A stretch of DNA of 60,383 bases from Treponema sp. (GTDB taxonomy: Bacteria > Spirochaetota > Spirochaetia > Treponematales > Breznakiellaceae): the NCBI GenBank assembly GCA_009788065.1, contig WQSF01000006.1:1-60383 (forward strand), given 5' to 3'. Positions within the stretch are counted from its first letter, which is position 1; each line of letters opens with the position of its first letter. The notes beneath the pieces were generated by a model, which did no database searches, was not told the origin of the DNA, and saw only the letters and a program-made list of their open reading frames with translations. Made by a program: the position numbers and the translations under genes. Of this stretch, positions 1 to 60,383 are shown in pieces.

Positions 1-117
1 CACTTATTGTTAATTATCGGTACTTTTATCCGTTTTCAATACTATATATAGGATAACCTATGGTTTTCCGGTTGTCAATGCTTAAAGAAAAGACAAAAAA
101 CCACCGTTAATCGAGTT

Positions 118-555
118 ATGAGATTCTCAAAATACCTGATAGGTTTATGGGCGGCAGTCATTGTTTACGCGCTTTTTTCTTTTTTGTCCGGCCCTGCGGG
201 TTTATCAGCGTATAATTACCTGTTGGCGGAAAAAGAAAGACAACTGGACAACATAGGGCATTTGGGATTCATAAACGAGGATCTGGACAGAACCAGAAAT
301 AACCTGCTTTACGATCAGGATACACTGTTAATTCACGCCCGTCAGATGGGGTACGGCCAGGAAGACGAGCGATTTATACGTATTGTCGGTCTTGGAAGCC
401 CGAAAGTGACCCAAACCAGCGCGGGAAACATATATATCGCCTCCGAACCCGATTTTATTTCCGATAAAATTATTAAAATAACCGCTCTCTGCGCCGGTTT
501 ATTGATATTTACCTTTCTTTTGATGCTTGAAATCATCGAAAAACGTTCAAGATAG
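118..555 (+). CDS. FtsB/DivIC-like septum formation initiator (probable)
   Basis: This 145-residue protein is probably a small cell-division membrane protein. It has a transmembrane segment at about residues 5-27, then a charged helical stretch (about 35-70) suited to a coiled coil. After that comes a segment around LLIHARQMGYGQEDERFI that resembles the end of the FtsB/DivIC domain, where a helix is followed by a Gly-Tyr and a short conserved strand. Unusually, a second hydrophobic segment lies near the C-terminus (about 119-137), which canonical FtsB lacks. It is the first gene in the window, and convergent smpB ends 16 bp downstream. I see no strong Shine-Dalgarno site before the ATG. The family assignment rests on architecture and a weak motif, so another coiled-coil membrane protein is possible. 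Confidence 0.6.
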   Translation: MRFSKYLIGLWAAVIVYALFSFLSGPAGLSAYNYLLAEKERQLDNIGHLGFINEDLDRTRNNLLYDQDTLLIHARQMGYGQEDERFIRIVGLGSPKVTQTSAGNIYIASEPDFISDKIIKITALCAGLLIFTFLLMLEIIEKRSR

Positions 556-571
556 AGATAATTAATATAAT

Positions 572-1033
572 TTAAGAGAGTCCGTGTCTGAATTCACGGG
601 CAATTTCGCGTTTCAAGTCTTTTTCTTTTATATTGGCGCGTTTATCATAGGCTTTTTTACCTTTACAAAGTCCTAATTCGACCTTTACTCTGCCTTTTTT
701 AAAATAAAATGACAGCGGAACGAGGGTATAGCCTTTTTCTTCTACTTTCCTGTTGATTCGTTTTATTTCTTCTTTGTGAAGGAGCAGGCGTTTTTTTCTG
801 TCAGGTTCATGGTTAAAAATCGAGGAAAACGGGTTTTCCGCGACTATAAGGGAGCGCACCCATATTTCGCCGTTTATTACTTCCGCCCATGCGTCGGGAA
901 ACGAAATTTTTCCGTCGCGGAAGGATTTTACCTCAGTCCCAAGGAGCTCAATTCCGCACTCATAAGTTTCGTCTATCGAATAATCGTGGCGCGCTTTGCG
1001 GTTTTGAGCGATTATTTTTATTCCTTCACTCAT
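572..1033 (-). CDS. smpB: SsrA-binding protein SmpB
   Basis: SmpB binds tmRNA and brings it to stalled ribosomes for trans-translation. The 153-residue length is normal for the family. The N-terminus IKIIAQNRKARHDYSI matches the usual SmpB start, followed by the conserved ETYECGIELLGTEVKS and the central GKISFPDAWAEV segment. The basic C-terminal tail (KRANIKEKDLKREIAREF) is the part that enters the decoding site. The ATG lies 4 bp after the stop codon of the upstream PEGA/SUMF1 gene, so the two are probably cotranscribed; the end of that gene (AAGAAG) may act as a weak ribosome-binding site. I did not find the tmRNA gene in the window. Confidence 0.96.
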   Translation of the reverse strand: MSEGIKIIAQNRKARHDYSIDETYECGIELLGTEVKSFRDGKISFPDAWAEVINGEIWVRSLIVAENPFSSIFNHEPDRKKRLLLHKEEIKRINRKVEEKGYTLVPLSFYFKKGRVKVELGLCKGKKAYDKRANIKEKDLKREIAREFRHGLS

Positions 1034-1037
1034 AATT

Positions 1038-2513
1038 TTACTTCTTTGGCGCGGTTGCCGTAACCGGAGCTATTACCGCTCTGAATGTTACAATCGGCGA
1101 AGATAAATCGGGCGGGAGAGAACTGCCGTAAGCCTGAGGCGCCGCGTGGCTTTGTGTCAGAATAAAAGGTCTTCCGGCAAGCGCTCGTTCAGGCGAGCTT
1201 AACGTTTTTATCGCGTTTTCAGAAGCGGGGATTATATGCGAAAGCTGAGCGAAGGGGTCCGCTGTCCATTCCCATCCGCCGAATCTGCTGATCGTATTTA
1301 ACATTCTGTCATCGTTAACGCAGGCGAATTTCCACTCTGCTTCTGTCGGCAATCTTACTTCCATACCCGCCAGAGATGAAGGAAGCCTTGTTGAAAGCCA
1401 CTTGCAGAAAGCGTCCGCCGCGTACCATGTTACGCCTGTAATGACGCCGGAATCTGTTTCAAACGGGAAAGCCGCGATTTCATCGAGGTAATCCGTTGTC
1501 TGATCCCTCCATTCTGGGTTTTCATTTAAAAAAGTTTCAAATAACGTTTTTGACACCGCTCTTTCACTGATAAGGTAGTTGTTGTTAAAAGGGATGAAAA
1601 GCGGTACAGATACGGCGACATCGCCCGAATTATTAAGATGCTGATCCGAATAACGGACTCTTGTAAAATTCATGCCTTCCAAAGAAAGCCGTGAAGGAAT
1701 ATCCGCTTCAGGAAGGGTTCTCTGTCTGGTTTTTACTGACGGCTCTTTCTGCCAGTTTGAGGCTTTTATTAAAGCTGAAATTTCTCTCGGCAGTGTTTGT
1801 TCAAGCCATTGCGCGCTTCCATCTGTTTGTGAAAGAAAATCCAGTATATCGGAAATTGATCCAAGGAGCGATACCGGCGAGGGTGCGTTTCCATGATTGT
1901 CTAAAAGAACTTTCGCGCGGATCAAATCGCGCAACGCGGCATTTGTCACAGAAAAGCGGGAAGCGGCTTTTAGTATGTCGTAGAGTTCTTCTCTCGCAAA
2001 AAGATCCGTGTTTCCAACACGGTAAGCTCCTTCTGAAAGGCTCATGGGTATTTGCCAAACAGCGGTCGGCTCGCCCGCGAATGTCCATTTTGCAAAATCT
2101 GCGGCGTAAAGCGCGAATGACGCAGCGGGGTCTTCCGCCGTCAATTTAAATTCAAGCGTGTAAATGCGAGGCGAAAATCTCGATCCGAAAGTTCTGGAAG
2201 GTATTTCATGAATTTGCGCCTCGCTTTTAAAACCGGGCATTACAGCCTCGATTGTATGCGTTCCTTTCGGGACGAATATCCTGTCGTCAGAAACACCCAT
2301 GTAAATGCCGTCTACTCTGACGGCGGCGCCCGAAGGTTCTGTTTTAACAATCAACATAGAACCAGGGTTTTTTATACCGGGCAGAAAAAGCAGGATAAAG
2401 AGAACAAGCAGTATTATAAACGAATAGAGGATTGTAAGGTACACGCCGGGGCGGATTCCGAGAAAAGGTTTTAGTTTTACCTGAATTTCACTGTCTGCTT
2501 GTTTGTTCTGCAT
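1038..2513 (-). CDS. Membrane-anchored PEGA plus SUMF1/FGE-sulfatase-domain protein
   Basis: This 491-residue envelope protein has one transmembrane segment near residues 25-47. A PEGA-type beta domain follows (about 50-105; motif VKTEPSGAAVRVDGIYMG). The C-terminal half is a formylglycine-generating-enzyme-like domain (about 310-480), recognised from VTWYAADAFCKWL and RLPTEAEWKFAC. In most bacteria such domains are not sulfatase activators and may act as binding or scaffold modules; catalytic Cys pairs are not evident here. The order TM-PEGA-SUMF1 suggests a periplasmic surface facing peptidoglycan or sugars, which is inference. A -10 box (TATAAT, 2525-2520 on the minus strand) ends 6 bases before the ATG, so the message may be leaderless. 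smpB follows 4 bp downstream. Confidence 0.8.
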   Translation of the reverse strand: MQNKQADSEIQVKLKPFLGIRPGVYLTILYSFIILLVLFILLFLPGIKNPGSMLIVKTEPSGAAVRVDGIYMGVSDDRIFVPKGTHTIEAVMPGFKSEAQIHEIPSRTFGSRFSPRIYTLEFKLTAEDPAASFALYAADFAKWTFAGEPTAVWQIPMSLSEGAYRVGNTDLFAREELYDILKAASRFSVTNAALRDLIRAKVLLDNHGNAPSPVSLLGSISDILDFLSQTDGSAQWLEQTLPREISALIKASNWQKEPSVKTRQRTLPEADIPSRLSLEGMNFTRVRYSDQHLNNSGDVAVSVPLFIPFNNNYLISERAVSKTLFETFLNENPEWRDQTTDYLDEIAAFPFETDSGVITGVTWYAADAFCKWLSTRLPSSLAGMEVRLPTEAEWKFACVNDDRMLNTISRFGGWEWTADPFAQLSHIIPASENAIKTLSSPERALAGRPFILTQSHAAPQAYGSSLPPDLSSPIVTFRAVIAPVTATAPKK

Positions 2514-2540
2514 GGGAGCATTATAGATTATTGTTTGGAA

Positions 2541-2577
2541 AATAAAAAGAGCTGCCCGATTTTGTTTCGAACAGCTC
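2541..2577 (-). terminator. Rho-independent terminator downstream of the PEGA gene
   Basis: On the minus strand GAGCTG (2577-2572) pairs with CAGCTC (2554-2549) across a 17-base loop, and the stem is followed by TTTTTATTTT. It lies after the stop codon of the 2680-3663 gene and before the promoter of the 1038-2513 gene, so it should separate the two transcription units. The loop is long, so efficiency may be modest. Confidence 0.6.
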
Positions 2578-2578
2578 C

Positions 2579-2649
2579 ATGCCCTTGAGGCATATCGGAG
2601 TTATAGTGATTTGGGAGGGGAACTATACCCCCGACATTTTGAATATCGG
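2579..2649 (-). ncRNA. Structured intergenic RNA segment (candidate)
   Basis: Read on the minus strand, this gap folds by eye into a series of hairpins. CCGATATT (2649-2642) pairs with AATGTCGG (2638-2631), loop of 3. GGGG (2631-2628) pairs with CCCC (2620-2617). ATGCC (2593-2589) pairs with GGCAT (2583-2579). A second CCGATAT copy (2598-2592) could compete for ATGTCGG (2637-2631). A terminator follows directly. It could be a 3'-UTR structure, a small RNA or an attenuator; no known RNA family is recognised. Confidence 0.3.
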
Positions 2650-2679
2650 TAGAGGGAGCGCCTTTCATTACGAATATTT

Positions 2680-3663
2680 TTATTCTTCTTCCTGGACGGT
2701 CAAATCGACCGCTAAAGCAACCCTGTAGGTTTTTCCGCGCTGTACGTTTAAAGACCTTGTGACGGTATAATCGCCGACCTGGAACCTGACTTCGTGCATC
2801 CCCGGCTCCACGTTTATAGGCTCTCTGTTTCGCAAAACCGGGCTATTATTAAGAAAAACTTGCGAATTTTGAGGTCCTTCAAAGATAATAATAGGGGTTG
2901 GATCTTGTAAATCGATGGTTATATCGACAATTTTCGCCCTTTCCACGACAAATCTTCTGCTTTCATTGCGGTAATCCTCGGAAAGAATGACAAGGTGGTG
3001 CTCGCCTTCTTTCAGCATTATTTGCTCGGAAATATTGGCTATTACATTGTCGTCGATTAGGACGGTAAAAGGTCTGTTTCTCAGTTGAGGCGGGTAGCGG
3101 GGAATAAGCCTTATCGCTCCTTCATCGCTTAAAATCGGTCTTGCGGTCAGGTTAAACATGATGTTTTCGAATTCGTCGGGAAGCCCCTTGCTTGCCTGCG
3201 TTAATCTGAACAGTACCGGAAACGACGCAGGCTGGATAAAAGCTGACGGCGCGACAATCGCGGATGTGGTAGTCCTAAGTCCGTGCTGCGCCCGCAGCGG
3301 GACATGGTAAAGAATCCTGAGCCGCGACGGAAGGGAATCCATCGTCAGCCTTGTGCCTTCGATGTCGCTTACCCCTGTCGCTGTCTGCGGATTTAAGTGA
3401 TTGTACATTGCCATTAAAAGAGAGCCCCTGTACGGCAGCCAGCTTTGGGGCGCTGTTATTTCGATTTCTATTCCTCTTAAAAAACGCGCGTCCGCGCCTA
3501 AGGATATTATTACAGAACTGTGAATGCCGATGGGAATACTTGTTTCCTGCGAGCCGGGAGATATTTCTATACTGCCTTCAACAGATGTGCGAAAAATTTC
3601 CGCATATAAAGAGAAACATGGAACAAGCAGTAAAACTGCCAGTAGTTTTATGGGTGTTGGCAT
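2680..3663 (-). CDS. Exported PEGA-domain protein
   Basis: This 327-residue secreted or periplasmic protein begins with a signal peptide (about residues 1-21, MPTPIKLLAVLLLVPCFSLY then A). The body is all beta in character. The C-terminal third holds two PEGA-like stretches: one around LIDDNVIANISEQIMLKEGEHH, shortened here to its core IDDNV...LKEGEH, and one around VFLNNSPVLRNREPINVEPG. Such domains are frequent in treponemal envelope proteins and are thought to contact the cell wall, but no enzymatic motif is visible. It lies 33 bp downstream of the LysM-M23 peptidase gene on the same strand, so a role in cell-wall handling is plausible by context. A terminator lies about 100 bp after its stop codon. 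Confidence 0.7.
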   Translation of the reverse strand: MPTPIKLLAVLLLVPCFSLYAEIFRTSVEGSIEISPGSQETSIPIGIHSSVIISLGADARFLRGIEIEITAPQSWLPYRGSLLMAMYNHLNPQTATGVSDIEGTRLTMDSLPSRLRILYHVPLRAQHGLRTTTSAIVAPSAFIQPASFPVLFRLTQASKGLPDEFENIMFNLTARPILSDEGAIRLIPRYPPQLRNRPFTVLIDDNVIANISEQIMLKEGEHHLVILSEDYRNESRRFVVERAKIVDITIDLQDPTPIIIFEGPQNSQVFLNNSPVLRNREPINVEPGMHEVRFQVGDYTVTRSLNVQRGKTYRVALAVDLTVQEEE

Positions 3664-3696
3664 ACTCTCTTATCCGATTTTTATTTCCGCCGGTTT

Positions 3697-4647
3697 CTAG
3701 GGACGGAGCCTTCCTGCCGGGTCGAATGGTTTCCCGTCCTGCCGCAATTCAAAATGAAGGTGCGGGCCTGTGGATTGGCCTGTAGTTCCTACCCTTCCTA
3801 TTAGACTACCTGATTTTACTTCGTTCCGCAAGACCGTTTCAATAATTTGCAGGTGTCCGTACAGACTTGTCCAGCTATTGCTGTGTCTGATGATCACGTA
3901 GTTTCCGTAAACAGGATCATAACCCGCCTGAGTTACAACTCCGTCAGCTACGGCAAAAACCTCTGTCCCTTCCGGCGCGGCTAGATCGATGCCTCTGTGC
4001 ATCGAAATGTTTCCCGTTATCGGATCGTTTCTTATACCGTAACGGCTTGTAATGCGGTATTGGCGCAACGGGAATCTGAATCCCGAGTTTAAAAAAAACG
4101 CTCTTTCTGTCGGCGTAAAATCCGCGCCCGGAACAAATAAATAAGCTTCAGATTTATCGCCAAATCTTATTTTTATTTCTACAGATGACGATTTTGTTTC
4201 CTGTCTTGCCGCTCCAAGCAGTTTTTCAAGGTCTGTATTAATATTTGAAGGTATGAAGATTCCGGGGCAGGAGGGGAGCAGCAGCGGTTTACCGGGCTGG
4301 AGCGCCGACGGATTGTTAAGCCCGTTAAGGCTTGCCAAAGCCGAGTAGGGAACATTGAGGCGCGCGGCAAGGAATAAAATATCGTCTTCAGGTTTTACCC
4401 TGTATTGGTAAATAGTCAGGTATTCAGCAATCTCTTCGGCATTTACGCCCCTGGCGCCGGCTAAACGCCTTCTGTTGGCATGAACGTCGCTTGTAAACTG
4501 CCTGAAAGCCAGATCGCCGGGATCAAGGCGCTTGATTTCCGGAAATTCAACGGATGGAGCCGCAGTCTGGGTAAAACTGTTAAACGGGAACAAAAAAATT
4601 AAAAAAAAGGCAAGGGCTAACCCCTTGCCTGTTCTAACTGAAAACAA
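3697..4647 (-). CDS. LysM plus M23 family metallopeptidase (cell-wall endopeptidase)
   Basis: This 316-residue exported peptidase should cleave peptidoglycan cross-bridges. A signal peptide (about 1-26) is followed by a LysM peptidoglycan-binding domain (about 75-127; DDILFLAARLNVP and LNGLNNPSALQPGKPLLLP). The M23/LytM domain occupies about 195-316. Zinc ligands appear intact: H and D in MHRGIDLAAPEG and the HLH in GPHLHFEL, with SLYGHL also present, so it is probably active rather than an EnvC-type activator. The start is TTG, 4 bases after the ferredoxin stop codon; GAGG just upstream and the tight spacing suggest translational coupling. The 2680-3663 PEGA gene follows on the same strand. 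Confidence 0.88.
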   Translation of the reverse strand: MFSVRTGKGLALAFFLIFLFPFNSFTQTAAPSVEFPEIKRLDPGDLAFRQFTSDVHANRRRLAGARGVNAEEIAEYLTIYQYRVKPEDDILFLAARLNVPYSALASLNGLNNPSALQPGKPLLLPSCPGIFIPSNINTDLEKLLGAARQETKSSSVEIKIRFGDKSEAYLFVPGADFTPTERAFFLNSGFRFPLRQYRITSRYGIRNDPITGNISMHRGIDLAAPEGTEVFAVADGVVTQAGYDPVYGNYVIIRHSNSWTSLYGHLQIIETVLRNEVKSGSLIGRVGTTGQSTGPHLHFELRQDGKPFDPAGRLRP

Positions 4648-4651
4648 AACC

Positions 4652-4822
4652 TCAACCGGCTGAAATCGCTTCTGTCGGGCATGTACTTACGCAAGCTCCG
4701 CAGTCTGTGCATTTTTCAGGATCAATCTGATATTGACCGTCTTTTTCGGAAATCGCTTCCGACGGGCAGTCGCCGACACATGAGCCGCAGCTAACACAAG
4801 CGTCACTGATTTTATGAGCCAT
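4652..4822 (-). CDS. 2[4Fe-4S] ferredoxin
   Basis: This is a small bacterial-type ferredoxin of 56 residues with two complete cluster motifs, CVSCGSCVGDCP and CTDCGACVSTCP. It is an electron carrier between cytoplasmic oxidoreductases, probably including anaerobic fermentative enzymes. I chose the ATG at 4822 (MAHKISDACV). A GTG four codons upstream is in frame, but it is part of the Shine-Dalgarno element GTGAGG, placed correctly for the ATG. An extended -10 promoter, TGGTATAAT, lies upstream (TATAAT at 4860-4855). The M23 peptidase gene starts 4 bases after the stop codon, an odd partner for a ferredoxin, so cotranscription may be accidental. Confidence 0.95.
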   Translation of the reverse strand: MAHKISDACVSCGSCVGDCPSEAISEKDGQYQIDPEKCTDCGACVSTCPTEAISAG

Positions 4823-4924
4823 CTTTTTCCTCACTATAATATAGATTTAGTTATATTATACCAATATACGCGGTAATTAGCAAGGAAAAATAAGCCGAAA
4901 ATAAATCATGCGTAAGCCGCGGTT

Positions 4925-4953
4925 TTGCGGCATTTTACATATATTTCTATAAG
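4925..4953 (+). promoter_or_regulatory. Sigma70-type promoter for the 4974 gene
   Basis: TTGCGG (4925-4930), a 17-bp spacer and TATAAG (4948-4953) predict a start near 4960. That leaves a 14-base leader carrying the Shine-Dalgarno site GGAGGG before the ATG at 4974. Confidence 0.5.
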
Positions 4954-4973
4954 TTCGTCTAGCGGAGGGAAAC

Positions 4974-5315
4974 ATGGTATTTTTTGGCGTTTTGATAGGA
5001 ATAATACTCATGGGCGGTATGGTTTTTATGGCGCTTGATAAGAAATCAAATTTTCCTATCCGTCTTGCAAGCCTTGGCGCTATTGCCGTCATGATAATAA
5101 CGGTGATTATCTGTGTTTTTGCCGTTCTTACGCACGATACTGTGATTGTAGATCCGTCTGTCTTGATAGTCGGCGAGCCTGCGGTTGTTGAGGAAAAGGG
5201 AGGCAGTAGTTTAGTTCCTCTCCTGCTAACGATATTTTTCTTTCTGGGTTTATTTACATTGATCGTGGTTCTTACGATGAGAGAGCATAAAAGAAGCGAT
5301 GTTAAAAAAACCTAA
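4974..5315 (+). CDS. Small membrane protein, unknown function
   Basis: I do not recognise this 113-residue protein. It has three hydrophobic segments (about 1-20, 30-52 and 77-101) and a short charged C-terminal tail (REHKRSDVKKT) that should be cytoplasmic. Between the second and third segments is a short acidic loop. No catalytic or binding motif is visible. The ATG is preceded by a strong GGAGGG ribosome-binding site. The gene is divergent from the ferredoxin and convergent with the epimerase gene: the last 4 bases overlap so that the two stop codons share CTAA at 5312-5315. Confidence 0.6.
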   Translation: MVFFGVLIGIILMGGMVFMALDKKSNFPIRLASLGAIAVMIITVIICVFAVLTHDTVIVDPSVLIVGEPAVVEEKGGSSLVPLLLTIFFFLGLFTLIVVLTMREHKRSDVKKT

Positions 5316-6361
5316 CTGTTTTTTATAGTATTTTTTACAGTTTCCAGAGCAGAAATTACCTTATCGCACCATTTATCAAATTCAGGATCTTCGATTTGAA
5401 GTTCGCTATGCGCCAGTATGTTGGAAACAGTCATTTTAATACCTTCGTCCGCGCGTATTTTTGCTGTAAAATCGGGCGCGAGTCTTTTTAATTTGGCGTT
5501 GTCAAAGACAACTGTGTTTGCTTTATCACCTAAAAGACTTCCGCGAAAATCATATCCGCCCTGTGAACATTCATCCAGAAATTCGCTTGCGATATGTACC
5601 GCTTTTAACGGCGTGTTCAGTGAGTCTGCGATAATGCCGTAAATCTGATTCCATGTTACGCTTTCATCGGATGTGATCTGTACAGCCTCTCCGATTGCGT
5701 GGATATTTCCGATTAGACGTACAAAAGCGCGCGCAAAATCGCTGTTATGGGTTAAAGTCCACAAACTTGTACCGTCTCCGTGGATGATAACCGGTTTTCC
5801 TTCCAGTATTCGTTTTAACACCTGCCAACTGCCGTTCGCGCCGTGCACCCCGAGCGGGACGCTTCTTTCGTCATAGGTGTGGCTCGGGCGCACGATTGTA
5901 ACAGGGAAGCCGTTTTGCCGGTATTTTTCTATCAGATATTCCTCGCAGGCGATTTTATCTCTTGTATATTTCCATAACGGATTGGAGAGAGGAGAGCTTT
6001 CTGTGATAAGATACGAAGACGGCGGTTTTTGATACGCCGAAGCCGAAGAAATAAAAATGTATTGTCTGCATAAACCGTCAAAAATATTGAAATCCTTTTC
6101 TGCTTGTTCAGGCGTAAACGCGATAAACTCGGCGACTGAATCGAATTTGTTTCCCTTGCCTAAAGCCTTTTCCAGTTTTTCCCTGATTGAGGACGCGTCT
6201 TCTGCTCTGATATCGCAGGCGATATGTTTAAATTCCTGTTCTTTGAACTCATTTTTTCTATTACCGCGGTTAAGCAGGTAAACATCCCAGCCCAACTGCG
6301 CCGCCCGTCTTGTGATCGCGCTTGAGATAGTGCCCGTTCCGCCTATAAATAGTATTTTCAT
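5312..6361 (-). CDS. NAD(P)-dependent epimerase/dehydratase (extended SDR family)
   Basis: This 349-residue cytoplasmic oxidoreductase has an N-terminal Rossmann fold with the nucleotide-binding motif FIGGTGTISSAI (residues 4-15). The conserved Tyr and Lys of the SDR active site are probably YTRDK (about 131-135), preceded by a serine-rich strand (FISSASAY). The overall pattern is closest to the atypical SDRs annotated as isoflavone-reductase-like or CSP41-like proteins, so the substrate (a nucleotide sugar or other carbonyl compound) cannot be named. A possible -10 box TATTAC ends 9 bases before the ATG, suggesting a very short or absent leader. The gene overlaps its convergent neighbour by 4 bp and has no obvious operon partner. 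Confidence 0.8.
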   Translation of the reverse strand: MKILFIGGTGTISSAITRRAAQLGWDVYLLNRGNRKNEFKEQEFKHIACDIRAEDASSIREKLEKALGKGNKFDSVAEFIAFTPEQAEKDFNIFDGLCRQYIFISSASAYQKPPSSYLITESSPLSNPLWKYTRDKIACEEYLIEKYRQNGFPVTIVRPSHTYDERSVPLGVHGANGSWQVLKRILEGKPVIIHGDGTSLWTLTHNSDFARAFVRLIGNIHAIGEAVQITSDESVTWNQIYGIIADSLNTPLKAVHIASEFLDECSQGGYDFRGSLLGDKANTVVFDNAKLKRLAPDFTAKIRADEGIKMTVSNILAHSELQIEDPEFDKWCDKVISALETVKNTIKNS

Positions 6362-6591
6362 GAGTTTAATGTAATACAGTTTAGAACGGTTAACAAGCGG
6401 CTAACCGGCATAGGGGTTTTGGGACAGGTGTTTAATATAGGATTTTTTCAATATGTTATGCTATAATATAGAAGAAGGGTGAGGGTTTTGCCGACAATTA
6501 TATATAAACGACATTGAAACGTCGTTTATCGAAGCGGTTTACGGCATTTATATGCTGCAAACCGCCATAGACATAATTTTTTAAGGCTTTA
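6362..6591 (+). promoter_or_regulatory. Promoter and structured leader of the giant repeat protein
   Basis: This 230-bp gap holds an extended -10 promoter, TGCTATAAT (TATAAT at 6462-6467), with no good -35. It predicts a leader of about 118 bases. The leader contains two hairpins: ATAAACGAC (6504-6512) with GTCGTTTAT (6521-6529), a perfect 9-bp stem; and GCGGTTT (6534-6540) with AAACCGC (6559-6565), enclosing GCAT/ATGC. TTAAGG, 5 bases before the ATG, is a modest ribosome-binding site. The hairpins may stabilise the very long message or regulate it. Confidence 0.5.
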
Positions 6592-9500
6592 ATGAAGAAA
6601 TTCGCTTTTTTATTAATATTTTTTATTTTTCTCGCCGGAGTTGCGCAGGGAGCAGAGTATACATGGACAGGAGACGGAGGAGACAATACTTGGGAAAACG
6701 AAGCTAACTGGTTAGTTGGCGGATCTCCGGCAGATACTGATGAAATTCCGGGGTCCGATCCATCTGATACTGTAATAATTGATACTAATGCAACAATAAC
6801 TATTGCAAATCCTGTTTTATTAGATTCTATTACAATTGACCCGAGTTTTACTTTAAATTTGAATTCCGGCAGTTTAACTGTTAATGAGTTAACCGTAAAC
6901 GGCAGTATGATTTTTAACGGCAGTATGATTGTGACAGGAACATGGACTGTTGGCGCGCCCGGAACATTTGCGCATAGCGGCGGAACTGTAACTTTCAATA
7001 GCGGCGCGTTTGTACACAGCAATAACATTTTTAATAATGTTATTTGTAGCGGAAATGTCAGTTTTACAGGAAATAATACTTTTTCGTCATTAACGGTTAA
7101 TGATAACGCAGTTGTATCTTTTGCTGATAACAGCGAACAGGTGATAATTACCGGTTTAACGACAAGAGAGGATTCTGTATTAACCGCTATTACAAAACTT
7201 GCGCGGTGGAAATTAATAACTCCGGCAATTATAAATTTTAATAATGTAGACACTTCTACAACAATTTCATGGTGCGAATCCGACAGATTTTTAGGCTGGT
7301 TCGACGGATACACAGCCATAAATGGTAATAACAATATCGGAATATTTTATGAAAGCGGAACCGCAATTTGGACAGGTTCACAAGGCAGCGCCGGACAAGG
7401 CTTATGGAATAACAACGGCAACTGGCTGCCCGCTTCGCCTGTCGGTAACACATCCGCGATAATTATTATTCCACAGACTGCTAATCATCCTGTACTGGAC
7501 GTTAATGTTGAATGTAAAAGCCTGACAATCGAAAGCGGCGCTGTTTTGGATTTAAAAGGATTTGATCTGTCAGTTGCAACAACTATTACAAACAGCGGCG
7601 AAATAGAACTTTATGGCGCCTCGAATCAGGTGACATATTCTTCGCTGTTATCCGATGCCGCAAGTATAATACGTTATTACAATGACACGCCTGGTGAAAC
7701 GGCATATTGGGAATTTGGCGGCGATTATAAGAATTTAATTATAAATAACTCTGTTATTATGGCTGCAAATACCGGTATGGATTTAATTGTCAGCGGCGCT
7801 GCCGAACTTGGATCTGCTTTAAATATAAAATCGGCTGAAATAACAGGAGCTGTAACAGGTACAAATATTAATATAACAGCCGCAGGCTATATAAAACTTA
7901 ATGGCGCCAACAACGCGGCGGCGGTAAATCTTACAGGAAACGGCGAAATTTCATACAACAGTGTCAGAACAGCAGTGGTAACAGCCGTTCTAACCAACAA
8001 TAGTAGTGTTACAGGCGAAACAACGATAACCGCCGCTGGTAAGCTGATTGCGCACGGCATAACAGGCGGCGTTGTATCGCTGGAAGCCGGCGAGATTGAA
8101 ATAACCGCCGATATTGACTGTCGCAGCCTTGTGCTGAATGCCGGAACCACAGGAGCTGTCACGATAAACGGCAGCAGCAATGTTATAACAGTATCAAAAG
8201 GGAATAATGCGGCAGATCACAACGCGGTTGCGGCGGTATATATTATCGCAGGAATATTTGATGGAAGCGGCGATATTTTTCTTAATTCACCAAACGGATT
8301 GGTATGCGCTAATATCTATAATGAGATAAAATATTCAGGCAATGTTACAGGAGACAGAATTCATTATCATGCTCCGGCAGGTAAAAATATTATCTATGCG
8401 ACGCATGGAACTAATCTTTCATCATACAGCAATTATCTTTACATCGAAGCTGACAGCGTTCAACTTGACGAGATTGATCTTTCCGCGACAGGCAATGTTC
8501 ATATAATAAATATTACCTCAGGTAAAGGCAAAGCGAATCAGCGTAATGTAAGATTCGACACAGACGGAATTATTAATATAACAGGCGATTACTATTCTTC
8601 GGGTGATCTTAGCCTTATATCAACCGCAGGCTTTAATTATAACGGCAGCGGAATTGTAATTACTTCAGGCGGAAAACTCAGTATTGATGCCGCCGGTAAT
8701 ATAAATCTGAATCAAAATCACAATATTACTGAACTGAATCTTAAAGGTTCAGGTAATATAACTTACAACAGCGTAAGCGGATCTGATGTAATTGTGTCAA
8801 TTAATAAAACAGCCGCAGGCGGAACAACAACTTTAGGCGCTGTAGAAAAATTAATAATAAACGGTATTACAAACGGCGGGACTGTTAATGTAAACGCTAA
8901 AAATATCGATATAACAGGCGCTGTGACAGGCGGCGTTGTAACATTATCTGCTGAAAATATAAATATAACAGCGCCTGTAAATTGTGAAAGGTTTGCGGTA
9001 AATGCGTCCCACACTTCAGGCGCCGTTACGATAGGAGCGTTGATAACTGCCAGCGGTTCAGTTGATTGCGGCACTAGCGCTGCGGTGTACATAATGACAT
9101 GGAACTTTGCGGGGACAGGCAATATTAACCTTACAAATGGAACAGGAGCGGTGTGTGTACATCAATATGATTCGCCGACATACACAGGCGCGGTTACAGG
9201 CAATCGTATCCATTACCATTACCATATACCTGATAATACACATATTGTTTATCGCGCAGGAATTGATAACGGAGGATTTTCACTGCCGGTTCCTGGTCCG
9301 TATAGATATCTCAGAGCGGATGATAATCTTGGCGCGAATATAGCATATTCAACTTATGGAAGCGGGAATATTTATATTTTTGAAATACCGGCAAGCGGCG
9401 GTTATGAAAACAGCAGAAATCTTACTTTTTCAACAGGCGTTAGCGGAGTTATTGAATTATTAGGCGATTATTATTCTACAGGCAATCTTAATTTTTATCC

Positions 9501-12500
9501 CGGAGTCAACGGCGACGGCGTTAAAATTTCAAGCGAAAATATTTCGCTCGGCGGCGCGTTTGAAGTACACGGAAAAATTACATTGGACAACGATAATATA
9601 GAAATAACAGCGTCTAAAATAATTTTAAATGAAATAATCGAAGGAAAAAACTCGCTGACAATAAACGGTCCAACCACGCTTTATGGCGGCGTAAGCGGCA
9701 TAGGCGAATTAATTTTAAACGATAATTTAATATTAGGCAGTGATGTCGTAATTAACGCCGATTATACAGAATTGGATGAAGTAGACGGATATAATCACTC
9801 ATTAACAATTAACGCATTACCGGTTAGCGGACACGCGGAATTAAAAAATAATATCAACGCAATCGCCAATCTTGATATAAACGGTAATGTTATATTGGGC
9901 GGCGATGTAGTAATTACGGCGGCAACCGTAAAGTCAGGTGATATAGACGCGGATAATAATTCACTGGAAATTAACGGCAGTATTATCAGTAATGTAGTAA
10001 ATATTACAAATGGAAAAGTTATAAAACTTGATGGGAATAATTACGCCGCGGCAGTAAATCTAAACGGTAATGGTGAAATTTCATACAACAGTGCAAGAAC
10101 GTCGGAAATAACAGCCAATGTAACTAATAATGATAATGTTACAGGTGAAACAACGATAAACGCTTTAAGAAAACTGACTGTAAGCGGTATGTCAGGCGGT
10201 ATTGTATCCCTAAAAGCCGCCGAGATAGAAATAACCGCTGATATTAACTGTCACAGCCTTACCATGAATACCACAACAGCAGGAATAACAGCAAATGCAA
10301 GCATCGTAAGCGATGAACTTGCTGTCAGCGCTTCAGGCAATATTAATCTGGCTCATGATAATGATGTTCCTGCGGTTAGTATTTCTGCTTCAGGCAATAT
10401 TATATATAATAGTATAAGCGCATCTGACGTAACCATGTCAATTAATAAAACAACCGCAGGCGGAACGTCAACAATAACCGCGGCAGGGAAATTAATCGTA
10501 GACGGTATCACAACCGGCGGTACAGTAAATGTAACAGCGCAGAATATCGATCTTCACAGCCCGATTACTGTTAACGGATCTCTTGCCTTATATTCAAGCG
10601 ACGATATTGATATAAACGGCGCTGTCGGCGGATCAGGCAGTTTAACTTTAAATGCGGATACAAACGCGGATAACAACGGAGATGTAAATGTATCTGCTCC
10701 TGTTAACATCGGCGGAATATTTAATCATTACAGCGGCGGAAACCTCAATTTAGCGGCAAATATTACCGCGAATGCCGGTGTTGTTTTCAATAATGATGTT
10801 AATTCAAACATTGTCGTTATAACCGCAAACGCAGGTACTATCAATATTAATAATAAATTTAATTTAAACGGAACAACTACTTTTGCGTCTGAAGTAAGAT
10901 TGGGAAGCGGTGAAATTGAGTTTGGTGGAGACGGCGCAGGCGACACAGTTATATTTAACGTTATATCAGGCGCATCAAGCTCGATCAAAATAACAGACGC
11001 GGATGTACGATTTAACGGAAACGTAAGCGTAAATAATGTCTCTGTCGAAAACGTTAATGCAGCCAGTGTTAACACAACGATTAACGCGGATATTACTACT
11101 GCAGGAAATCAATTATACCAAAGCGCCGTCGATATGAACGGCAATCCTATATTAATTTCTCTTAACGGCGATATTGAATTTACAAGAGGGGATTCCGCCG
11201 ATGTAATTAACTCAATCGGCAGCATAATAAAATTAGTTTCGGGTAACGATATAATTATAAATATTCCAATCGTAAACGCGGTTCAGTTATCCGCATCGGC
11301 GCAAAATGGAAAAGTTTCAATTTACGAAACACATACGACAAGTAATGGGGTTGAAAATGAAGCTGCGTCAATATTCATTTTTGCAAATGAATTTGAAGTA
11401 TTAACAACGGCTGCCGATTCGATTATTCCGGGTAGTACAGGACAACTTTGTTTACTTTTAAATAATCCTGTCGGCTGGACGGATACAGATAGTGTCGTTG
11501 ACGGCGACCGCTGGCATCAGCATATTCCGATAATTCTCCCCGCCGGGATGCATCTTGTTATTTACAACAGCTCTGTAACTGATATTAATGATCTTGAACT
11601 GGTTTTTGATCCTGTTTATTATCATTATCAGGATTCCGGTACCCTTAATGCAGGCGATTTATTAACAGTTGGCCTTGGTAATAATATTTATATCTACAAT
11701 GTAAGTAATAATGATGATTCTGCGCCAATGTTAAATTTAATTGCTCCAGGCGGCGGATACATTGAATTCTATGAAGAATATAAATCATCGGGTATTAATC
11801 TTCATGCCGGAACAGGCGGAATAAGATTAAAAGATGCTGATATAACCATTACAGGTTCCTTTAACACGAACGGCGCTAGCTTAATACTCGATGGAACAGA
11901 AAATAAAATAACCGCAGGCGGTATAATAATAAACGGCGGTATACGTGATTCAGGCGCATTAGCGGTTTTAACATTAAACGCAGCCGGTAATATATTAATG
12001 ACAAGCGACATAGGAACAAGCGCAGCCCGTCTTGGAGATATTATAATCGAAGACGGTGATGTTTCCTTTAATACGGCAAATCCTGCGTATGTAAAAAATT
12101 ACACACAGGAAGAACCCGCTTCTTTGGTTAATACGAACACAGTGGAAATAAATGTTGCAGAAAATGTTGAATTTAAAGGTTCTGTCAATGTGACAAACGC
12201 GTTAACAATCGCAGGAAATGTGATATTTAACGCCGGTGTAAACGCAGTAAACGCAGGTTCATTGCACGTAACAGAAAACGCCGAATTCAAAAGTACCGTC
12301 GTTGTGGCAAACGCGCTAACAATCGCAGGAAACGCCGTTTTTAGCGCCGGTATTACCGCAGGTTCATTACATGTATCAGGTACAACCGAGATTGGCGCGG
12401 TTTCAACGGTAACTATAACTACAACCGCCGCCGCAGGTCAAATATATACAGGAGATGTAACTCTTACAGGCAATGTTCAGTTTGCTTCGGGAACACAAGG

Positions 12501-15500
12501 CGATGTCGAGCTTGGATTAATTCACGGCGGCGGTCATAACCTTACAAGTGGTTATGACCTTACAATTAACTCCGCAAATTCCGCTGTTATGAACGGTACC
12601 GGAGCAGGCAGTGATATTAATATATTAAACATTACAACAAATGATAAAGTTTCATTTAACTCAAGCCAGTTAAACGCCGCCACGCTCACGGTAACCGGAA
12701 ACAGCGAAATAAACGCGGATATTCACACAACAGGCGCTCAGAATTTTAACGGCAATGTTGATTTTGGAAGCGAACAGCATACATTAACAAGTACCGGAAG
12801 CGCCATTACAGTTCCAACTGCCGGAAAAGTATCGGGAACCGCCGGTGTTGTTATAAACGCATCTCAGGGTATATCAATGACAAATACCGCCAACGATTTA
12901 AGCGGACCAGTGTCATTAAATAATAATCAAGGTACCGCGAGCGGTACTGTTAATTTTGTAACAACAGGAACAATTACATTAACAGGCGAAAATATCGGAA
13001 GACAATTCAATATTACTGCTTCAAAAATAGATTCAGGATTTATAAAAGCCGCAAATCTTACGGTTATTTCCAATCTTGGTATTATACTAAGCGGAGATAA
13101 CGAGATAACTTCAACTGTATCATTAACCAATAACGGTAATCCTGACACCGACAGCGGTATTATTTCATTTAAAAATATTTCAACCGGAAATCCGACACTA
13201 GCTGTATCAAATAATATTGGAAATATACACATAACAGCCGCAGGAGATATAACTACATCAGCGCCTATTAACGCGCTTAAAGGAGTAATTGAACTTGAAT
13301 CAAGCGGAGATGTAAATATTAATCATAATATAAGTGGAATACGATTAATAATATCGGCTGATACCGTTACAGTCGCCGCCGCGGCTGGAATTGTAACAGA
13401 ACATCACGGAGAACATGGTACTGACGCGTCAATTTATATTAATGCCGGCGCTTTAATTCTTCCAGCTTCCAGCATGAATATTATTCCAGGGCTTTCAGGA
13501 AAGATTTGCGTTACTACTGTATTTACCTCCAATGGAAGAGTTGCTCCTGACAGGATATGCGATCATGGAATTGGAATAGTACCTTCGCAAATCAATATTG
13601 TATACGGTGATAATCCGCCGCAAAGTATATATACTGATGGTTTATATTATAGAATTAATTCCTCTGATAATATTGGAACTACAGTATCTTATACTGTCGA
13701 TCCCGGTTTTCACATTATTATAATTGACACTAAAAATAATAATTACGCGGCAAACCGTACGGTAACATTTAAAACAAGCGGCGCATCGGATAATGATTAC
13801 ATCGAATTCCGAGGAGATCAAACATATCATCATTCGTCAACAGGCGATCTTACGCTTGTCGGAAATGTAATAATAGCAGGCAAGGTAAATATATCAAATG
13901 CATGTGTTATTCAGGAAGAAAATACCTCGCTTACCATCGAAGAAAACGCTTCATTAAAATTAGTTAACGGCGGCTCATGGCTTATTGGCAAAGGTTTTGC
14001 TTACCCTGACGGCTTTACGGGAATATACGGTTCTCTGATAATGAATAACCATTCAACGCTGACTGCCGAAAGATTTATTCTGGAAGGTGACTCAGCTAGC
14101 GAAAAATTTGTTGTTAATAAGCTTGGCGCGCAAAGAGCAGCATTTGAATTAACAGGAAATGTAAACATTGGAGATTATGTAGATTACACAGGCGATTATC
14201 CGCTGTTGTATATACATATGGCAGGATCAGGGACGCAGAGTATTACAACATGGAATTATATAGGAAGTCTTCAGATAGAGCAGAACTCAGAAACTGTTTT
14301 ATTAAGCGATCTTGAAATCCACGGCGAGGTAATAATAAATAATCCGAATAGTCTGGACGCCGGAAATTTCGATATAGTTCTCAGAGCCGCGCTTACAGAT
14401 ACGGCAAGATACGGCAATTCCGCCAAATTAGGCAGGTGGCGGATAGTAAACGGTTCCATTGATACGTCGGCAGGAGCTTCTATTATTTTAAAGAAATTAA
14501 ATCCTGGCGATACTGTCTTCTTCGAGATAATCGGTAATACTGTCTGGAAAAGATTTATTTGCCATAATGAACTTCGCACGACTATACGATTTTCGGCGTA
14601 TCCCGACAAGCATAAATTCATTGATGAATTTTCCGTTATGGTTGATGACAGCGCGAATCCGGCGGATCGTATAACAATCACAAGATATACAGATAATGTA
14701 AACTGGCTTTACAGTTATGATAATACTTCAATTGTTCCGCCCGCGAACGGACTTCCGACCGCGTATGAAGCAAGCCAGTATAACAGATTCTGGAATTTGA
14801 CAGTTAGTAACGCCAATATTGTTAAATTTAAACATATCCGTCTTTTCTTCAGCTATACCGATACCAGTATAATTTTAGATACTGTAATTGACAGCATTGA
14901 AGCGTTTCCGTTCTATATTGCGGGCGCAAAAAGCTATTTTAATCATAACTGGCGCGAAGACAGACCGCATATTGTTTACAGTTTTCTGGAAGACGCTGAC
15001 GGCAACGGAAGAGCGGACAGAATTAGAGCGCAGACATCTGTGGTGTTTGACACAAACCTGTCAGGCAGTTTCGATAATTTTACAGTAACTGTGGACGGTT
15101 ATACAGTAAAACGCTATGAATTTGTAATCGATACAGATTATGATTCTTTCTACATAGTTTTAAATGAAGAAGCGCATCATTCTCTCTATAACGGAAATCC
15201 TGTTACATGGCAAATAAAAACAAATACAACTCTTAAAGATAAAAAAGGAAGATTGTTAGGCGCGCAAAGCGGCGCGACTTACAGCTCGATTCCTCCGCGG
15301 ATAAGTTACGCTTTAACCCTGCCGAATCATCCGCAGACAGTTATACAAATGTCTCAATCTGTAGGACCTAACGGCTTGTCGCCGGCTTATATCAATTCGG
15401 AATCTGTCAGCGGTTTGAAATCATTGTATCCCGTTATAAGCGGCTTATTCAGCGTTGAAGAACTTGAGAATAATCCGCCTGTAGGAGACGCTCCTGTAAC

Positions 15501-16638
15501 AAACGCTTATTTTACAATGCAGGGTTTATGGAGTTCTGAAGATAAGCTAAATATAGATCCCGATTATTCTCCCAAATATCCGCTTAACTGGAATTATTCA
15601 GGGTATTCTGATATTGTTTCGCAGACATTCGTTTCTCCTTACCGTGTTTTAACGCCTGAGATGATGAAAAAACTCGTTGAATGGAATAAAAATCCTATCG
15701 CGTCAAATTTGGTAATGCCGATTGATTTTGAAAACGGAGGCGATTTAATAACACGGCGCAGTACAGACATTCTTGTTTCAAGAGCGCCTGCCGACGCAAA
15801 TGATAATACTTATTTTATATGGCCTGTATGGGCAAAGAATTCAGGACAAAATAATTCTTCAGAAAACACAAAAACCATTTATGATTTTGACGGCAGTGAA
15901 TATCTTGGAAGCAGCGCCGCCGTAAATTTACAATCGCGGATAAATTCGTCGCTGTCAGGCGACACGGAAATTTTCTGGTCTGTAAATGTTCCCGAGCGAT
16001 TCAGAAATCCTGGAGCGTTGCCTTCCAGAGGAAAATCAGGCGGATTGTGGATACCGGATTTATCAGATTCCGCCGGTAATACGCCTCTTTATTTTTACGC
16101 TCCTTCGCCTGATAAGAATATAAGCAGAAGTACGGTTGCTGATAACGGTTCTTTGTTATTTAATCATAGCCTTACCGCGAATCCGCCGTTTGCAAGCGGA
16201 AGCAAAGTTGAATTTGTCTACCGCCTTAGCGGTGATTCAGACATGATTGTCGCGCGTCTTGAAATTCCGCGCGGTTCGTCAAGTATTCCTTCCGACTGGT
16301 ACAAATTAATCACTCCGTTTAGTTTTGACATTCAAGATGTAAGGGAACAGCGCGGAGGCGTGACAATTCTTAACAATGTCATTAATCCGGTTACAGGCGA
16401 ATCCACTTATATCCGTTATGTATTACTCCGTCCCGGCAGAGTAACGATTCAGGTTCATACACTGGACGGATCTTTGGTTAAATCAATTAGGCGCAACGAA
16501 CACCGTGATACAGGCGAATACACGGAAAGCTGGGATGGAACAAATAACGGAGGAAGACCTTTAGCGCGCGGCATTTATTTTATCCGCGTTGTCGGTCCCG
16601 ATATAGACGAAATCAGAAAGGTAATGGTTGTTAGATAA
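6592..16638 (+). CDS. Giant exported beta-repeat surface protein with FlgD-like C-terminus
   Basis: This 3348-residue protein starts with a signal peptide (MKKFAFLLIFFIFLAGVAQG then AEY). Near the mature N-terminus and again near residue 260 are W-x-G...W-x-N...NW motifs. Most of the chain is Asn/Gly/Thr/Ile/Ala-rich and highly repetitive, as in right-handed beta-helix adhesins and filamentous haemagglutinin-like proteins. Visible duplications include residues about 433-517 against 1142-1227, and a module of about 130 residues present four times (about 556-680, 838-971, 1613-1741, 2296-2424) with a D/N-R-x-H/C-x-H core. Beyond about residue 2600 the repeats give way to a more globular region. 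The last 80 or so residues form a FlgD-type Ig-like domain (LDGSLVKSI, SWDGTNNGGR, ARGIYFIRV). No autotransporter barrel is present, so export beyond the periplasm is unexplained. A surface or adhesive role is inferred. Confidence 0.75.
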   Translation: MKKFAFLLIFFIFLAGVAQGAEYTWTGDGGDNTWENEANWLVGGSPADTDEIPGSDPSDTVIIDTNATITIANPVLLDSITIDPSFTLNLNSGSLTVNELTVNGSMIFNGSMIVTGTWTVGAPGTFAHSGGTVTFNSGAFVHSNNIFNNVICSGNVSFTGNNTFSSLTVNDNAVVSFADNSEQVIITGLTTREDSVLTAITKLARWKLITPAIINFNNVDTSTTISWCESDRFLGWFDGYTAINGNNNIGIFYESGTAIWTGSQGSAGQGLWNNNGNWLPASPVGNTSAIIIIPQTANHPVLDVNVECKSLTIESGAVLDLKGFDLSVATTITNSGEIELYGASNQVTYSSLLSDAASIIRYYNDTPGETAYWEFGGDYKNLIINNSVIMAANTGMDLIVSGAAELGSALNIKSAEITGAVTGTNINITAAGYIKLNGANNAAAVNLTGNGEISYNSVRTAVVTAVLTNNSSVTGETTITAAGKLIAHGITGGVVSLEAGEIEITADIDCRSLVLNAGTTGAVTINGSSNVITVSKGNNAADHNAVAAVYIIAGIFDGSGDIFLNSPNGLVCANIYNEIKYSGNVTGDRIHYHAPAGKNIIYATHGTNLSSYSNYLYIEADSVQLDEIDLSATGNVHIINITSGKGKANQRNVRFDTDGIINITGDYYSSGDLSLISTAGFNYNGSGIVITSGGKLSIDAAGNINLNQNHNITELNLKGSGNITYNSVSGSDVIVSINKTAAGGTTTLGAVEKLIINGITNGGTVNVNAKNIDITGAVTGGVVTLSAENINITAPVNCERFAVNASHTSGAVTIGALITASGSVDCGTSAAVYIMTWNFAGTGNINLTNGTGAVCVHQYDSPTYTGAVTGNRIHYHYHIPDNTHIVYRAGIDNGGFSLPVPGPYRYLRADDNLGANIAYSTYGSGNIYIFEIPASGGYENSRNLTFSTGVSGVIELLGDYYSTGNLNFYPGVNGDGVKISSENISLGGAFEVHGKITLDNDNIEITASKIILNEIIEGKNSLTINGPTTLYGGVSGIGELILNDNLILGSDVVINADYTELDEVDGYNHSLTINALPVSGHAELKNNINAIANLDINGNVILGGDVVITAATVKSGDIDADNNSLEINGSIISNVVNITNGKVIKLDGNNYAAAVNLNGNGEISYNSARTSEITANVTNNDNVTGETTINALRKLTVSGMSGGIVSLKAAEIEITADINCHSLTMNTTTAGITANASIVSDELAVSASGNINLAHDNDVPAVSISASGNIIYNSISASDVTMSINKTTAGGTSTITAAGKLIVDGITTGGTVNVTAQNIDLHSPITVNGSLALYSSDDIDINGAVGGSGSLTLNADTNADNNGDVNVSAPVNIGGIFNHYSGGNLNLAANITANAGVVFNNDVNSNIVVITANAGTININNKFNLNGTTTFASEVRLGSGEIEFGGDGAGDTVIFNVISGASSSIKITDADVRFNGNVSVNNVSVENVNAASVNTTINADITTAGNQLYQSAVDMNGNPILISLNGDIEFTRGDSADVINSIGSIIKLVSGNDIIINIPIVNAVQLSASAQNGKVSIYETHTTSNGVENEAASIFIFANEFEVLTTAADSIIPGSTGQLCLLLNNPVGWTDTDSVVDGDRWHQHIPIILPAGMHLVIYNSSVTDINDLELVFDPVYYHYQDSGTLNAGDLLTVGLGNNIYIYNVSNNDDSAPMLNLIAPGGGYIEFYEEYKSSGINLHAGTGGIRLKDADITITGSFNTNGASLILDGTENKITAGGIIINGGIRDSGALAVLTLNAAGNILMTSDIGTSAARLGDIIIEDGDVSFNTANPAYVKNYTQEEPASLVNTNTVEINVAENVEFKGSVNVTNALTIAGNVIFNAGVNAVNAGSLHVTENAEFKSTVVVANALTIAGNAVFSAGITAGSLHVSGTTEIGAVSTVTITTTAAAGQIYTGDVTLTGNVQFASGTQGDVELGLIHGGGHNLTSGYDLTINSANSAVMNGTGAGSDINILNITTNDKVSFNSSQLNAATLTVTGNSEINADIHTTGAQNFNGNVDFGSEQHTLTSTGSAITVPTAGKVSGTAGVVINASQGISMTNTANDLSGPVSLNNNQGTASGTVNFVTTGTITLTGENIGRQFNITASKIDSGFIKAANLTVISNLGIILSGDNEITSTVSLTNNGNPDTDSGIISFKNISTGNPTLAVSNNIGNIHITAAGDITTSAPINALKGVIELESSGDVNINHNISGIRLIISADTVTVAAAAGIVTEHHGEHGTDASIYINAGALILPASSMNIIPGLSGKICVTTVFTSNGRVAPDRICDHGIGIVPSQINIVYGDNPPQSIYTDGLYYRINSSDNIGTTVSYTVDPGFHIIIIDTKNNNYAANRTVTFKTSGASDNDYIEFRGDQTYHHSSTGDLTLVGNVIIAGKVNISNACVIQEENTSLTIEENASLKLVNGGSWLIGKGFAYPDGFTGIYGSLIMNNHSTLTAERFILEGDSASEKFVVNKLGAQRAAFELTGNVNIGDYVDYTGDYPLLYIHMAGSGTQSITTWNYIGSLQIEQNSETVLLSDLEIHGEVIINNPNSLDAGNFDIVLRAALTDTARYGNSAKLGRWRIVNGSIDTSAGASIILKKLNPGDTVFFEIIGNTVWKRFICHNELRTTIRFSAYPDKHKFIDEFSVMVDDSANPADRITITRYTDNVNWLYSYDNTSIVPPANGLPTAYEASQYNRFWNLTVSNANIVKFKHIRLFFSYTDTSIILDTVIDSIEAFPFYIAGAKSYFNHNWREDRPHIVYSFLEDADGNGRADRIRAQTSVVFDTNLSGSFDNFTVTVDGYTVKRYEFVIDTDYDSFYIVLNEEAHHSLYNGNPVTWQIKTNTTLKDKKGRLLGAQSGATYSSIPPRISYALTLPNHPQTVIQMSQSVGPNGLSPAYINSESVSGLKSLYPVISGLFSVEELENNPPVGDAPVTNAYFTMQGLWSSEDKLNIDPDYSPKYPLNWNYSGYSDIVSQTFVSPYRVLTPEMMKKLVEWNKNPIASNLVMPIDFENGGDLITRRSTDILVSRAPADANDNTYFIWPVWAKNSGQNNSSENTKTIYDFDGSEYLGSSAAVNLQSRINSSLSGDTEIFWSVNVPERFRNPGALPSRGKSGGLWIPDLSDSAGNTPLYFYAPSPDKNISRSTVADNGSLLFNHSLTANPPFASGSKVEFVYRLSGDSDMIVARLEIPRGSSSIPSDWYKLITPFSFDIQDVREQRGGVTILNNVINPVTGESTYIRYVLLRPGRVTIQVHTLDGSLVKSIRRNEHRDTGEYTESWDGTNNGGRPLARGIYFIRVVGPDIDEIRKVMVVR
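7888..8140 (+). repeat. Intragenic repeat A, copy 1 (residues ~433-517 of giant protein)
   Basis: This segment encodes GNGEISYNSVRT followed by TGETTITAAGKL and AGEIEITADIDCRSL. It closely matches copy 2 at about 10015-10269 (GNGEISYNSART, TGETTINALRKL, AAEIEITADINCHSL), indicating duplication inside the gene. Confidence 0.8.
10015..10269 (+). repeat. Intragenic repeat A, copy 2 (residues ~1142-1227)
   Basis: Diverged duplicate of 7888-8140. It is followed by a second duplicated block: SGNIIYNSISASDV...NKTTAGGT at about 10391-10531, matching SGNITYNSVSGSDV...NKTAAGGT at about 8750-8890. The order of blocks is therefore conserved, with the interval between them altered. Confidence 0.8.
12148..12366 (+). 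repeat. Intragenic tandem repeat in giant protein
   Basis: Two adjacent copies of about 36 residues share the pattern V/AEFK then ALTIAGN, V/AF or IFNAG and AGSLHV, then a third, weaker copy begins at TEIGAVSTVT. The short spacing suggests recent tandem duplication of beta-helix rungs. Confidence 0.7.
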
Positions 16639-16662
16639 AGAATGCGGGATAGGGAATAGAGA

Positions 16663-17559
16663 ATGGAGAAGAAATCTGCATTTGTCGCGATCATCGGAAG
16701 ACCAAGCGTAGGAAAATCCACGCTTCTTAATAAAATGTGCGGCGAAAAAGTAGCCATTGTAAGTTCTGTGCCGCAAACGACACGTAACGCAATCAAGGGA
16801 ATTGTTAACAGGGAAGAAGGCCAGCTTGTTTTTATTGATACTCCAGGGCGGCACTCAAGCGAAAAGAAAATGAATAAAAAACTGCTGGAAGTTTCTTCCC
16901 GCGCTCTCGCCGAAAGTGATCTTGTTCTTTATATGTTAGACGCAAGCCGCGCTCCGGGTCCTGAGGAAGAAGAAATCGCTGTTTTATTAAAACCGTTAAC
17001 CCAAAAAACTGTAATTGCTGTAAATAAAATTGACATGGCGAATATTGATACAAGTATTATAAATGGATTTATTAATAACTGGTTTACGGAGAATGTCTTT
17101 TCTAATAAAATACATTTAATCTCCGCCAATACAGGCGAGGGTATAGAAAATCTTTTGAATGTGTTATTTGAAATGGCGCCTGAAGGACAGCCTCTTTATG
17201 ACGCTGATTATTACACCGATCAGGAAACCGGTTTTCGTATAGCGGAAATTATCCGCGAACAGGCGATAAACCGTCTTCGTCAGGAACTTCCCCATTCGTT
17301 GTATGTAGATATCGCAGACATGGAATTTAGGGATAACGGCGCTAAACTTTGGGTAAGGGCATTTATCATAGTCGAACGCGAATCGCAAAAAGGTATGGTT
17401 GTAGGCAAAGGCGGCGAAATGATAAAAAAGATACGCCTTGCGGCTTTAAAAGATTTAAAACGAATCTTCGACTGGAAAATAGATTTAGACCTGCGTGTAA
17501 AAACCGGCAAAGACTGGCGTCACAACGACTATACCCTTCATAAAATTATAGACAGATAA
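16663..17559 (+). CDS. era: GTPase Era
   Basis: Era is a GTPase that binds the 3' end of 16S rRNA and assists 30S subunit maturation. The 298-residue length is typical. G1 is GRPSVGKST (about 12-20), G3 DTPGRH (about 59-64) and G4 NKID (about 125-128). The C-terminal KH RNA-binding domain carries GKGGEMIKKIR (about 247-257). The start is an ATG 24 bases after the stop codon of the giant protein. No clear Shine-Dalgarno site is present; a weak promoter (TTGTTA at 16628, TAGGGA at 16650) would begin the transcript at about the start codon. The 3' end overlaps convergent thrH by 14 bp. Confidence 0.96.
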   Translation: MEKKSAFVAIIGRPSVGKSTLLNKMCGEKVAIVSSVPQTTRNAIKGIVNREEGQLVFIDTPGRHSSEKKMNKKLLEVSSRALAESDLVLYMLDASRAPGPEEEEIAVLLKPLTQKTVIAVNKIDMANIDTSIINGFINNWFTENVFSNKIHLISANTGEGIENLLNVLFEMAPEGQPLYDADYYTDQETGFRIAEIIREQAINRLRQELPHSLYVDIADMEFRDNGAKLWVRAFIIVERESQKGMVVGKGGEMIKKIRLAALKDLKRIFDWKIDLDLRVKTGKDWRHNDYTLHKIIDR

Positions 17560-18154
17560 AAAATTCTTCTATCTTTCTTTGTAAATCGTCAAATGATTCT
17601 GTACATATTAAGTCAGAGCAGTCTTTTTTAATTTGTTCGGGGGCACGGAACAGACAGCCGCCGTCCGCTTCGCGGATCATCGCGAGGTCGTTAAATGAAT
17701 CGCCGGCGGCGAAAACGCGCATATTCATTGATTTAAACGCTTTAACAGCCTCGCGTTTACCGTTTTGCTGGCGAAGACGGTAGCCTGTCACTGTCCCGTC
17801 TTTGGCGATTTCCAATGTGTTGCAAAAAAGGCTTGGATAAGAAAGTTTCGCCATAAGAGGTTTTGCGAATTGTTCAAAAGTGTCGGAAAGGATTACGAGT
17901 TGAAAATTTTCGCGCAAGGCGTTCGCAAATTCCAGCGCTCCCGAAAGGGGCTCCATGCCTGAAATAACACGCTTAATGTCCGCAAGTTTTAAATTATTTT
18001 TCTTTAATATGTCGATGCGGAAATTCATCAGTTTATCGTAATCGGGTTCATCCCTTGTTGTACGGCGCAGCTCTCCAATGCCTGTTGCTTCGGAGAATGC
18101 GATCCAGATTTCAGGGACAAGTACACCTTCAAGGTCAAGACACACCAAGTTCAT
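17546..18154 (-). CDS. thrH: Phosphoserine phosphatase / homoserine phosphotransferase (ThrH type)
   Basis: This 202-residue HAD-family enzyme resembles ThrH, which dephosphorylates phosphoserine and can transfer the phosphate to homoserine. Motif I is CLDLEGVLVPE (residues 5-15) with the ThrH-type Glu-Gly rather than Asp-Gly-Thr. Motif II is the Ser in VILSDTF (about 90-96) and motif III/IV is AAGDSFNDLAMI (about 149-160). It supports serine and possibly threonine synthesis in the cytoplasm. It is divergent from birA with only 20 bp between the start codons, and its extended -10 TGTTATTAT ends 6 bases before the ATG, predicting a leaderless message. The 3' end overlaps convergent era by 14 bp. 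Confidence 0.88.
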   Translation of the reverse strand: MNLVCLDLEGVLVPEIWIAFSEATGIGELRRTTRDEPDYDKLMNFRIDILKKNNLKLADIKRVISGMEPLSGALEFANALRENFQLVILSDTFEQFAKPLMAKLSYPSLFCNTLEIAKDGTVTGYRLRQQNGKREAVKAFKSMNMRVFAAGDSFNDLAMIREADGGCLFRAPEQIKKDCSDLICTESFDDLQRKIEEFFICL

Positions 18155-18174
18155 GCTGGTATAATAACACAGGC
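18155..18174. promoter_or_regulatory. 20-bp bidirectional promoter between thrH and birA
   Basis: The whole gap between the divergent start codons is 20 bp. On the plus strand TGG-TATAAT (18160-18165) is an extended -10 for birA. On the minus strand TGT-TATTAT (18166-18161) is an extended -10 for thrH. The two -10 boxes are nearly the same base pairs, so polymerase can probably occupy only one direction at a time, and both messages should start at or within 3 bases of the start codon. Confidence 0.65.
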
Positions 18175-18951
18175 ATGAAAAAGTTAGAAGCGCATAATCC
18201 GTTTTCCGCGCCTGTTTATCATGAAGAAACGGTTATCAGCACCATGGATGTGTCGCGTAAATTGGCGGCTGAAGGCGGGACGCATGGAACTGTAATTACA
18301 TCTGATTTTCAAGAAGCAGGGCGCGGGCGTATCCGGGATCGGCTGTGGGAAATGGACAGGGGAGCGAGTTTGCCTTTCACTATTCTTCTTCGTTACTCAT
18401 GTATTGAAGAAATTCCTGTAGCTCTGACTTTGCGCGCAGGGCTGGCAGTTTCTCTTGCAATCGAGGATTTTGCGCCGTCATTGCAGGGTAAGATCAAGAT
18501 TAAATGGCCTAATGACATATTGATTGAATCAAAAAAAACGGCAGGGATTTTATGCGAAGCCGAAAGCGGGAATGTGTATTTAGGGATTGGGATTAACATG
18601 TCGCAAAATAATTTTTCCTCGCATCTTCAGGATAAAGCGACCAGCATAGTAATCGCCGCCGGTAAATCTGTTTGTAAGGAAGATCGTTTTTCTTTATTGG
18701 AAAAAATACTTTTAAAACTCCATGAAGAATTGGAAAATAATAAAGCAGACTGGAAATCCCGTTTGGAACAGCGGCTTTTTAAACTGCGCGAAGAAGTAAC
18801 ATTTTTTGAAGGAGCCGCAGACCGCCAAAAAGAAATAAAAGGGTTTATTTCAGGAATCGGAGATAAAGGAGAGCTGTTAATTAAAAGCGAGAGTGATGCA
18901 GAAGCAACGCCTTATTTCTCAGGAGAAATTAGCTTTAGTTCAATAATATAA
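18175..18951 (+). CDS. birA: Biotin--[acetyl-CoA-carboxylase] ligase, monofunctional
   Basis: BirA attaches biotin to carboxylase carrier proteins through biotinyl-AMP. This 258-residue form has the catalytic domain (ISTMDVSRKL; EAGRGRIRDRLW, the biotin-binding GRGR-type loop; KWPNDI, with the conserved Lys; GIGINMSQNNF) and a short C-terminal SH3-like domain. The N-terminal helix-turn-helix of E. coli BirA is absent, so it is a class I ligase without repressor function. The ATG at 18175 begins the conserved part (MKKLEAHNPF); the reading frame is open further upstream, but that would overlap thrH. The -10 box TATAAT ends 9 bases before this ATG, with no Shine-Dalgarno site. Confidence 0.92.
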   Translation: MKKLEAHNPFSAPVYHEETVISTMDVSRKLAAEGGTHGTVITSDFQEAGRGRIRDRLWEMDRGASLPFTILLRYSCIEEIPVALTLRAGLAVSLAIEDFAPSLQGKIKIKWPNDILIESKKTAGILCEAESGNVYLGIGINMSQNNFSSHLQDKATSIVIAAGKSVCKEDRFSLLEKILLKLHEELENNKADWKSRLEQRLFKLREEVTFFEGAADRQKEIKGFISGIGDKGELLIKSESDAEATPYFSGEISFSSII

Positions 18952-18976
18952 AAATAATACGGTAATAAAGGTAAAA

Positions 18977-19285
18977 TTACTTTTTACCTTTAAAACCAGC
19001 TTTTTGGCTCCATGCGTTTTCTATTTTAACCTTCTCAGCTTTGGTTATATTGGCTGTTTTGGTTTTTGCGGCAGGCGCGCCTGTTGGTATTTTTTTTAGG
19101 CGCGGCGCAGGAAGTTTGTCGCATATTTCCTGGAGTCTGTGCGCCACCATATCGTACTGCCCTGCAAGAAAAATATCGCTTGAACTCTGGAGCGCAAGAT
19201 TTTTGTACTCCCTGATCTGTCTTACAATTTCGTCCCTGTCTTTGCAGTTTTTAAATTTGTTTACTTCAGTTTCTACATTTATCAT
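18977..19285 (-). CDS. Small charged protein, unknown function
   Basis: I do not recognise this 102-residue protein. It is hydrophilic, with a predicted helical N-terminal half (about 1-62) and a Lys/Ala/Pro-rich middle linker (about 63-85). The C-terminus is basic (AWSQKAGFKGKK). There is no signal peptide or membrane segment, so it is cytoplasmic. Expression signals are excellent: GGAGAGG lies before the ATG, and an upstream promoter is close to consensus. That argues for a real and possibly abundant protein. It is convergent with birA (25 bp between the stop codons). Confidence 0.65.
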   Translation of the reverse strand: MINVETEVNKFKNCKDRDEIVRQIREYKNLALQSSSDIFLAGQYDMVAHRLQEICDKLPAPRLKKIPTGAPAAKTKTANITKAEKVKIENAWSQKAGFKGKK

Positions 19286-19324
19286 TTTTTCACCCTCTCC
19301 TATAAATGTTATAACCCGTGAAAA

Positions 19325-19352
19325 ATTATACCATAACCAGATTAAATGTCAA
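19325..19352 (-). promoter_or_regulatory. Near-consensus sigma70 promoter for the 18977-19285 gene
   Basis: On the minus strand TTGACA (19352-19347), a 16-bp spacer and an extended -10 TGG-TATAAT (19330-19325) predict a start near 19318. The leader of about 33 bases carries the Shine-Dalgarno site GGAGAGG. This is among the strongest promoters in the window. Confidence 0.75.
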
Positions 19353-19422
19353 TAAGCTTTTATACGGAAACTCCTTCGCCGGGGTAACCGCTCCTCGACA
19401 TAATTCTTATATCATAAAGTTC

Positions 19423-20334
19423 TTACCCGGTTCTGAACATGAAATCTATGGCAAGTCCTGATAAAACGGCAAACAATGAAACAAATAACAAAAAAAATAC
19501 AAAATGTTTTATTCCAAGAACTATTTTTACCGCTCCCAGATTGGTAATTTTCATTGCCTGCCCTGTAATCATGAACGCTGAGGCTGAGCCTAATGTCATT
19601 CCCCTTTGCAGCCATGTTTGAAGAAGCGGAATTGTTCCTCCTCCGCAGGCATAAAGCGGCACTCCTACCGCCGCCGCCATGAGGATGCCGAAACCTTTGT
19701 TATTTATAAATATTTTTGCAAAGAATTCCTGCGGCGCGTATCTTTGAAAAAGCGCGGAGAGAATTATTCCTATTAAAAAATAAAGCCATGTCGCTTTTAT
19801 ATTTCTTCCGAAATTCTTTATGTAGCGTATAAAAGGATTTGGTTCTGTATCACGGTTTGCCATATTTTCGAATTTAGTAAACTTAAAAAATTGCTTGTTC
19901 TTGAATAACAGCCTTATACAAAGTCCCGCTGTTATACCCAGAATGAAACAAACTGTAAAACGAATTATCACTGCTTTATAACCCAAAGCGGCGCTGTAAA
20001 AAAGCAACTGAGGATTGAGAAGGATTGAACTCATAATAAAGGCGGCGATCCATTCCTGCGCCACACCTTTTTCCCGGAAGGAAGCGGCTATAGGTATTGT
20101 TCCGTACATGCACAGGGGAGAGGCTATGCCCAAGAGTGAAGCGGGAATGATACCGAACATTCCCATTTTTGTATTTCTCATTTTGATAAAGAGGGTATGA
20201 ATTTTCTCTTTGCCGAATACGGATATTAACGAACCTAACGCCATTCCAAAAAGATAATACCAGACAATTTGTTCTGTCTGGATCAAAAAGTAATACCAGA
20301 AATAAGTTAGTTCCCTTCCAAGCATTTCAATCAT
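19423..20334 (-). CDS. ArsP/COG0701-type permease
   Basis: This 303-residue polytopic membrane protein has about eight hydrophobic segments. Two inverted, related signature regions are visible: ASPLCMYGTIPIAASFREKG (about 70-89) and ACGGGTIPLLQTWLQRG (about 228-244), each with a Cys near a Gly-rich turn. This pattern fits the UPF0718/ArsP permease family, some members of which export methylated arsenicals; others have unknown substrates. The conserved cysteines suggest binding of a thiophilic metal or metalloid, but no arsR or arsenate reductase gene is nearby, so the substrate is open. It is transcribed alone, divergent from nothing close and 138 bp upstream of the 18977-19285 gene. Confidence 0.78.
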   Translation of the reverse strand: MIEMLGRELTYFWYYFLIQTEQIVWYYLFGMALGSLISVFGKEKIHTLFIKMRNTKMGMFGIIPASLLGIASPLCMYGTIPIAASFREKGVAQEWIAAFIMSSILLNPQLLFYSAALGYKAVIIRFTVCFILGITAGLCIRLLFKNKQFFKFTKFENMANRDTEPNPFIRYIKNFGRNIKATWLYFLIGIILSALFQRYAPQEFFAKIFINNKGFGILMAAAVGVPLYACGGGTIPLLQTWLQRGMTLGSASAFMITGQAMKITNLGAVKIVLGIKHFVFFLLFVSLFAVLSGLAIDFMFRTG

Positions 20335-20384
20335 TCAGACCCGCTTCTCACAACATAAGAGATTAAGAACTTCGTTTATAAAAG

Positions 20385-21203
20385 TTAAGCGTCTCCTGTG
20401 GAAGCGCTGTCCATATTAATTATTTTATCCTTGTACCAGAACTCAAGCGCTTTTCTCAGAGCTTCATTGAAAAAATTCCAGTCATGTTTTCCAGCCCATT
20501 CTTCATATGTAAAATCGAAGGTTGTAGTTTTCATTTCGTCTCTGAATCTGCGGTTTTCATTAATCAGATTGTCTTCCGTACCGCACGCGGCGTAGATTAT
20601 CGGTTTTAATTTATTAGCCGGGAAGTTTTTTGCTAGTTCAGGAACGTCGGCTTCAGGGCGGAATGTTAAATCCGTGTTGAAAATCGCGTATAAATCTTTT
20701 AATACTTCCTCTGGTTCGTAATCTGTTTTAAGATACGCTTCCGTATCTTTTTTTATCATTTCCAAAACCGGTTTAAAATAAAGACAGGCCGGCGCGATGG
20801 TTCCGCAAAAACCGTAAAGTTCAGGTTTTGATAACGCGAATAAAAGAGAGCCAAAGCCGCCCATTGAATAACCGATAATGGCGCAGTCTTCGCGTTTACC
20901 GGAAACATTAAATATTTTTTTTATAATATTTGGAAGTTCTTCGCTTATAAATGTATTATATTTACGTCCTATTTTTAAATCAAAATAAAAACTCCGCGAC
21001 GCTTCGGGCATTACAAAAATCGCGTCGTATTTTTTTCCGTAAAACGGAAGCATTGAATTATCTGTCCACGACCCTTGATTCCCATGGAGACCGTGAAGAA
21101 GATATACAATTTTATAAGGACCCTTGCAGTTCTCGGGAATCATAAATTGAACATTGATTTTTGTTTTTAATATATCAGATGAATAATCCCCTCGCAGTAT
21201 CAT
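20385..21203 (-). CDS. Esterase family alpha/beta hydrolase
   Basis: This 272-residue hydrolase belongs to the putative esterase family that includes S-formylglutathione hydrolase, EstA-type tributyrin esterase and feruloyl esterases. The oxyanion region is YLLHGLHGNQGSW (about 33-45). The nucleophile elbow is GYSMGGFGS (about 114-122), with Ser near 116. The acid-histidine end of the triad is visible as AGKHDWNFF (about 240-248). No signal peptide is present, so it acts in the cytoplasm. A strong AAGGAGG site precedes the ATG. It starts 20 bp after the stop codon of the hybrid histidine kinase at 21224-23743, so the two are probably one transcription unit. The substrate may be an acyl or acetyl sugar, by context with kdgK and uxaC. 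Confidence 0.8.
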   Translation of the reverse strand: MILRGDYSSDILKTKINVQFMIPENCKGPYKIVYLLHGLHGNQGSWTDNSMLPFYGKKYDAIFVMPEASRSFYFDLKIGRKYNTFISEELPNIIKKIFNVSGKREDCAIIGYSMGGFGSLLFALSKPELYGFCGTIAPACLYFKPVLEMIKKDTEAYLKTDYEPEEVLKDLYAIFNTDLTFRPEADVPELAKNFPANKLKPIIYAACGTEDNLINENRRFRDEMKTTTFDFTYEEWAGKHDWNFFNEALRKALEFWYKDKIINMDSASTGDA

Positions 21204-21223
21204 AATTTACCTCCTTGTGATAT

Positions 21224-23743
21224 TTATAATTTTCTCGGCTGCGGAAAATATTTTTTTAAGGCGTTAAAAAATTCTTCTACGTCGATAGGTTTGCCTATAT
21301 GTCCGTTCATGCCTGCCGCCGCGCATTTTTCAATATCTTCGCGGAAAACATTTGCCGTCATTGCAATAATCGGTATTGATTTCGCGTTTGGACAGTTGGA
21401 AGCTCTAATTGTACGTGTTGCTTCATAGCCGTCCATTTCGGGCATTTGCACATCCATAAGGATTAAATCGTATTCCTCAGAAGACTTTTCGAACATATTA
21501 ACAGCTTCAAGTCCGTTCATGGCGCAGTCCATCTTTAAAAGGGTAGGTTCAATCAATGTGTCAATTATCTCCTGATTGATTTCTACATCTTCCGCTAATA
21601 AAACCTTATAACCTTCGAAAATGCCCGAGTAATCTGTTTCTCTTTCCTTCTGCTGTTCCTGAACTCCGATGGCTTCCGCTATTGCGTCAGCAATCGCGGA
21701 CGGAAAAAGCGGTTTGGAGAGGAATTTATCAACTCCGGCTTTTTTCGCTTCATCCGCGATGGCGCTCCACTCGGCGGCGGAAATCATTATTATAACAGAG
21801 CTGTCCGGGAAATCGGCTTTTGATTTTAGTTCTTTGGCAAGCGTTATCCCGTCCATACCGGGCATTTTCCAGTCGATAAAATAGATATGATGCATTCCTT
21901 TTTTTTCGATATAGGAAAGCGCTTCAATTCCGTTGGAAGCGGTGTCGCATTTTGTTCCTAAATTTCGCATAACGTCATTGAAATAGTCAAGAATTTCTAT
22001 ATCGTCATCTACCGCCATTATTGATATGTTCTTCCAGTCGATGTCGGCTTCGGATAGACCGCCTAAATCCTTTGAACCGCGCTGAGCTTTAAAAGTGAAA
22101 GAAAAAGAAGAGCCTTTTCCAGTTTCGGATTCCAATTCGATGCTTCCGCCCATCATTTCTACAATATTTTTAGATATTACAAGCCCGAGTCCGGTGCCGC
22201 CGAATTTTCGCGCCGTTCTGGAATCCGCCTGCTGGAACGATTTAAAGAGCTGTTTCTGCTGTTCCTTGCTGATACCGATCCCTGAATCTTTTACGGTAAC
22301 GCGGATGGTATATATATTGTTTTCTTCAATTACAAAACGTGTGTCAAGTTTAATTTGCCCTTCTTCGGGAGTAAATTTGACAGCATTGCCTAAAAGGTTT
22401 GTAATAACCTGCGCAAGCCTTTGATCATCGCCTATCAATGTGCGCGGTATAGATTTGTCAACATAAACTGATATTTTTTGCTTTTTTTCATCGGCGCGAA
22501 AACCAATAATGTTTATAACGCGCTGAAGCATTTTTTCGAAATGGAATTCATCGCGCGACAGCTCAAACATATTAGCTTCAATCTTTGACATATCAAGAAT
22601 GTCATTAATGACGCCTAATAAATGCTGAGAAGCGTTTTCTATTTTATCAAGGCAGTAATTCTTGCGAGGTATATCGTCAGCGGATTTCCCTATATAAGTC
22701 ATGCCGATTATCGCGTTCATCGGGGTGCGGATTTCATGGCTCATGTTCGCAAGGAAGGCGCTTTTTTGCTTGCTTTCTTCATCTGCTTTTTCTTTTGCCT
22801 TGTCTATACGAATCAAAAATACTATTAAAGCGGTTGCCATTATACCGCCCAGTATGCAAAGGACAACAAGCATTTGTCTTGTGCCCATATAGTAAAGATC
22901 CTTCGGCGTTAAAAGCACTAAATGCCAGCCGTTCTTTAAAGTGCGCGAAAAGGTGATAACTTCCTCTTTCTTCCAGTTTTTCATCGGCTGTTCGTATAAA
23001 TTTTCGCCGTTCATAATTCTGTCCGCGTACGCCGAGAGCGGAAGATCAAGGTCCTGTATGCGTCTTCCGATAAAATCACGGTTTACGTAAGAGATAACAG
23101 TCATATCCTGCGAGGCGAGTAATCCGTATCCGCCTTCATATAAAGCCGCGTTTATAACAATATCAAAAATTTTATCTAACGGTACGTCTATACATACAAC
23201 TCCGAGGCGTTTACCGTCGTTGTCATGAATGCTGCGCGCGTATGTAATTATATATTCGCTGGAATCAAAATCAATGTATGGTTCTGTTTCGACAATATCA
23301 CCGTTACTCGCGACAGCGGATTTATACCACAGCCTTTCTGTCGGATCATAATCATCCGGCGCATCCCAACCGGGGCCGTCCATGTAGATCGGAGTATCCA
23401 TAATTGTTTCAAAATAGCCGTATATGCCGTAAGTGTTATGAAGTCCCGATTGTTCCGATATCAGGTATTCGCTTATTACATCGATATAGCGCTGTAAATA
23501 AGGACCCGCGTTGCCGTCCATTATCATCATGCGCGATGTTTCCGCAAATTTACCGAGCACCATTCTGGAAGCGACAAGTTCCGCGTCAATTTGCTCCTGC
23601 GTGAATGAAAGCACTGTTTCCGCGTTTCTGGAAAGATTTTCGCGGACTGTGCTTGAATTAAACACGTAACTCAACACGACCATTACAGCAAACGTCAATA
23701 TCGTGAAAATAATCTGTCTATATAACGATTTAAATTTATCCAT
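21224..23743 (-). CDS. Hybrid sensor histidine kinase with Cache sensor and two receiver domains
   Basis: This 839-residue membrane kinase has a transmembrane helix (about 8-28), a periplasmic double-Cache-like sensor (about 40-275), a second helix (about 288-310), HisKA with the phosphorylated His at 336 ([11 protein letters not shown]) and a HATPase domain ([38 protein letters not shown]). Two receiver domains follow, with phosphoacceptor Asp in YFIDWKMPGMDG and [13 protein letters not shown]. No output domain is present, so phosphate must pass to a partner or the protein signals by conformation. It is closely related to the two kinases at 25130-27283 and 27316-31158. It is divergent from kdgK and precedes the esterase gene. 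A small soluble ligand such as a sugar acid is plausible. Confidence 0.9.
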   Translation of the reverse strand: MDKFKSLYRQIIFTILTFAVMVVLSYVFNSSTVRENLSRNAETVLSFTQEQIDAELVASRMVLGKFAETSRMMIMDGNAGPYLQRYIDVISEYLISEQSGLHNTYGIYGYFETIMDTPIYMDGPGWDAPDDYDPTERLWYKSAVASNGDIVETEPYIDFDSSEYIITYARSIHDNDGKRLGVVCIDVPLDKIFDIVINAALYEGGYGLLASQDMTVISYVNRDFIGRRIQDLDLPLSAYADRIMNGENLYEQPMKNWKKEEVITFSRTLKNGWHLVLLTPKDLYYMGTRQMLVVLCILGGIMATALIVFLIRIDKAKEKADEESKQKSAFLANMSHEIRTPMNAIIGMTYIGKSADDIPRKNYCLDKIENASQHLLGVINDILDMSKIEANMFELSRDEFHFEKMLQRVINIIGFRADEKKQKISVYVDKSIPRTLIGDDQRLAQVITNLLGNAVKFTPEEGQIKLDTRFVIEENNIYTIRVTVKDSGIGISKEQQKQLFKSFQQADSRTARKFGGTGLGLVISKNIVEMMGGSIELESETGKGSSFSFTFKAQRGSKDLGGLSEADIDWKNISIMAVDDDIEILDYFNDVMRNLGTKCDTASNGIEALSYIEKKGMHHIYFIDWKMPGMDGITLAKELKSKADFPDSSVIIMISAAEWSAIADEAKKAGVDKFLSKPLFPSAIADAIAEAIGVQEQQKERETDYSGIFEGYKVLLAEDVEINQEIIDTLIEPTLLKMDCAMNGLEAVNMFEKSSEEYDLILMDVQMPEMDGYEATRTIRASNCPNAKSIPIIAMTANVFREDIEKCAAAGMNGHIGKPIDVEEFFNALKKYFPQPRKL

Positions 23744-24016
23744 ACTGTTAAATGCATACCTTACATATTAATTATGTCCGCTTTTCCCGCATATTTCAAG
23801 GGAAAAGACGGCTTTTCGTACGGATTTACATTGTTTTAACGATATTGTCGTTAGATTATCATATGCAGTAACGGCTATGTAAGAGAAAAAGGGTGTATTT
23901 CCGTCATTGATTCATGGTTCCTGTTATTTGCCCAGCCGCTCATGAAGATGCTGTATAGATCGATTTTTTATTTTGAATATGTTATAATCACATAATACTA
24001 TTAACGAGGTGTATTT
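23744..24016. promoter_or_regulatory. Intergenic region between hybrid kinase and kdgK
   Basis: This 273-bp gap separates two divergent genes. It holds a perfect inverted repeat, TAACGA-tattg-TCGTTA (23837-23853), a good candidate operator. A -10 box TATAAT (23983-23988) with a poor -35 serves kdgK, whose leader carries the Shine-Dalgarno site GAGGTG. On the other side, TATGCA ends 9 bases before the kinase ATG. No small gene is recognised. Confidence 0.45.
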
Positions 24017-25126
24017 ATGTCTTTATCTATTCCTACCGCCGCTAATACAGCGCACGATTTATTGGCTCTTGGAGCTTTGGTCACAAGGCTTGATCCCGGC
24101 ATCATCCCCTTCGCGGAAGCGAATGAATATCTTCTGCACGTTTCAGGGGGCGAATACAATGTTGCGACAAACCTTTCTACATGTTTCGGTTTAAAAACAG
24201 CCATCGCGAGCGCGATAGTTAATTATCCAATCGGGCGCAGGATTGAATACGCCGTGCAAAAAGCCGGGGTTACTCCGTATTTTAAAAGATTCGAGCATGA
24301 CGGAGTGCGCGGTCCCAATATGGCGATTGTGTGGAGCGACCGGGGACAGGGCGTGCGCGCTCCTGTTGTTTTTTACAACCGTTCAAACGAAGCCGCGCAG
24401 CAGTTAAAACCGGGAAGTTTTGACTGGGACGCGATTTTTAAAAAAGGCGTTCGCTGGTTTCATTCGGGCGGAATTTTCAGCGCTCTTTCTCCCACCACAA
24501 GCGAACTTGTTATCGAAGCGATGCAGGCGGCAAAAAAAGCCGGAGCCGTCGTTTCGTTCGATTTAAATTACCGCGCGAAACTTTGGGCGGTTGCCGCGGC
24601 GGAGCAGGGCAAGAGCGCTTCTCAGGCAAGCGATGAGGCGGCAAAGACATTGCGTAAGATTGTCAGCTATGTTGATGTCCTTGTCGGCAATGAAGAAGAC
24701 CTTCAAAAAGGACTTGGGTTAAAAGGGCAGGATGTCGAAACAAAGGGTCAGTTAGACCCGTCGGCGTTTTTCGGAATGATGCAAAGCGTTACTAAAGATT
24801 TTCCGAATATAAAAGCTGTGGCAACCACGTTACGCGAAGTTCATTCAACCAACAGACATTCATGGAGTGCGGTTCTCTGGCTGGACGGCAAAACCTATCA
24901 GGCGCCCGCTGCGGAACTTGATGTTTACGACAGGGTAGGAGGCGGCGACGGTTTTGCGGCAGGTCTTTTCTACGGTCTTTTATCAGGTAAAGATCCGCAG
25001 GAATCCCTTCAACTTGGTTGGGCGCACGGAGCGCTTGTTACAACGACCCCCGGAGACACTTCTATGTTTTCGCTTGATCAGGTTGAAGCGTTCGCAAAGG
25101 GCGGCTCCGCGCGGATTCAAAGATAG
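24017..25126 (+). CDS. kdgK: 2-keto-3-deoxygluconate kinase (PfkB family)
   Basis: This 369-residue sugar kinase of the ribokinase/PfkB family most likely phosphorylates 2-keto-3-deoxygluconate, a late step in hexuronate breakdown. The N-terminal substrate region (SGGEYNVATNLS, about 46-57), the SFDLNYRAKLW strand (about 182-192) and the C-terminal ATP/anion-hole motif DRVGGGDGFAAG (about 303-314, with the catalytic Asp) are all present. It is somewhat longer than usual (about 310-340). The start is supported by GAGGTG 7 bases upstream. Close by are uxaC and three sensor kinases. Other PfkB sugars (for example fructose or a nucleoside) cannot be excluded from sequence alone. Confidence 0.82.
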   Translation: MSLSIPTAANTAHDLLALGALVTRLDPGIIPFAEANEYLLHVSGGEYNVATNLSTCFGLKTAIASAIVNYPIGRRIEYAVQKAGVTPYFKRFEHDGVRGPNMAIVWSDRGQGVRAPVVFYNRSNEAAQQLKPGSFDWDAIFKKGVRWFHSGGIFSALSPTTSELVIEAMQAAKKAGAVVSFDLNYRAKLWAVAAAEQGKSASQASDEAAKTLRKIVSYVDVLVGNEEDLQKGLGLKGQDVETKGQLDPSAFFGMMQSVTKDFPNIKAVATTLREVHSTNRHSWSAVLWLDGKTYQAPAAELDVYDRVGGGDGFAAGLFYGLLSGKDPQESLQLGWAHGALVTTTPGDTSMFSLDQVEAFAKGGSARIQR

Positions 25127-25129
25127 AGA

Positions 25130-27283
25130 TTATTTTTTAATTTCCGGCATATATTTTATCATTATGTTCAGAAATTCTTTAATGTCGAGAGGTTTGCCGA
25201 TATGATCGTTCATTCCGGCTTTGATACACTTTTCGATATCTTCTCGGAAAATATTAGCAGTCATGGCTATAATCGGAATCCGCTTAACAGGCGGATTCCC
25301 GCCCTTGTTATCTGATGTTTTTTCATATTCTCTGATTATCTTTGTCGCCTCGTAACCGTCCATTTGGGGCATTTGCACATCCATCAGGATTAAATCATAT
25401 TCATTCGGCGCTTTTTTATACATCTCGACGGCTTCAATGCCGTTTACGGCGCAGTCCATTTTTAAATGTGTAGGTTCGATTAAAACTTCTACTATTTCGC
25501 GGTTTATTTCAACATCTTCGACAAAAAGCACTTTATATCCTTCAAAAATTCCGTTGTAATCAATATTTTCTTCTTCTGATGAGGAAGATTCTTTATCCGA
25601 TCCGCATTCAGCGTTAAAATAATACGAGAATGACGAGCCCTTTCCTGGTTCTGATTCTAACTCAATTCTTCCGCCCATCATTTCTATTATATTTTTTGAT
25701 ATCGCAAGCCCAAGCCCTGTACCGCCGAATTTACGCGCGATTCTGGAATCCGCCTGCTTGAACGCGCGGAAAAGCTGTTTTTGCTGTTCATGTGATATAC
25801 CGATGCCGGAATCTTTTACCGTAACGCAAATTGTGTATACGTCGTTTTCCATGCTTATTAAATGTGAATTAATTTCAATTGAGCCTTTTTCCGGCGTAAA
25901 CTTGATTGCGTTTCCCAATAGATTGGCGGTAACCTGCGCCAGGCGCTGATCGTCGCCTACAAGGATATGCGGTATAAATTCGTCAATATGTAATGATATA
26001 ACCTGTTTTTTTTCCTCGGCGCGTACGCTCACAATATTTAATACGCGCTGAAGCATTTTTTGAAAATTAAAATTTTCCATGTTAATTTTAAACATATTCG
26101 CTTCAATTTTAGACATATCTAAAATATCGTTTATAACGTTCAGAAGATGAGCCGACGCGTTTTCTATTTTTTCAAAACTGTAATCTTTACGCTGGGCATC
26201 GTCTGCGTTTTTTCCTATATAAGTCATACCTACAATCGCGTTCATCGGCGTTCGTATCTCATGGCTCATGTTTGCAAGAAAAGCGCTTTTTTGTTTGTTT
26301 TCTTCGCCGGCTTTTTCTTTTGCCCTGTCGATTTTTATAAGAACTGTCGCAAGAGCAGTCGCCAGTAATATGCCAAGAGAACAAAGCATTACAAGCAAAT
26401 CTGTTGTGCCTGAATAAAAATATTTTTTGGGAGACATAAGCAGTAAGTGCCAGCCGTTGGGAAGAATGCGCGTAAATAAAATGACATTTTCATTATTCCA
26501 ATTTTTCATCGAACGTTCATAAATTTCTTTTTTCTCGTTAAATTCCTTTGTAAATTTTGATATAGGGATATTAGGCTCATTCATTCGCTTTCCAATATAA
26601 TTAGGATTCGCGTGAGCGAATAATGTCAGATCCGCGGCAGCAAGCCCTCCGTATCCGCCTTCGCTGAGAGCGGCTTTAACGACAATTTCTCCGATATTTT
26701 TCATAGGTACGTCAATACAGGCAATACCTATTTGTTTGCCGTTTGAATCATGGATACAGCGTGAAAATGTAATGATGTATTCAGTGCTTGCCATGTAATC
26801 TTTATGCGGCGCCGTTTCCGCAATTTCGCCGCAATTAGCTAGCGCGGCTTTATACCATTCAAATCCTGTTACCGGAAAATAGTCAGGCTTACGCCAGTTA
26901 ATACTTTGACTGTATACAAATTCACCACCTTTCGATGTTTCAAAATAACCGTACAGGCCGTTGATGTTTTCAAGTCCCGAGTTGTCTGAGAGCGCGTAAT
27001 CGCTTGCAATATTTATATAATGCTGTAAATATGCTTCGTTGCCTTCCGATAAAATTTCGCGTACAGTCTGCGAAAAATTTCCAAGCATTATTTTGGAAGT
27101 GTCTAATTTGGTTTGTATCTGCTCGGCTGTGAAAGAGAGCACACTGTCGGCGTTTCTGGTTATATTTGCGCGGATTGTCTGTGAGTCAAATAAATAACTT
27201 AATAAAACCATTGCGACAAATGTAGCGAATGTAAATATTATCTGTCTGTCCAAAGAGTTTATTTTACTTTTATTTTTTCCCAT
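25130..27283 (-). CDS. Hybrid sensor histidine kinase with Cache sensor and one receiver domain
   Basis: This 717-residue kinase is a paralogue of the one at 21224-23743. It has a transmembrane helix (about 16-35), a periplasmic Cache-type sensor (about 45-280), a second helix (about 290-315), HisKA with His341 in [11 protein letters not shown] and a HATPase domain ([38 protein letters not shown]). There is a single C-terminal receiver ([13 protein letters not shown]). The middle receiver present in its two relatives is missing, apparently deleted between HATPase and the last receiver. It lies 32 bp downstream of the 1280-residue kinase on the same strand, so the pair is probably an operon. 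It is convergent with kdgK (3 bp between the stop codons). Confidence 0.9.
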   Translation of the reverse strand: MGKNKSKINSLDRQIIFTFATFVAMVLLSYLFDSQTIRANITRNADSVLSFTAEQIQTKLDTSKIMLGNFSQTVREILSEGNEAYLQHYINIASDYALSDNSGLENINGLYGYFETSKGGEFVYSQSINWRKPDYFPVTGFEWYKAALANCGEIAETAPHKDYMASTEYIITFSRCIHDSNGKQIGIACIDVPMKNIGEIVVKAALSEGGYGGLAAADLTLFAHANPNYIGKRMNEPNIPISKFTKEFNEKKEIYERSMKNWNNENVILFTRILPNGWHLLLMSPKKYFYSGTTDLLVMLCSLGILLATALATVLIKIDRAKEKAGEENKQKSAFLANMSHEIRTPMNAIVGMTYIGKNADDAQRKDYSFEKIENASAHLLNVINDILDMSKIEANMFKINMENFNFQKMLQRVLNIVSVRAEEKKQVISLHIDEFIPHILVGDDQRLAQVTANLLGNAIKFTPEKGSIEINSHLISMENDVYTICVTVKDSGIGISHEQQKQLFRAFKQADSRIARKFGGTGLGLAISKNIIEMMGGRIELESEPGKGSSFSYYFNAECGSDKESSSSEEENIDYNGIFEGYKVLFVEDVEINREIVEVLIEPTHLKMDCAVNGIEAVEMYKKAPNEYDLILMDVQMPQMDGYEATKIIREYEKTSDNKGGNPPVKRIPIIAMTANIFREDIEKCIKAGMNDHIGKPLDIKEFLNIMIKYMPEIKK

Positions 27284-27315
27284 TGACCGTTTCTCTTTAT
27301 AAAAAGTATTACGGA

Positions 27316-30300
27316 TTAAGCGGAATTTTTCAGATATTTTTGCAACATATTGAAGAATTCCTCCATATCAAGCGGTTTACCGATATGTTCGTTCATTCCG
27401 GCTTCCATGCATCTTTCAACATCTTCGCGGAAAACATTGGCTGTCATGGCAATAATAGGTATGGTTTTCGCTCTCGGATGATTGGATTGCCTAATCCTTC
27501 GGGTTGCTTCGTAGCCGTCCATTTCGGGCATTTGCACATCCATAAGAATCAGATCATAATCTTCAGGCGATTTTTGGAACATTGCGACCGCTTCCACACC
27601 GTTTTCGGCGCAATCCATTGCCAGCAGTGTAGGTTCTATCAGCGCATCCACAATCTCGCGGTTAATTTCAACGTCTTCCGCCAATAGAATTTTGAAACCG
27701 TTGAAATATATGCTGTTAACAGTAATTTCTTTTTTAGGTTGATCGTGTAAACCGATCGCTTCGGTTATAGCGTCCGCGATGGCGGACGGGAACAGCGGTT
27801 TGGAAAGGAATTTGTCAACGCCGGCTTTCTTTGCTTCGTCAGCGACTACGCTCCATTCGGCGGCTGAAATCATTATTACGATTGTATGTTCAGGCGATGA
27901 TGATTTCGCTTTTAATTCTTTTGCAAGCATTATACCGTCCATGTCAGGCATTTTCCAGTCCACAAAATAAATGTCGTACATACCGTTTACGCCGATAAGC
28001 GCGAGAGCATCCTGTCCGCTTGTGGCAATGTCGCAGTTTGTTCCGAAACCCTGCATAATATCCTGGAAATAATCCAGAATATCCATGTCGTCATCAACCG
28101 CCATTATTTTTATGTTATTCCAATTTATGCCGATTTCAGATAAACCAAGCGTTCTTTTGATTCCGCGTTTTGCCTTAAACGTGAATGTAAAAGACGAGCC
28201 TTTTCCGGGCTCCGAGTCAACCAAAATACTTCCGCCCATTAGTTCTATAATGCTTTTTGAAATGGCAAGTCCCAATCCTGTTCCGCCGAATCTGCGGGAT
28301 GTTCCTGATTCCGCCTGCTGGAAAGACTGGAAGAGCTGCGCCTGCTGTTGGGGGCTTATACCGATGCCTGAATCTTTAACGGAGACTTGAATTATGTATA
28401 CATCGTCTTCCTTTCCAAGGAAACGGGTTTCGATGCGTACAAAACCTTCTTCGGGTGTAAATTTAACCGCATTACCCATCAGATTTGTAATTACCTGCGC
28501 AAGCCTCTGATCGTCGCCGATAAGGGTGCGGGGGATGGATTTATCTATATGGACAGTCAGTTTTTGTTTCTTTTCATCCGCCCTGAAAGAAATAATATTA
28601 ACCACGCGCTGAAGCATTTTTTCAAAGTCGAATTCTTCATGCGACAGTTCGAATTTATTAGCCTCGATTTTTGACATGTCAAGAATGTCGTTTATAACTC
28701 CCAAAAGATGCTGAGAGGCGTTTTCGATTTTTTCAAAACAATAATCCTTGCGATGCACATCTACGGCTGTTTTTCCGATAACTGTCATACCGATTATCGC
28801 GTTCATCGGAGTGCGGATTTCGTGGCTCATATTTGCGAGGAACGCGCTCTTGGATTTGTTTCCCTGCTCAGCCTGTTCTTTTGCGTTTTTTAATTCCGTT
28901 ATATCAACCGCGTGTTGAAGGTGGACTTTATTACCGTTAGGCCAGTCAATGTAGCAGTCTGAATGGCGCACATGGCTTCCCAGAATATCAACATAATCGT
29001 CCCATATAATAATCTGATCCGGATTTTTTTCCAGTTCAAAACAGGGACAGAACGGGCATTTTTTATTTGAATTGCGAAGAAGCTGATAACAATACTCTCC
29101 TACAAGGTCTACACCTTCCTTGCCGAGATTTTTTTTCATATAGTTGTTTATAAAAAGCAGTTCTCCAGTATCAGGAACTGTAATGTATATAAGCGCGTCT
29201 ATGCCGTTTAATATGCTTTCCAGCGAATTAACCGCGATATTTTTTATCCTTGTGGCTTCGTTGGCTTCTTCCACCGCGGTTTCAAGGCGTACTGTAATAT
29301 TATTTCTGCTGATTGCGTTTACGATTGTCCGGCTTGCGGAACTTAAAATTAATTCTTTATTTTCAGAGAATAATTCGTTTCTTCTGTAACTGTCATAGGC
29401 AATATATCCCCAGAATTTATTATATATATAGACAGGCATTAAAAAAGCGGATAAAACGCCGTGAGAGCTGAAATATTCTTCTAAATTATAACTTGAATTA
29501 TTGCAAGAGGCATTAATAAATTTTCCGTGCAGCAGTGTTTTTTTCCATTCGTTCTTCTCGTTGTATTTCTGATCTTCTTCCAGAACGCCGTCTTCAACAC
29601 GTGATTCAAACTTGCCGCAGTCCCATTTATATAACAATGAACAGTAAAGTTCGTCATCCACAGTATAGTTCTTCCATATGCCGATACGATCAATTTCAAG
29701 CGCTTCCGCGATAATCCACATGGCTTTTTGAAGCGAATCTTCAAAACGGGTTCCGGGTTCCAGCAGGGTAGAGGATACATTGTTTAAAGCTTTTAAGAGT
29801 TCATCCTGTTCATGAAGATGCGCCGCCAGATTTTTGACATTTCGTAAATCGTATAAGAAACCGATCCCGATAAAATCATCCTCGTCTTCAACCCTTGTAA
29901 GCGTAAGATCGCACGGTACAAGTTCGCCATTTGCCGAAATGTGCGGCCATTCAACCCTGACCGTTTCGCCTAACATCGCGCGGTTGTTAATTTTATGGGC
30001 TTCTTCGATCGCTTTGCTTCCGTCAGGAAGAAATTCCGGTGAAAAATCTTCATAATAGCGCTCAAGCAGTTGTTGTTTGGAAGCGCCAAACATCTCGGCA
30101 AGCTTGTCGTTTACGGCAGTGACTCTCGGTGTGGCGTCGAACATAGCCATACCGATCGGTAAAACATCAAGTATTGCTTTATTAATACGGGTTGCCCTTG
30201 TGGCTTGCGCTTCAATCTTTCTCATTTTACGAAGATCGTACGCATACGAAATACCGGTAAACTTGCCCTCACGTTCAATGCTTGTTACCGTAAGTTCGCA

Positions 30301-31158
30301 CGGAAACACTTCACCTTGACTGTCCTGGTGCAGCCACTCAGATGTAATTGTTTCGCCTGTTGACATAACGCGCTTTAAAAGTTCCGTTGCCTTTTCAATT
30401 GTTTTTTCTCCGCTTTCCTGTATATCAGGCGAGAAACTGTAAAAATTCTCGATATAATTTTCTTTTGTGGTCTTGCACATTTTTAATATTTCTTCATTGC
30501 AGTCAATAACATTAATATTTTCATCAAAAATTGTAAGTCCAAACGGTGTGGATTTAATAATAGCCTGATAAAATTTGTGCGCGGCTTTTAATTCAACGTC
30601 CATTTGGGCGCGTATAATAGCGTTTGCGCACAGGAACGCCGCGGAACGCATCATTTCGGCGCATTCATCGTCAAAATAATGTTCTCTATGATTATCGCTG
30701 AATATTACAAAACCCCAGAATACGTTTTTTAAAAAAATCGGCGTAATATATACCGATACTGCGCCGTGTTTAATTAACAATTCCCCTTCCGGCAAATGTC
30801 TGGCAGGGCCGTTCAAGGATTCTCCTGTCGGAAGTATTTTTTCCCATTTTGGAGCGTTTTTTATATATGATAAGTTTTCCAATTCGCTGAGCGGCGGCGT
30901 TGTGCCTCCTGATTGCTTATCCCAGCGGTATACCTGCGACGCGTAAAGACCGTCAGGTTTTATCTCATTGCGCCAGATATTTAATCTGTCTATATCGACC
31001 GCTTCCGCAATTAACGCGATACCGCTGGTCATCATTTTTTCGAATTTATCGGATGTGTTTGAAAGGAAAATCGCCGACATCTTGTTAAGCGTGTCAGCCA
31101 TTTTCTTGCTGCGCTCCAGTGTTTCCATCTTGTCAGTATTATTCTTTAATTTCATCAT
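27316..31158 (-). CDS. Soluble multi-sensor hybrid histidine kinase (GAF-PAS-PAS-GAF-PAS-HK-REC-REC)
   Basis: This 1280-residue kinase has no transmembrane helix. Sensor modules in order are GAF-like (about 20-190), PAS (about 205-325), PAS (about 330-450), a second GAF-like (about 460-640) and a third PAS-like (about 655-770). The last contains CPFCPC and other Cys/His residues that could bind metal or sense redox. HisKA with His779, a HATPase domain ([18 protein letters not shown]) and two receivers ([10 protein letters not shown] and [11 protein letters not shown]) follow. The kinase core is nearly the same as in the two neighbouring Cache kinases, so the same signalling core has been joined to a cytoplasmic sensor set. 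A -10 box TATAGT ends 6 bases before the ATG (possible leaderless start). Confidence 0.9.
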
Positions 31159-31301
31159 AATAGTACTATAATTATCGGTTTAATTGGTACTAAAATTCGA
31201 AATTTTAAAATAAAAACCATTATTTTCCGATCTAAAATGGCGTTTTTTATTAATAAATGATTATATTTCTTAAGAAATGGCGGAATATAATAAATTAAAT
31301 T

Positions 31302-32720
31302 TCAACCGAAATATCTTTTTGCGTTCCCAAACGCTATATTTTTCGCTATATTTTCTAATTTATCCATTTCTGCCGGATATTCGCCGTTTTCTATCCATTT
31401 CCCGAGAAGATTACACATAATACGCCTGAAATATTCATGTCTTGGATACGAAAGGAAACTGCGGCTGTCGGTCAGCATCCCGATAAAGGCAGGCAGACAC
31501 CCCAAATTTGCAAGAACGCGCATCTGCTCTTCCATGCCGTCCTTGTGGTCGCAGAACCACCAAGCGGAACCCAGTTGAATTTTCCCGGCGCAGCCCGCGC
31601 TTTGAAAACCGCCCATTATTGTCGCCATCGGGTAGTAGTCTCCGGGGTTCAGCGAGTAAAGAACGGTTTTTGGAAGACCTGTTTCTTCACATTCTAAATC
31701 CATTAAATCCAAAAGAGCGGCAAGATTTCCGCTTGTTTTTGCGTCGTTTACAGCGTCAAAGCCTGTATTAACGCCTTTTTGGAACAGCATTTTTGTATTT
31801 ACATTACGGATAACATTTAAATGGAGCTGCATTACAATGCCGCGCTGAGCGTAAAGCGAAGCAAGATAAGTGAGCATATACGTTTTATAAGCGTCATTTT
31901 CTTCCTGCGATACTGTTTTTTTAGAGAGTGCTTTCTTGAAGGCTGTTTTTACAAATCCTAACGGAGCGTCAAGATACGGCGTGTATTCAAGTCCGTGATC
32001 CGAAGCTCGGCATCCGAGGGAGATGAAAAAATCAAGGCAATTATCAAGCGCGGCAAGAACGTCATCAGGCGTTTTTATTTTTAACCTGCCGGCGGCGGAA
32101 AGCTGTTCTATATATTCAGGAAAAGCCGCCGAATTTAATTCCAAAGCTCTGTCCGGTCTAAACGACGGAATTACCTTTGTATTTATTTTTCCGATTGCGG
32201 CGGTTCCTTCGGCAATCGCGCGGTGGTGTTCAAGCGTATCGACAGGATCATCGGTTGTACCTACTGCATAGATATTAAATTTATTAAAAATTCCTTTAAC
32301 TGACAGTTGCGGCGTTTGAAGCAGTGCGTTTGCCTTCTCCCAGATTGACGGAGCGCTTTTTTCAGTAAGCGGCTCGTCTATTCCAAAGTAGCGTTTTAAT
32401 TCCAGATGCGTCCAATGGTACAGCGGGTTTCCTATTAAATTTTCCACGGTACGCGCCCATGCAAGATATTTTTCATAACCGTCTGCGTCGCCTGTAATGT
32501 ATTTTTCGTCTATACCCATCGCGCGCATCATACGCCACTTATAATGATCCCCGGAAAGCCACGCGTCTGTTAAATCGGGCATCCGCCTGTTTTCGGCTAT
32601 TTGGGAGGGGATAAGGTGGCAGTGGTAATCATGGACAGGCTCATCCTTTAGCGCGTTGTATAAAACGCGCGCAGTTTCTGTTTCCAGTAAAAAATTCTCG
32701 TCCATAAACGCTTTTGCCAT
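31302..32720 (-). CDS. uxaC: Glucuronate isomerase (uronate isomerase)
   Basis: UxaC converts D-glucuronate to D-fructuronate and D-galacturonate to D-tagaturonate, the first step of hexuronate catabolism. The 472-residue length matches the family. The N-terminal VHDYHCHLIP supplies the metal-binding H-x-H of this amidohydrolase-fold enzyme. Other conserved stretches are the HYKWRMMRAMGI and TDDPVDTLEHH segments, the MQLHLNVIRNVN strand, GDYYPMATIMGGFQ, and the C-terminal MLTDSRSFLSYPRHEYFRRI shortened here to its core DSRSFLSYPRHEYFRR. An AGGAG site precedes the ATG. The gene is divergent from the cyclase-like gene (61 bp gap). Fructuronate reductase, mannonate dehydratase and KDPG aldolase are not in the window. 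Confidence 0.95.
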   Translation of the reverse strand: MAKAFMDENFLLETETARVLYNALKDEPVHDYHCHLIPSQIAENRRMPDLTDAWLSGDHYKWRMMRAMGIDEKYITGDADGYEKYLAWARTVENLIGNPLYHWTHLELKRYFGIDEPLTEKSAPSIWEKANALLQTPQLSVKGIFNKFNIYAVGTTDDPVDTLEHHRAIAEGTAAIGKINTKVIPSFRPDRALELNSAAFPEYIEQLSAAGRLKIKTPDDVLAALDNCLDFFISLGCRASDHGLEYTPYLDAPLGFVKTAFKKALSKKTVSQEENDAYKTYMLTYLASLYAQRGIVMQLHLNVIRNVNTKMLFQKGVNTGFDAVNDAKTSGNLAALLDLMDLECEETGLPKTVLYSLNPGDYYPMATIMGGFQSAGCAGKIQLGSAWWFCDHKDGMEEQMRVLANLGCLPAFIGMLTDSRSFLSYPRHEYFRRIMCNLLGKWIENGEYPAEMDKLENIAKNIAFGNAKRYFG

Positions 32721-32747
32721 TTTTATCTCCTAATTCTTTTATAAGTC

Positions 32748-32776
32748 TTGTATATTTTAACATATTAGCTTAAATT
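32748..32776 (+). promoter_or_regulatory. Promoter of the cyclase-like gene, leaderless
   Basis: TTGTAT (32748-32753), a 17-bp spacer and TAAATT (32771-32776) place the transcription start at about 32783, on the ATG at 32782. No Shine-Dalgarno site is present. Confidence 0.5.
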
Positions 32777-32781
32777 TAAAT

Positions 32782-34962
32782 ATGCCCGCGCGCGTTTCAT
32801 TTAAGATTTCGCTTTTAATGTTTCTCGGCAGTCTTATTTTCGTCGTTGGAGCGGCTTTTTTGCTGAGTTATCTGTTGTCAGGTCCAAGGCTCGGAGCGCA
32901 TTATGATTTTCTTATAAAATATAAAAAAAACGCCGTATCAAACGAAATTTTTGTTATCGAGACAGACGAATATATCGAAGGAAGCGATTTTTACACAGTT
33001 CTTATGACTCTTACAGAAATGGAAGCGTCAAATCTGATTCTGTCAGGCAGGCTTTCCCCTTCGGCAACTCCGATTACTTTAACCGAAGCGGATGTCCGCC
33101 GCCGGTTTACCGATGAATACAATCTTGTGGGCGCGAACATCCGCAATTTGTTTGAAGGCATCAGGATGGGGTATGTAACGCCTCTGGATGCGCCTGTTTA
33201 TGTTGAGCAGGTTGTAGAATCGGCGGAACAGGGCAGGGATCGTCTTATTACTACTTTAATCGACAGGGACGAAGACCTGCTGCGCTCCGTATCGGTTTTC
33301 GGCAATTATATTGACGGGTATACAAAACCGCAGCTTGATAAGGACGGAAAGCTCAGGCGGGCGAAGCCCATCGATTCTGAGAATAATATTGAACATCCCG
33401 TATACGCAAATCTGAAACACCGTTACACCGTTTCAAGGATCGAAACTTCAGGAAGAAAGAAAATATTATGGCTTAGAAGCCATGACGGCAAAGATTTGGA
33501 TTTAACTCTTGACAGCGAAAGTAATATTATCTCTCCGTGGAATGCCGGTTTCCGCAGTGTAAATATCGATCTTTTCAGAATGTACGAAGATTCCTCCAAC
33601 GCCATGCTTGAAGCGCTGGCTTTGGCAAACGAATTAAAAATATTTTCTGATATACCGCCCGATCAAATTCCGCTTTTCCTCGGCGAATACGCGCAAACTC
33701 TTCTGGATGAACTTTTAAAGACTCCAAGCGTTGATAACCGTTACGCGTGGATATCGGCGCGTAACAATTATTTCAGAAGCCTTGAAGCGTTTTTTAACAG
33801 TACCATGGAAGAGGATTTAATAAGCAGATACGAAGAAATAATCGCCGATACGGATTCATCTAACAAAGAAGAGCTTGCGTTCCTTATCAACGCAAAGAAT
33901 GAGTTAATAGAAGTGTTTATGATGTTTAATGACGCGTACGGCGAATTGTCTTCATGCCATTCATATTTTAAAAAAGAGCTTCCAATGTCGCTTTGCATTA
34001 TAGGTCCGCGTATAAACGCGCAGTATAATGCCATTCTTGCCAATTCTTTAATAACAGGAAATCATATAAAACCTTTTGATGAAGTTTACGCGCTTTTATT
34101 CGCAATCGCCGCGTCTTTGGTGATATTGGTTATACTTGTTTTTCTGCGCCCTGTTATTATTTTGATTGCTGGAATATTCTCATGTTTTCTTTGTGCGGCT
34201 TTGTGCGGCGTTTTTTTTATTTTTTTCTCGTATTGGATCGATCCTTTAATCGCTCTTGGCTCGTCTCTTGCCGCCTGTCTTGCGCTGTTTTTCAGTAAGA
34301 GTTTGTACCTGAGTTACAGAGCGCGCAGTTTCCGCGCCGCTTACAGAACGGCGGTTTCCAAAGATCATCTCAGAAAACTTATTAACTGGGGAAGACCCGG
34401 TCTGTCGGAAGTAAATGCGACTTACGCCGCAATTATCGCGATTAAGGACACCGGAATTTTTAATAAGGAAGAGAAGGATAGTTCCAAAGAAGCCGGAAAG
34501 ATGAAAAGAGCTTTTTATACGCTTGCAAAAAAGATATTATTTAATTCGGGCGCCGTTATCGCTGGTTATGAAGGAGATACAATACTCGCCTGTTTCGGCT
34601 CTCCTCTTGAAATCCAACCTAAATTAACAACTTATAAATGGACAGACGACGGACAGCCGCTTGCAAAAAGTTACCATCCTTCGGATAAAGCGTGTCTTCT
34701 TGTAAGACAAATATTAAAAAATGAAAAAATTGCATGGCGTTTCGGAATAGATTACGGGCTTTGTTCATTTTCATGGTCGCCTGAAACAGGGTTTACCGTA
34801 AGCGGACAGCCTGCTGTACACGCCAGAAACCTTGTGTTAAAAACCGTAAGATGGCGCGCAAGAGCGCTTATTTCTGACAATGTACGGGAAAAAATAAATC
34901 TGGACGGATCAAAGATGAAAACACTTCCGGGGCAGACTTCTGTTTTTGAAATACTGCCTTAA
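32782..34962 (+). CDS. Membrane protein with class III nucleotidyl-cyclase-like domain
   Basis: This 726-residue protein has an N-terminal transmembrane helix (about 8-32), a large extracytoplasmic region (about 35-430) of unknown fold, two to three hydrophobic helices (about 434-510) and a cytoplasmic C-terminal domain (about 540-726). That last domain resembles adenylate/guanylate cyclases: AAIIAIKDTGIF aligns with the first metal-Asp strand, GDTILACFGSP with the second, and WRFGIDYGLCSFSW with the GIxxG segment. However, the usual V-N-x-A-x-R helix reads AVHARNL, so the transition-state Asn and Arg seem altered. It may be a degenerate or regulatory cyclase. The promoter suggests a leaderless message. 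It is divergent from uxaC and convergent with the lipoprotein at 34963. Confidence 0.65.
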   Translation: MPARVSFKISLLMFLGSLIFVVGAAFLLSYLLSGPRLGAHYDFLIKYKKNAVSNEIFVIETDEYIEGSDFYTVLMTLTEMEASNLILSGRLSPSATPITLTEADVRRRFTDEYNLVGANIRNLFEGIRMGYVTPLDAPVYVEQVVESAEQGRDRLITTLIDRDEDLLRSVSVFGNYIDGYTKPQLDKDGKLRRAKPIDSENNIEHPVYANLKHRYTVSRIETSGRKKILWLRSHDGKDLDLTLDSESNIISPWNAGFRSVNIDLFRMYEDSSNAMLEALALANELKIFSDIPPDQIPLFLGEYAQTLLDELLKTPSVDNRYAWISARNNYFRSLEAFFNSTMEEDLISRYEEIIADTDSSNKEELAFLINAKNELIEVFMMFNDAYGELSSCHSYFKKELPMSLCIIGPRINAQYNAILANSLITGNHIKPFDEVYALLFAIAASLVILVILVFLRPVIILIAGIFSCFLCAALCGVFFIFFSYWIDPLIALGSSLAACLALFFSKSLYLSYRARSFRAAYRTAVSKDHLRKLINWGRPGLSEVNATYAAIIAIKDTGIFNKEEKDSSKEAGKMKRAFYTLAKKILFNSGAVIAGYEGDTILACFGSPLEIQPKLTTYKWTDDGQPLAKSYHPSDKACLLVRQILKNEKIAWRFGIDYGLCSFSWSPETGFTVSGQPAVHARNLVLKTVRWRARALISDNVREKINLDGSKMKTLPGQTSVFEILP

Positions 34963-35556
34963 TTAAAGCTTGTTTTTTGGTCTAATAACAACCTTTGTAA
35001 TTTCATTATTATGACCAAGCCAAATTCTAGCGTTTGTTTCGATGTTTGTAAGTTCCGCCGACACAAAATAAGTTCTTACGCTTTTATTTTCCTCTCTGTC
35101 AACAATAATTCTTACGGAACCTGTCAGCATATAATTCGCGCCGATTTCCTTTCCAAGAGCGGCGGTAGTCTCTTCGCTTGCGTTACCCTGCTGTTCCTGT
35201 CTTTCTGCGCGAATGTCAGCTCTTGTATCGCCAGCAGCGACGAAATCCATTTTACCGGAATTAAAAATGACAGTTTCCATTATAGCGGTGATAATCGCCG
35301 TATCAATTTGTTCGCCGCTTTCATTTTTGAATCTTCCGACAATAACGACAGGTTTGTTTTTTCTTGCCCTGATCTCCTGATCCACCCTCGCGCTGGAAAG
35401 ACAGTCCGCTATTAACGCTTCGCAGACGATTTGCACATCTTTGGCATTCCAGTTGCCGCTTAAATCCCCTTGAGTGCCGGATTCAATTCTTTTTACGCTT
35501 GTGGAGCATGAGGATAATAATAAAAGAACGCTTAATGTAAAAATAATATTTTTCAC
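34963..35556 (-). CDS. LpoB-like penicillin-binding protein activator (lipoprotein)
   Basis: This 197-residue outer-envelope lipoprotein has a signal peptide ending in LLLSSC (lipidated Cys at about residue 17). The mature part resembles LpoB/COG3417: KPVVIVGRFKNESGEQIDT, then IFNSGKMDFVAAGD, ALGKEIGANYMLTGSV and an Asn-rich C-terminal strand (AELTNIETNARIWLG). LpoB activates class A penicillin-binding proteins from the outer membrane. The start is GTG, with GGAG 9 bases upstream. It lies 11 bp downstream of the COG3014-type gene on the same strand; a similar pairing with LpoB-like proteins occurs in other bacteria, which strengthens both calls. Stop codons of this gene and the cyclase-like gene abut. 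Confidence 0.8.
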   Translation of the reverse strand: MKNIIFTLSVLLLLSSCSTSVKRIESGTQGDLSGNWNAKDVQIVCEALIADCLSSARVDQEIRARKNKPVVIVGRFKNESGEQIDTAIITAIMETVIFNSGKMDFVAAGDTRADIRAERQEQQGNASEETTAALGKEIGANYMLTGSVRIIVDREENKSVRTYFVSAELTNIETNARIWLGHNNEITKVVIRPKNKL

Positions 35557-35567
35557 GTCGATTTCTC

Positions 35568-36938
35568 CTATCTCAATTTTACGGACTGTATCAGGTTTAA
35601 TCCGTTTTTATTTACAATAACATCATTGTATATTGCATTTGATACAATACGGTTTCCGCTGTAGTAATTTATTATAACAGAATAGGCGCCAGGGTCAAGA
35701 TTTATACCGCCTACATATGCTTTGTCGGGAAGATAGCGGGACATTCTTATATCCGCTCTTTCCGAAGAATCCATAGCGGTTCTCGCGGCAATAGAAACCA
35801 TTAATCCGGTTAATGAATCCTGCCTCCTGACAGCTTCCATTGCCGCGATATCCGCGACAGAATATTTGATGATTGTACGGATGTATGTTTTTAACAGAAT
35901 ATTTGAAAAACGGGCATTGTACGTTTCCCTGACAACAGAGCCCATATCTTCCAGCAGTTCAAGATCGAATCTTCTGTTGTTATTTATAACAGCTTCCACC
36001 CTTGTAATTCCGGCAGGCCTTTGAACCAGTACAGGAAGTTTAAACGCCGCAATTTGAAGGACAGGGTGGCGAAACGGCAGGTAATGAATAATAAGCTGCT
36101 CTTCTTTAACCGGAGACAGCCCTGTAAAACTAATAATGTTAAGTCTTGCCATGCCGCCTGGTACATTTTGAATCTCTTTTACCGCTGCCGGCACCTGTCC
36201 TTTGTAAATGTTACTGTTTGTTGAATAAGCGCGGTAAAGCTGTTCTAATTCAATACGCACCGCGTCGGTGTTACCTTCGCCAAGATAAAACAGAGCGCCT
36301 AAAAAACGCGCAAGAGCCGAGTTTGAAAATTTAACAGTTTTTGTATCAGGCAACTGCCTGATGCCTGTTTCATTTTTCGCCATTTCATTCAGAGAAGCTC
36401 CGCTTTTTGGATCTGTATATTCATATTTTCGTGAAAGCATATCTAATTTTCCGCTTGACATGCTTAATTTTCGTATTTCAACAAGAGCGCCTTCCAAATC
36501 GCCTCTGTGATAATAATTCAAAGCGTTAAAAACATTTATATAAATATCTTCAAAATCTTCGCCCGGGTATTCCTTTGTGTAGTCATTAATGATATAAGAA
36601 AAAAAACTTTCCGAAATACTTTTTGTGTAGGCTTCTTCGATTAATTTTTCCGCAGTTTGAAGGTCCTTCGATGAAGCGGCGTAATTTCCGGCGTAATGTT
36701 CAAGAAGCCCTTTGTCAAGGAACAGCAAAATCGCGTTTCTTTCCGAATAAGCGGCTCTTCTTCCTTCCTGCCCCTTTCTTATCGCGTTTATTGCCGATTC
36801 AAAATCGGTTTCTTTTACCGCGTTGTCCATTTCTTTGTATACGTTTGAACTGACGGCGCACGATGTAATAATTAATATAAAAACAGGTATTATAAGTGTT
36901 TCCAGGATAATATTTTTGAATCCGCCGATTTTTGCCAT
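35568..36938 (-). CDS. COG3014-type lipoprotein
   Basis: This 456-residue envelope lipoprotein, partner of an LpoB-like protein, starts MAKIGGFKNI and has a lipobox ending ITSC (Cys near residue 26). The frame is open further upstream, but the ATG at 36938 gives the proper signal sequence. The first half is rich in helices, probably TPR-like (GLLEHYAGNYAASSKDLQTA, ALNYYHRGDLEGALVEIRK). The second half carries the family's conserved VEAVINNNRRFDLELLEDMG and DLRM-like segments, including RQDSLTGLMVSIAARTAMD. Function is unknown but probably tied to peptidoglycan synthesis. A TTGACA box at 36974-36969 (minus strand) with TAAAGA 16 bp downstream puts the start within a few bases of the ATG. Confidence 0.75.
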   Translation of the reverse strand: MAKIGGFKNIILETLIIPVFILIITSCAVSSNVYKEMDNAVKETDFESAINAIRKGQEGRRAAYSERNAILLFLDKGLLEHYAGNYAASSKDLQTAEKLIEEAYTKSISESFFSYIINDYTKEYPGEDFEDIYINVFNALNYYHRGDLEGALVEIRKLSMSSGKLDMLSRKYEYTDPKSGASLNEMAKNETGIRQLPDTKTVKFSNSALARFLGALFYLGEGNTDAVRIELEQLYRAYSTNSNIYKGQVPAAVKEIQNVPGGMARLNIISFTGLSPVKEEQLIIHYLPFRHPVLQIAAFKLPVLVQRPAGITRVEAVINNNRRFDLELLEDMGSVVRETYNARFSNILLKTYIRTIIKYSVADIAAMEAVRRQDSLTGLMVSIAARTAMDSSERADIRMSRYLPDKAYVGGINLDPGAYSVIINYYSGNRIVSNAIYNDVIVNKNGLNLIQSVKLR

Positions 36939-36946
36939 CTGAGAAT

Positions 36947-36996
36947 TCTTTATATCTTTACAAGGTTTTGTCAAGATATTGATAATTTGATATACT
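36947..36996. promoter_or_regulatory. Divergent promoter pair with overlapping -35 boxes
   Basis: TTGTCAA at 36968-36974 serves both directions. Plus strand: TTGTCA (36968-36973), 17 bp, TATACT (36991-36996), start at about 37003, the GTG of rsmE. Minus strand: TTGACA (36974-36969), 16 bp, TAAAGA (36952-36947), start near 36940, two bases before the ATG at 36938. The two polymerases should exclude each other. Confidence 0.6.
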
Positions 36997-37002
36997 TTTA
37001 CG

Positions 37003-37752
37003 GTGAATATTATTTTATTTGAAGAACATGAATTGGGACGCAATCTTTCAAGGCGCGATGCAAGAACAATTCATCTTTTAAAAGTTTTACATAAAAAACC
37101 CGGTGAAGAATTCGAAGCCGGTATCCTCGGCGGGATGCGCGGAACGGGCAGGATTGAAAAGATCAATATTGACGGTTCGATATTTGTCACCATTACAGCA
37201 ACCGAGCCGCCTGCGCCGCGCCTGCGTTTAAGGATGGTAGTTTCATTTGTGCGCCCAATCCAGCTTAGGCGAATTTTCAGGGATCTGTCCAATATCGGAG
37301 TATCGGCAATCGATCTTACTGGAACTGACATGGGTGAAAAAAGCTACAGGGACACAAAACTTTTAATGGACGGCGGCTCCCATGCCGCTCTTGTAGAAGG
37401 CGCCGTCCAATCCCGCGACACTATGATTCCGTCTTTAAACGTTTATGAAAATCTCGGCGTCTGGTTAAAAGAACGCCACTGGGAAAAAACCGATATGTGC
37501 GCGTCCCGCATCCCGCTCCTTCTTGCAATGGACAATGTAAGAGCGGAAGGGTCTTTTTTTAACCTGACTCCTTCAAGCCGCCCTGCTGTAATCGCGGTAG
37601 GTCCCGAGAGAGGATGGTCGGACAGAGAGCGTGAAATGTTTGAACAGGCAGGATTTTTACGCTTGTCCATCGGAGACCGCGCTCTTCGCACGGAAACAGC
37701 CTGTGTCGCCGCCGCCGCGCTTGCTATGGAAAAAATTCTGGATACAGTTTAA
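37003..37752 (+). CDS. rsmE: 16S rRNA (uracil1498-N3)-methyltransferase RsmE
   Basis: RsmE methylates U1498 of 16S rRNA using S-adenosylmethionine. The 249-residue protein has the small N-terminal PUA-like domain (about 1-68; RDARTIHLLKVLHKKPGEEF) and the SPOUT methyltransferase domain (about 70-249). Conserved features are LVVSF-type strand MVVSFVRPIQLRRIFRDLSNIG shortened to PIQLRRIFRDLS, a VGPERGWSDRE knot motif (about 204-214) and LSIGDRALRTETA (about 222-234). The start is GTG at 37003, exactly at the predicted transcription start, with no upstream Shine-Dalgarno site. The zincin gene follows 11 bp downstream with a good AAAGGAG site, so the two are probably cotranscribed. Confidence 0.94.
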   Translation: MNIILFEEHELGRNLSRRDARTIHLLKVLHKKPGEEFEAGILGGMRGTGRIEKINIDGSIFVTITATEPPAPRLRLRMVVSFVRPIQLRRIFRDLSNIGVSAIDLTGTDMGEKSYRDTKLLMDGGSHAALVEGAVQSRDTMIPSLNVYENLGVWLKERHWEKTDMCASRIPLLLAMDNVRAEGSFFNLTPSSRPAVIAVGPERGWSDREREMFEQAGFLRLSIGDRALRTETACVAAAALAMEKILDTV

Positions 37753-37763
37753 AAGGAGCAAAT

Positions 37764-38570
37764 ATGAATCAGGATAAAGTAAAACAAAAATTATTAGCAA
37801 TCGAAGACGCGCCGCTGGAATTCTCGCTTGTTTTTTCCGGCAAGAAAAGCAAAAAGGTAAACGGCCTTTACAAACCTGCTTCCCGTGAAATTATTATTCA
37901 CAACCGAAATTTTCAAGAAGATGACGCAGGTCAGAATCTGCTGCTCTATACGGCGATACACGAATACGCGCATCATCTTCATGCCTGCTCAAGAGGCGGC
38001 ACTCTTTCTCCGAGAGCGCACAACCCCGAGTTTTGGGCGATATTTCACGGACTTCTTGAAAAAGCCGAAAAGAAAAAAATCTACAGCGATGTGTTTGCGG
38101 TTTCTCCTGAACTTTTAAAACTGACGGAAGTTATACGCAATAAGTATTTAAAAAACAACGGAGAGCTTGTCAAGGAAATGGGAAAACATCTGATAAAAGC
38201 GCACGATCTTTGCACCGGTATTGGCGTGCGTTTTGAAGACTATGTTGACAGAATGTTGCGCATCCCCAGAGCCGCCGCCAATACGGCAATGAAAATGTTT
38301 GAATATGACATCGCGGCGGAAGTCGGAGCCGATAATATGCGCTTCCTTGCCGGTATCCGCGACGGCGGCGATCGCAAAGCCGCCGAAACCGCTTTAATTA
38401 AAGGCAAGAGCCCTGACAGCGTTAAGGTTCAGGTACGCAATAAGGATAAGGAAGACATTGATCCTGTCGCCATACTGGAGAAAGAAAAACTTCGCCTTGA
38501 GAGGACGATTGCTACTTTAAATAAAAGGCTGGATGAGGTTAAAAAAGAACTTCGGGATAAAAATAATTAA
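37764..38570 (+). CDS. Zincin-type metalloprotease-like protein
   Basis: This 268-residue cytoplasmic protein has an HExxH zinc motif in AIHEYAHHLH (about 67-76), followed about 20 residues on by HNPEFW, whose His is a likely third ligand. The arrangement resembles WLM or SprT-like zincins, though it does not clearly belong to either. The second half (about 120-220) is helical, and the last 35 residues (LEKEKLRLERTIATLNKRLD) form a coiled coil that could mediate dimerisation. No signal peptide is present. It follows rsmE by 11 bp with AAAGGAG before the ATG. I do not recognise a characterised homologue; a protease role is inferred from the zinc motif only. Confidence 0.65.
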   Translation: MNQDKVKQKLLAIEDAPLEFSLVFSGKKSKKVNGLYKPASREIIIHNRNFQEDDAGQNLLLYTAIHEYAHHLHACSRGGTLSPRAHNPEFWAIFHGLLEKAEKKKIYSDVFAVSPELLKLTEVIRNKYLKNNGELVKEMGKHLIKAHDLCTGIGVRFEDYVDRMLRIPRAAANTAMKMFEYDIAAEVGADNMRFLAGIRDGGDRKAAETALIKGKSPDSVKVQVRNKDKEDIDPVAILEKEKLRLERTIATLNKRLDEVKKELRDKNN

Positions 38571-38701
38571 TTAAAATATCATTAATCGTTATTTTATAGC
38601 GTATGTTCCAATAAATTGAAAACAAGGGCGGGAGCGAAAAGACACATCGGCGACATTCGACGTGGTTTTCCATCATTAAGCATACACTTCCTTAAACACC
38701 T

Positions 38702-38730
38702 TTGATTTTTCTTAAAAAAACCGCTATCAT
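38702..38730 (+). promoter_or_regulatory. Promoter of the cysteine desulfurase gene, near-leaderless
   Basis: TTGATT (38702-38707), a 17-bp spacer and TATCAT (38725-38730) predict a start near 38737, two bases before the ATG at 38739. No Shine-Dalgarno site lies upstream. Confidence 0.55.
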
Positions 38731-38738
38731 TATAAAAA

Positions 38739-39905
38739 ATGAGAAAAGTGTATATCGATTACAACGCGACCACCCCCCTAAGACCGGAAGTAAAATCCGC
38801 GATGATAGAAGATTTGGATATATTCGGTAATGCATCAAGTATGCATGCTTCAGGAAGGTTCGCTCATGCCAGGGTAGAGCAGGCAAGAGACTCGATTAAA
38901 AATCTTATAGGAGCAAAAAACGGTACAATTGTGTTTACTTCAGGCGGCTCTGAAGCTAATAATACGGTCTTTCAAACAATGCGCGCTCTTATAGATTCTG
39001 CATCTTCTGCCCGCGATGAATTTATTACATCAGCAATCGAGCACCCGTGCGTAATGAACTCCGCGTTAAATCTAAAAAAAGCCGGTTTTAAGGTAACGAT
39101 TCTACCTGTCGATGAATACGGCAAACTAAAAATGGACGTATTGGAAAAAACGTTAAACGAAAAAACACTTTTTGTTTCTGTAATGGCGGCTAATAACGAG
39201 ATTGGCACTGTACAGGATATTCAAAAAATAACCGCGCTTGTCAAAGGCGCGGGCGCTTTCATGCATATAGACGCTGTGCAGGCTGTCGGTAAAATACCTC
39301 TCAATGCAGAAGAGCTAAACGCTGACTATATAACAATTTCTGCGCATAAGATCTACGGTCCCAAGGGGGTGGGTGCGCTTTATGTAAAAAAAGGCGCTGC
39401 GCTGTTTCCGCTGGTGGTCGGCGGACATCAGGAGGACGGATTAAGAGCCGGAACCTACAATAACACCGGTATCTTAGGTTTCGGGAAAGCGGCGGAACTT
39501 TCCGCAGGCGAAGTGTTAAGATACGGTAGCGAGATTGCCTCATTGCGCGACAGACTGCGCGCCGGGCTTTGCGATAAAATTCCGCATATCAAAATAAACG
39601 GACATCCTGTTGATGTTCTTCCAAATACGCTTAATGTTTCTTTCCCAGGAGCTGAAGGTGAATCGATTCTTCTTTCTATGGATTTACAGGGAATTGAAGC
39701 GTCTACAGGTTCCGCCTGCGCGTCAGGAAGTCTTGAGCCTTCTCATGTGCTTATGGCGACAGGGGTAGGGCCTGAGCTTGCGCACGGTTCGATACGGTTC
39801 AGCCTGGGGTGGGGTATTACAGAAAGCGATATTAATTATATAATAGAAACACTTCCGCCTATAATCGCGCGGCTGAGGTCAATGTCAACATTATCAGATT
39901 GTTAA
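38739..39905 (+). CDS. Cysteine desulfurase (NifS/IscS family)
   Basis: This 388-residue PLP enzyme releases sulfur from cysteine as a protein persulfide for Fe-S cluster assembly. The N-terminus YIDYNATTPLRPEV is typical of the family. The PLP lysine lies in ISAHKIYGPKGVGAL (His-Lys near residues 201-202), and the cofactor site also shows VMAANNEIGTVQ and HIDAVQAVGK. The catalytic Cys is in STGSACASGSLEPSH (about 322-336), the class I (IscS/NifS) loop. The NifU-type scaffold gene follows 13 bp downstream. The two form the main Fe-S assembly unit of the window, which also encodes users of such clusters (ferredoxin, MiaB and the RNA methyltransferase). The choice between nifS and iscS names is not clear. 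Confidence 0.95.
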   Translation: MRKVYIDYNATTPLRPEVKSAMIEDLDIFGNASSMHASGRFAHARVEQARDSIKNLIGAKNGTIVFTSGGSEANNTVFQTMRALIDSASSARDEFITSAIEHPCVMNSALNLKKAGFKVTILPVDEYGKLKMDVLEKTLNEKTLFVSVMAANNEIGTVQDIQKITALVKGAGAFMHIDAVQAVGKIPLNAEELNADYITISAHKIYGPKGVGALYVKKGAALFPLVVGGHQEDGLRAGTYNNTGILGFGKAAELSAGEVLRYGSEIASLRDRLRAGLCDKIPHIKINGHPVDVLPNTLNVSFPGAEGESILLSMDLQGIEASTGSACASGSLEPSHVLMATGVGPELAHGSIRFSLGWGITESDINYIIETLPPIIARLRSMSTLSDC

Positions 39906-39918
39906 ATTGGAGAGAGTT

Positions 39919-40509
39919 ATGTCAGACTGGCTTTATTCAGATACTGTTAAAGATCATTTTTCAAACCCGCGTAATGTGCTTCTCGAAGACGAAGCGAGCT
40001 TTGCGCCTGACTCAAGGGGGCAGACCGGCAACATTAAATGCGGAGACCAGATGCTGATGCTTTTAAAAATTAAAGATGATGTTATTACCGATGTGCGCTG
40101 GAAAACTTACGGCTGCGCAAGCGCGATAGCAAGTACCAGCATGCTTTCCGAAACTATTATAGGAATGAAGATCGAAGACGCTTATAAAATAAAACCCGAA
40201 GACCTTGTCGCAAAACTGGGAGGGCTTCCGAGTTTTAAAATACACTGTTCGGTTCTTGGCGATAAAGCGCTTCGCGCGGCAATCGATGATTATCTTTCTA
40301 AAACAGGCAGGCAGGGGCTTTTTGTCGAGGAGACTGTTGTTATCTGCCATTGTCTCGGAATAACTGATAAGGATATCGAAACCGCTTTTCACAACGGAGC
40401 CAGAAACTGGGAACAGCTTCAGCAGGCGACAAAAATTGGAACAGTTTGCGGAACATGTAAAGAAAAAGCCGTGGATTTGCTCCACGGCTTTGAACATATC
40501 TACAGTTAA
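39919..40509 (+). CDS. NifU-type Fe-S scaffold (IscU domain plus BFD-like domain)
   Basis: This 196-residue scaffold receives sulfur from the desulfurase and builds Fe-S clusters. The N-terminal IscU domain has its three cysteines in GNIKCGDQM, YGCASAIA and IHCSVLG. The C-terminal part is a BFD-like [2Fe-2S] domain with CHCLGITDKDIE and GTVCGTCKEKA. The NFU domain found at the end of classical NifU is absent, so this is a two-domain form. I chose the ATG at 39919, which has GGAGAG 5 bases upstream, rather than the in-frame TTG at 39907. The 3' end of the coding sequence contains a perfect hairpin that serves as terminator for the convergent P83/100 gene. Confidence 0.93.
   Translation: MSDWLYSDTVKDHFSNPRNVLLEDEASFAPDSRGQTGNIKCGDQMLMLLKIKDDVITDVRWKTYGCASAIASTSMLSETIIGMKIEDAYKIKPEDLVAKLGGLPSFKIHCSVLGDKALRAAIDDYLSKTGRQGLFVEETVVICHCLGITDKDIETAFHNGARNWEQLQQATKIGTVCGTCKEKAVDLLHGFEHIYS
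40461..40491 (-). terminator. Terminator of the P83/100 gene embedded in the NifU-type coding sequence
   Basis: AAAGCCGTGG (40465-40474) and CCACGGCTTT (40482-40491) form a perfect 10-bp stem with a 7-base loop. On the minus strand it is followed by a T-rich tract (CTTTTTCTTT), the pattern of an intrinsic terminator for the convergent gene at 40513-42066. It encodes the EKAVDLLHGF segment of the scaffold protein on the plus strand, where the trailing T run is short. Confidence 0.75.
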
Positions 40510-40512
40510 TAA

Positions 40513-42066
40513 TTAAAATACAATACTGGTTAAATCTCCCGGATTTAATATTAACGGAGTGCCGTCTGTATTTTGCGTTAGAAGTTTTCCCTGCTGGATT
40601 GTTACCGAAGCTCCGGTATGCACTTTAACAGTAGACTTCGCCTGCAGTTCAAGATTTGTATTAAAGCGCCCAAGGTAGCATTCCTTTGTGGAAAGATCGG
40701 TAGTTATCGCATAAAGATCATTTCCGTTAACCCATAAAAGGCTTCCTGCTAAAATATCATCCGCGCCTTGTCTCGCCATTTCCAGACTGGTCTGGTTTAG
40801 TTCAATGAGGCGCACAGCTCCCTGACCTGTATTCTCTCCCGCAATGGCGAGAATTCTTCCGCCGATAATTGTTACCGTTCTTGTGTGAACTGAATTCAAA
40901 GGAGACCTTCTGATTTCTTTTCCGTCCGCCGGATTAAAACGAATTAATCTTCCCATGTAAGTAGGAGTTGTTTTTTCTATAGATATACCGAAGACGCCGC
41001 CTGCCGGTTCCTGCGCAATAGCGGCCTGTTGATCTCTTGCAATCTCCTGGCGCTGCGCTTGAGCTTCGTCCGATTTTTGTTCGGCGAATTCCTGAAGTTT
41101 CTGCGCCTCTTCACGCCGCTGGTCAAGAGCCTCTTCGCGTTTGTTAAGTTCATCTTCTTTCTTTGCAGCTTGCGCCTGCGCATTTGCATCGCCTGATTCT
41201 TCGGCTCTCTGTCTTTCCTGCGCAACCTGCTGTCTTTCGCTGGCTATTTGTCTTTCTTCCTGTCTGATTTCCTGACTTTCTCTTTGCGCCTGTCTTTCAG
41301 CTTGCGCTGCTTCGCGTTCCATCAGATTGACCATTCCCTGCCTTTGCGGAATACCCTGATCGTCCTCTTTGCGCATTTCCTCGATAACTCTTGAGTCGGA
41401 AATAGTGCTTGTATCGATTGAACTTAAACCGCCGCGCCCAAGGGGAATTACAATTAATGTTCTTCCCGGCCATTCGTCGTAGCGGATTGAAAGACCTACT
41501 TTATCACTTGTCAGATTACTCATAACCTGATTTTTATAACGTTCACCAAAATAATCCCAATTACCGCGGTATACGGCGTTGTAAATTGTTATGTATTCCG
41601 CAAGGAGCGCCGCGTCTCTTTCAGAGTAACTGTACGCTGCCTGCAGATAACCTTGAATGATTACGCGCAAGTTGCGTATATGGTCTACGCTTGTGTCTAC
41701 GCCAAGCCCCATAATGTCCGCGTCGATTTTATTACCTTCCGGGCCTGAAACACAATGAATAACATAATATCTGTTAACAGCGCCGGCTTCAAATTTATAG
41801 GAATATGTCTTTTTTTGCTCTTCCGACATTGCCGCCAGAGTGGAAGCGTTGCCTCTTTCTCTTTCCGAAATCACATTACCCATAACAACGCCGATTTGAC
41901 GGATTTCTTCTCTGGTATCAAGTCTTGCATGAGGGCCTTCATAATTAATGAATACGACAGGAGGAAGATCCTGTAATTCATCACGGTTAACCTGCGCGAA
42001 ACCTGTAATTGTAACTGTAATTAAGATAAAAGCGGCTATTAATACCCTGTATTTTGACATTTTCAT
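40513..42066 (-). CDS. P83/100-family spirochaetal protein
   Basis: This 517-residue exported protein matches the P83/100 (P93) antigen family of spirochaetes. It has a signal peptide (about 1-24; ends TGFAQ). The conserved N-terminal domain has VVFINYEGPHARLDTREEI and ITIYNAVYRGNWDYFGERYK. A long Gln/Arg/Glu-rich coiled coil follows (about 240-355; repeats of AQAERQAQRES type). The C-terminal domain (about 375-517) looks like a beta-propeller-like segment. The start ATG at 42066 has AGGAG 6 bases upstream and a TATAAT box 18 bases before the ATG. The reading frame extends further upstream, but without a signal sequence. In Borrelia the homologue is a protoplasmic-cylinder or surface-associated antigen; function is unknown. 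Confidence 0.88.
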   Translation of the reverse strand: MKMSKYRVLIAAFILITVTITGFAQVNRDELQDLPPVVFINYEGPHARLDTREEIRQIGVVMGNVISERERGNASTLAAMSEEQKKTYSYKFEAGAVNRYYVIHCVSGPEGNKIDADIMGLGVDTSVDHIRNLRVIIQGYLQAAYSYSERDAALLAEYITIYNAVYRGNWDYFGERYKNQVMSNLTSDKVGLSIRYDEWPGRTLIVIPLGRGGLSSIDTSTISDSRVIEEMRKEDDQGIPQRQGMVNLMEREAAQAERQAQRESQEIRQEERQIASERQQVAQERQRAEESGDANAQAQAAKKEDELNKREEALDQRREEAQKLQEFAEQKSDEAQAQRQEIARDQQAAIAQEPAGGVFGISIEKTTPTYMGRLIRFNPADGKEIRRSPLNSVHTRTVTIIGGRILAIAGENTGQGAVRLIELNQTSLEMARQGADDILAGSLLWVNGNDLYAITTDLSTKECYLGRFNTNLELQAKSTVKVHTGASVTIQQGKLLTQNTDGTPLILNPGDLTSIVF

Positions 42067-42146
42067 GATAACTCCTGATGTAGTATTATAGTACATTTTT
42101 ATGAATTTGGGAATAGAAAACAAAATTCACAAATTTTAAAAACCGC

Positions 42147-42185
42147 TTGACAATTTGATAATACCGTATTACAATCTGTAATATG
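42147..42185 (+). promoter_or_regulatory. VapBC promoter with palindromic operator
   Basis: TTGACA (42147-42152), 17 bp and TACAAT (42170-42175) place the start at about 42182, one base before the ATG at 42183. A perfect inverted repeat, TATTAC-aatct-GTAATA (42167-42183), covers the -10 box and the first base of the start codon. It is the expected position for autorepression by the ribbon-helix-helix antitoxin. Confidence 0.7.
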
Positions 42186-42482
42186 AGTGTTCAATTATTA
42201 GATAAAAAAAGTCGTATAAAAAATGAGGTTATTACCACCGCAAGGCTTCCCTTGGATATAAGGAACAAGCTTGTCACGCTTTCAAAGCATAAAAACATGA
42301 CAAAATCAGAGGTAATAATCGAGGCTCTGAATATGCTTTTCGACAAAGAAGAACATGAGATGGATTCCTATACTCTGGGCTTACCGTATTTCGGCAAGTA
42401 CGGTTCAGGTATAGGGGATCTTTCAACAACGTATAAACAACGCTTTAGGGAGTATCTTGTTGCAAGACAGAATTCTTATTGA
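42183..42482 (+). CDS. Ribbon-helix-helix antitoxin (VapB-like)
   Basis: This 99-residue protein is the likely antitoxin of a toxin-antitoxin pair. Residues about 15-55 fit a ribbon-helix-helix DNA-binding fold (TTARLPLDIRNKLVTLSKHK then MTKSEVIIEALNMLF), and the C-terminal part would bind and block the PIN toxin. RHH antitoxins repress their own promoters, and a perfect inverted repeat lies over the -10 box here. The message appears leaderless. Its last 23 bases overlap the toxin gene, giving tight translational coupling and antitoxin-first synthesis. Confidence 0.82.
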   Translation: MSVQLLDKKSRIKNEVITTARLPLDIRNKLVTLSKHKNMTKSEVIIEALNMLFDKEEHEMDSYTLGLPYFGKYGSGIGDLSTTYKQRFREYLVARQNSY

Positions 42483-42876
42483 CGCAGGTCCTCTTATTGC
42501 TCTGTTTGACGCTGATGACAGCCATCATAAAAAAATCAGATCTTTTTTTACAGAATACAAGTATTGTTTCATATGTACTCTTGCCGTTTTTGCTGAGGTT
42601 TCTCATTTTTTAAAATTTAGCGTTGAGACTCAATGTGACTTTTTAGAATGGGCGATTTATCATGGAGTAATTGTCTGTGATATTAATCAACATGATTTGC
42701 CTCGTATTATAGAACTAACAAGAAAATATAAAGACCTTCCAATGGATTTTGCTGACGCGAGTCTGGTTGTTGCCGCAGAAAAAACCGGCATCAGAGAAAT
42801 AGTCAGCCTTGATGAAGATTTTGATATTTACCGTCTTCCAGGAAAAGAAAAAATTCATAATGTGTATAAACCATGA
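42460..42876 (+). CDS. PIN-domain toxin (VapC-like ribonuclease)
   Basis: This 138-residue PIN nuclease is the likely toxin. The acidic active-site residues are visible: Asp in ILIDAGPLIALFD (about 7), Glu in LAVFAEVSH (about 42), Asp in MDFADASLV (about 97) and Asp in SLDEDFDIY (about 115). Family members cleave tRNA or rRNA. I chose the second of two tandem TTG codons (42460), because AGGGAG then lies 7 bases upstream; the first TTG (42457) is only 4 bases away from it. The gene overlaps the antitoxin. The pair stands alone between P83/100 and a PQQ-HEAT gene, typical of a small mobile or addictive module. Confidence 0.85.
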   Translation: MQDRILIDAGPLIALFDADDSHHKKIRSFFTEYKYCFICTLAVFAEVSHFLKFSVETQCDFLEWAIYHGVIVCDINQHDLPRIIELTRKYKDLPMDFADASLVVAAEKTGIREIVSLDEDFDIYRLPGKEKIHNVYKP

Positions 42877-42895
42877 GACAGATAAAAATTATCCG

Positions 42896-44584
42896 CTATC
42901 TGAGCGACGCTAGTTCTTTATTAGCTTGTCTTCTTGCAATCTGCGGCTGATGCGGCTGAGTAAGCATATTTAAAATTTTTATTCCAAGTTCGCTGAGAGG
43001 TGGTCCTGAAAAACGGCATAAAGCGCCTGTTGCTGACGCAATCGCGGTTAATATATGTTCGTCTTTTACTGTGATATCAAAAACTAATAAATGAAAAAAT
43101 GTTTGAAGCGCGGAGCCTTGTGGATCTACTCCAATATCTCCGATAGCTGTTATTGCTGCGGCTCTGATAATCGGCTCGTTATCTGTTTTAAAAATATTTA
43201 CCAGCCACGGGATTGTTTCCAGAGAACCAATTTTTCCAAGAAGACAAATGGCGTTAAGCCGCATTTGTATATGCTCCCTTCCTGCTGAAACCGTCAGTAA
43301 AAATGATGTCCACTCAGATTCGTTTTCCCCGACCGCGCCGCGGTTTATCGCTTTGGAAATCTGATCAAGTTTCGCTCTTCTTTCCTGCAAATTATAAGGA
43401 ATTTCAAGAGCGTCGGAAGCCCGTGGACGCCCCATTCCGTAAGACCCCTGCGGTTTCGGTCCGTAAAGAGAATTTTCTTCTCGCAGAACGCGATCTTCTA
43501 TTTTATATGCGTAAAGTATCCAGTCAATTCCGCCTGAATACAACACTCCGTCGTTTCCAAAAGCCGGTATTGACGCCGCGTTCTGCAGGAATGTAAACCA
43601 GAGTCTTTTGCCGTCAGGTGAAAAGCATGACGCGCCGTTTCTGGAAAGGATATAAATTCCTCTTTCATCAAAAAACATTTCCGCTTCTATGTCGGGACTG
43701 TTACCCGAACCAGCCATTTCTCTTATGTGAGTGCTGCCGGTCCAAAGGATTTTTTTTTCATTCGCGGATAAAAATACTATTCTTCCGTCATTCATGACTG
43801 CCGCTATATTGTTTCCCTTTCCTGTTGCCGCAAGCGGATTGGACGGCAGTTTTGGCAATAGAGACACATGAACATCGCTTTGCGCGGAAATAAACCATTC
43901 TTCGGCGGCGCCAAGAATTTCCATTGCGCCGTCTTTATATACAACTAAAATATTTTTCTGTTCTATCGATACTATGAAAGCAGGTGTGTTTGATATTGTC
44001 CATCTGCTGACATTTCCAAAAGGATCGACGCGGCAGATAACCATGTTTTCAAGAGCGAATAATATTCCGCCGTTCAGATCAAGTTTCGGCTCGATTAAAA
44101 ATGATGTTTCGAATGTTTGCGTCCACAGCAGGTTTCCCGAAGCTGTAAAACATAATATTTTTTTATCGGCAGGCGCGAATAATCTGCCGTCCCACCCGAT
44201 TACTACGCGGGCGCTTAACGCGCCGCCGATCTCCCGCCGCCACAATTCGCGTCCCGCACGGTTTACTGCGATTAATGTTCCGGTTGTCCTGGCGATGTAC
44301 GACGTGCCCTCCCGCGAGCGGGATACATACGGGCTTATCTTTCCTCTTGCCGAATAATTCCACATTGAAGTGCCGGCGGTAGAATACGCGCGGATATTTC
44401 CTCCGTCGAGAGCAACGACTGCGGACTGCGCCTGAACTGAAGGCAATGATACAACAGCGCCGCCGAGCGCCTGCCGCCACAGCGGATCATTTGTTACCAA
44501 ACCTTGTTCGCGAACATCGCTTTGAGCAAACACCGCGGATACGGCGACGAAGAATAATACGCACATTTTGTTAATTTGACGCAT
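42896..44584 (-). CDS. Exported PQQ-type beta-propeller and HEAT-repeat protein
   Basis: This 562-residue protein has a signal peptide (about 1-20; ends VFAQ). Residues about 35-370 show repeated blades of a PQQ/WD-like beta-propeller (AVVALDGGNIRAYSTAGTSMW, LIAVNRAGRELWRREIGG, ILCFTASGNLLWTQTF, ASCFSPDGKRLWF). The C-terminal 150 residues hold HEAT repeats (AICLLGKIGSLETIPWLVNI, AAAITAIGDIGVDPQG). The HEAT part resembles the separate HEAT protein at 49858-50562. A scaffold role in the periplasm is likely. An extended -10 TGG-TATAAT (44597-44592) ends 7 bases before the ATG, predicting a leaderless message. It is divergent from the RNA methyltransferase with a 56-bp gap. Confidence 0.78.
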   Translation of the reverse strand: MRQINKMCVLFFVAVSAVFAQSDVREQGLVTNDPLWRQALGGAVVSLPSVQAQSAVVALDGGNIRAYSTAGTSMWNYSARGKISPYVSRSREGTSYIARTTGTLIAVNRAGRELWRREIGGALSARVVIGWDGRLFAPADKKILCFTASGNLLWTQTFETSFLIEPKLDLNGGILFALENMVICRVDPFGNVSRWTISNTPAFIVSIEQKNILVVYKDGAMEILGAAEEWFISAQSDVHVSLLPKLPSNPLAATGKGNNIAAVMNDGRIVFLSANEKKILWTGSTHIREMAGSGNSPDIEAEMFFDERGIYILSRNGASCFSPDGKRLWFTFLQNAASIPAFGNDGVLYSGGIDWILYAYKIEDRVLREENSLYGPKPQGSYGMGRPRASDALEIPYNLQERRAKLDQISKAINRGAVGENESEWTSFLLTVSAGREHIQMRLNAICLLGKIGSLETIPWLVNIFKTDNEPIIRAAAITAIGDIGVDPQGSALQTFFHLLVFDITVKDEHILTAIASATGALCRFSGPPLSELGIKILNMLTQPHQPQIARRQANKELASLR

Positions 44585-44640
44585 TGGTTTAATTATACCA
44601 CATTATAAGATTTATTTTTTTAACTGTGATATAAGTAATT

Positions 44641-45840
44641 ATGGCAGTTGGAGATGTCTTCAAATTACAACTGGAAAATATTACTTCAAGCGGCGACGCT
44701 CTAGGGCGTTTCGAAGGTAAACCTGTTTTTATAGAAATGGGAGCGCCCGATGAAACTGTTCTATGCCGTATTACACAAGAGCATAACACGTGGGCGAGAG
44801 CGGAACTGCTGGAAATTATTGATCCTTCACCGGTTCGCCTGAATCCCGTCTGCGCTTTTTACGGCAGATGCGGCGGGTGTTCCCTTCAGCATATTGATTA
44901 TAAAGCGCAGCTTGATTCCAAGGTTTCCATTTTAAAAGAAATGTTTTTAAGGATTGGGCGGATTGACGCGCCTGAGCCTGAAGTATTTGCTTCGCCGCCT
45001 TATACATACCGCAACAGGATGCAGTTTCATTGTCTAAGGCAGAAGGCAAAGAGCGAACATGATTTAAAATTTGGATTGATGGGCAGGCGCAGCGGTGAAA
45101 TTATAGCGGTTTCTGACTGTCCCATTGCGGTTCATGGGATAAGAGAACTACTACAATCGAGTTCAAGCGGAAACGCTAAAGGCGCGGCGGATGATGATAA
45201 ACGGATTACTTTACCTGTAGAGAAAGATCGTTTTACGGTGTTTTTTAAAGACAATGTGTTTTTGAATGAAGGCGGTGTTCAAAGAGAGAAAATAAAACTG
45301 CTTGATAAAAAATTAACAATAGACGCAGGCGTGTTTTTTCAAAGCAATTGTTTTATGCTGGAAAAATTGATTATGGAATTGCAAAAAATCGCAGAAGGCG
45401 CGGAACGCGCTTTACCAGCGGCGGATTTATACAGCGGCGCGGGCACTTTTGCCCTTTTTCTTGGCGATATGTTTCCAAAGATTGTTCTTGCGGAGGAGAA
45501 TAAAATAGCCGTCAGTCTGGCGCGTGAAAATTTAAGAGGCATTAACGCCGAATTTTTTGCATTGCGCGATACAGAATGGCAAAAAAATCTGCTGAGCTGC
45601 GCAGGCGCTTTTGGTTTCGCTGTGGCTGATCCGCCGAGAGCGGGGCTTGCGCCTAAACTTGCCGCTGTCCTGGCGCAAAACGGTCCGCCTGCGCTTGCGT
45701 ATGTTTCTTGCGATCCTGCGGCCCTCGCGCGGGATTCAAAAGTTTTAATTAATGGCGGATATCAGCTAAAAGAGTTAAAATTTTTTGATTTTTACCCGCA
45801 AACCGCGCATATCGAAAGTCTGGCTGTTTTTAAAAAGTAA
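44641..45840 (+). CDS. 23S rRNA (uracil-5-)-methyltransferase, RlmD/TrmA family
   Basis: This 399-residue enzyme adds a methyl group to C5 of uridine in rRNA or tRNA. It begins with a TRAM domain (about 5-60). A 4Fe-4S cluster site of the RlmD/RumA type is visible in FYGRCGGCSLQH plus upstream and downstream Cys. The methyltransferase fold has DLYSGAGTFALFL (about 262-274), the DPPRAGL catalytic loop (about 330-336) and YVSCDPAALARD (about 352-363), whose Cys is the nucleophile. The Cys-rich region points to the rRNA enzyme rather than TrmA. A -10 box TATAAG (44630-44635) ends 5 bases before the ATG, with no Shine-Dalgarno site. It is likely transcribed alone. Confidence 0.9.
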   Translation: MAVGDVFKLQLENITSSGDALGRFEGKPVFIEMGAPDETVLCRITQEHNTWARAELLEIIDPSPVRLNPVCAFYGRCGGCSLQHIDYKAQLDSKVSILKEMFLRIGRIDAPEPEVFASPPYTYRNRMQFHCLRQKAKSEHDLKFGLMGRRSGEIIAVSDCPIAVHGIRELLQSSSSGNAKGAADDDKRITLPVEKDRFTVFFKDNVFLNEGGVQREKIKLLDKKLTIDAGVFFQSNCFMLEKLIMELQKIAEGAERALPAADLYSGAGTFALFLGDMFPKIVLAEENKIAVSLARENLRGINAEFFALRDTEWQKNLLSCAGAFGFAVADPPRAGLAPKLAAVLAQNGPPALAYVSCDPAALARDSKVLINGGYQLKELKFFDFYPQTAHIESLAVFKK

Positions 45841-45870
45841 TTAACTGTATATGAAACTGCAAATTTATTA

Positions 45871-45876
45871 TATAAT
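45871..45876 (+). promoter_or_regulatory. -10 box of the esterase lipoprotein gene, leaderless
   Basis: A consensus TATAAT ends 6 bases before the ATG at 45883, so transcription should begin on the start codon. No good -35 or Shine-Dalgarno site is visible. Confidence 0.5.
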
Positions 45877-45882
45877 ATTAAC

Positions 45883-46833
45883 ATGAAAATAAATAATTTT
45901 ATTTTTTTTATTACAGTCACAGGATTAATATTAACATCATGCACGACCATGAGAGATAACTTTCTTAAAAATTACCGCGAAAAAGAAGACGCACAGCATC
46001 ATCGTATACTGTCGGCAAGAACATTGCCTGGAAATATTACCGCAATAACAGATATTCCTTATACTGACAGCGGGCATAGAGGGCATTTACTGGATATATA
46101 TTATCCTGACGATATGGAAGGTCCCTTTCCTGTAGTTGTAAATATTCATGGAGGCGGATTTATTTGCGAAAATAAAGAAAATATAAAACAATATTGTTAC
46201 AATATAGTAAGAGACGGTTTTATCGTATTTAACATTAATTACCGGCTTGTAACAGAAGGCATTAAAGTTCCGGGACAGATACCGGATGTTATTAATGCGT
46301 TGGATTGGATCGGAAACAATATCGGGCAATATCCGGCAGACGCCGGTAAGGTGTATCTTATCGGTCATTCAGCCGGCGGTTTTTTAGCGGCAATTACCGC
46401 TCTTGTTTCTGAAAGCGAAAGACTGCAAAATGTTTTTAATGTGAATAAGCCGAATATAAAAATAAAAGCTTTGGCGGTTAATTGCAGTTATATTGAAATG
46501 GCGCGTAAGACAATAAAGTGGCGGGGTTTTAGATGGGCGATATACGAAAAAGGATATAAAAAACAGGAATATTATAAAAATCTGATAATAAAAGATTTGC
46601 CAGAAGTAAAATTATTTCCGCCTGTATTTGTAATAAGCAATTCCGATGATAATCTTAATTTTATGTCGTTTCATATTGTTGATATTTTAAAAGAAAACAA
46701 TTTAGAACATTTTTTCTTGTTCATGAAGGGAGAGGAACGAAAACTAAGGCACTGCTTTGACACATTTAATCCGGATCGTGATGAAAGTATTAAAATACGC
46801 AGGAAAATGCTAAAATATTTTTTACAGTTTTAA
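45883..46833 (+). CDS. Lipoprotein alpha/beta hydrolase (esterase/lipase-like)
   Basis: This 316-residue protein begins with a lipoprotein signal (lipobox LILTSC, Cys near residue 20), so it should be anchored in the envelope. The hydrolase fold is complete: the HGGGF oxyanion motif of the hormone-sensitive-lipase family (about 90-94), nucleophile elbow IGHSAGGFLA (Ser near 164), the Asp of ISNSDDNLNF and the His of LRHCFD. It probably removes acyl or acetyl groups from carbohydrate or lipid substrates. The gene is more AT-rich than its neighbours, which hints at transfer or relaxed selection. It is followed 41 bp downstream by a second, unrelated hydrolase gene with its own promoter. Confidence 0.8.
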   Translation: MKINNFIFFITVTGLILTSCTTMRDNFLKNYREKEDAQHHRILSARTLPGNITAITDIPYTDSGHRGHLLDIYYPDDMEGPFPVVVNIHGGGFICENKENIKQYCYNIVRDGFIVFNINYRLVTEGIKVPGQIPDVINALDWIGNNIGQYPADAGKVYLIGHSAGGFLAAITALVSESERLQNVFNVNKPNIKIKALAVNCSYIEMARKTIKWRGFRWAIYEKGYKKQEYYKNLIIKDLPEVKLFPPVFVISNSDDNLNFMSFHIVDILKENNLEHFFLFMKGEERKLRHCFDTFNPDRDESIKIRRKMLKYFLQF

Positions 46834-46840
46834 ATGGGCA

Positions 46841-46869
46841 TTGCCACAAACCCGGAAAAAGGTTAGAAT
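46841..46869 (+). promoter_or_regulatory. Promoter of the lysophospholipase-like gene, leaderless
   Basis: TTGCCA (46841-46846), a 17-bp spacer and TAGAAT (46864-46869) place the start at about 46876, on the ATG at 46875. No Shine-Dalgarno site is visible. Confidence 0.6.
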
Positions 46870-46874
46870 AACCT

Positions 46875-47831
46875 ATGGTTCAAACTGAGGCCTATTTCCA
46901 GACCCATGACGGAACCAAGCTGTACCTGTACCGCTGGTCTCCCGAACATGAACCGCCAAAAGCCATACTTCATATAATCCACGGCATGGCGGAACACGCT
47001 CTTCGTTATAAAAGACTTGCGGAAAAACTTACGCAAGCCGGAATAGAAATATGGGCGGCCGATCAGCGCGGGCACGGTAAAACCGCCGATCTTGGGTTAA
47101 ACGATCCCGGAAAAGGCGGGCTTCTTGGGCATTGCGGCGACGCTGACAGTATTGTCCGCGTTACTGCCGATATTCATTCAATTAATATGGAAATTAGCAA
47201 GATTAGAGCGAAGATACCACTTTTTCTTTTAGGACACTCATGGGGATCTTTTATAGCGCAAAATTACATCGAATATTCAGACGATTTAATAATAAACGGA
47301 TGTATTTTATCGGGAACCAAAGGGCCCGGTGATTTTATGGTTAAAGCGGGAGTCCCTTTAATGATAATAATAGCCGCGCTGACAGGGCAAAGAAAAAATT
47401 CCCGCGCCGCTAAGTCGATGGCGGACGGAGCTTACAATAAGCCTTTTAAACCGAACCGCACGGTGTTTGACTGGCTAAGCCGCGACGAGAATGAAGTTGA
47501 TAAATACATTTCCGATCCGTTATGCGGATTTAATTGTTCTTCGGGTTTTTACAGAGACCTTGTAAAATTGCTTTATAACATTCACCGCTCTGACGCGTTG
47601 GCAAGGATAGACCGTTCTTTACCGGTGTATGTTTTTTCAGGAAGCGAAGATCCCGTCGGAGATATGGGTAAATCGCCCACAGCTCTGGTTAATGCTTACC
47701 GGAATGTGGGAATAAATGATTGCGAGTTTGTGCTGTATCCTGGCGCCAGGCATGAGACATTGAATGAAACCAACCGTGAAGAGGTGCAGGATAACCTTCT
47801 GTCATGGATATGTAAGCATATAAGTGCTTAA
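46875..47831 (+). CDS. Monoacylglycerol lipase / lysophospholipase-like hydrolase
   Basis: This 318-residue soluble hydrolase resembles the lysophospholipase (PldB, MGLL) group. It has IIHGMAEHALRYKRLA (about 36-51), the family's DQRGHGKT (about 63-70), nucleophile elbow LLGHSWGSFIA (Ser near 118), Asp in FSGSEDPVGD and His in YPGARHETLNE (about 294-304). It has no signal peptide, so it should act on monoacylglycerols or lysophospholipids in the cytoplasm. The -10 box lies 5 bases before the ATG. It is 41 bp downstream of the lipoprotein hydrolase, and the poly(A)-polymerase-type gene begins 7 bp after its stop codon, so read-through into that gene is likely. Confidence 0.85.
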   Translation: MVQTEAYFQTHDGTKLYLYRWSPEHEPPKAILHIIHGMAEHALRYKRLAEKLTQAGIEIWAADQRGHGKTADLGLNDPGKGGLLGHCGDADSIVRVTADIHSINMEISKIRAKIPLFLLGHSWGSFIAQNYIEYSDDLIINGCILSGTKGPGDFMVKAGVPLMIIIAALTGQRKNSRAAKSMADGAYNKPFKPNRTVFDWLSRDENEVDKYISDPLCGFNCSSGFYRDLVKLLYNIHRSDALARIDRSLPVYVFSGSEDPVGDMGKSPTALVNAYRNVGINDCEFVLYPGARHETLNETNREEVQDNLLSWICKHISA

Positions 47832-47838
47832 CATGTGA

Positions 47839-48960
47839 ATGAGATACAGATATTCCGCCGCAGAAGACGGCAAACTTGTAAAAAAAGCGATTATTTATAC
47901 CTGCGATGAGCATGGAATTAATTTTACCGATGTAGACAGCGAAGCTGTCGGTATTATAAAAAAATTGAAAGGCGCCGGATTCGATTCTTATATCGTGGGC
48001 GGCGCAGTCCGGGATTTAATACTCGGAAAAAAACCAAAAGATTTTGACATTGTAAGCTCGGCAAGCCCCGGACGCATTAAAAAAATATTTCGTAATTCAA
48101 GAATTATAGGAAGGCGCTTTCGCCTTGTCCATGTATATTTCGGGCAAAGAATTTTCGAAGTTGCCACCTTCCGTTCCACCAAAGACGGACATACAAGCAA
48201 TACATTCGGAACGATAGACGAAGATGTTCTCCGCCGCGATTTTACAATGAACGCGTTGTTTTATGATCCGGAACAACAGATTGTCGTGGATTATGTCGGC
48301 GGCATGAAGGATATTAAAAATAAACAGGTTAAAAATATAATTAATCTCTCAGCCATTTTTAATGATGATCCTGTAAGAATGATCCGCGCGGTAAAATATG
48401 CGGCAATGACGGATTTTTCCATACCTTTTAATTTAAAAATGAAGATTCAAAGCCAATCCAATTTATTAACGTCAATCTCACCATCGCGCCTTACGGAAGA
48501 AATATTTAAGATAATCAATTCTGATAAGGCATGCGATATAGTTGATTTACTTGATAAGATGGGGCTTTATAATTACCTCCAACCCCGCGCGGCGGAGCTT
48601 CTGCGGAAAAACTCCGGTTTTAAAAAAAATTACCTGAAGACAATGACGGATTTAAAAGGCGCGCAAAATCAAAGAGGGCAGGCGATAAGCTCGCTTTTTA
48701 TCGATTATCTTGAAACTATTCAGGAATGGAAATCAGAACCTATAGAAAACTATAAAGAGATTTGTAAAGCGGCGCGAGACTTTGTTCGTCCCATGAATCC
48801 GCCGCGTTTTGAACTTGAATACGCTGTAAAAAAATTCCTTGCTTCAAAGGGTATAACAATAAAACGTTCCCTTCCCAAAGCGCCTGTTCATGAAGGCGAT
48901 ACAGGGACTCCAAAAAAACGAAGACGCAGAAGAAGGAAAAAATCTTCTCCCGCGCAGTAA
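47839..48960 (+). CDS. Poly(A) polymerase / CCA-enzyme family nucleotidyltransferase (PcnB-like)
   Basis: This 373-residue class II nucleotidyltransferase has the active-site motif GGAVRDLILGKKPKDFDIVS (about 54-73) with the two metal Asp. The following segment GRRFRLVHVYFGQRIFEVATFR is closer to bacterial poly(A) polymerases (PcnB) than to CCA enzymes. EDVLRRDFTMNALFYD and DDPVRMIRAVKYA follow. The C-terminal tail is Lys/Arg-rich (KKRRRRRRKKSS), as in PcnB, and would help RNA binding. No HD domain is seen. The window has a second, HD-containing CCA-type enzyme (54030-55397), so a division of labour between RNA tailing and tRNA CCA addition is likely. It is convergent with the P-loop/Asp23 gene (2 bp between the stop codons). 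Confidence 0.85.
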   Translation: MRYRYSAAEDGKLVKKAIIYTCDEHGINFTDVDSEAVGIIKKLKGAGFDSYIVGGAVRDLILGKKPKDFDIVSSASPGRIKKIFRNSRIIGRRFRLVHVYFGQRIFEVATFRSTKDGHTSNTFGTIDEDVLRRDFTMNALFYDPEQQIVVDYVGGMKDIKNKQVKNIINLSAIFNDDPVRMIRAVKYAAMTDFSIPFNLKMKIQSQSNLLTSISPSRLTEEIFKIINSDKACDIVDLLDKMGLYNYLQPRAAELLRKNSGFKKNYLKTMTDLKGAQNQRGQAISSLFIDYLETIQEWKSEPIENYKEICKAARDFVRPMNPPRFELEYAVKKFLASKGITIKRSLPKAPVHEGDTGTPKKRRRRRRKKSSPAQ

Positions 48961-48962
48961 TA

Positions 48963-49841
48963 TTATTCTGTAACTTTATCAATAATTATGTTAATTTCTT
49001 CTATCAAGATACCGGTATATCTTTCAATATTGTCTATAACATACTGCTGCATCTCATGGATATTGCCGCCGAGCTGGATGCCGTAAGGCACATCAATCGT
49101 AATAACAAGGCGGTAACCCATTTCCGCATCTTTAACAAGTATTTTTTTAATTTTTATATTGTGATTGTATTCGTCAACGCAGTGGATAACCATCTGGCTT
49201 AACGCACCTTCCGAAATAATCACCCTTCCGTGTTTTGAGTATTCGGGGCGCACAACGGATTTTTCATGCATTGTGGGGACAGGACCGATTATCGCGGAGA
49301 CGTTTCCAGTTCCTTCAGTGGTTACGCGCCGTTTAAAAATTTTTATCGCGTCGTAAAAAATGCCTGGATAACTTCTTTTTACTTCGATACTCGGGACGGG
49401 GATGACATGTTTGCCTTCGATGCGCCTTGTTCTTATCGCTTTATCAATTTCATCCTGAGTTGATATATCGTTAATTTTTATTATTTTTGACGGCGGCGGG
49501 AGTTGAAGGCGCGCTGCGATTTTATTTACCATCTTTTCTGATGTTCCTAAAACCAAAATACGTTTAAATTTTTCGCTTTGCAGTTTACGCGCAACATCGT
49601 CTCTGTGGGATTTCTCGTCAAAAAGAGCAACTTTAACCGCGGCAAGGAATGTGTTTTCTTTCTTTGCTGAGTGGCCGGCTAGTATACGGTTATCCTTTAT
49701 CAGGAGGCCGTCGTCAATAATTAATTCTATTCCATATTTGAGAGCGACAAGTATTGCCCTGAAACTTTTTCCTGTGCCGCTTTCTCCGACAAGAGCATAC
49801 ACCTTTTTTCGCTTACGGGAAAAAGGGAAATTAAAAATCAT
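48963..49841 (-). CDS. P-loop ATPase fused to Asp23/Gls24-like domain
   Basis: This 292-residue protein has a Walker A motif near its start, VGESGTGKSF (about 18-27), and a P-loop domain of about 170 residues (with DDGLLI and ILVLGTSEKM strands). The C-terminal 100 or so residues (HGRVIISEGALSQMVIHCVDEY, then IDVPYGIQLGGNI and IERYTGILIEEINIIID) match the Asp23/Gls24 alkaline-shock domain. I do not know this combination from a characterised protein. GGAG lies before the ATG. It ends an apparent operon after a lipoprotein (50574-51140) and a HEAT protein (49858-50562). A role in envelope or cell-wall stress is inferred from Asp23 proteins in Firmicutes. Confidence 0.65.
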   Translation of the reverse strand: MIFNFPFSRKRKKVYALVGESGTGKSFRAILVALKYGIELIIDDGLLIKDNRILAGHSAKKENTFLAAVKVALFDEKSHRDDVARKLQSEKFKRILVLGTSEKMVNKIAARLQLPPPSKIIKINDISTQDEIDKAIRTRRIEGKHVIPVPSIEVKRSYPGIFYDAIKIFKRRVTTEGTGNVSAIIGPVPTMHEKSVVRPEYSKHGRVIISEGALSQMVIHCVDEYNHNIKIKKILVKDAEMGYRLVITIDVPYGIQLGGNIHEMQQYVIDNIERYTGILIEEINIIIDKVTE

Positions 49842-49857
49842 TGCTCTCCGTTAAAGA

Positions 49858-50562
49858 TCAGCCGCCGTATGATCGCAGTTCCGCTAATAACTGCCTTGCC
49901 CGCTCTTTAACAGGCGTTACATACAAACCTTCGGATATCAGAACCAGCGCTCTTACAGCGTCAGGTGAATTAAGTCCATTATTTTTTCTGGCTATTTTCT
50001 CAAACGCGTCGATAGTAGCGACCGCCATTATATTGTCGGGGTTTGTCGCGCCGAAGCGGTTCATAACAAACGCTATGTAATTGACAGTTTCGTTATTCTC
50101 ATTCGCGCCGATATCGCCGAGCGATTTAATAACTTCCTGAAGAACCATCGGCTCATTTTCAAACTGAATCATTTCAAGAAGATTTTTTCTTGCTTCCGGC
50201 GTGCCAATCTGTCCCAGAAATTTTGCGGACTGCCGTCTGACATCAGGATAATTGTTAACGAGTCTGCCGTTTTCCCTTGCCTGTGTCATTCTGCCTTCTC
50301 TTGAAAGAAATTCCAGAGTTTCGCGGATTTCGTCGTTCTTGTTTCCGCGATCGATAGCGTCTCTGATATAATCCAGAGCTATTAATTTTTGTTCCCTGCT
50401 GTGGGCTCTTGCGGTTTCCCTGATAATCATTATTTCGATTGATTCCTGCAAGTACGACTCTTCAACAGACATTTCGCTTCTTTGTCTGTTCTGGGCGGAA
50501 ATGGTTGAAACAACCGCGATAGCCGCTACTAAGAGAATGAAAAAACGTTTGATTGAAAACAT
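49858..50562 (-). CDS. Exported HEAT-repeat protein
   Basis: This 234-residue protein has a signal peptide (MFSIKRFFILLVAAIAVVST then ISAQ). The rest is helical, with HEAT-like repeats (SAKFLGQIGTPEARKNLLEM, LQEVIKSLGDIGANENN, AVATIDAFEKIARK, AVRALVLISEGLYV). The pattern is close to that of the HEAT part of the 42896-44584 protein, so the two are probably paralogous modules. I chose the ATG at 50562, 10 codons inside the longest frame, because AAGGAG lies 7 bases upstream and the signal peptide then begins correctly. It starts 11 bp after the stop codon of the lipoprotein gene and ends 16 bp before the P-loop/Asp23 gene. A periplasmic scaffold is the best guess. Confidence 0.72.
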   Translation of the reverse strand: MFSIKRFFILLVAAIAVVSTISAQNRQRSEMSVEESYLQESIEIMIIRETARAHSREQKLIALDYIRDAIDRGNKNDEIRETLEFLSREGRMTQARENGRLVNNYPDVRRQSAKFLGQIGTPEARKNLLEMIQFENEPMVLQEVIKSLGDIGANENNETVNYIAFVMNRFGATNPDNIMAVATIDAFEKIARKNNGLNSPDAVRALVLISEGLYVTPVKERARQLLAELRSYGG

Positions 50563-50573
50563 ATTAATACTCC

Positions 50574-51140
50574 TTAATTGATTATTGTCCACGAATCGTT
50601 TATTTTTTCAAGATCATACAGACGAAGACTTATATCTTCGCCCGCGCTGTTCTTGGTATTCGTGAACGCTTTTACCCTGTTCATGCTTATAAATTCTATA
50701 TCGTCAACGCGCAGATTCGCTCTCGAAGGAACGACTACATAATCAAAATAATCCTGAGCTGTTTTTAATGTAATTCTTCTGGTCTTCATCGCGGGCTGTT
50801 CTGATAAATTCCGAAGATTTTCCGCAGAGGAAATCTCTGCAAAATATTCAGACGATAAATTCGCCTTCCAATCCTCGAATTTTCTTTCCCTGATTATTCT
50901 GTTCAAAGCTTCGATGAACCGGCGTACTTCATCTCTTGTGGTATCGTAATACTGCTGTGAGATCTTTGTGGGATCAAAAATATCGCCCTGCTGCGCGGTA
51001 TTACCCGCCGCAGTTGTCTGCCCGGTTCCGGTATCTGTTTTTACCGCTTCAGATGTGGTTTTGCATGATAAGGAAAAAAACAACGCCGCTGCGATTAACG
51101 TAAAAAGAGACAGAACCGATATTAGTTTCTTAAATCCCAT
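50574..51140 (-). CDS. Lipoprotein of unknown function
   Basis: This 188-residue lipoprotein has a signal ending FFSLSC (Cys near residue 26), followed by a Thr/Ala/Gln-rich linker (about 30-55). The folded part (about 60-188) has alternating helix and strand, with WKANLSSEYFAEISS and YVVVP-type strands, somewhat like the NTF2-like or nuclear-transport-factor lipoproteins of spirochaetes; I cannot place it firmly. The ATG at 51140 is 15 codons inside the longest frame and gives a proper signal. TTGACA (51175-51170), 17 bp and TACAGT (51152-51147) on the minus strand put the transcript start on this ATG. HEAT and P-loop/Asp23 genes follow. Confidence 0.62.
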   Translation of the reverse strand: MGFKKLISVLSLFTLIAAALFFSLSCKTTSEAVKTDTGTGQTTAAGNTAQQGDIFDPTKISQQYYDTTRDEVRRFIEALNRIIRERKFEDWKANLSSEYFAEISSAENLRNLSEQPAMKTRRITLKTAQDYFDYVVVPSRANLRVDDIEFISMNRVKAFTNTKNSAGEDISLRLYDLEKINDSWTIIN

Positions 51141-51146
51141 ACTGTT

Positions 51147-51175
51147 ACTGTATATCAAAATTACATTTTTGTCAA
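51147..51175 (-). promoter_or_regulatory. Leaderless promoter of the 51140-50574 lipoprotein operon
   Basis: On the minus strand TTGACA (51175-51170), a 17-bp spacer and TACAGT (51152-51147) predict a start exactly on the ATG at 51140; six bases separate box and ATG. Confidence 0.65.
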
Positions 51176-51231
51176 TATTTTCCATATTATACTCTCTTGA
51201 TTATCGTATTAATTTTTTATATGCTTGAGCC

Positions 51232-51726
51232 ATGAACAGGAAGGCAGCATTTCCGGGTTCTTTTGACCCCCCCACATCCGGGCACATCAACATAATCCGC
51301 CGCGCAGCGTCTATTTTTGACGAATTAGTGGTGATTGTTGCTGAAAACCGGCAAAAAAAGTATCTTTTTTCGGCTGAAGAACGGGCTTCCATGGTCCGTG
51401 AACTGGTAACAGACCGTAAAAATGTCACCGTTACCACCTGCGACCACTTAATTGTGGACTATTTAAAGAAAACGAACATCAATTTGCTTGTTCGCGGGGT
51501 TCGCGGAGTAGAGGATTTCTCTTATGAATTCGAACTTTCGATGATGAACAGAACCCTTGACCCTCAAATTGAGACGATTTTTATGACAACCGACCCTGAA
51601 TTTTTCGTTCTTAGATCCTCGTCGATTAAAGAACTCGCTTCTTTTAACGGGAATCTTCATGGAATGGTGCCTCCGCTGGTTGCCAAAGCCTTGAAAGAAA
51701 AGTATGATAAGATAAGAGATCGATAG
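51232..51726 (+). CDS. coaD: Phosphopantetheine adenylyltransferase
   Basis: CoaD transfers an AMP group from ATP to 4'-phosphopantetheine, the fourth step of coenzyme A synthesis. The 164-residue length fits the hexameric bacterial enzyme. The N-terminal motif [19 protein letters not shown] (about 6-24) carries the Ser/Thr-x-G-H nucleotidyl site. [15 protein letters not shown] (about 85-99) and the ISSS/RSSS-type motif [12 protein letters not shown] (about 128-139) are also present. The weak promoter TTGATT/TATATG ends 8 bases before the ATG and no Shine-Dalgarno site is visible. It is divergent from the lipoprotein operon. rpmF and acpP lie downstream with a separate promoter. Confidence 0.93.
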
Positions 51727-51739
51727 TCAGATATTAATA

Positions 51740-51806
51740 TTGACAGATTTCAAATTGACAATATCTATAAAAATGTCTTGACATTAAATATGGATTTTGC
51801 TAATAT
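51740..51806 (+). promoter_or_regulatory. Promoter cluster of rpmF-acpP-rnc with three TTGACA boxes
   Basis: TTGACA occurs at 51740, 51755 and 51778. The last has a 17-bp spacer and TAATAT (51801-51806), predicting a start near 51813 and a 20-base leader with AGAGG before the rpmF ATG. The first may pair with an AT-rich TCTATA near 51764. Several promoters would suit a ribosomal protein operon under growth control. Confidence 0.6.
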
Positions 51807-51832
51807 TACAAATTAGAATAAGAGGTTAGATT

Positions 51833-52021
51833 ATGGCAGTACCAAGAGGTAAAACATCAAAAGCCAGGACGAGCCGTCGGCAGTCCATTAACATGAAACT
51901 TACCGCTCCTACAATGATAGATTGCAGTACGTGCGGTAATAAGGTTCTTTTGCACCGTGTTTGTCCAAAATGCGGCTTTTACCGGGGTAAGCAGGTAATC
52001 GTACCGAATTCCAAAGTATAA
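51833..52021 (+). CDS. rpmF: 50S ribosomal protein L32
   Basis: This 62-residue ribosomal protein begins MAVPRGKTSKARTSRRQS, the standard L32 start, and has a zinc ribbon with Cys pairs in DCSTCGNK and RVCPKCGFYRG. Keeping all four cysteines means it is the zinc-binding form rather than a zinc-independent paralogue. AGAGG precedes the ATG. acpP follows after 15 bp and rnc after that, the common rpmF-(fatty acid)-acpP-rnc type of arrangement without the fab genes. Confidence 0.97.
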   Translation: MAVPRGKTSKARTSRRQSINMKLTAPTMIDCSTCGNKVLLHRVCPKCGFYRGKQVIVPNSKV

Positions 52022-52036
52022 CTTAAGGGGAGAAAA

Positions 52037-52279
52037 ATGGAAGAATCACAGTTGTTTGAAGAAATTAAAAAACTCATCGCGGACAAGCTGGGAGTCGATG
52101 TAGAAAAAATTAAGATGGAATCATCATTCCGTCAGGATCTTGGCGCTGACAGCCTTGATACCTATGAACTGGTCTACGCTATTGAGGCAAAAATGGGCAT
52201 AGAAATTCCCGATGATAAAGCCAATGAATTTGAAACGGTGAAGGACGCGTACGACTATATTAAATCTCAACAAGCATAA
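52037..52279 (+). CDS. acpP: Acyl carrier protein
   Basis: ACP carries growing acyl chains during fatty-acid synthesis. The 80-residue length is normal. The phosphopantetheine attachment Ser is in DLGADSLDTYELVY (about residue 40), and the overall charge is strongly acidic. AAGGGG precedes the ATG by 7 bases. It lies between rpmF and rnc. No holo-ACP synthase gene is in the window. CoaD, made from the gene just upstream, supplies the coenzyme A that donates the prosthetic group. Confidence 0.97.
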   Translation: MEESQLFEEIKKLIADKLGVDVEKIKMESSFRQDLGADSLDTYELVYAIEAKMGIEIPDDKANEFETVKDAYDYIKSQQA

Positions 52280-52310
52280 AAACGTTCTCAGTTCCGAAAG
52301 GAAGACGAAA

Positions 52311-52340
52311 CTGGCGGTTTTTCAAAAGGCCGCCGGTTTT
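52311..52340 (+). promoter_or_regulatory. GC-rich hairpin at the rnc start, terminator-like
   Basis: CTGGCGG (52311-52317) pairs with CCGCCGG (52330-52336) across a 12-base loop, and TTTT follows (52337-52340). It begins exactly at the proposed CTG start codon of rnc. It may weaken transcription or translation into rnc, terminate part of the acpP transcripts, or be a cleavage site for RNase III itself, as known for the E. coli rnc leader. Confidence 0.5.
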
Positions 52341-53006
52341 AAATTTAAAAATATAAATCTTTTAAATCTTTCATTTATGCACAGGTCTGTTTCGAATGAA
52401 ACGGGTAATAAAACCAGCAATGAACGCCTTGAGTTTTTAGGCGATTCAATCCTGGGCGCCGTATGCGCAACGCTCCTGCACGAAACTTTTTTGGAAAAAA
52501 GCGAAGGGGAGCTGGCAAAAATAAAATCTGTAGTTGTGTCGGAGAATGTCCTTTCGGATATTGCGCTCAGCCTTCAGATCGATCAGGTTCTACTTCTTGG
52601 CAAAGGCGAAGAATTATCCGGCGGAAGAAATAAAAAGGCGATTCTCGCCGACGCGATGGAAGCGTTAATCGGCGCCCTGTATCTTGACTGCGGTTATAAA
52701 ACCGCTTTTGATTTTGTCAGCCGCTGTATAAAGCCGGAGATTGAAAAAGTAACCGGAACTAATTACTACAAGGATTACAAATCGATATTGCAGGAATACT
52801 GCCAAAGGCAATTCCGCTGTTATCCGGAATATATTTTAACAAAACGCTCCGGCCCTGAACACGACCGCACATTCTGGATGGAAGTAAAAATAGGCGATGA
52901 AATCTACGGAAAGGGAACAGGCAGAAATAAAAAGAGCGCAGAGCAGGAAGCCGCCAAAGCCGCATGGGAAAAGTTAAACGGAGCCGGTTTATTAATAAAT
53001 AATTAA
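52311..53006 (+). CDS. rnc: Ribonuclease III, probable CTG start
   Basis: RNase III cuts double-stranded RNA in rRNA maturation and mRNA decay. The catalytic signature ERLEFLGDSILG and the second acidic helix DAMEALIGALYLD are intact, followed by a C-terminal dsRNA-binding domain (DYKSILQEYCQ to SAEQEAAKAAWEKL). The first ATG in frame (52377) lies inside the conserved N-terminal helix region (the residues before it, FQKAAGFKFKNINLLNLSF, fit the family), so translation must start earlier. Upstream to the acpP end there is no in-frame ATG, GTG or TTG; CTG at 52311 has AAAGGAAG 6 bases upstream. From it the protein is 231 residues, a normal length. The gene overlaps the convergent RNA ligase gene by 4 bp. 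Confidence 0.9.
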   Translation: MAVFQKAAGFKFKNINLLNLSFMHRSVSNETGNKTSNERLEFLGDSILGAVCATLLHETFLEKSEGELAKIKSVVVSENVLSDIALSLQIDQVLLLGKGEELSGGRNKKAILADAMEALIGALYLDCGYKTAFDFVSRCIKPEIEKVTGTNYYKDYKSILQEYCQRQFRCYPEYILTKRSGPEHDRTFWMEVKIGDEIYGKGTGRNKKSAEQEAAKAAWEKLNGAGLLINN

Positions 53007-54007
53007 TCCTTCTCTTTTAAAAGAGCGTCGTTATTCAAAACTTTAAACGACACCGCTTTTGGAGAATTTGAATCGCGCACTACGATGCCTTCTTTATCAA
53101 GACCGCTTGGATATTTGCCTCTTGCTTTTTCAAGCAGGGTTTCAAGAGAATAGTCGAACGCCTCGCCGCGCTCTTCCAGCGGAACCGTTTTAATGCCGAG
53201 TTCCGCGCATAATTTTACAGCATCGTCATATGCCATGTATCTGTTTGATTCGCCGTCTTTAACGTCAAAGACATACCATTCAATTTCGGCTAATCGCAGT
53301 TTGTTTCTCTGTATACCGGGTCCGCAAATCTCTCCTGTAAGTACAATGTTCTTTCCGTATTTCGCAAGTTTTTCTTTTAAACCGTATTTGTAAACAGGCG
53401 TCCAGTAAAGCGCGTCTTGTTCGTCTTTTATTTCCTTGTTTCTGGAACAGCAGCCGATCTTTTCGTCGATATAATAGACAATCCCGGAAGTGCCGTCCAT
53501 TTTTGTAGTTATATAATACGGCTTTCCTTTAAGCTCTTCCAAGAGTTCAAGCGCGGATTGTATGCGGATTTCATCGGAAGCCGGAATTCCGTAAGGACGC
53601 TCTCCTATGATCGAGCCTCCCGCGTTGGCGGTTTCGGGGATATACCATTTTTTTACGTTTAATTTTTCTGTTACATCGGCTCCTTCGGTGCAATCCGCCA
53701 GCTCCGGAAATTTATCCAACGGTATTAAAAGCCCCTGCGATAACTGTCCGCGCATTTTCATTGTTTTTATTCTAAAACCCTGCCCGTTATCAACATTGTC
53801 GCGGAAGGAAGAGGCGCGTAAAAATTCATAACGCTCATCGACAGGAAGAAAACTGTCAACCTCAAAATAAACGCCCAAGTCTCCTTCCTTAAACTCGCCT
53901 TTTTTTACAACGCATTGCCAGCCCATGATGCATGCAAGTTCCAAAAAATCGGAATCCTGTATAGCGGCGATTGATTTTACTTTTTGAATAGTTACAAGAG
54001 AACGCAT
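53003..54007 (-). CDS. RNA ligase of the DraRnl (Rnl5)-like family
   Basis: This 334-residue protein matches the layout of the Deinococcus RNA ligase DraRnl (342 residues): an N-terminal OB-like domain (about 1-120; VKKGEFKEGDLGVYFEVDSFLP, shortened here to FKEGDLGVYFEVDSFLP) and a nucleotidyltransferase domain. Motif I is TTKMDGTSG with the Lys that takes AMP (near residue 167). Later motifs are EWYVFDV (III), EGIVVR (IV) and SFKVLN (V). It should seal RNA ends or nicks with a 3'-OH and 5'-phosphate. AGGAGG precedes the ATG. It lies 22 bp after the CCA-adding enzyme gene on the same strand, suggesting an RNA-repair operon. Convergent rnc overlaps it by 4 bp. Confidence 0.8.
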   Translation of the reverse strand: MRSLVTIQKVKSIAAIQDSDFLELACIMGWQCVVKKGEFKEGDLGVYFEVDSFLPVDERYEFLRASSFRDNVDNGQGFRIKTMKMRGQLSQGLLIPLDKFPELADCTEGADVTEKLNVKKWYIPETANAGGSIIGERPYGIPASDEIRIQSALELLEELKGKPYYITTKMDGTSGIVYYIDEKIGCCSRNKEIKDEQDALYWTPVYKYGLKEKLAKYGKNIVLTGEICGPGIQRNKLRLAEIEWYVFDVKDGESNRYMAYDDAVKLCAELGIKTVPLEERGEAFDYSLETLLEKARGKYPSGLDKEGIVVRDSNSPKAVSFKVLNNDALLKEKD

Positions 54008-54029
54008 TTTAAACCTCCTAAATGTTTAA

Positions 54030-55397
54030 TTATCCCCTCTCCTTAAAAATTCTCCCTGCAATCTCTAGTAATTTTTCGGGTGTGTTTTGCGCCGGATCAT
54101 CCAGAACTGTTTCCAGCAGTTCTTTTAAAATAACGCCTAAGATTTTGCCGCCGGGGATGCCCGCCGCCATTAAATCGTTTCCGCCGATTGCGAGATTTTT
54201 AATTGTAAAAGCGCTGCCTTCTTTTAAGATTTTATTTACCCTGTCTACAAGTTTTTCTATTGAACGATAATCAGGATTTCTGCCTGAAAAGCCGTAAATA
54301 TCCGCGCGGCGAAGACGGTAAATATCATCAAGGTTATCTTCTCCTATGCGGGCGATAAATCTGCGGACAGCGGCGTTTGACCATTCGTCGGTGTATAAAA
54401 ACATATGTTCTTTTACAAGATGACAAACCTTGTCAATCACAGCGTTTGGATATTTTAATCTTTCCATTATCGTCCTGTTCATGTCAGCCGAAACTTCTTC
54501 GTGGCGGTAAAATGTATAAACGCCGCTTGTCTTATCAAGTGCGCGTACGTCCGGTTTGCCGATGTCATGAAAAAGAGCGGCTAAACGCAGCTCGCGCGAA
54601 AAATTATTCGCCGCCGCGTAATCGCAGGCGAGCAGAGAATGTCCGAAAACGTCAAATTCATGAAAACCTTTTTGTTCAACGCCGAAACAACGCTCAAGCT
54701 CCGGAATAAAAAGTTTTAAAAGACCTGTTTCGCGCATCAGGTTAAAACCCTGCGATGGAAGAGAAGATGCAAGAATTTTATCGATTTCATCCCGTACTCT
54801 TTCCCATGAAACTTTTTCGCATACCGAAAGCGCGCCGGGAATAGCGTCTAATGTTTCCTGTTCAATTATAAAACCCAACTGAGACGCGAATCGTACCGCT
54901 CTTAACGGGCGAAGCCCGTCTTCATTGAATCTTTGCGCGGCTTCCCCGACACAGCGTATTAATTCCGATTTTATATCTTTCGCGCCGTTGAAAGGATCGA
55001 CAACTTTGCATGATGGAAGGCTAAGGGCGATGGCGTTCATTGTAAAATCGCGCCGTGATAAATCTTCTTCTATGGTTGCGGCGTATGAAACTTTATCGGG
55101 CCTGCGCCCGTCTGAATAATCCGATTCTGTTCTGAATGTTGTAACTTCACAACTTTTATTTTTATACAATACGGTGACAGTTCCGTGTTTGATACCTGTG
55201 GGAATCACTTTGCCTTTATTGCTTCGCATTACAGCGGTAACTTCTTCGGGAGAAGCGTCTGTCGCCAAATCCCAGTCATGTATTTTTTTTCCCATCAGCA
55301 TATCTCTTACGGCGCCACCCACAAGATAGATTTCTTTCCCGGCATTATTAAAAATCGCGGCAATTTCTTTTAAAACAGGATCAATATTCTTTGTCAA
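54030..55397 (-). CDS. cca: CCA-adding tRNA nucleotidyltransferase with HD domain
   Basis: This 455-residue class II nucleotidyltransferase should add or repair the tRNA 3'-CCA. The head domain has YLVGGAVRDMLMGKKIHDWDL (core GGAVRDMLMGKKIHDWD) with the metal Asp pair, then EEDLSRRDFTMNAIAL and EDGLRPLRAVRFASQLGF (core LRPLRAVRFA). An HD phosphohydrolase domain follows (LAALFHDIGKPD, about 253-264; RHEEVSA). HD-containing CCA enzymes can also remove 2',3'-cyclic phosphate in some bacteria, which fits a repair role. The start is TTG, with AAGGA 8 bases upstream. The RNA ligase gene follows 22 bp downstream. Its relative at 47839-48960 lacks the HD domain and is PcnB-like. Confidence 0.88.
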   Translation of the reverse strand: MTKNIDPVLKEIAAIFNNAGKEIYLVGGAVRDMLMGKKIHDWDLATDASPEEVTAVMRSNKGKVIPTGIKHGTVTVLYKNKSCEVTTFRTESDYSDGRRPDKVSYAATIEEDLSRRDFTMNAIALSLPSCKVVDPFNGAKDIKSELIRCVGEAAQRFNEDGLRPLRAVRFASQLGFIIEQETLDAIPGALSVCEKVSWERVRDEIDKILASSLPSQGFNLMRETGLLKLFIPELERCFGVEQKGFHEFDVFGHSLLACDYAAANNFSRELRLAALFHDIGKPDVRALDKTSGVYTFYRHEEVSADMNRTIMERLKYPNAVIDKVCHLVKEHMFLYTDEWSNAAVRRFIARIGEDNLDDIYRLRRADIYGFSGRNPDYRSIEKLVDRVNKILKEGSAFTIKNLAIGGNDLMAAGIPGGKILGVILKELLETVLDDPAQNTPEKLLEIAGRIFKERG

Positions 55398-55466
55398 TTG
55401 ATTTTTCCTTCTTTGATAAGTATACTACATTAATTATGCAAAGAAATCTTGCAAAGACGCCAAGAA

Positions 55467-55513
55467 CGCAGAGGACGCAAAGTTATTAACTTAGCGATCT
55501 TTGCGCCTCTGCG
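55467..55513. repeat. Interspersed palindromic repeat (CGCAGAGG...CCTCTGCG type)
   Basis: CGCAGAGG-A-CGCAAAG (55467-55482) pairs with CTTTGCG-CCTCTGCG (55499-55513): 15 bp with one bulge around a 16-base loop. The left flank also has GCAAAGACGCCAAG-type repeats. Similar CTTTGCGNCTCTGCG elements occur in many bacterial genomes as dispersed repeats, as I recall. It sits between the divergent cca and thiN genes. Confidence 0.65.
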
Positions 55514-55531
55514 AGAAAAAAGGGTAATAAC

Positions 55532-56179
55532 TTGTTAGGTATAATTTTTACAGGTGCTCAGGCTCCAGAGGCGCGAATTATAAAACAACTTCTTGAGACT
55601 GAGGCGAAAGGCGCTCTTGTAATTGCCGCCGATTCTGGGCTTGCGGCAGCGCAGGATGCCGGAGTTAAACCTGATTGGGCTGTAGGTGATTTTGATTCGC
55701 TTGATGATGAATCGCGGCTTTCTGAGGTAGCGAAAGAGCGCCTGATTCGTTACGAGCGCGACAAGGATTATACCGATACCGAACTGGCTTTTTCGCTTGC
55801 AATAGAAAAAGGATGCGGCGAGATTTGGATCATCGGTGGCGGCGGCGGAAGGATTGATCATCTTTTCGCTATTAGATCGCTTTTTGAAAGAGAGTTATTT
55901 CCAAGACGATGGATTACTGACAGCGAGGATATTTTTTGCGTAAACTCAAGCGGAGAGGAGAAAATATTTTCTGTTTGTCTTAAAAAAAACGCGCTTGTTT
56001 CTGTCTTTCCGCTTGGTTCAGGGCCGTGGGATGCGCAAAGCCGAGGTTTAAAATGGCCGCTTTCAAACCTTCCCTGGGATCGCGGATTTTTCGGGTTAAG
56101 CAATGAGGCAGAAGACGGTGATGTTTCGATAACTGCCAAATCAGGAAGATTTATGGTAATATTACCATTAAATTATTAG
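55532..56179 (+). CDS. Thiamine pyrophosphokinase
   Basis: This 215-residue enzyme transfers pyrophosphate from ATP to thiamine, making the cofactor TPP. The catalytic-domain motifs are clear: AADSGLAAAQDAGVKPDWAVGDFDSL (core GVKPDWAVGDFDS, about 44-56), ERDKDYTDTELAF (about 70-82) and IIGGGGGRIDHLF (about 94-106). The C-terminal part (about 130-215) is the vitamin-binding domain. The start is TTG at 55532, with AAAGGG 7 bases upstream. It is followed 9 bp downstream by folD with a GGGAG site, so both cofactor genes are probably one transcription unit. A dispersed palindromic repeat lies just upstream. Confidence 0.88.
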   Translation: MLGIIFTGAQAPEARIIKQLLETEAKGALVIAADSGLAAAQDAGVKPDWAVGDFDSLDDESRLSEVAKERLIRYERDKDYTDTELAFSLAIEKGCGEIWIIGGGGGRIDHLFAIRSLFERELFPRRWITDSEDIFCVNSSGEEKIFSVCLKKNALVSVFPLGSGPWDAQSRGLKWPLSNLPWDRGFFGLSNEAEDGDVSITAKSGRFMVILPLNY

Positions 56180-56188
56180 GGAGATTGA

Positions 56189-57055
56189 ATGTCGGCGATC
56201 ATAATGGACGGAAAAGCGCTAAGTTTAAAAATCCGCGAAAGTGTGAAGGCTGAAGCTTCGGCGTTGAAAGAAAAAGGGATTACTCCCTGTCTGGCTGTGG
56301 TGCTTGTTGGGGAGGACGGCGCGAGTCTTTCCTATGTCAAATCGAAAGAAAACGCGCTTGCGCAAGCCGGGATGGAAAGCCTTGATATAAGACTGCCTGA
56401 AACTACAAGCGAAGAGCAGCTTTTAAAGGTTATCGATGATTTAAATAAAAATAATAATGTTCACGGCATTTTGGTGCAGTCGCCTGTTCCCAATCATATT
56501 AACGAAGATAATGTAATAGCCAGGATCGCGCCTGAAAAAGATGTTGATTGTTTTCATCCCGTTTCTGTGGGGAACATGATTCTGGAAAGAAAAGGATTTT
56601 TACCGTGTACGCCTCACGGGGTTTTGATGTTGTTACGCGAATATTCAGTGCCGGTTTCAGGCGCCAATGTTGTCATTGTCGGGAGATCCAATATCGTAGG
56701 AAAGCCGTTAGCCAATTTGCTGATCCGCCGCGAATACAACGCCACAGTAACAATGTGCCACACGGGAACAAAGGATATTTTTTCTCATACTATGCGGGCG
56801 GATATATTGGTAGTCGCCGCAAGAAATCCCGAATTTATAAAACCGGAAATGATTAAAGAAGGAGCCGCGGTAATTGATGTCGGAATTAACCGCGTTGCCG
56901 ATATAAGAGAAAAAAAAGGTTACCGTGTTTGCGGCGATGTCGATCCGTCGGTCACCGAAAAAGCAGGTTTCTATACGCCGGTCCCAGGCGGCGTAGGTCC
57001 GATGACAATCGCGATGCTTCTGCAAAATGTAATTGAAGCTGCGCAAAGGAGTTAA
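56189..57055 (+). CDS. folD: Bifunctional methylene-THF dehydrogenase/cyclohydrolase
   Basis: FolD interconverts methylene-, methenyl- and formyl-tetrahydrofolate. The 288-residue protein has the catalytic segment SYVKSKENALAQAG with its Lys (about 51-57), GILVQSPVPNHIN (about 94-106), CTPHGVLMLL, the NADP-binding VIVGRSNIVGKPLANLL (about 156-172) and the C-terminal PVPGGVGPMTIAMLL. One oddity: the usual VDGFHP-x-N-x-G reads VDCFHPVSVG, replacing Gly by Cys and Asn by Ser. It follows thiN by 9 bp, with AGGGAG before the ATG, and is followed 2 bp downstream by a small membrane protein gene. Confidence 0.94.
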   Translation: MSAIIMDGKALSLKIRESVKAEASALKEKGITPCLAVVLVGEDGASLSYVKSKENALAQAGMESLDIRLPETTSEEQLLKVIDDLNKNNNVHGILVQSPVPNHINEDNVIARIAPEKDVDCFHPVSVGNMILERKGFLPCTPHGVLMLLREYSVPVSGANVVIVGRSNIVGKPLANLLIRREYNATVTMCHTGTKDIFSHTMRADILVVAARNPEFIKPEMIKEGAAVIDVGINRVADIREKKGYRVCGDVDPSVTEKAGFYTPVPGGVGPMTIAMLLQNVIEAAQRS

Positions 57056-57057
57056 TT

Positions 57058-57438
57058 ATGAATGACAACGAAAATATCCAGAACATTCCCTCGACATCAA
57101 GTTTATCGAAACTCGGTATTACCGCAATCGGTTATACCGCAGGCGGCGTTTTTCTTTTATTGTTAAATTTGCTTGCGCGATTCAGAGGGCTTGGGCTTAT
57201 TGTAGGAGGTCTTGTCTGTCTTGTCGGTATAGGCTCACTTCTCTCAAAAGATCCGGCGGACAGAAAAGCAGGTGTTATAATTACAGCCGCAGGAGCGCTT
57301 GCCGTGCTTTCAAAGTCTGGAATCCCAGCTATAACCGCTATTTCCAGCACTCTTTTAAGCATAGGCGCCATAGGGCTTCTGGTTCTGGGCATTATAAACG
57401 GAGTTAAATTTTTTATCGGTCTTAAAAAACGTTCATAA
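57058..57438 (+). CDS. Small polytopic membrane protein, unknown function
   Basis: I do not recognise this 126-residue protein. After a polar N-terminus of about 18 residues it has four hydrophobic segments (about 22-42, 45-62, 70-86 and 95-118), rich in Gly, Leu and Ile, and ends in a basic tail (GLKKRS). No binding motif is visible. AAAGGAG precedes the ATG; the gene starts 2 bp after the folD stop codon, and the miaB ATG follows immediately after its own stop codon. It is therefore firmly placed in a thiN-folD-this-miaB operon, though the content gives no hint about its role. Confidence 0.6.
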   Translation: MNDNENIQNIPSTSSLSKLGITAIGYTAGGVFLLLLNLLARFRGLGLIVGGLVCLVGIGSLLSKDPADRKAGVIITAAGALAVLSKSGIPAITAISSTLLSIGAIGLLVLGIINGVKFFIGLKKRS

Positions 57439-58785
57439 ATGGCGCATAACAAAAAATATTTTTTTGAAACATACGGCTGTCAGATGAACAGCGCCGAATC
57501 GGCGGCGCTTGCGCTTGTCTGCAAGGAACGCGGATGGACAGAAGCTTTAGACGCTGACGGCGCAGACCTTGTTCTTATTAACACATGTTCTGTAAGATTG
57601 ACAGCGGAGAAACGCACGTTTGGGCGAATTGCCCATTATGCCGGAATTAAAAAAAAACATAAAAAAAATTTTACACTTGTGATTGCAGGCTGTATGGCGC
57701 AAAGGCTTGGCGGGAAGCTTAAAGAAAAATTTCCGCAGGTTGATTATGTGATGGGAACCGGCGCAAGATCGCAATTTCCTTTTATTCTGGAAGCCTCGGA
57801 AAACGGAACAGCCGCGTTATTCGAAAAAACAGAAAAAACTGTTTTCTCTTTTTCAGGTTCGCATCTTGAAGAAGGACAGTTTCGAAGTTTTATTCCAATA
57901 ATGCACGGTTGTAATAATTTTTGCTCTTATTGCATCGTCCCGTATGTGCGCGGCCGCGAAATATCGCGCGATCCTGAAAATATTATGCAGGAAATCCGCC
58001 TTGTGGGTGAAAGGGGAGTGCGCGAGATTACTCTTTTGGGGCAGAATGTAAACAATTATTTTTGGGAACCTGCCGCAGGGAAGACGGGGGATACGGCGGA
58101 TTTTTCCGTGCTTTTAAAAAAGATCGCGCTTGAGGCTGAAAAAACCGCAATAGGACGGATACGCTTCCTATCCGCCAATCCCGCCAATTTTTCGTCTAAA
58201 ACGGTGGAAGCTCTTGCTTCTAATAAAATTTTCTGCCGTCATATACATCTTCCAGTCCAGCACGGCTCTAATAATGTTCTTAAAGCGATGAACCGGGGCT
58301 ACACTGTTGAGCGTTTCTTGGGATTGGTACAGGAAATACGCCGCGCAATGCCAGAAATTACCCTTTCAACAGACATTTTGGTCGGTTTTCCCGGTGAAAC
58401 CGAAGATGACGTTAGCAAAACCCTTAATTTAATGGAGGAAATTAAGTTTCTTTACTCTTATATGTACCATTTTAACCCCCGAGAAGGCACAAAAGCTTTC
58501 GATCTTCCCGACAGGATAGACGAAGAATTGAAAAAAGAAAGGCTTTCCAGAGTTATCGCCCTGCAGAAGAAGCATACCTCAGAGCTGTTAAAGAGCAGAA
58601 TAGGCAGTACAGAAATCGTTTTGGTTGAAGGAATTTCACGGAAAAATGCCGATGAATTAATAACAAGGACTGAAAAAGACGAAATGGTGGCGGTTCCCGG
58701 CCCCAAATCGATGATAGGCTCTTTCGGTAAACTTACCCTGTCAGCCTTGAAGGGAAATACATTCCGAGCGAAGGAAATTTTATAA
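57439..58785 (+). CDS. miaB: tRNA-2-methylthio-N6-dimethylallyladenosine synthase MiaB
   Basis: MiaB is a radical-SAM enzyme that adds the methylthio group at A37 of certain tRNAs. The 448-residue protein has the N-terminal cluster Cys in ETYGCQMNSAES, INTCSVR and IAGCMAQR, and the radical SAM motif HGCNNFCSYCIVPYVRGRE with CxxxCxxC (about 155-173). HIHLPVQHGSNNVLKAMNRGY (core LPVQHGSNNVLKAMNRGY) and LSTDILVGFPGETEDD follow. A C-terminal TRAM domain spans about 385-448. The ATG abuts the stop codon of the upstream membrane protein gene, with no clear Shine-Dalgarno site, suggesting coupling. Its clusters would come from the desulfurase/scaffold pair at 38739-40509. Confidence 0.95.
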   Translation: MAHNKKYFFETYGCQMNSAESAALALVCKERGWTEALDADGADLVLINTCSVRLTAEKRTFGRIAHYAGIKKKHKKNFTLVIAGCMAQRLGGKLKEKFPQVDYVMGTGARSQFPFILEASENGTAALFEKTEKTVFSFSGSHLEEGQFRSFIPIMHGCNNFCSYCIVPYVRGREISRDPENIMQEIRLVGERGVREITLLGQNVNNYFWEPAAGKTGDTADFSVLLKKIALEAEKTAIGRIRFLSANPANFSSKTVEALASNKIFCRHIHLPVQHGSNNVLKAMNRGYTVERFLGLVQEIRRAMPEITLSTDILVGFPGETEDDVSKTLNLMEEIKFLYSYMYHFNPREGTKAFDLPDRIDEELKKERLSRVIALQKKHTSELLKSRIGSTEIVLVEGISRKNADELITRTEKDEMVAVPGPKSMIGSFGKLTLSALKGNTFRAKEIL

Positions 58786-58846
58786 ACCTTCGGTTTATAT
58801 TTATTTATACTGCGCGGTTATTCACCCGCGCGAAAGTGAGGTTAAA

Positions 58847-59209
58847 ATGCCCTGGCGTTTAATAATTGCTATAATTGTTTTTATTATTTTTATGATATTT
58901 GCCGCTTTCAATTTAGATGATGCCAACAGATGCAATATCAGTTTCGGTTTTAAAGAGATAGAAAGTGTCCCTGTATTTTTAACTGTATTTTTCTCTTTTG
59001 TTACAGGATTTATCTGCGCGACGCCTTTGATTCTGCATATAAGAAAAAAACACGATGATAAACCGGCAAAAGCAAAGGCGAAGAAAAAAGCCGCTGATGA
59101 ACCCGCGGATATGGATTTTATTGAACCTGAAGCGGATGATAATATTAAACAGGACGCTCTTTCTGCAAGAGAAAGATTTTTTGCAAAGAGGCGCGGCGGT
59201 AAAAAATGA
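58847..59209 (+). CDS. LapA-domain membrane protein
   Basis: This 120-residue protein resembles LapA (lipopolysaccharide-assembly-protein-A domain, formerly DUF1049). It has two transmembrane segments (about 4-22 and 44-63) separated by a short loop containing LDDANRCNISFGF. The second segment ends in a cytoplasmic LILHIRKKH junction, followed by a charged tail rich in Lys, Ala and acidic residues (about 70-120). GTGAGG precedes the ATG. Its last 4 bases overlap the start of the SPOR-domain gene, so the two are translationally coupled. Spirochaetes of this type often lack LPS, so the domain name need not reflect its role. Confidence 0.72.
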   Translation: MPWRLIIAIIVFIIFMIFAAFNLDDANRCNISFGFKEIESVPVFLTVFFSFVTGFICATPLILHIRKKHDDKPAKAKAKKKAADEPADMDFIEPEADDNIKQDALSARERFFAKRRGGKK

Positions 59210-60219
59210 GCAGATTTTTCGCTGTCATGCTAGCGGTTATATTATGCTCATTCTTTCCGTTTACGGTTTTTGCGCAGACAGGTCTTTCACTTGAAGCGGA
59301 AATAAAAAATCTGGAAACAGCCGCTGTCGGGAAGGATATTCCGCCTGCCGGGAGACACGATACTCTTGTACGTCTTGCGCGTCTTCGCCAGCTCTCCGGC
59401 AATATCGAAGGCGCGGCAAGAAGCTGGTTCGAAGCTGCAGGTGCGATCCCGGGCAGAGTAGACGATGACGCTCTTTTATCCTGCGCGTACTGTCTTGCCG
59501 CGATGGGCGAATGGGAAAGAGCGGCTACAGCGCTCGAACCGTTGTTGGCAAAATACGCGCGGGCGCGTTTTTTAAACACAAGCATAAAGGCGATTAAAAC
59601 AGGCGATCTGTCAGAACTCGCCGCGCTCGCCGACAATGCGGAATATTCTCAATTAAAACACGAGATTCTTTTTATATTATGGAAATTATCTGACGGCGCG
59701 CGCGCCGCGTTAACAACGGAAGAGTCTTCGCCTTTTCAATTAGGCGGCGGCGCTCAAATGTGGCGCCAGCGTTTAATTGCAGAATTCCCCCTGACAACCG
59801 AAGGCCGCCTGGCTGCGGCTGAAACATCTTCTTCAATCGCGATCCGTCTAAGCGCCTTCTGGCTTTTCGCAGGCGGTTTAGATTCACTGCCTCTCGCTGC
59901 CGCCCCGGCGCCTGGAAATATTCCGTCAGCGGCGCAACCGGCTTCTGTTACCAAAACGCCTCCTGTCGAACAGCCAAAAATAACGCCTGCTCCCGCCTTG
60001 GCTGCCTCTATTCGTTTTCAAACAGGTGTTTTTGGCCGTGAGTCAAACGCACAGGCGCAAATCACCAATCTTCAAAAAGCCGGTTTTACCGCGGCGATTG
60101 AACAGCGAAATGTAAACGGAAACCAAATGTGGGCGGTTACAGTTCCTGCCGGAGCGGATCAAACGAAAACTGCGGCCGCTCTGCGCTCCGCCGGGTTCGA
60201 TTCCTTCCTAATCAAATAG
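59206..60219 (+). CDS. Exported SPOR-domain protein with TPR-like region
   Basis: This 337-residue protein has a signal peptide (about 1-23; ends TVFAQ). The first half is helical with TPR-like features (LVRLARLRQLSGNIEGAARSW, CAYCLAAMGEWERAATALEP). A Pro/Ala-rich linker follows (about 228-265; APAPGNIPSAAQPASV). The C-terminal 70 or so residues form a SPOR domain (IRFQTGVFGRESNAQAQITNL, then LQKAGFTAAIEQRNVNGNQMW, WAVTVPAG and AALRSAGFDSFLI). SPOR domains bind peptidoglycan stripped of stem peptides at division sites, so a septal or cell-wall role is likely. The start overlaps the LapA-like gene by 4 bp. A perfect terminator overlaps its stop codon. Confidence 0.85.
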   Translation: MSRFFAVMLAVILCSFFPFTVFAQTGLSLEAEIKNLETAAVGKDIPPAGRHDTLVRLARLRQLSGNIEGAARSWFEAAGAIPGRVDDDALLSCAYCLAAMGEWERAATALEPLLAKYARARFLNTSIKAIKTGDLSELAALADNAEYSQLKHEILFILWKLSDGARAALTTEESSPFQLGGGAQMWRQRLIAEFPLTTEGRLAAAETSSSIAIRLSAFWLFAGGLDSLPLAAAPAPGNIPSAAQPASVTKTPPVEQPKITPAPALAASIRFQTGVFGRESNAQAQITNLQKAGFTAAIEQRNVNGNQMWAVTVPAGADQTKTAAALRSAGFDSFLIK

Positions 60220-60232
60220 TAGGAAGGATTTT
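60202..60232 (+). terminator. Rho-independent terminator after the SPOR gene
   Basis: TCCTTCCTA (60202-60210) and TAGGAAGGA (60220-60228) form a perfect 9-bp stem with a 9-base loop, followed by TTTTG. The stem begins inside the coding sequence, and the TAG stop codon (60217-60219) lies in the loop. Confidence 0.75.
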
Positions 60233-60272
60233 GCTGCAAACCATAGGGTTGGTAAAAAACATATCTCCCCTA

Positions 60273-60301
60273 TTGACATTTTATTTGGAAAAATGTAAAT
60301 T
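60273..60301 (+). promoter_or_regulatory. Consensus-like promoter for the truncated terminal gene
   Basis: TTGACA (60273-60278), a 17-bp spacer and TAAATT (60296-60301) predict a start near 60308, one base before the GTG at 60309. This is another apparent leaderless unit. Confidence 0.6.
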
Positions 60302-60308
60302 TATTATA

Positions 60309-60383
60309 GTGACAAGATTAAGCGCCATATTAGCCCAAATATCCCGTTTTCTTGCATCTGGATTAAACATACCCCCCCCCCCC
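60309..60383 (+). CDS. 5' fragment of an open reading frame, cut by the window end
   Basis: GTG at 60309 opens a frame that runs 25 codons to the end of the window without a stop: it begins MTRLSAILAQISRFLASGLN and ends in a Pro run encoded by the terminal C tract. A hydrophobic stretch near the N-terminus could be part of a signal or membrane segment, but it is too short to judge. Support comes mainly from the well-placed promoter, whose predicted start falls at this GTG. No family can be named. If the C tract is real, its length would set the reading frame downstream. Confidence 0.4.
   Translation, partial: MTRLSAILAQISRFLASGLNIPPPP
60372..60383 (+). repeat. Homopolymer C tract at the window end
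   Basis: Twelve consecutive C residues form the last bases. This may be a true poly-C/G tract at which assembly stopped, or an artefact of sequencing (poly-G read-through seen on the other strand). Nothing beyond it is visible. Confidence 0.6.

Follow-up and report, generated by a model that had tools for sequence, protein, structure and literature searches.

The window, meaning the whole 60,383-nucleotide stretch of Treponema sp. DNA that was analyzed, contains a series of genes whose start codons are closely preceded by a sigma70-like -10 box. The gene names used here (thrH, birA, rsmE, vapB, vapC, coaD, nifS, uxaC, kdgK, folD, miaB, era and smpB) are presumptive assignments, some of them those of a first-pass annotation. 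Coordinates are those of the window, and d denotes the number of bases between the last base of the -10 box and the start codon. We read 48 window starts one by one, 14 named by the first-pass annotation and 34 picked in this analysis (Table 1). The annotation had claimed a -10 box at d5-9 and no Shine-Dalgarno (SD) site for its 14 genes; TANNNT is present at that distance at 13 of them and an SD 4-mer at none (0/14), the sole exception being 44641, where the final T is missing. The seven -35/-10 pairs that it quoted all have a 17 bp spacer (7/7) and 0-3 mismatches to TTGACA. Among all 48 starts, a box at d5-9 was found at 15, with an SD 4-mer at 0/15 of those and at 18 of the 33 starts without such a box, a mutual exclusion that is partly mechanical because both motifs occupy the same bases. 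For two of the genes the mixture model described below was less decisive, favoring an overlapping box at 32782 (P 0.67) and giving the coaD-like gene a P of just 0.51. On the minus strand at 51140, a longer open frame begins at 51185.

Table 1. Start regions in the window with a -10 box, with the elements read at each.
Feature	Coordinates	Strand	Elements	Remark
2513 gene	2511..2525	-	TATAAT, d6	weak -35
6361 gene	6359..6396	-	TTGTTA-17-TACATT, d6	absent from first-pass list
thrH-like gene, ATG 18154	17546..18166	-	TATTAT 18161-18166, d6	extended TG
thrH/birA intergenic gap, 20 bp	18155..18174		palindromic TATTATA/TATAATA	-10 both ways (thrH d6, birA d9)
birA-like gene, ATG 18175	18160..18951	+	TATAAT 18160-18165, d9	
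31158 gene	31156..31170	-	TATAGT, d6	weak -35
32782 gene	32748..32784	+	TTGTAT-17-TAAATT, d5	
rsmE-like gene, GTG 37003	36968..37752	+	TTGTCA-17-TATACT, d6	
NifS-like gene 38739	38702..38741	+	TTGATT-17-TATCAT, d8	
vapB-like gene 42183	42147..42185	+	TTGACA-17-TACAAT, d7	
Divergent pair	44584..44643		44584(-) TATAAT, d7; 44641(+) TATAAG, d5	56 bp apart
45883 gene	45871..45885	+	TATAAT, d6	no -35
46875 gene	46841..46877	+	TTGCCA-17-TAGAAT, d5	
51140 gene	51138..51175	-	TTGACA-17-TACAGT, d6	
coaD-like gene 51232	51197..51234	+	TTGATT-17-TATGCT, d6	absent from first-pass list
60309 GTG-start fragment	60273..60311	+	TTGACA-17-TAAATT, d7	window end

A profile of box-to-start distance over all genes had been proposed with the annotation. 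Run on a genome sample of 860,383 bases (window included, starts set by our own gene caller), it has a peak at exactly d6 for operon-first genes, which places the first T of a Pribnow-type box ∼12 bp before the start. TANNNT occurs at d6 in 37 of 322 operon-first genes versus 14.3 expected (Poisson 4e-7, uncorrected) and TANANT in 25 versus 4.9 expected (1e-10, uncorrected), while the operon-internal genes (n=241) have no d6 peak (5 versus 5.1 expected). A -35 TTGACA with ≤2 mismatches lies at spacer 17 in 16/40 d6 boxes (p 2e-13), whereas any other spacer between 8 and 29 accounts for 0-4 of the same boxes; with starts chosen by the mixture model the spacing was less sharp, at 15/52 d6 boxes and up to 7 at another spacer. 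A strong promoter at d5-8 precedes 33/509 in-frame ATGs versus 2/245 out-of-frame ATGs, and at d12-15 the same two sets do not differ. The strong-promoter histogram is noisy (in-frame ATGs, 23 at d5-8 and 70 at d9-40; out-of-frame, 8 and 45), with its highest in-frame count at d6 (12). Restriction to unambiguous starts left few operon-first genes, 37 in a looser and 14 in a stricter setting, of which 7 (mean 1.65; internal genes 1/72) and 5 (versus 0.71), respectively, have TANNNT at d6. In relatives this test was too sparse except in two genomes, G019 (6/33 versus 1.79) and G021 (5/97 versus 0.29). A pooled set of miaB-centered contigs from other spirochaetes, with peaks at 8, 11 and 13 besides 6, was dropped because the same locus was counted many times.

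The leaderless share was estimated with a mixture model (EM) comprising an intergenic order-4 background and decoy motifs, and genes were called leaderless at P>0.8; an initial EM with an order-0 background found an A+T-rich 'TA' class everywhere and was replaced. The calls are confined to the first genes of transcription units, with 67/322 operon-first genes versus 1/241 internal genes, 6-15 for the decoy motifs and 0/125 in E. coli, and an SD 5-mer is present in 0/67 of the genes called. Leaving out the window gave 58/291 operon-first genes (decoys 4-13), and simulated upstream regions drawn from the intergenic model gave 0-2/322. The EM also recovered TATAAT at spacing 6 from 2/6 other seeds, and not in E. 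coli. The signal was weak in two small samples, a near relative (G012; 5/82 operon-first, decoys 0-2, internal 2/71) and the genus contigs (6/126 operon-first, decoys 0-3, internal 1/69). From these counts, (67 minus 6-15)/322, we estimate that ∼16-19% of operon-first genes, or roughly 8% of the 689 called genes, are leaderless. AGGAGG-type SD sites, mostly 4-7 bases before the start, are found within operons and also at many first genes. Of 29 genomes searched, G019 and G022 alone yielded the 3' end of 16S, and the organism's own genome yielded no 16S, so anti-SD status was inferred from the learned AGGAGG motif. bS21 was found in 25/29 genomes and not in the 70%-complete own genome, which offered no lead; a bS18 hit was also obtained.

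Comparison of orthologs shows that the spacing is retained at individual loci. All 29 thrH sequences of the genus (window included) have ATG at position 0, the box lies at exactly d6 in 23 of them, and an SD 5-mer is present in 0/29; the thrH of G018, from another family, has GGAGG instead of the box. For rsmE, the box is at d6 in 19/21 and GTG is the start codon in 20/21 genus sequences (window included), TT at -35/-34 is invariant in 11 sequences, and an SD 5-mer was present in 0/11 counted; outside the genus, 6/9 genomes have no clear box. Orthologs of the 44641 gene, comprising 10 relatives and the window, have a box at d5-7 in 8/11 (the window is among the misses) and an SD 5-mer in 0/11. 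The footprint of the NifS-like gene is weaker, with a box at scattered distances of d6-9 in 11/21 orthologs and an SD site in 2/21. We examined 30 thrH loci, of which 20 have a divergent birA at ≤75 bp. The gap is exactly 20 bp in 9/20, and in all nine both boxes lie at identical distances, one symmetric -10 being positioned for both divergent genes.

Leaderless initiation is an established, if uncommon, mode of beginning translation. Taken together, these patterns lead us to predict with high confidence that a substantial minority of operon-first genes have a sigma70-type -10 ending ∼6 bases before the start and would give leaderless mRNAs; the best reading of the data is that these transcripts very probably begin at the start codon or close to it. 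RNA polymerase would initiate at the codon's first base or no more than ∼3 bases away, and translation would presumably follow the usual bacterial leaderless route, in which the ribosome, initiator tRNA and IF2 engage a 5'-terminal start codon. Operon-internal and many first genes would use SD initiation instead. The leaderless messages proposed in the first-pass annotation are strongly supported from DNA: the boxes sit at a preferred distance, often with a -35 at 17 bp, occur at operon-first genes, lack an SD and, in two genes, keep their spacing across the genus. Its view that two start modes coexist in one genome is likewise strongly supported, by leaderless-type boxes and SD sites.

Bacterial genes often have more than one promoter, and the near box could be a minor or internal start with longer leaders arising from a second promoter further upstream. 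However, the thrH/birA gap of just 20 bp in nine genomes means that any longer leader must begin inside the opposite gene, and it would find no SD 5-mer to use at thrH or rsmE; we regard this explanation as improbable. We also considered that the promoters are real and translation begins at a later in-frame codon, producing short-leader mRNAs. In many thrH orthologs a further in-frame codon could serve as a start (ATG or TTG at +6, GTG at +9), but the invariant ATG and the constant spacing to it, the lack of another in-frame start in the next 12 bases in seven orthologs (L218, L226, L230, L233, L240, L241 and L242), and the conserved GTG of rsmE make this very improbable. Chance is hardly credible: A+T-rich intergenic DNA often has TANNNT near a start, at any single distance in ∼4% of operon-first starts, and therefore some named cases with a -10 only could be accidental and chance may hold for single genes, but as an overall explanation it is refuted by the single-distance peak, the single-spacer -35, the absence from internal genes and E. 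coli, and the spacing conserved in orthologs.

At the divergent locus, thrH is read from its sequence as leaderless, and birA is predicted to have a leader of ∼2-3 bases. Building on the leaderless interpretation, we lean slightly towards a joint reading, in which the 20-bp gap with its palindrome would, in part of the genus, supply the whole -10/start region for both divergent genes, thrH and birA, each leaderless or nearly so; each -35 region would lie inside the opposite gene, polymerase binding one way would exclude the other, and the leaderless mode, including GTG-initiated rsmE, would be stable and selected in the lineage rather than sporadic.

The spirochaete is probably a termite-gut organism. 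The first-pass annotation was aware of no description of leaderless messages for this group, which fails at the phylum level, as leaderless genes have been published for spirochaetes including Leptospira and Borrelia. In the accessible text of Zheng et al. 2011 (PMC3160421), which does not name Treponema, leaderless genes are predicted in 6/18 spirochaete genomes, with TA-led genes averaging 3.9% of genes (range 1.8-6.9). The genes described here resemble that class in TANNNT ∼12 bp before the start, absence of SD and a tie to operon position, and differ in their larger share of called genes, obtained by a different method. According to the available portion of a dRNA-seq study, Leptospira interrogans has ∼440 genes with 5' ends ≤10 bases from the start (PMC5243855). 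That is the same phylum and likewise many starts at or near the codon, mapped there by dRNA-seq and here predicted from DNA; the portion reports no common promoter motif except sigma54 sites, whereas here a clear TATAAT is present, often with a -35 at 17 bp. A paper on the Borrelia ribosome describes leaderless transcripts as frequent in Borrelia. In the literature searched, which takes in few subscription papers, we found no leaderless description for Treponema or termite spirochaetes, and the accessible text of a T. pallidum transcriptome paper contains no 'leader', 'untranslated' or 'UTR' (PMC12223175). In Deinococcus-Thermus, a different phylum, -10 regions similarly adjoin ORFs, there by experiment and, in the text available, for ∼30% of ORFs (PMC12340547). 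On genome-scale and ortholog evidence, a mode of initiation for which actinobacteria and Deinococcus-Thermus are the best-known examples would be in regular use, beside SD starts, in an uncultured spirochaete lineage, where gene finders that assume SD may misplace starts. The thrH and rsmE sets, in which most of the 20 to 30 species retain the 6-base spacing, offer test cases for the gain and upkeep of leaderless starts. The thrH-birA gap resembles, in the accessible descriptions, bidirectional promoters described in Salmonella and E. coli (PMC10268837, PMC12825309), where a symmetric element drives divergent transcription, as is predicted here. Unlike those, it would add a pair of coding genes, both nearly leaderless, separated by just 20 bp, and it provides a test case for the minimal size of a two-way promoter.

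At 13 of the 14 starts named in the first-pass annotation, a TANNNT box ends 5 to 9 bases before the start codon, as had been claimed, the exception being 44641, where the box lacks the final T. A Shine-Dalgarno (SD) 4-mer was found at none of the 14, and the seven −35/−10 pairs quoted there are all correct, with a spacer of 17 bp in each. We examined 48 window starts (the 14 named and 34 picked from the ORF list), which added two starts of the same pattern, 6361(−) and 51232(+), each with a −35 at 17 bp. A box at 5 to 9 precedes 15 of the 48, and an SD 4-mer occurs in 0 of these 15 versus 18 of the 33 others (two at unusual spacings, 2 and 14). This exclusion (Fisher p = 3e-4, computed with 17/33 before a recount gave 18/33) is partly mechanical because both motifs take up the same bases.

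The box-to-start profile proposed with the claim was run on the window and forty 20-kb pieces of the genome to which it belongs (2.14 Mb in 98 contigs, 70% complete; the window is its contig C6), 860,383 bases and 689 genes in all. Genes were called with a custom script that applied codon scores first and a periodic model of order 4 second; start choice took no account of upstream motifs. With enough upstream sequence, there were 322 operon-first genes (divergent neighbor or same-strand gap of at least 60) and 241 internal genes (gap below 25). The profile bore the proposal out: TANNNT ends exactly 6 bases before 37 operon-first starts, positions 12 to 45 averaging 14.3 each (Poisson p = 4e-7; 2e-5 corrected for 46 positions), and TANANT before 25 against 4.9 (1e-10; 4e-9), while internal genes gave 5 TANNNT boxes at 6 against 5.1. 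A cruder first gene caller placed the box at 6 in 36/291 against 12.9, and the few unambiguous starts gave 7/37 against 1.65.

Judged by their sequence, the close-lying boxes at distance 6 are very probably promoters. TTGACA (at most 2 mismatches) stands at a spacer of exactly 17 in 16/40 operon-first boxes at this distance; the remaining spacers between 8 and 29 have 0 to 4 each. Boxes at 13 to 39 show a milder rise at spacer 17 (19/203; other spacers 5 to 16), as expected of promoters with leaders. With starts chosen by an EM mixture (below), spacer 17 occurs in 15/52 distance-6 boxes, another spacer reaching up to 7. Strong promoters (at most 3 mismatches in total) lie at 5 to 8 before 33/509 in-frame ATGs versus 2/245 out-of-frame ATGs of the same regions, and at 12 to 15 before 12/509 and 4/245. 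Counting from promoters, the contrast is weaker, with 23 in-frame ATGs at 5 to 8 and 70 at 9 to 40, and 8 and 45 out of frame. Since the usual step from the −10 to +1 is 6 to 7 bases, transcription would begin on the start codon or within about 3 bases of it.

We then estimated the share of such genes with the mixture, whose classes are SD, TA (close −10 box), and none, and in which the start may be shifted. Seeded with TATAAT, it returned TATAAT with the top spacing weight at 6; of six other seeds, AATATT and ATTAAT led to TATAAT again and the remaining four to shifted or weaker forms. TA at 5 to 8 had a posterior above 0.8 in 67/322 operon-first genes (divergent 42/162, same-strand 25/160) and TA exceeded it in 1/241 internal genes, whereas decoy matrices gave 6 (reversed), 15 (complemented), and 7 (reverse-complemented) of the same 322. 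Leaving out the window gave 58/291 (decoys 4–13), and simulated upstream sequence (60 bases per start, intergenic model, two draws) gave 2 and 0 when the motif was left free to be learned and none in either draw when the motif already learned was applied. SD 5-mers occur in 0/67 of these TA genes versus 107/255 remaining operon-first genes. The 96 genes with TA at 5 to 8 as best assignment start with ATG (90), GTG (4), or TTG (2). Subtracting the decoy counts from 67/322, we estimate that probable leaderless genes make up 16 to 19% of the operon-first set and about 8% of the 689 called genes, a model-dependent figure.

Within the genus, the promoter geometry is conserved among thrH and rsmE orthologs. 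For thrH (30 loci cut, one excluded for a match starting at residue 63; n = 29 with the window), ATG is kept in 29/29, the spacing from box to start is exactly 6 in 23/29, and an SD 5-mer occurs in 0/29; alignment information is 0.1 to 0.3 bits at −5 to −2 versus 1.6 at −12. For rsmE (the window and 20 other genus genomes of 38 matched), 19/21 have the box exactly 6 bases from the start. The rsmE GTG is kept in 20/21 genus sequences despite the leaderless look, most genes of the class starting with ATG. The box lies at 5 to 7 in 8/11 for 44641 (10 relatives and the window), and for nifS (20 relatives and the window) box positions are scattered, with 11/21 at 6 to 9 and SD in two. For 9 of 11 genomes from outside the genus, the region before rsmE was retrieved: CATACT lies at 6 in G021 and G026 and TAGCAT at 6 in G023, and a clear box is absent in G018, G019 (start uncertain), G020, G024, G027, and G028. 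In G018, thrH has GGAGG in place of the box.

Among 30 loci searched with both proteins, birA is divergent from thrH within 75 bp in 20, divergent further off in 2, on the same strand in 2, and absent from the available piece in 6. The thrH box lies at 6 in 20/20 of the close-divergent loci, nine of which, including the window, have a gap of exactly 20 bp with TATTATA, reading TATTAT at 6 for thrH and TATAAT at 9 for birA in 9/9. With this arrangement a leader has no space, and the −35 region of each gene falls inside the other. From its symmetry, a single −10 element may serve both genes; for Salmonella and Escherichia coli, PMC10268837 and PMC12825309 describe bidirectional promoters built on symmetric elements.

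The same mixture at P > 0.8 gave 9/104 in genome G020 (decoys 0–3; internal 0/59), 10/184 in G021 (1–2; 0/35), 7/190 in G019 (0–2; 3/77), 1/84 in G018 (0; 0/29), 5/82 in G012 (0–2; 2/71), 6/126 in the genus contigs (0–3; 1/69), and 0/125 in E. coli K-12 (0; 0/59). The TA signal is clear in two further families of the order and weak in G019 and G018; its weakness in the nearest relatives, in samples at most a quarter the size of ours, tells against uniform strength. Among 80 related contigs from a protein search, the nearest are "Treponema sp." metagenome genomes, which, going by isolate codes such as Co191 and Emb289, appear to be termite-gut samples; Breznakiella homolactica and Gracilinema caldarium are more distant.

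The remark that no description of leaderless messages was known for this group does not hold for the phylum: Zheng 2011 (PMC3160421) predicts leaderless genes in 6/18 spirochete genomes (1.8–6.9% of genes), Leptospira dRNA-seq (PMC5243855) gives about 440 leaderless genes, and a Borrelia ribosome paper states that leaderless transcripts are frequent in Borrelia. For Treponema, literature searches on leaderless genes in spirochetes, Treponema transcription starts, and termite Treponema promoters listed no account of leaderless starts. Translation would proceed by IF2-dependent recognition of the 5′-terminal start codon, a route summarized in PMC10783764, and PMC12340547 describes the same architecture in Deinococcus-Thermus.

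Coordinates of further features in the window
Position	Strand	Feature	Observation
6592–16638		open frame, 3348 codons	signal-peptide-like start, repetitive adhesin-like sequence (by eye)
18155–18174		thrH-birA gap	palindromic −10
21224–31158		three large, closely spaced sensor-kinase-like genes	receiver-like ends; kdgK-like gene between first and second (by eye); probably paralogs
37003		rsmE start	GTG
38739		nifS-like start	in orthologs L256, L258, L260, L264, L266, and L268, start shifted to an ATG 12 bases upstream, with TANNNT 8–11 bases before the shifted start (by eye)
51140–51191	−	two candidate starts	
51185	−	candidate start	TATAAT directly abuts
51140	−	candidate start	perfect −35, TACAGT at 6
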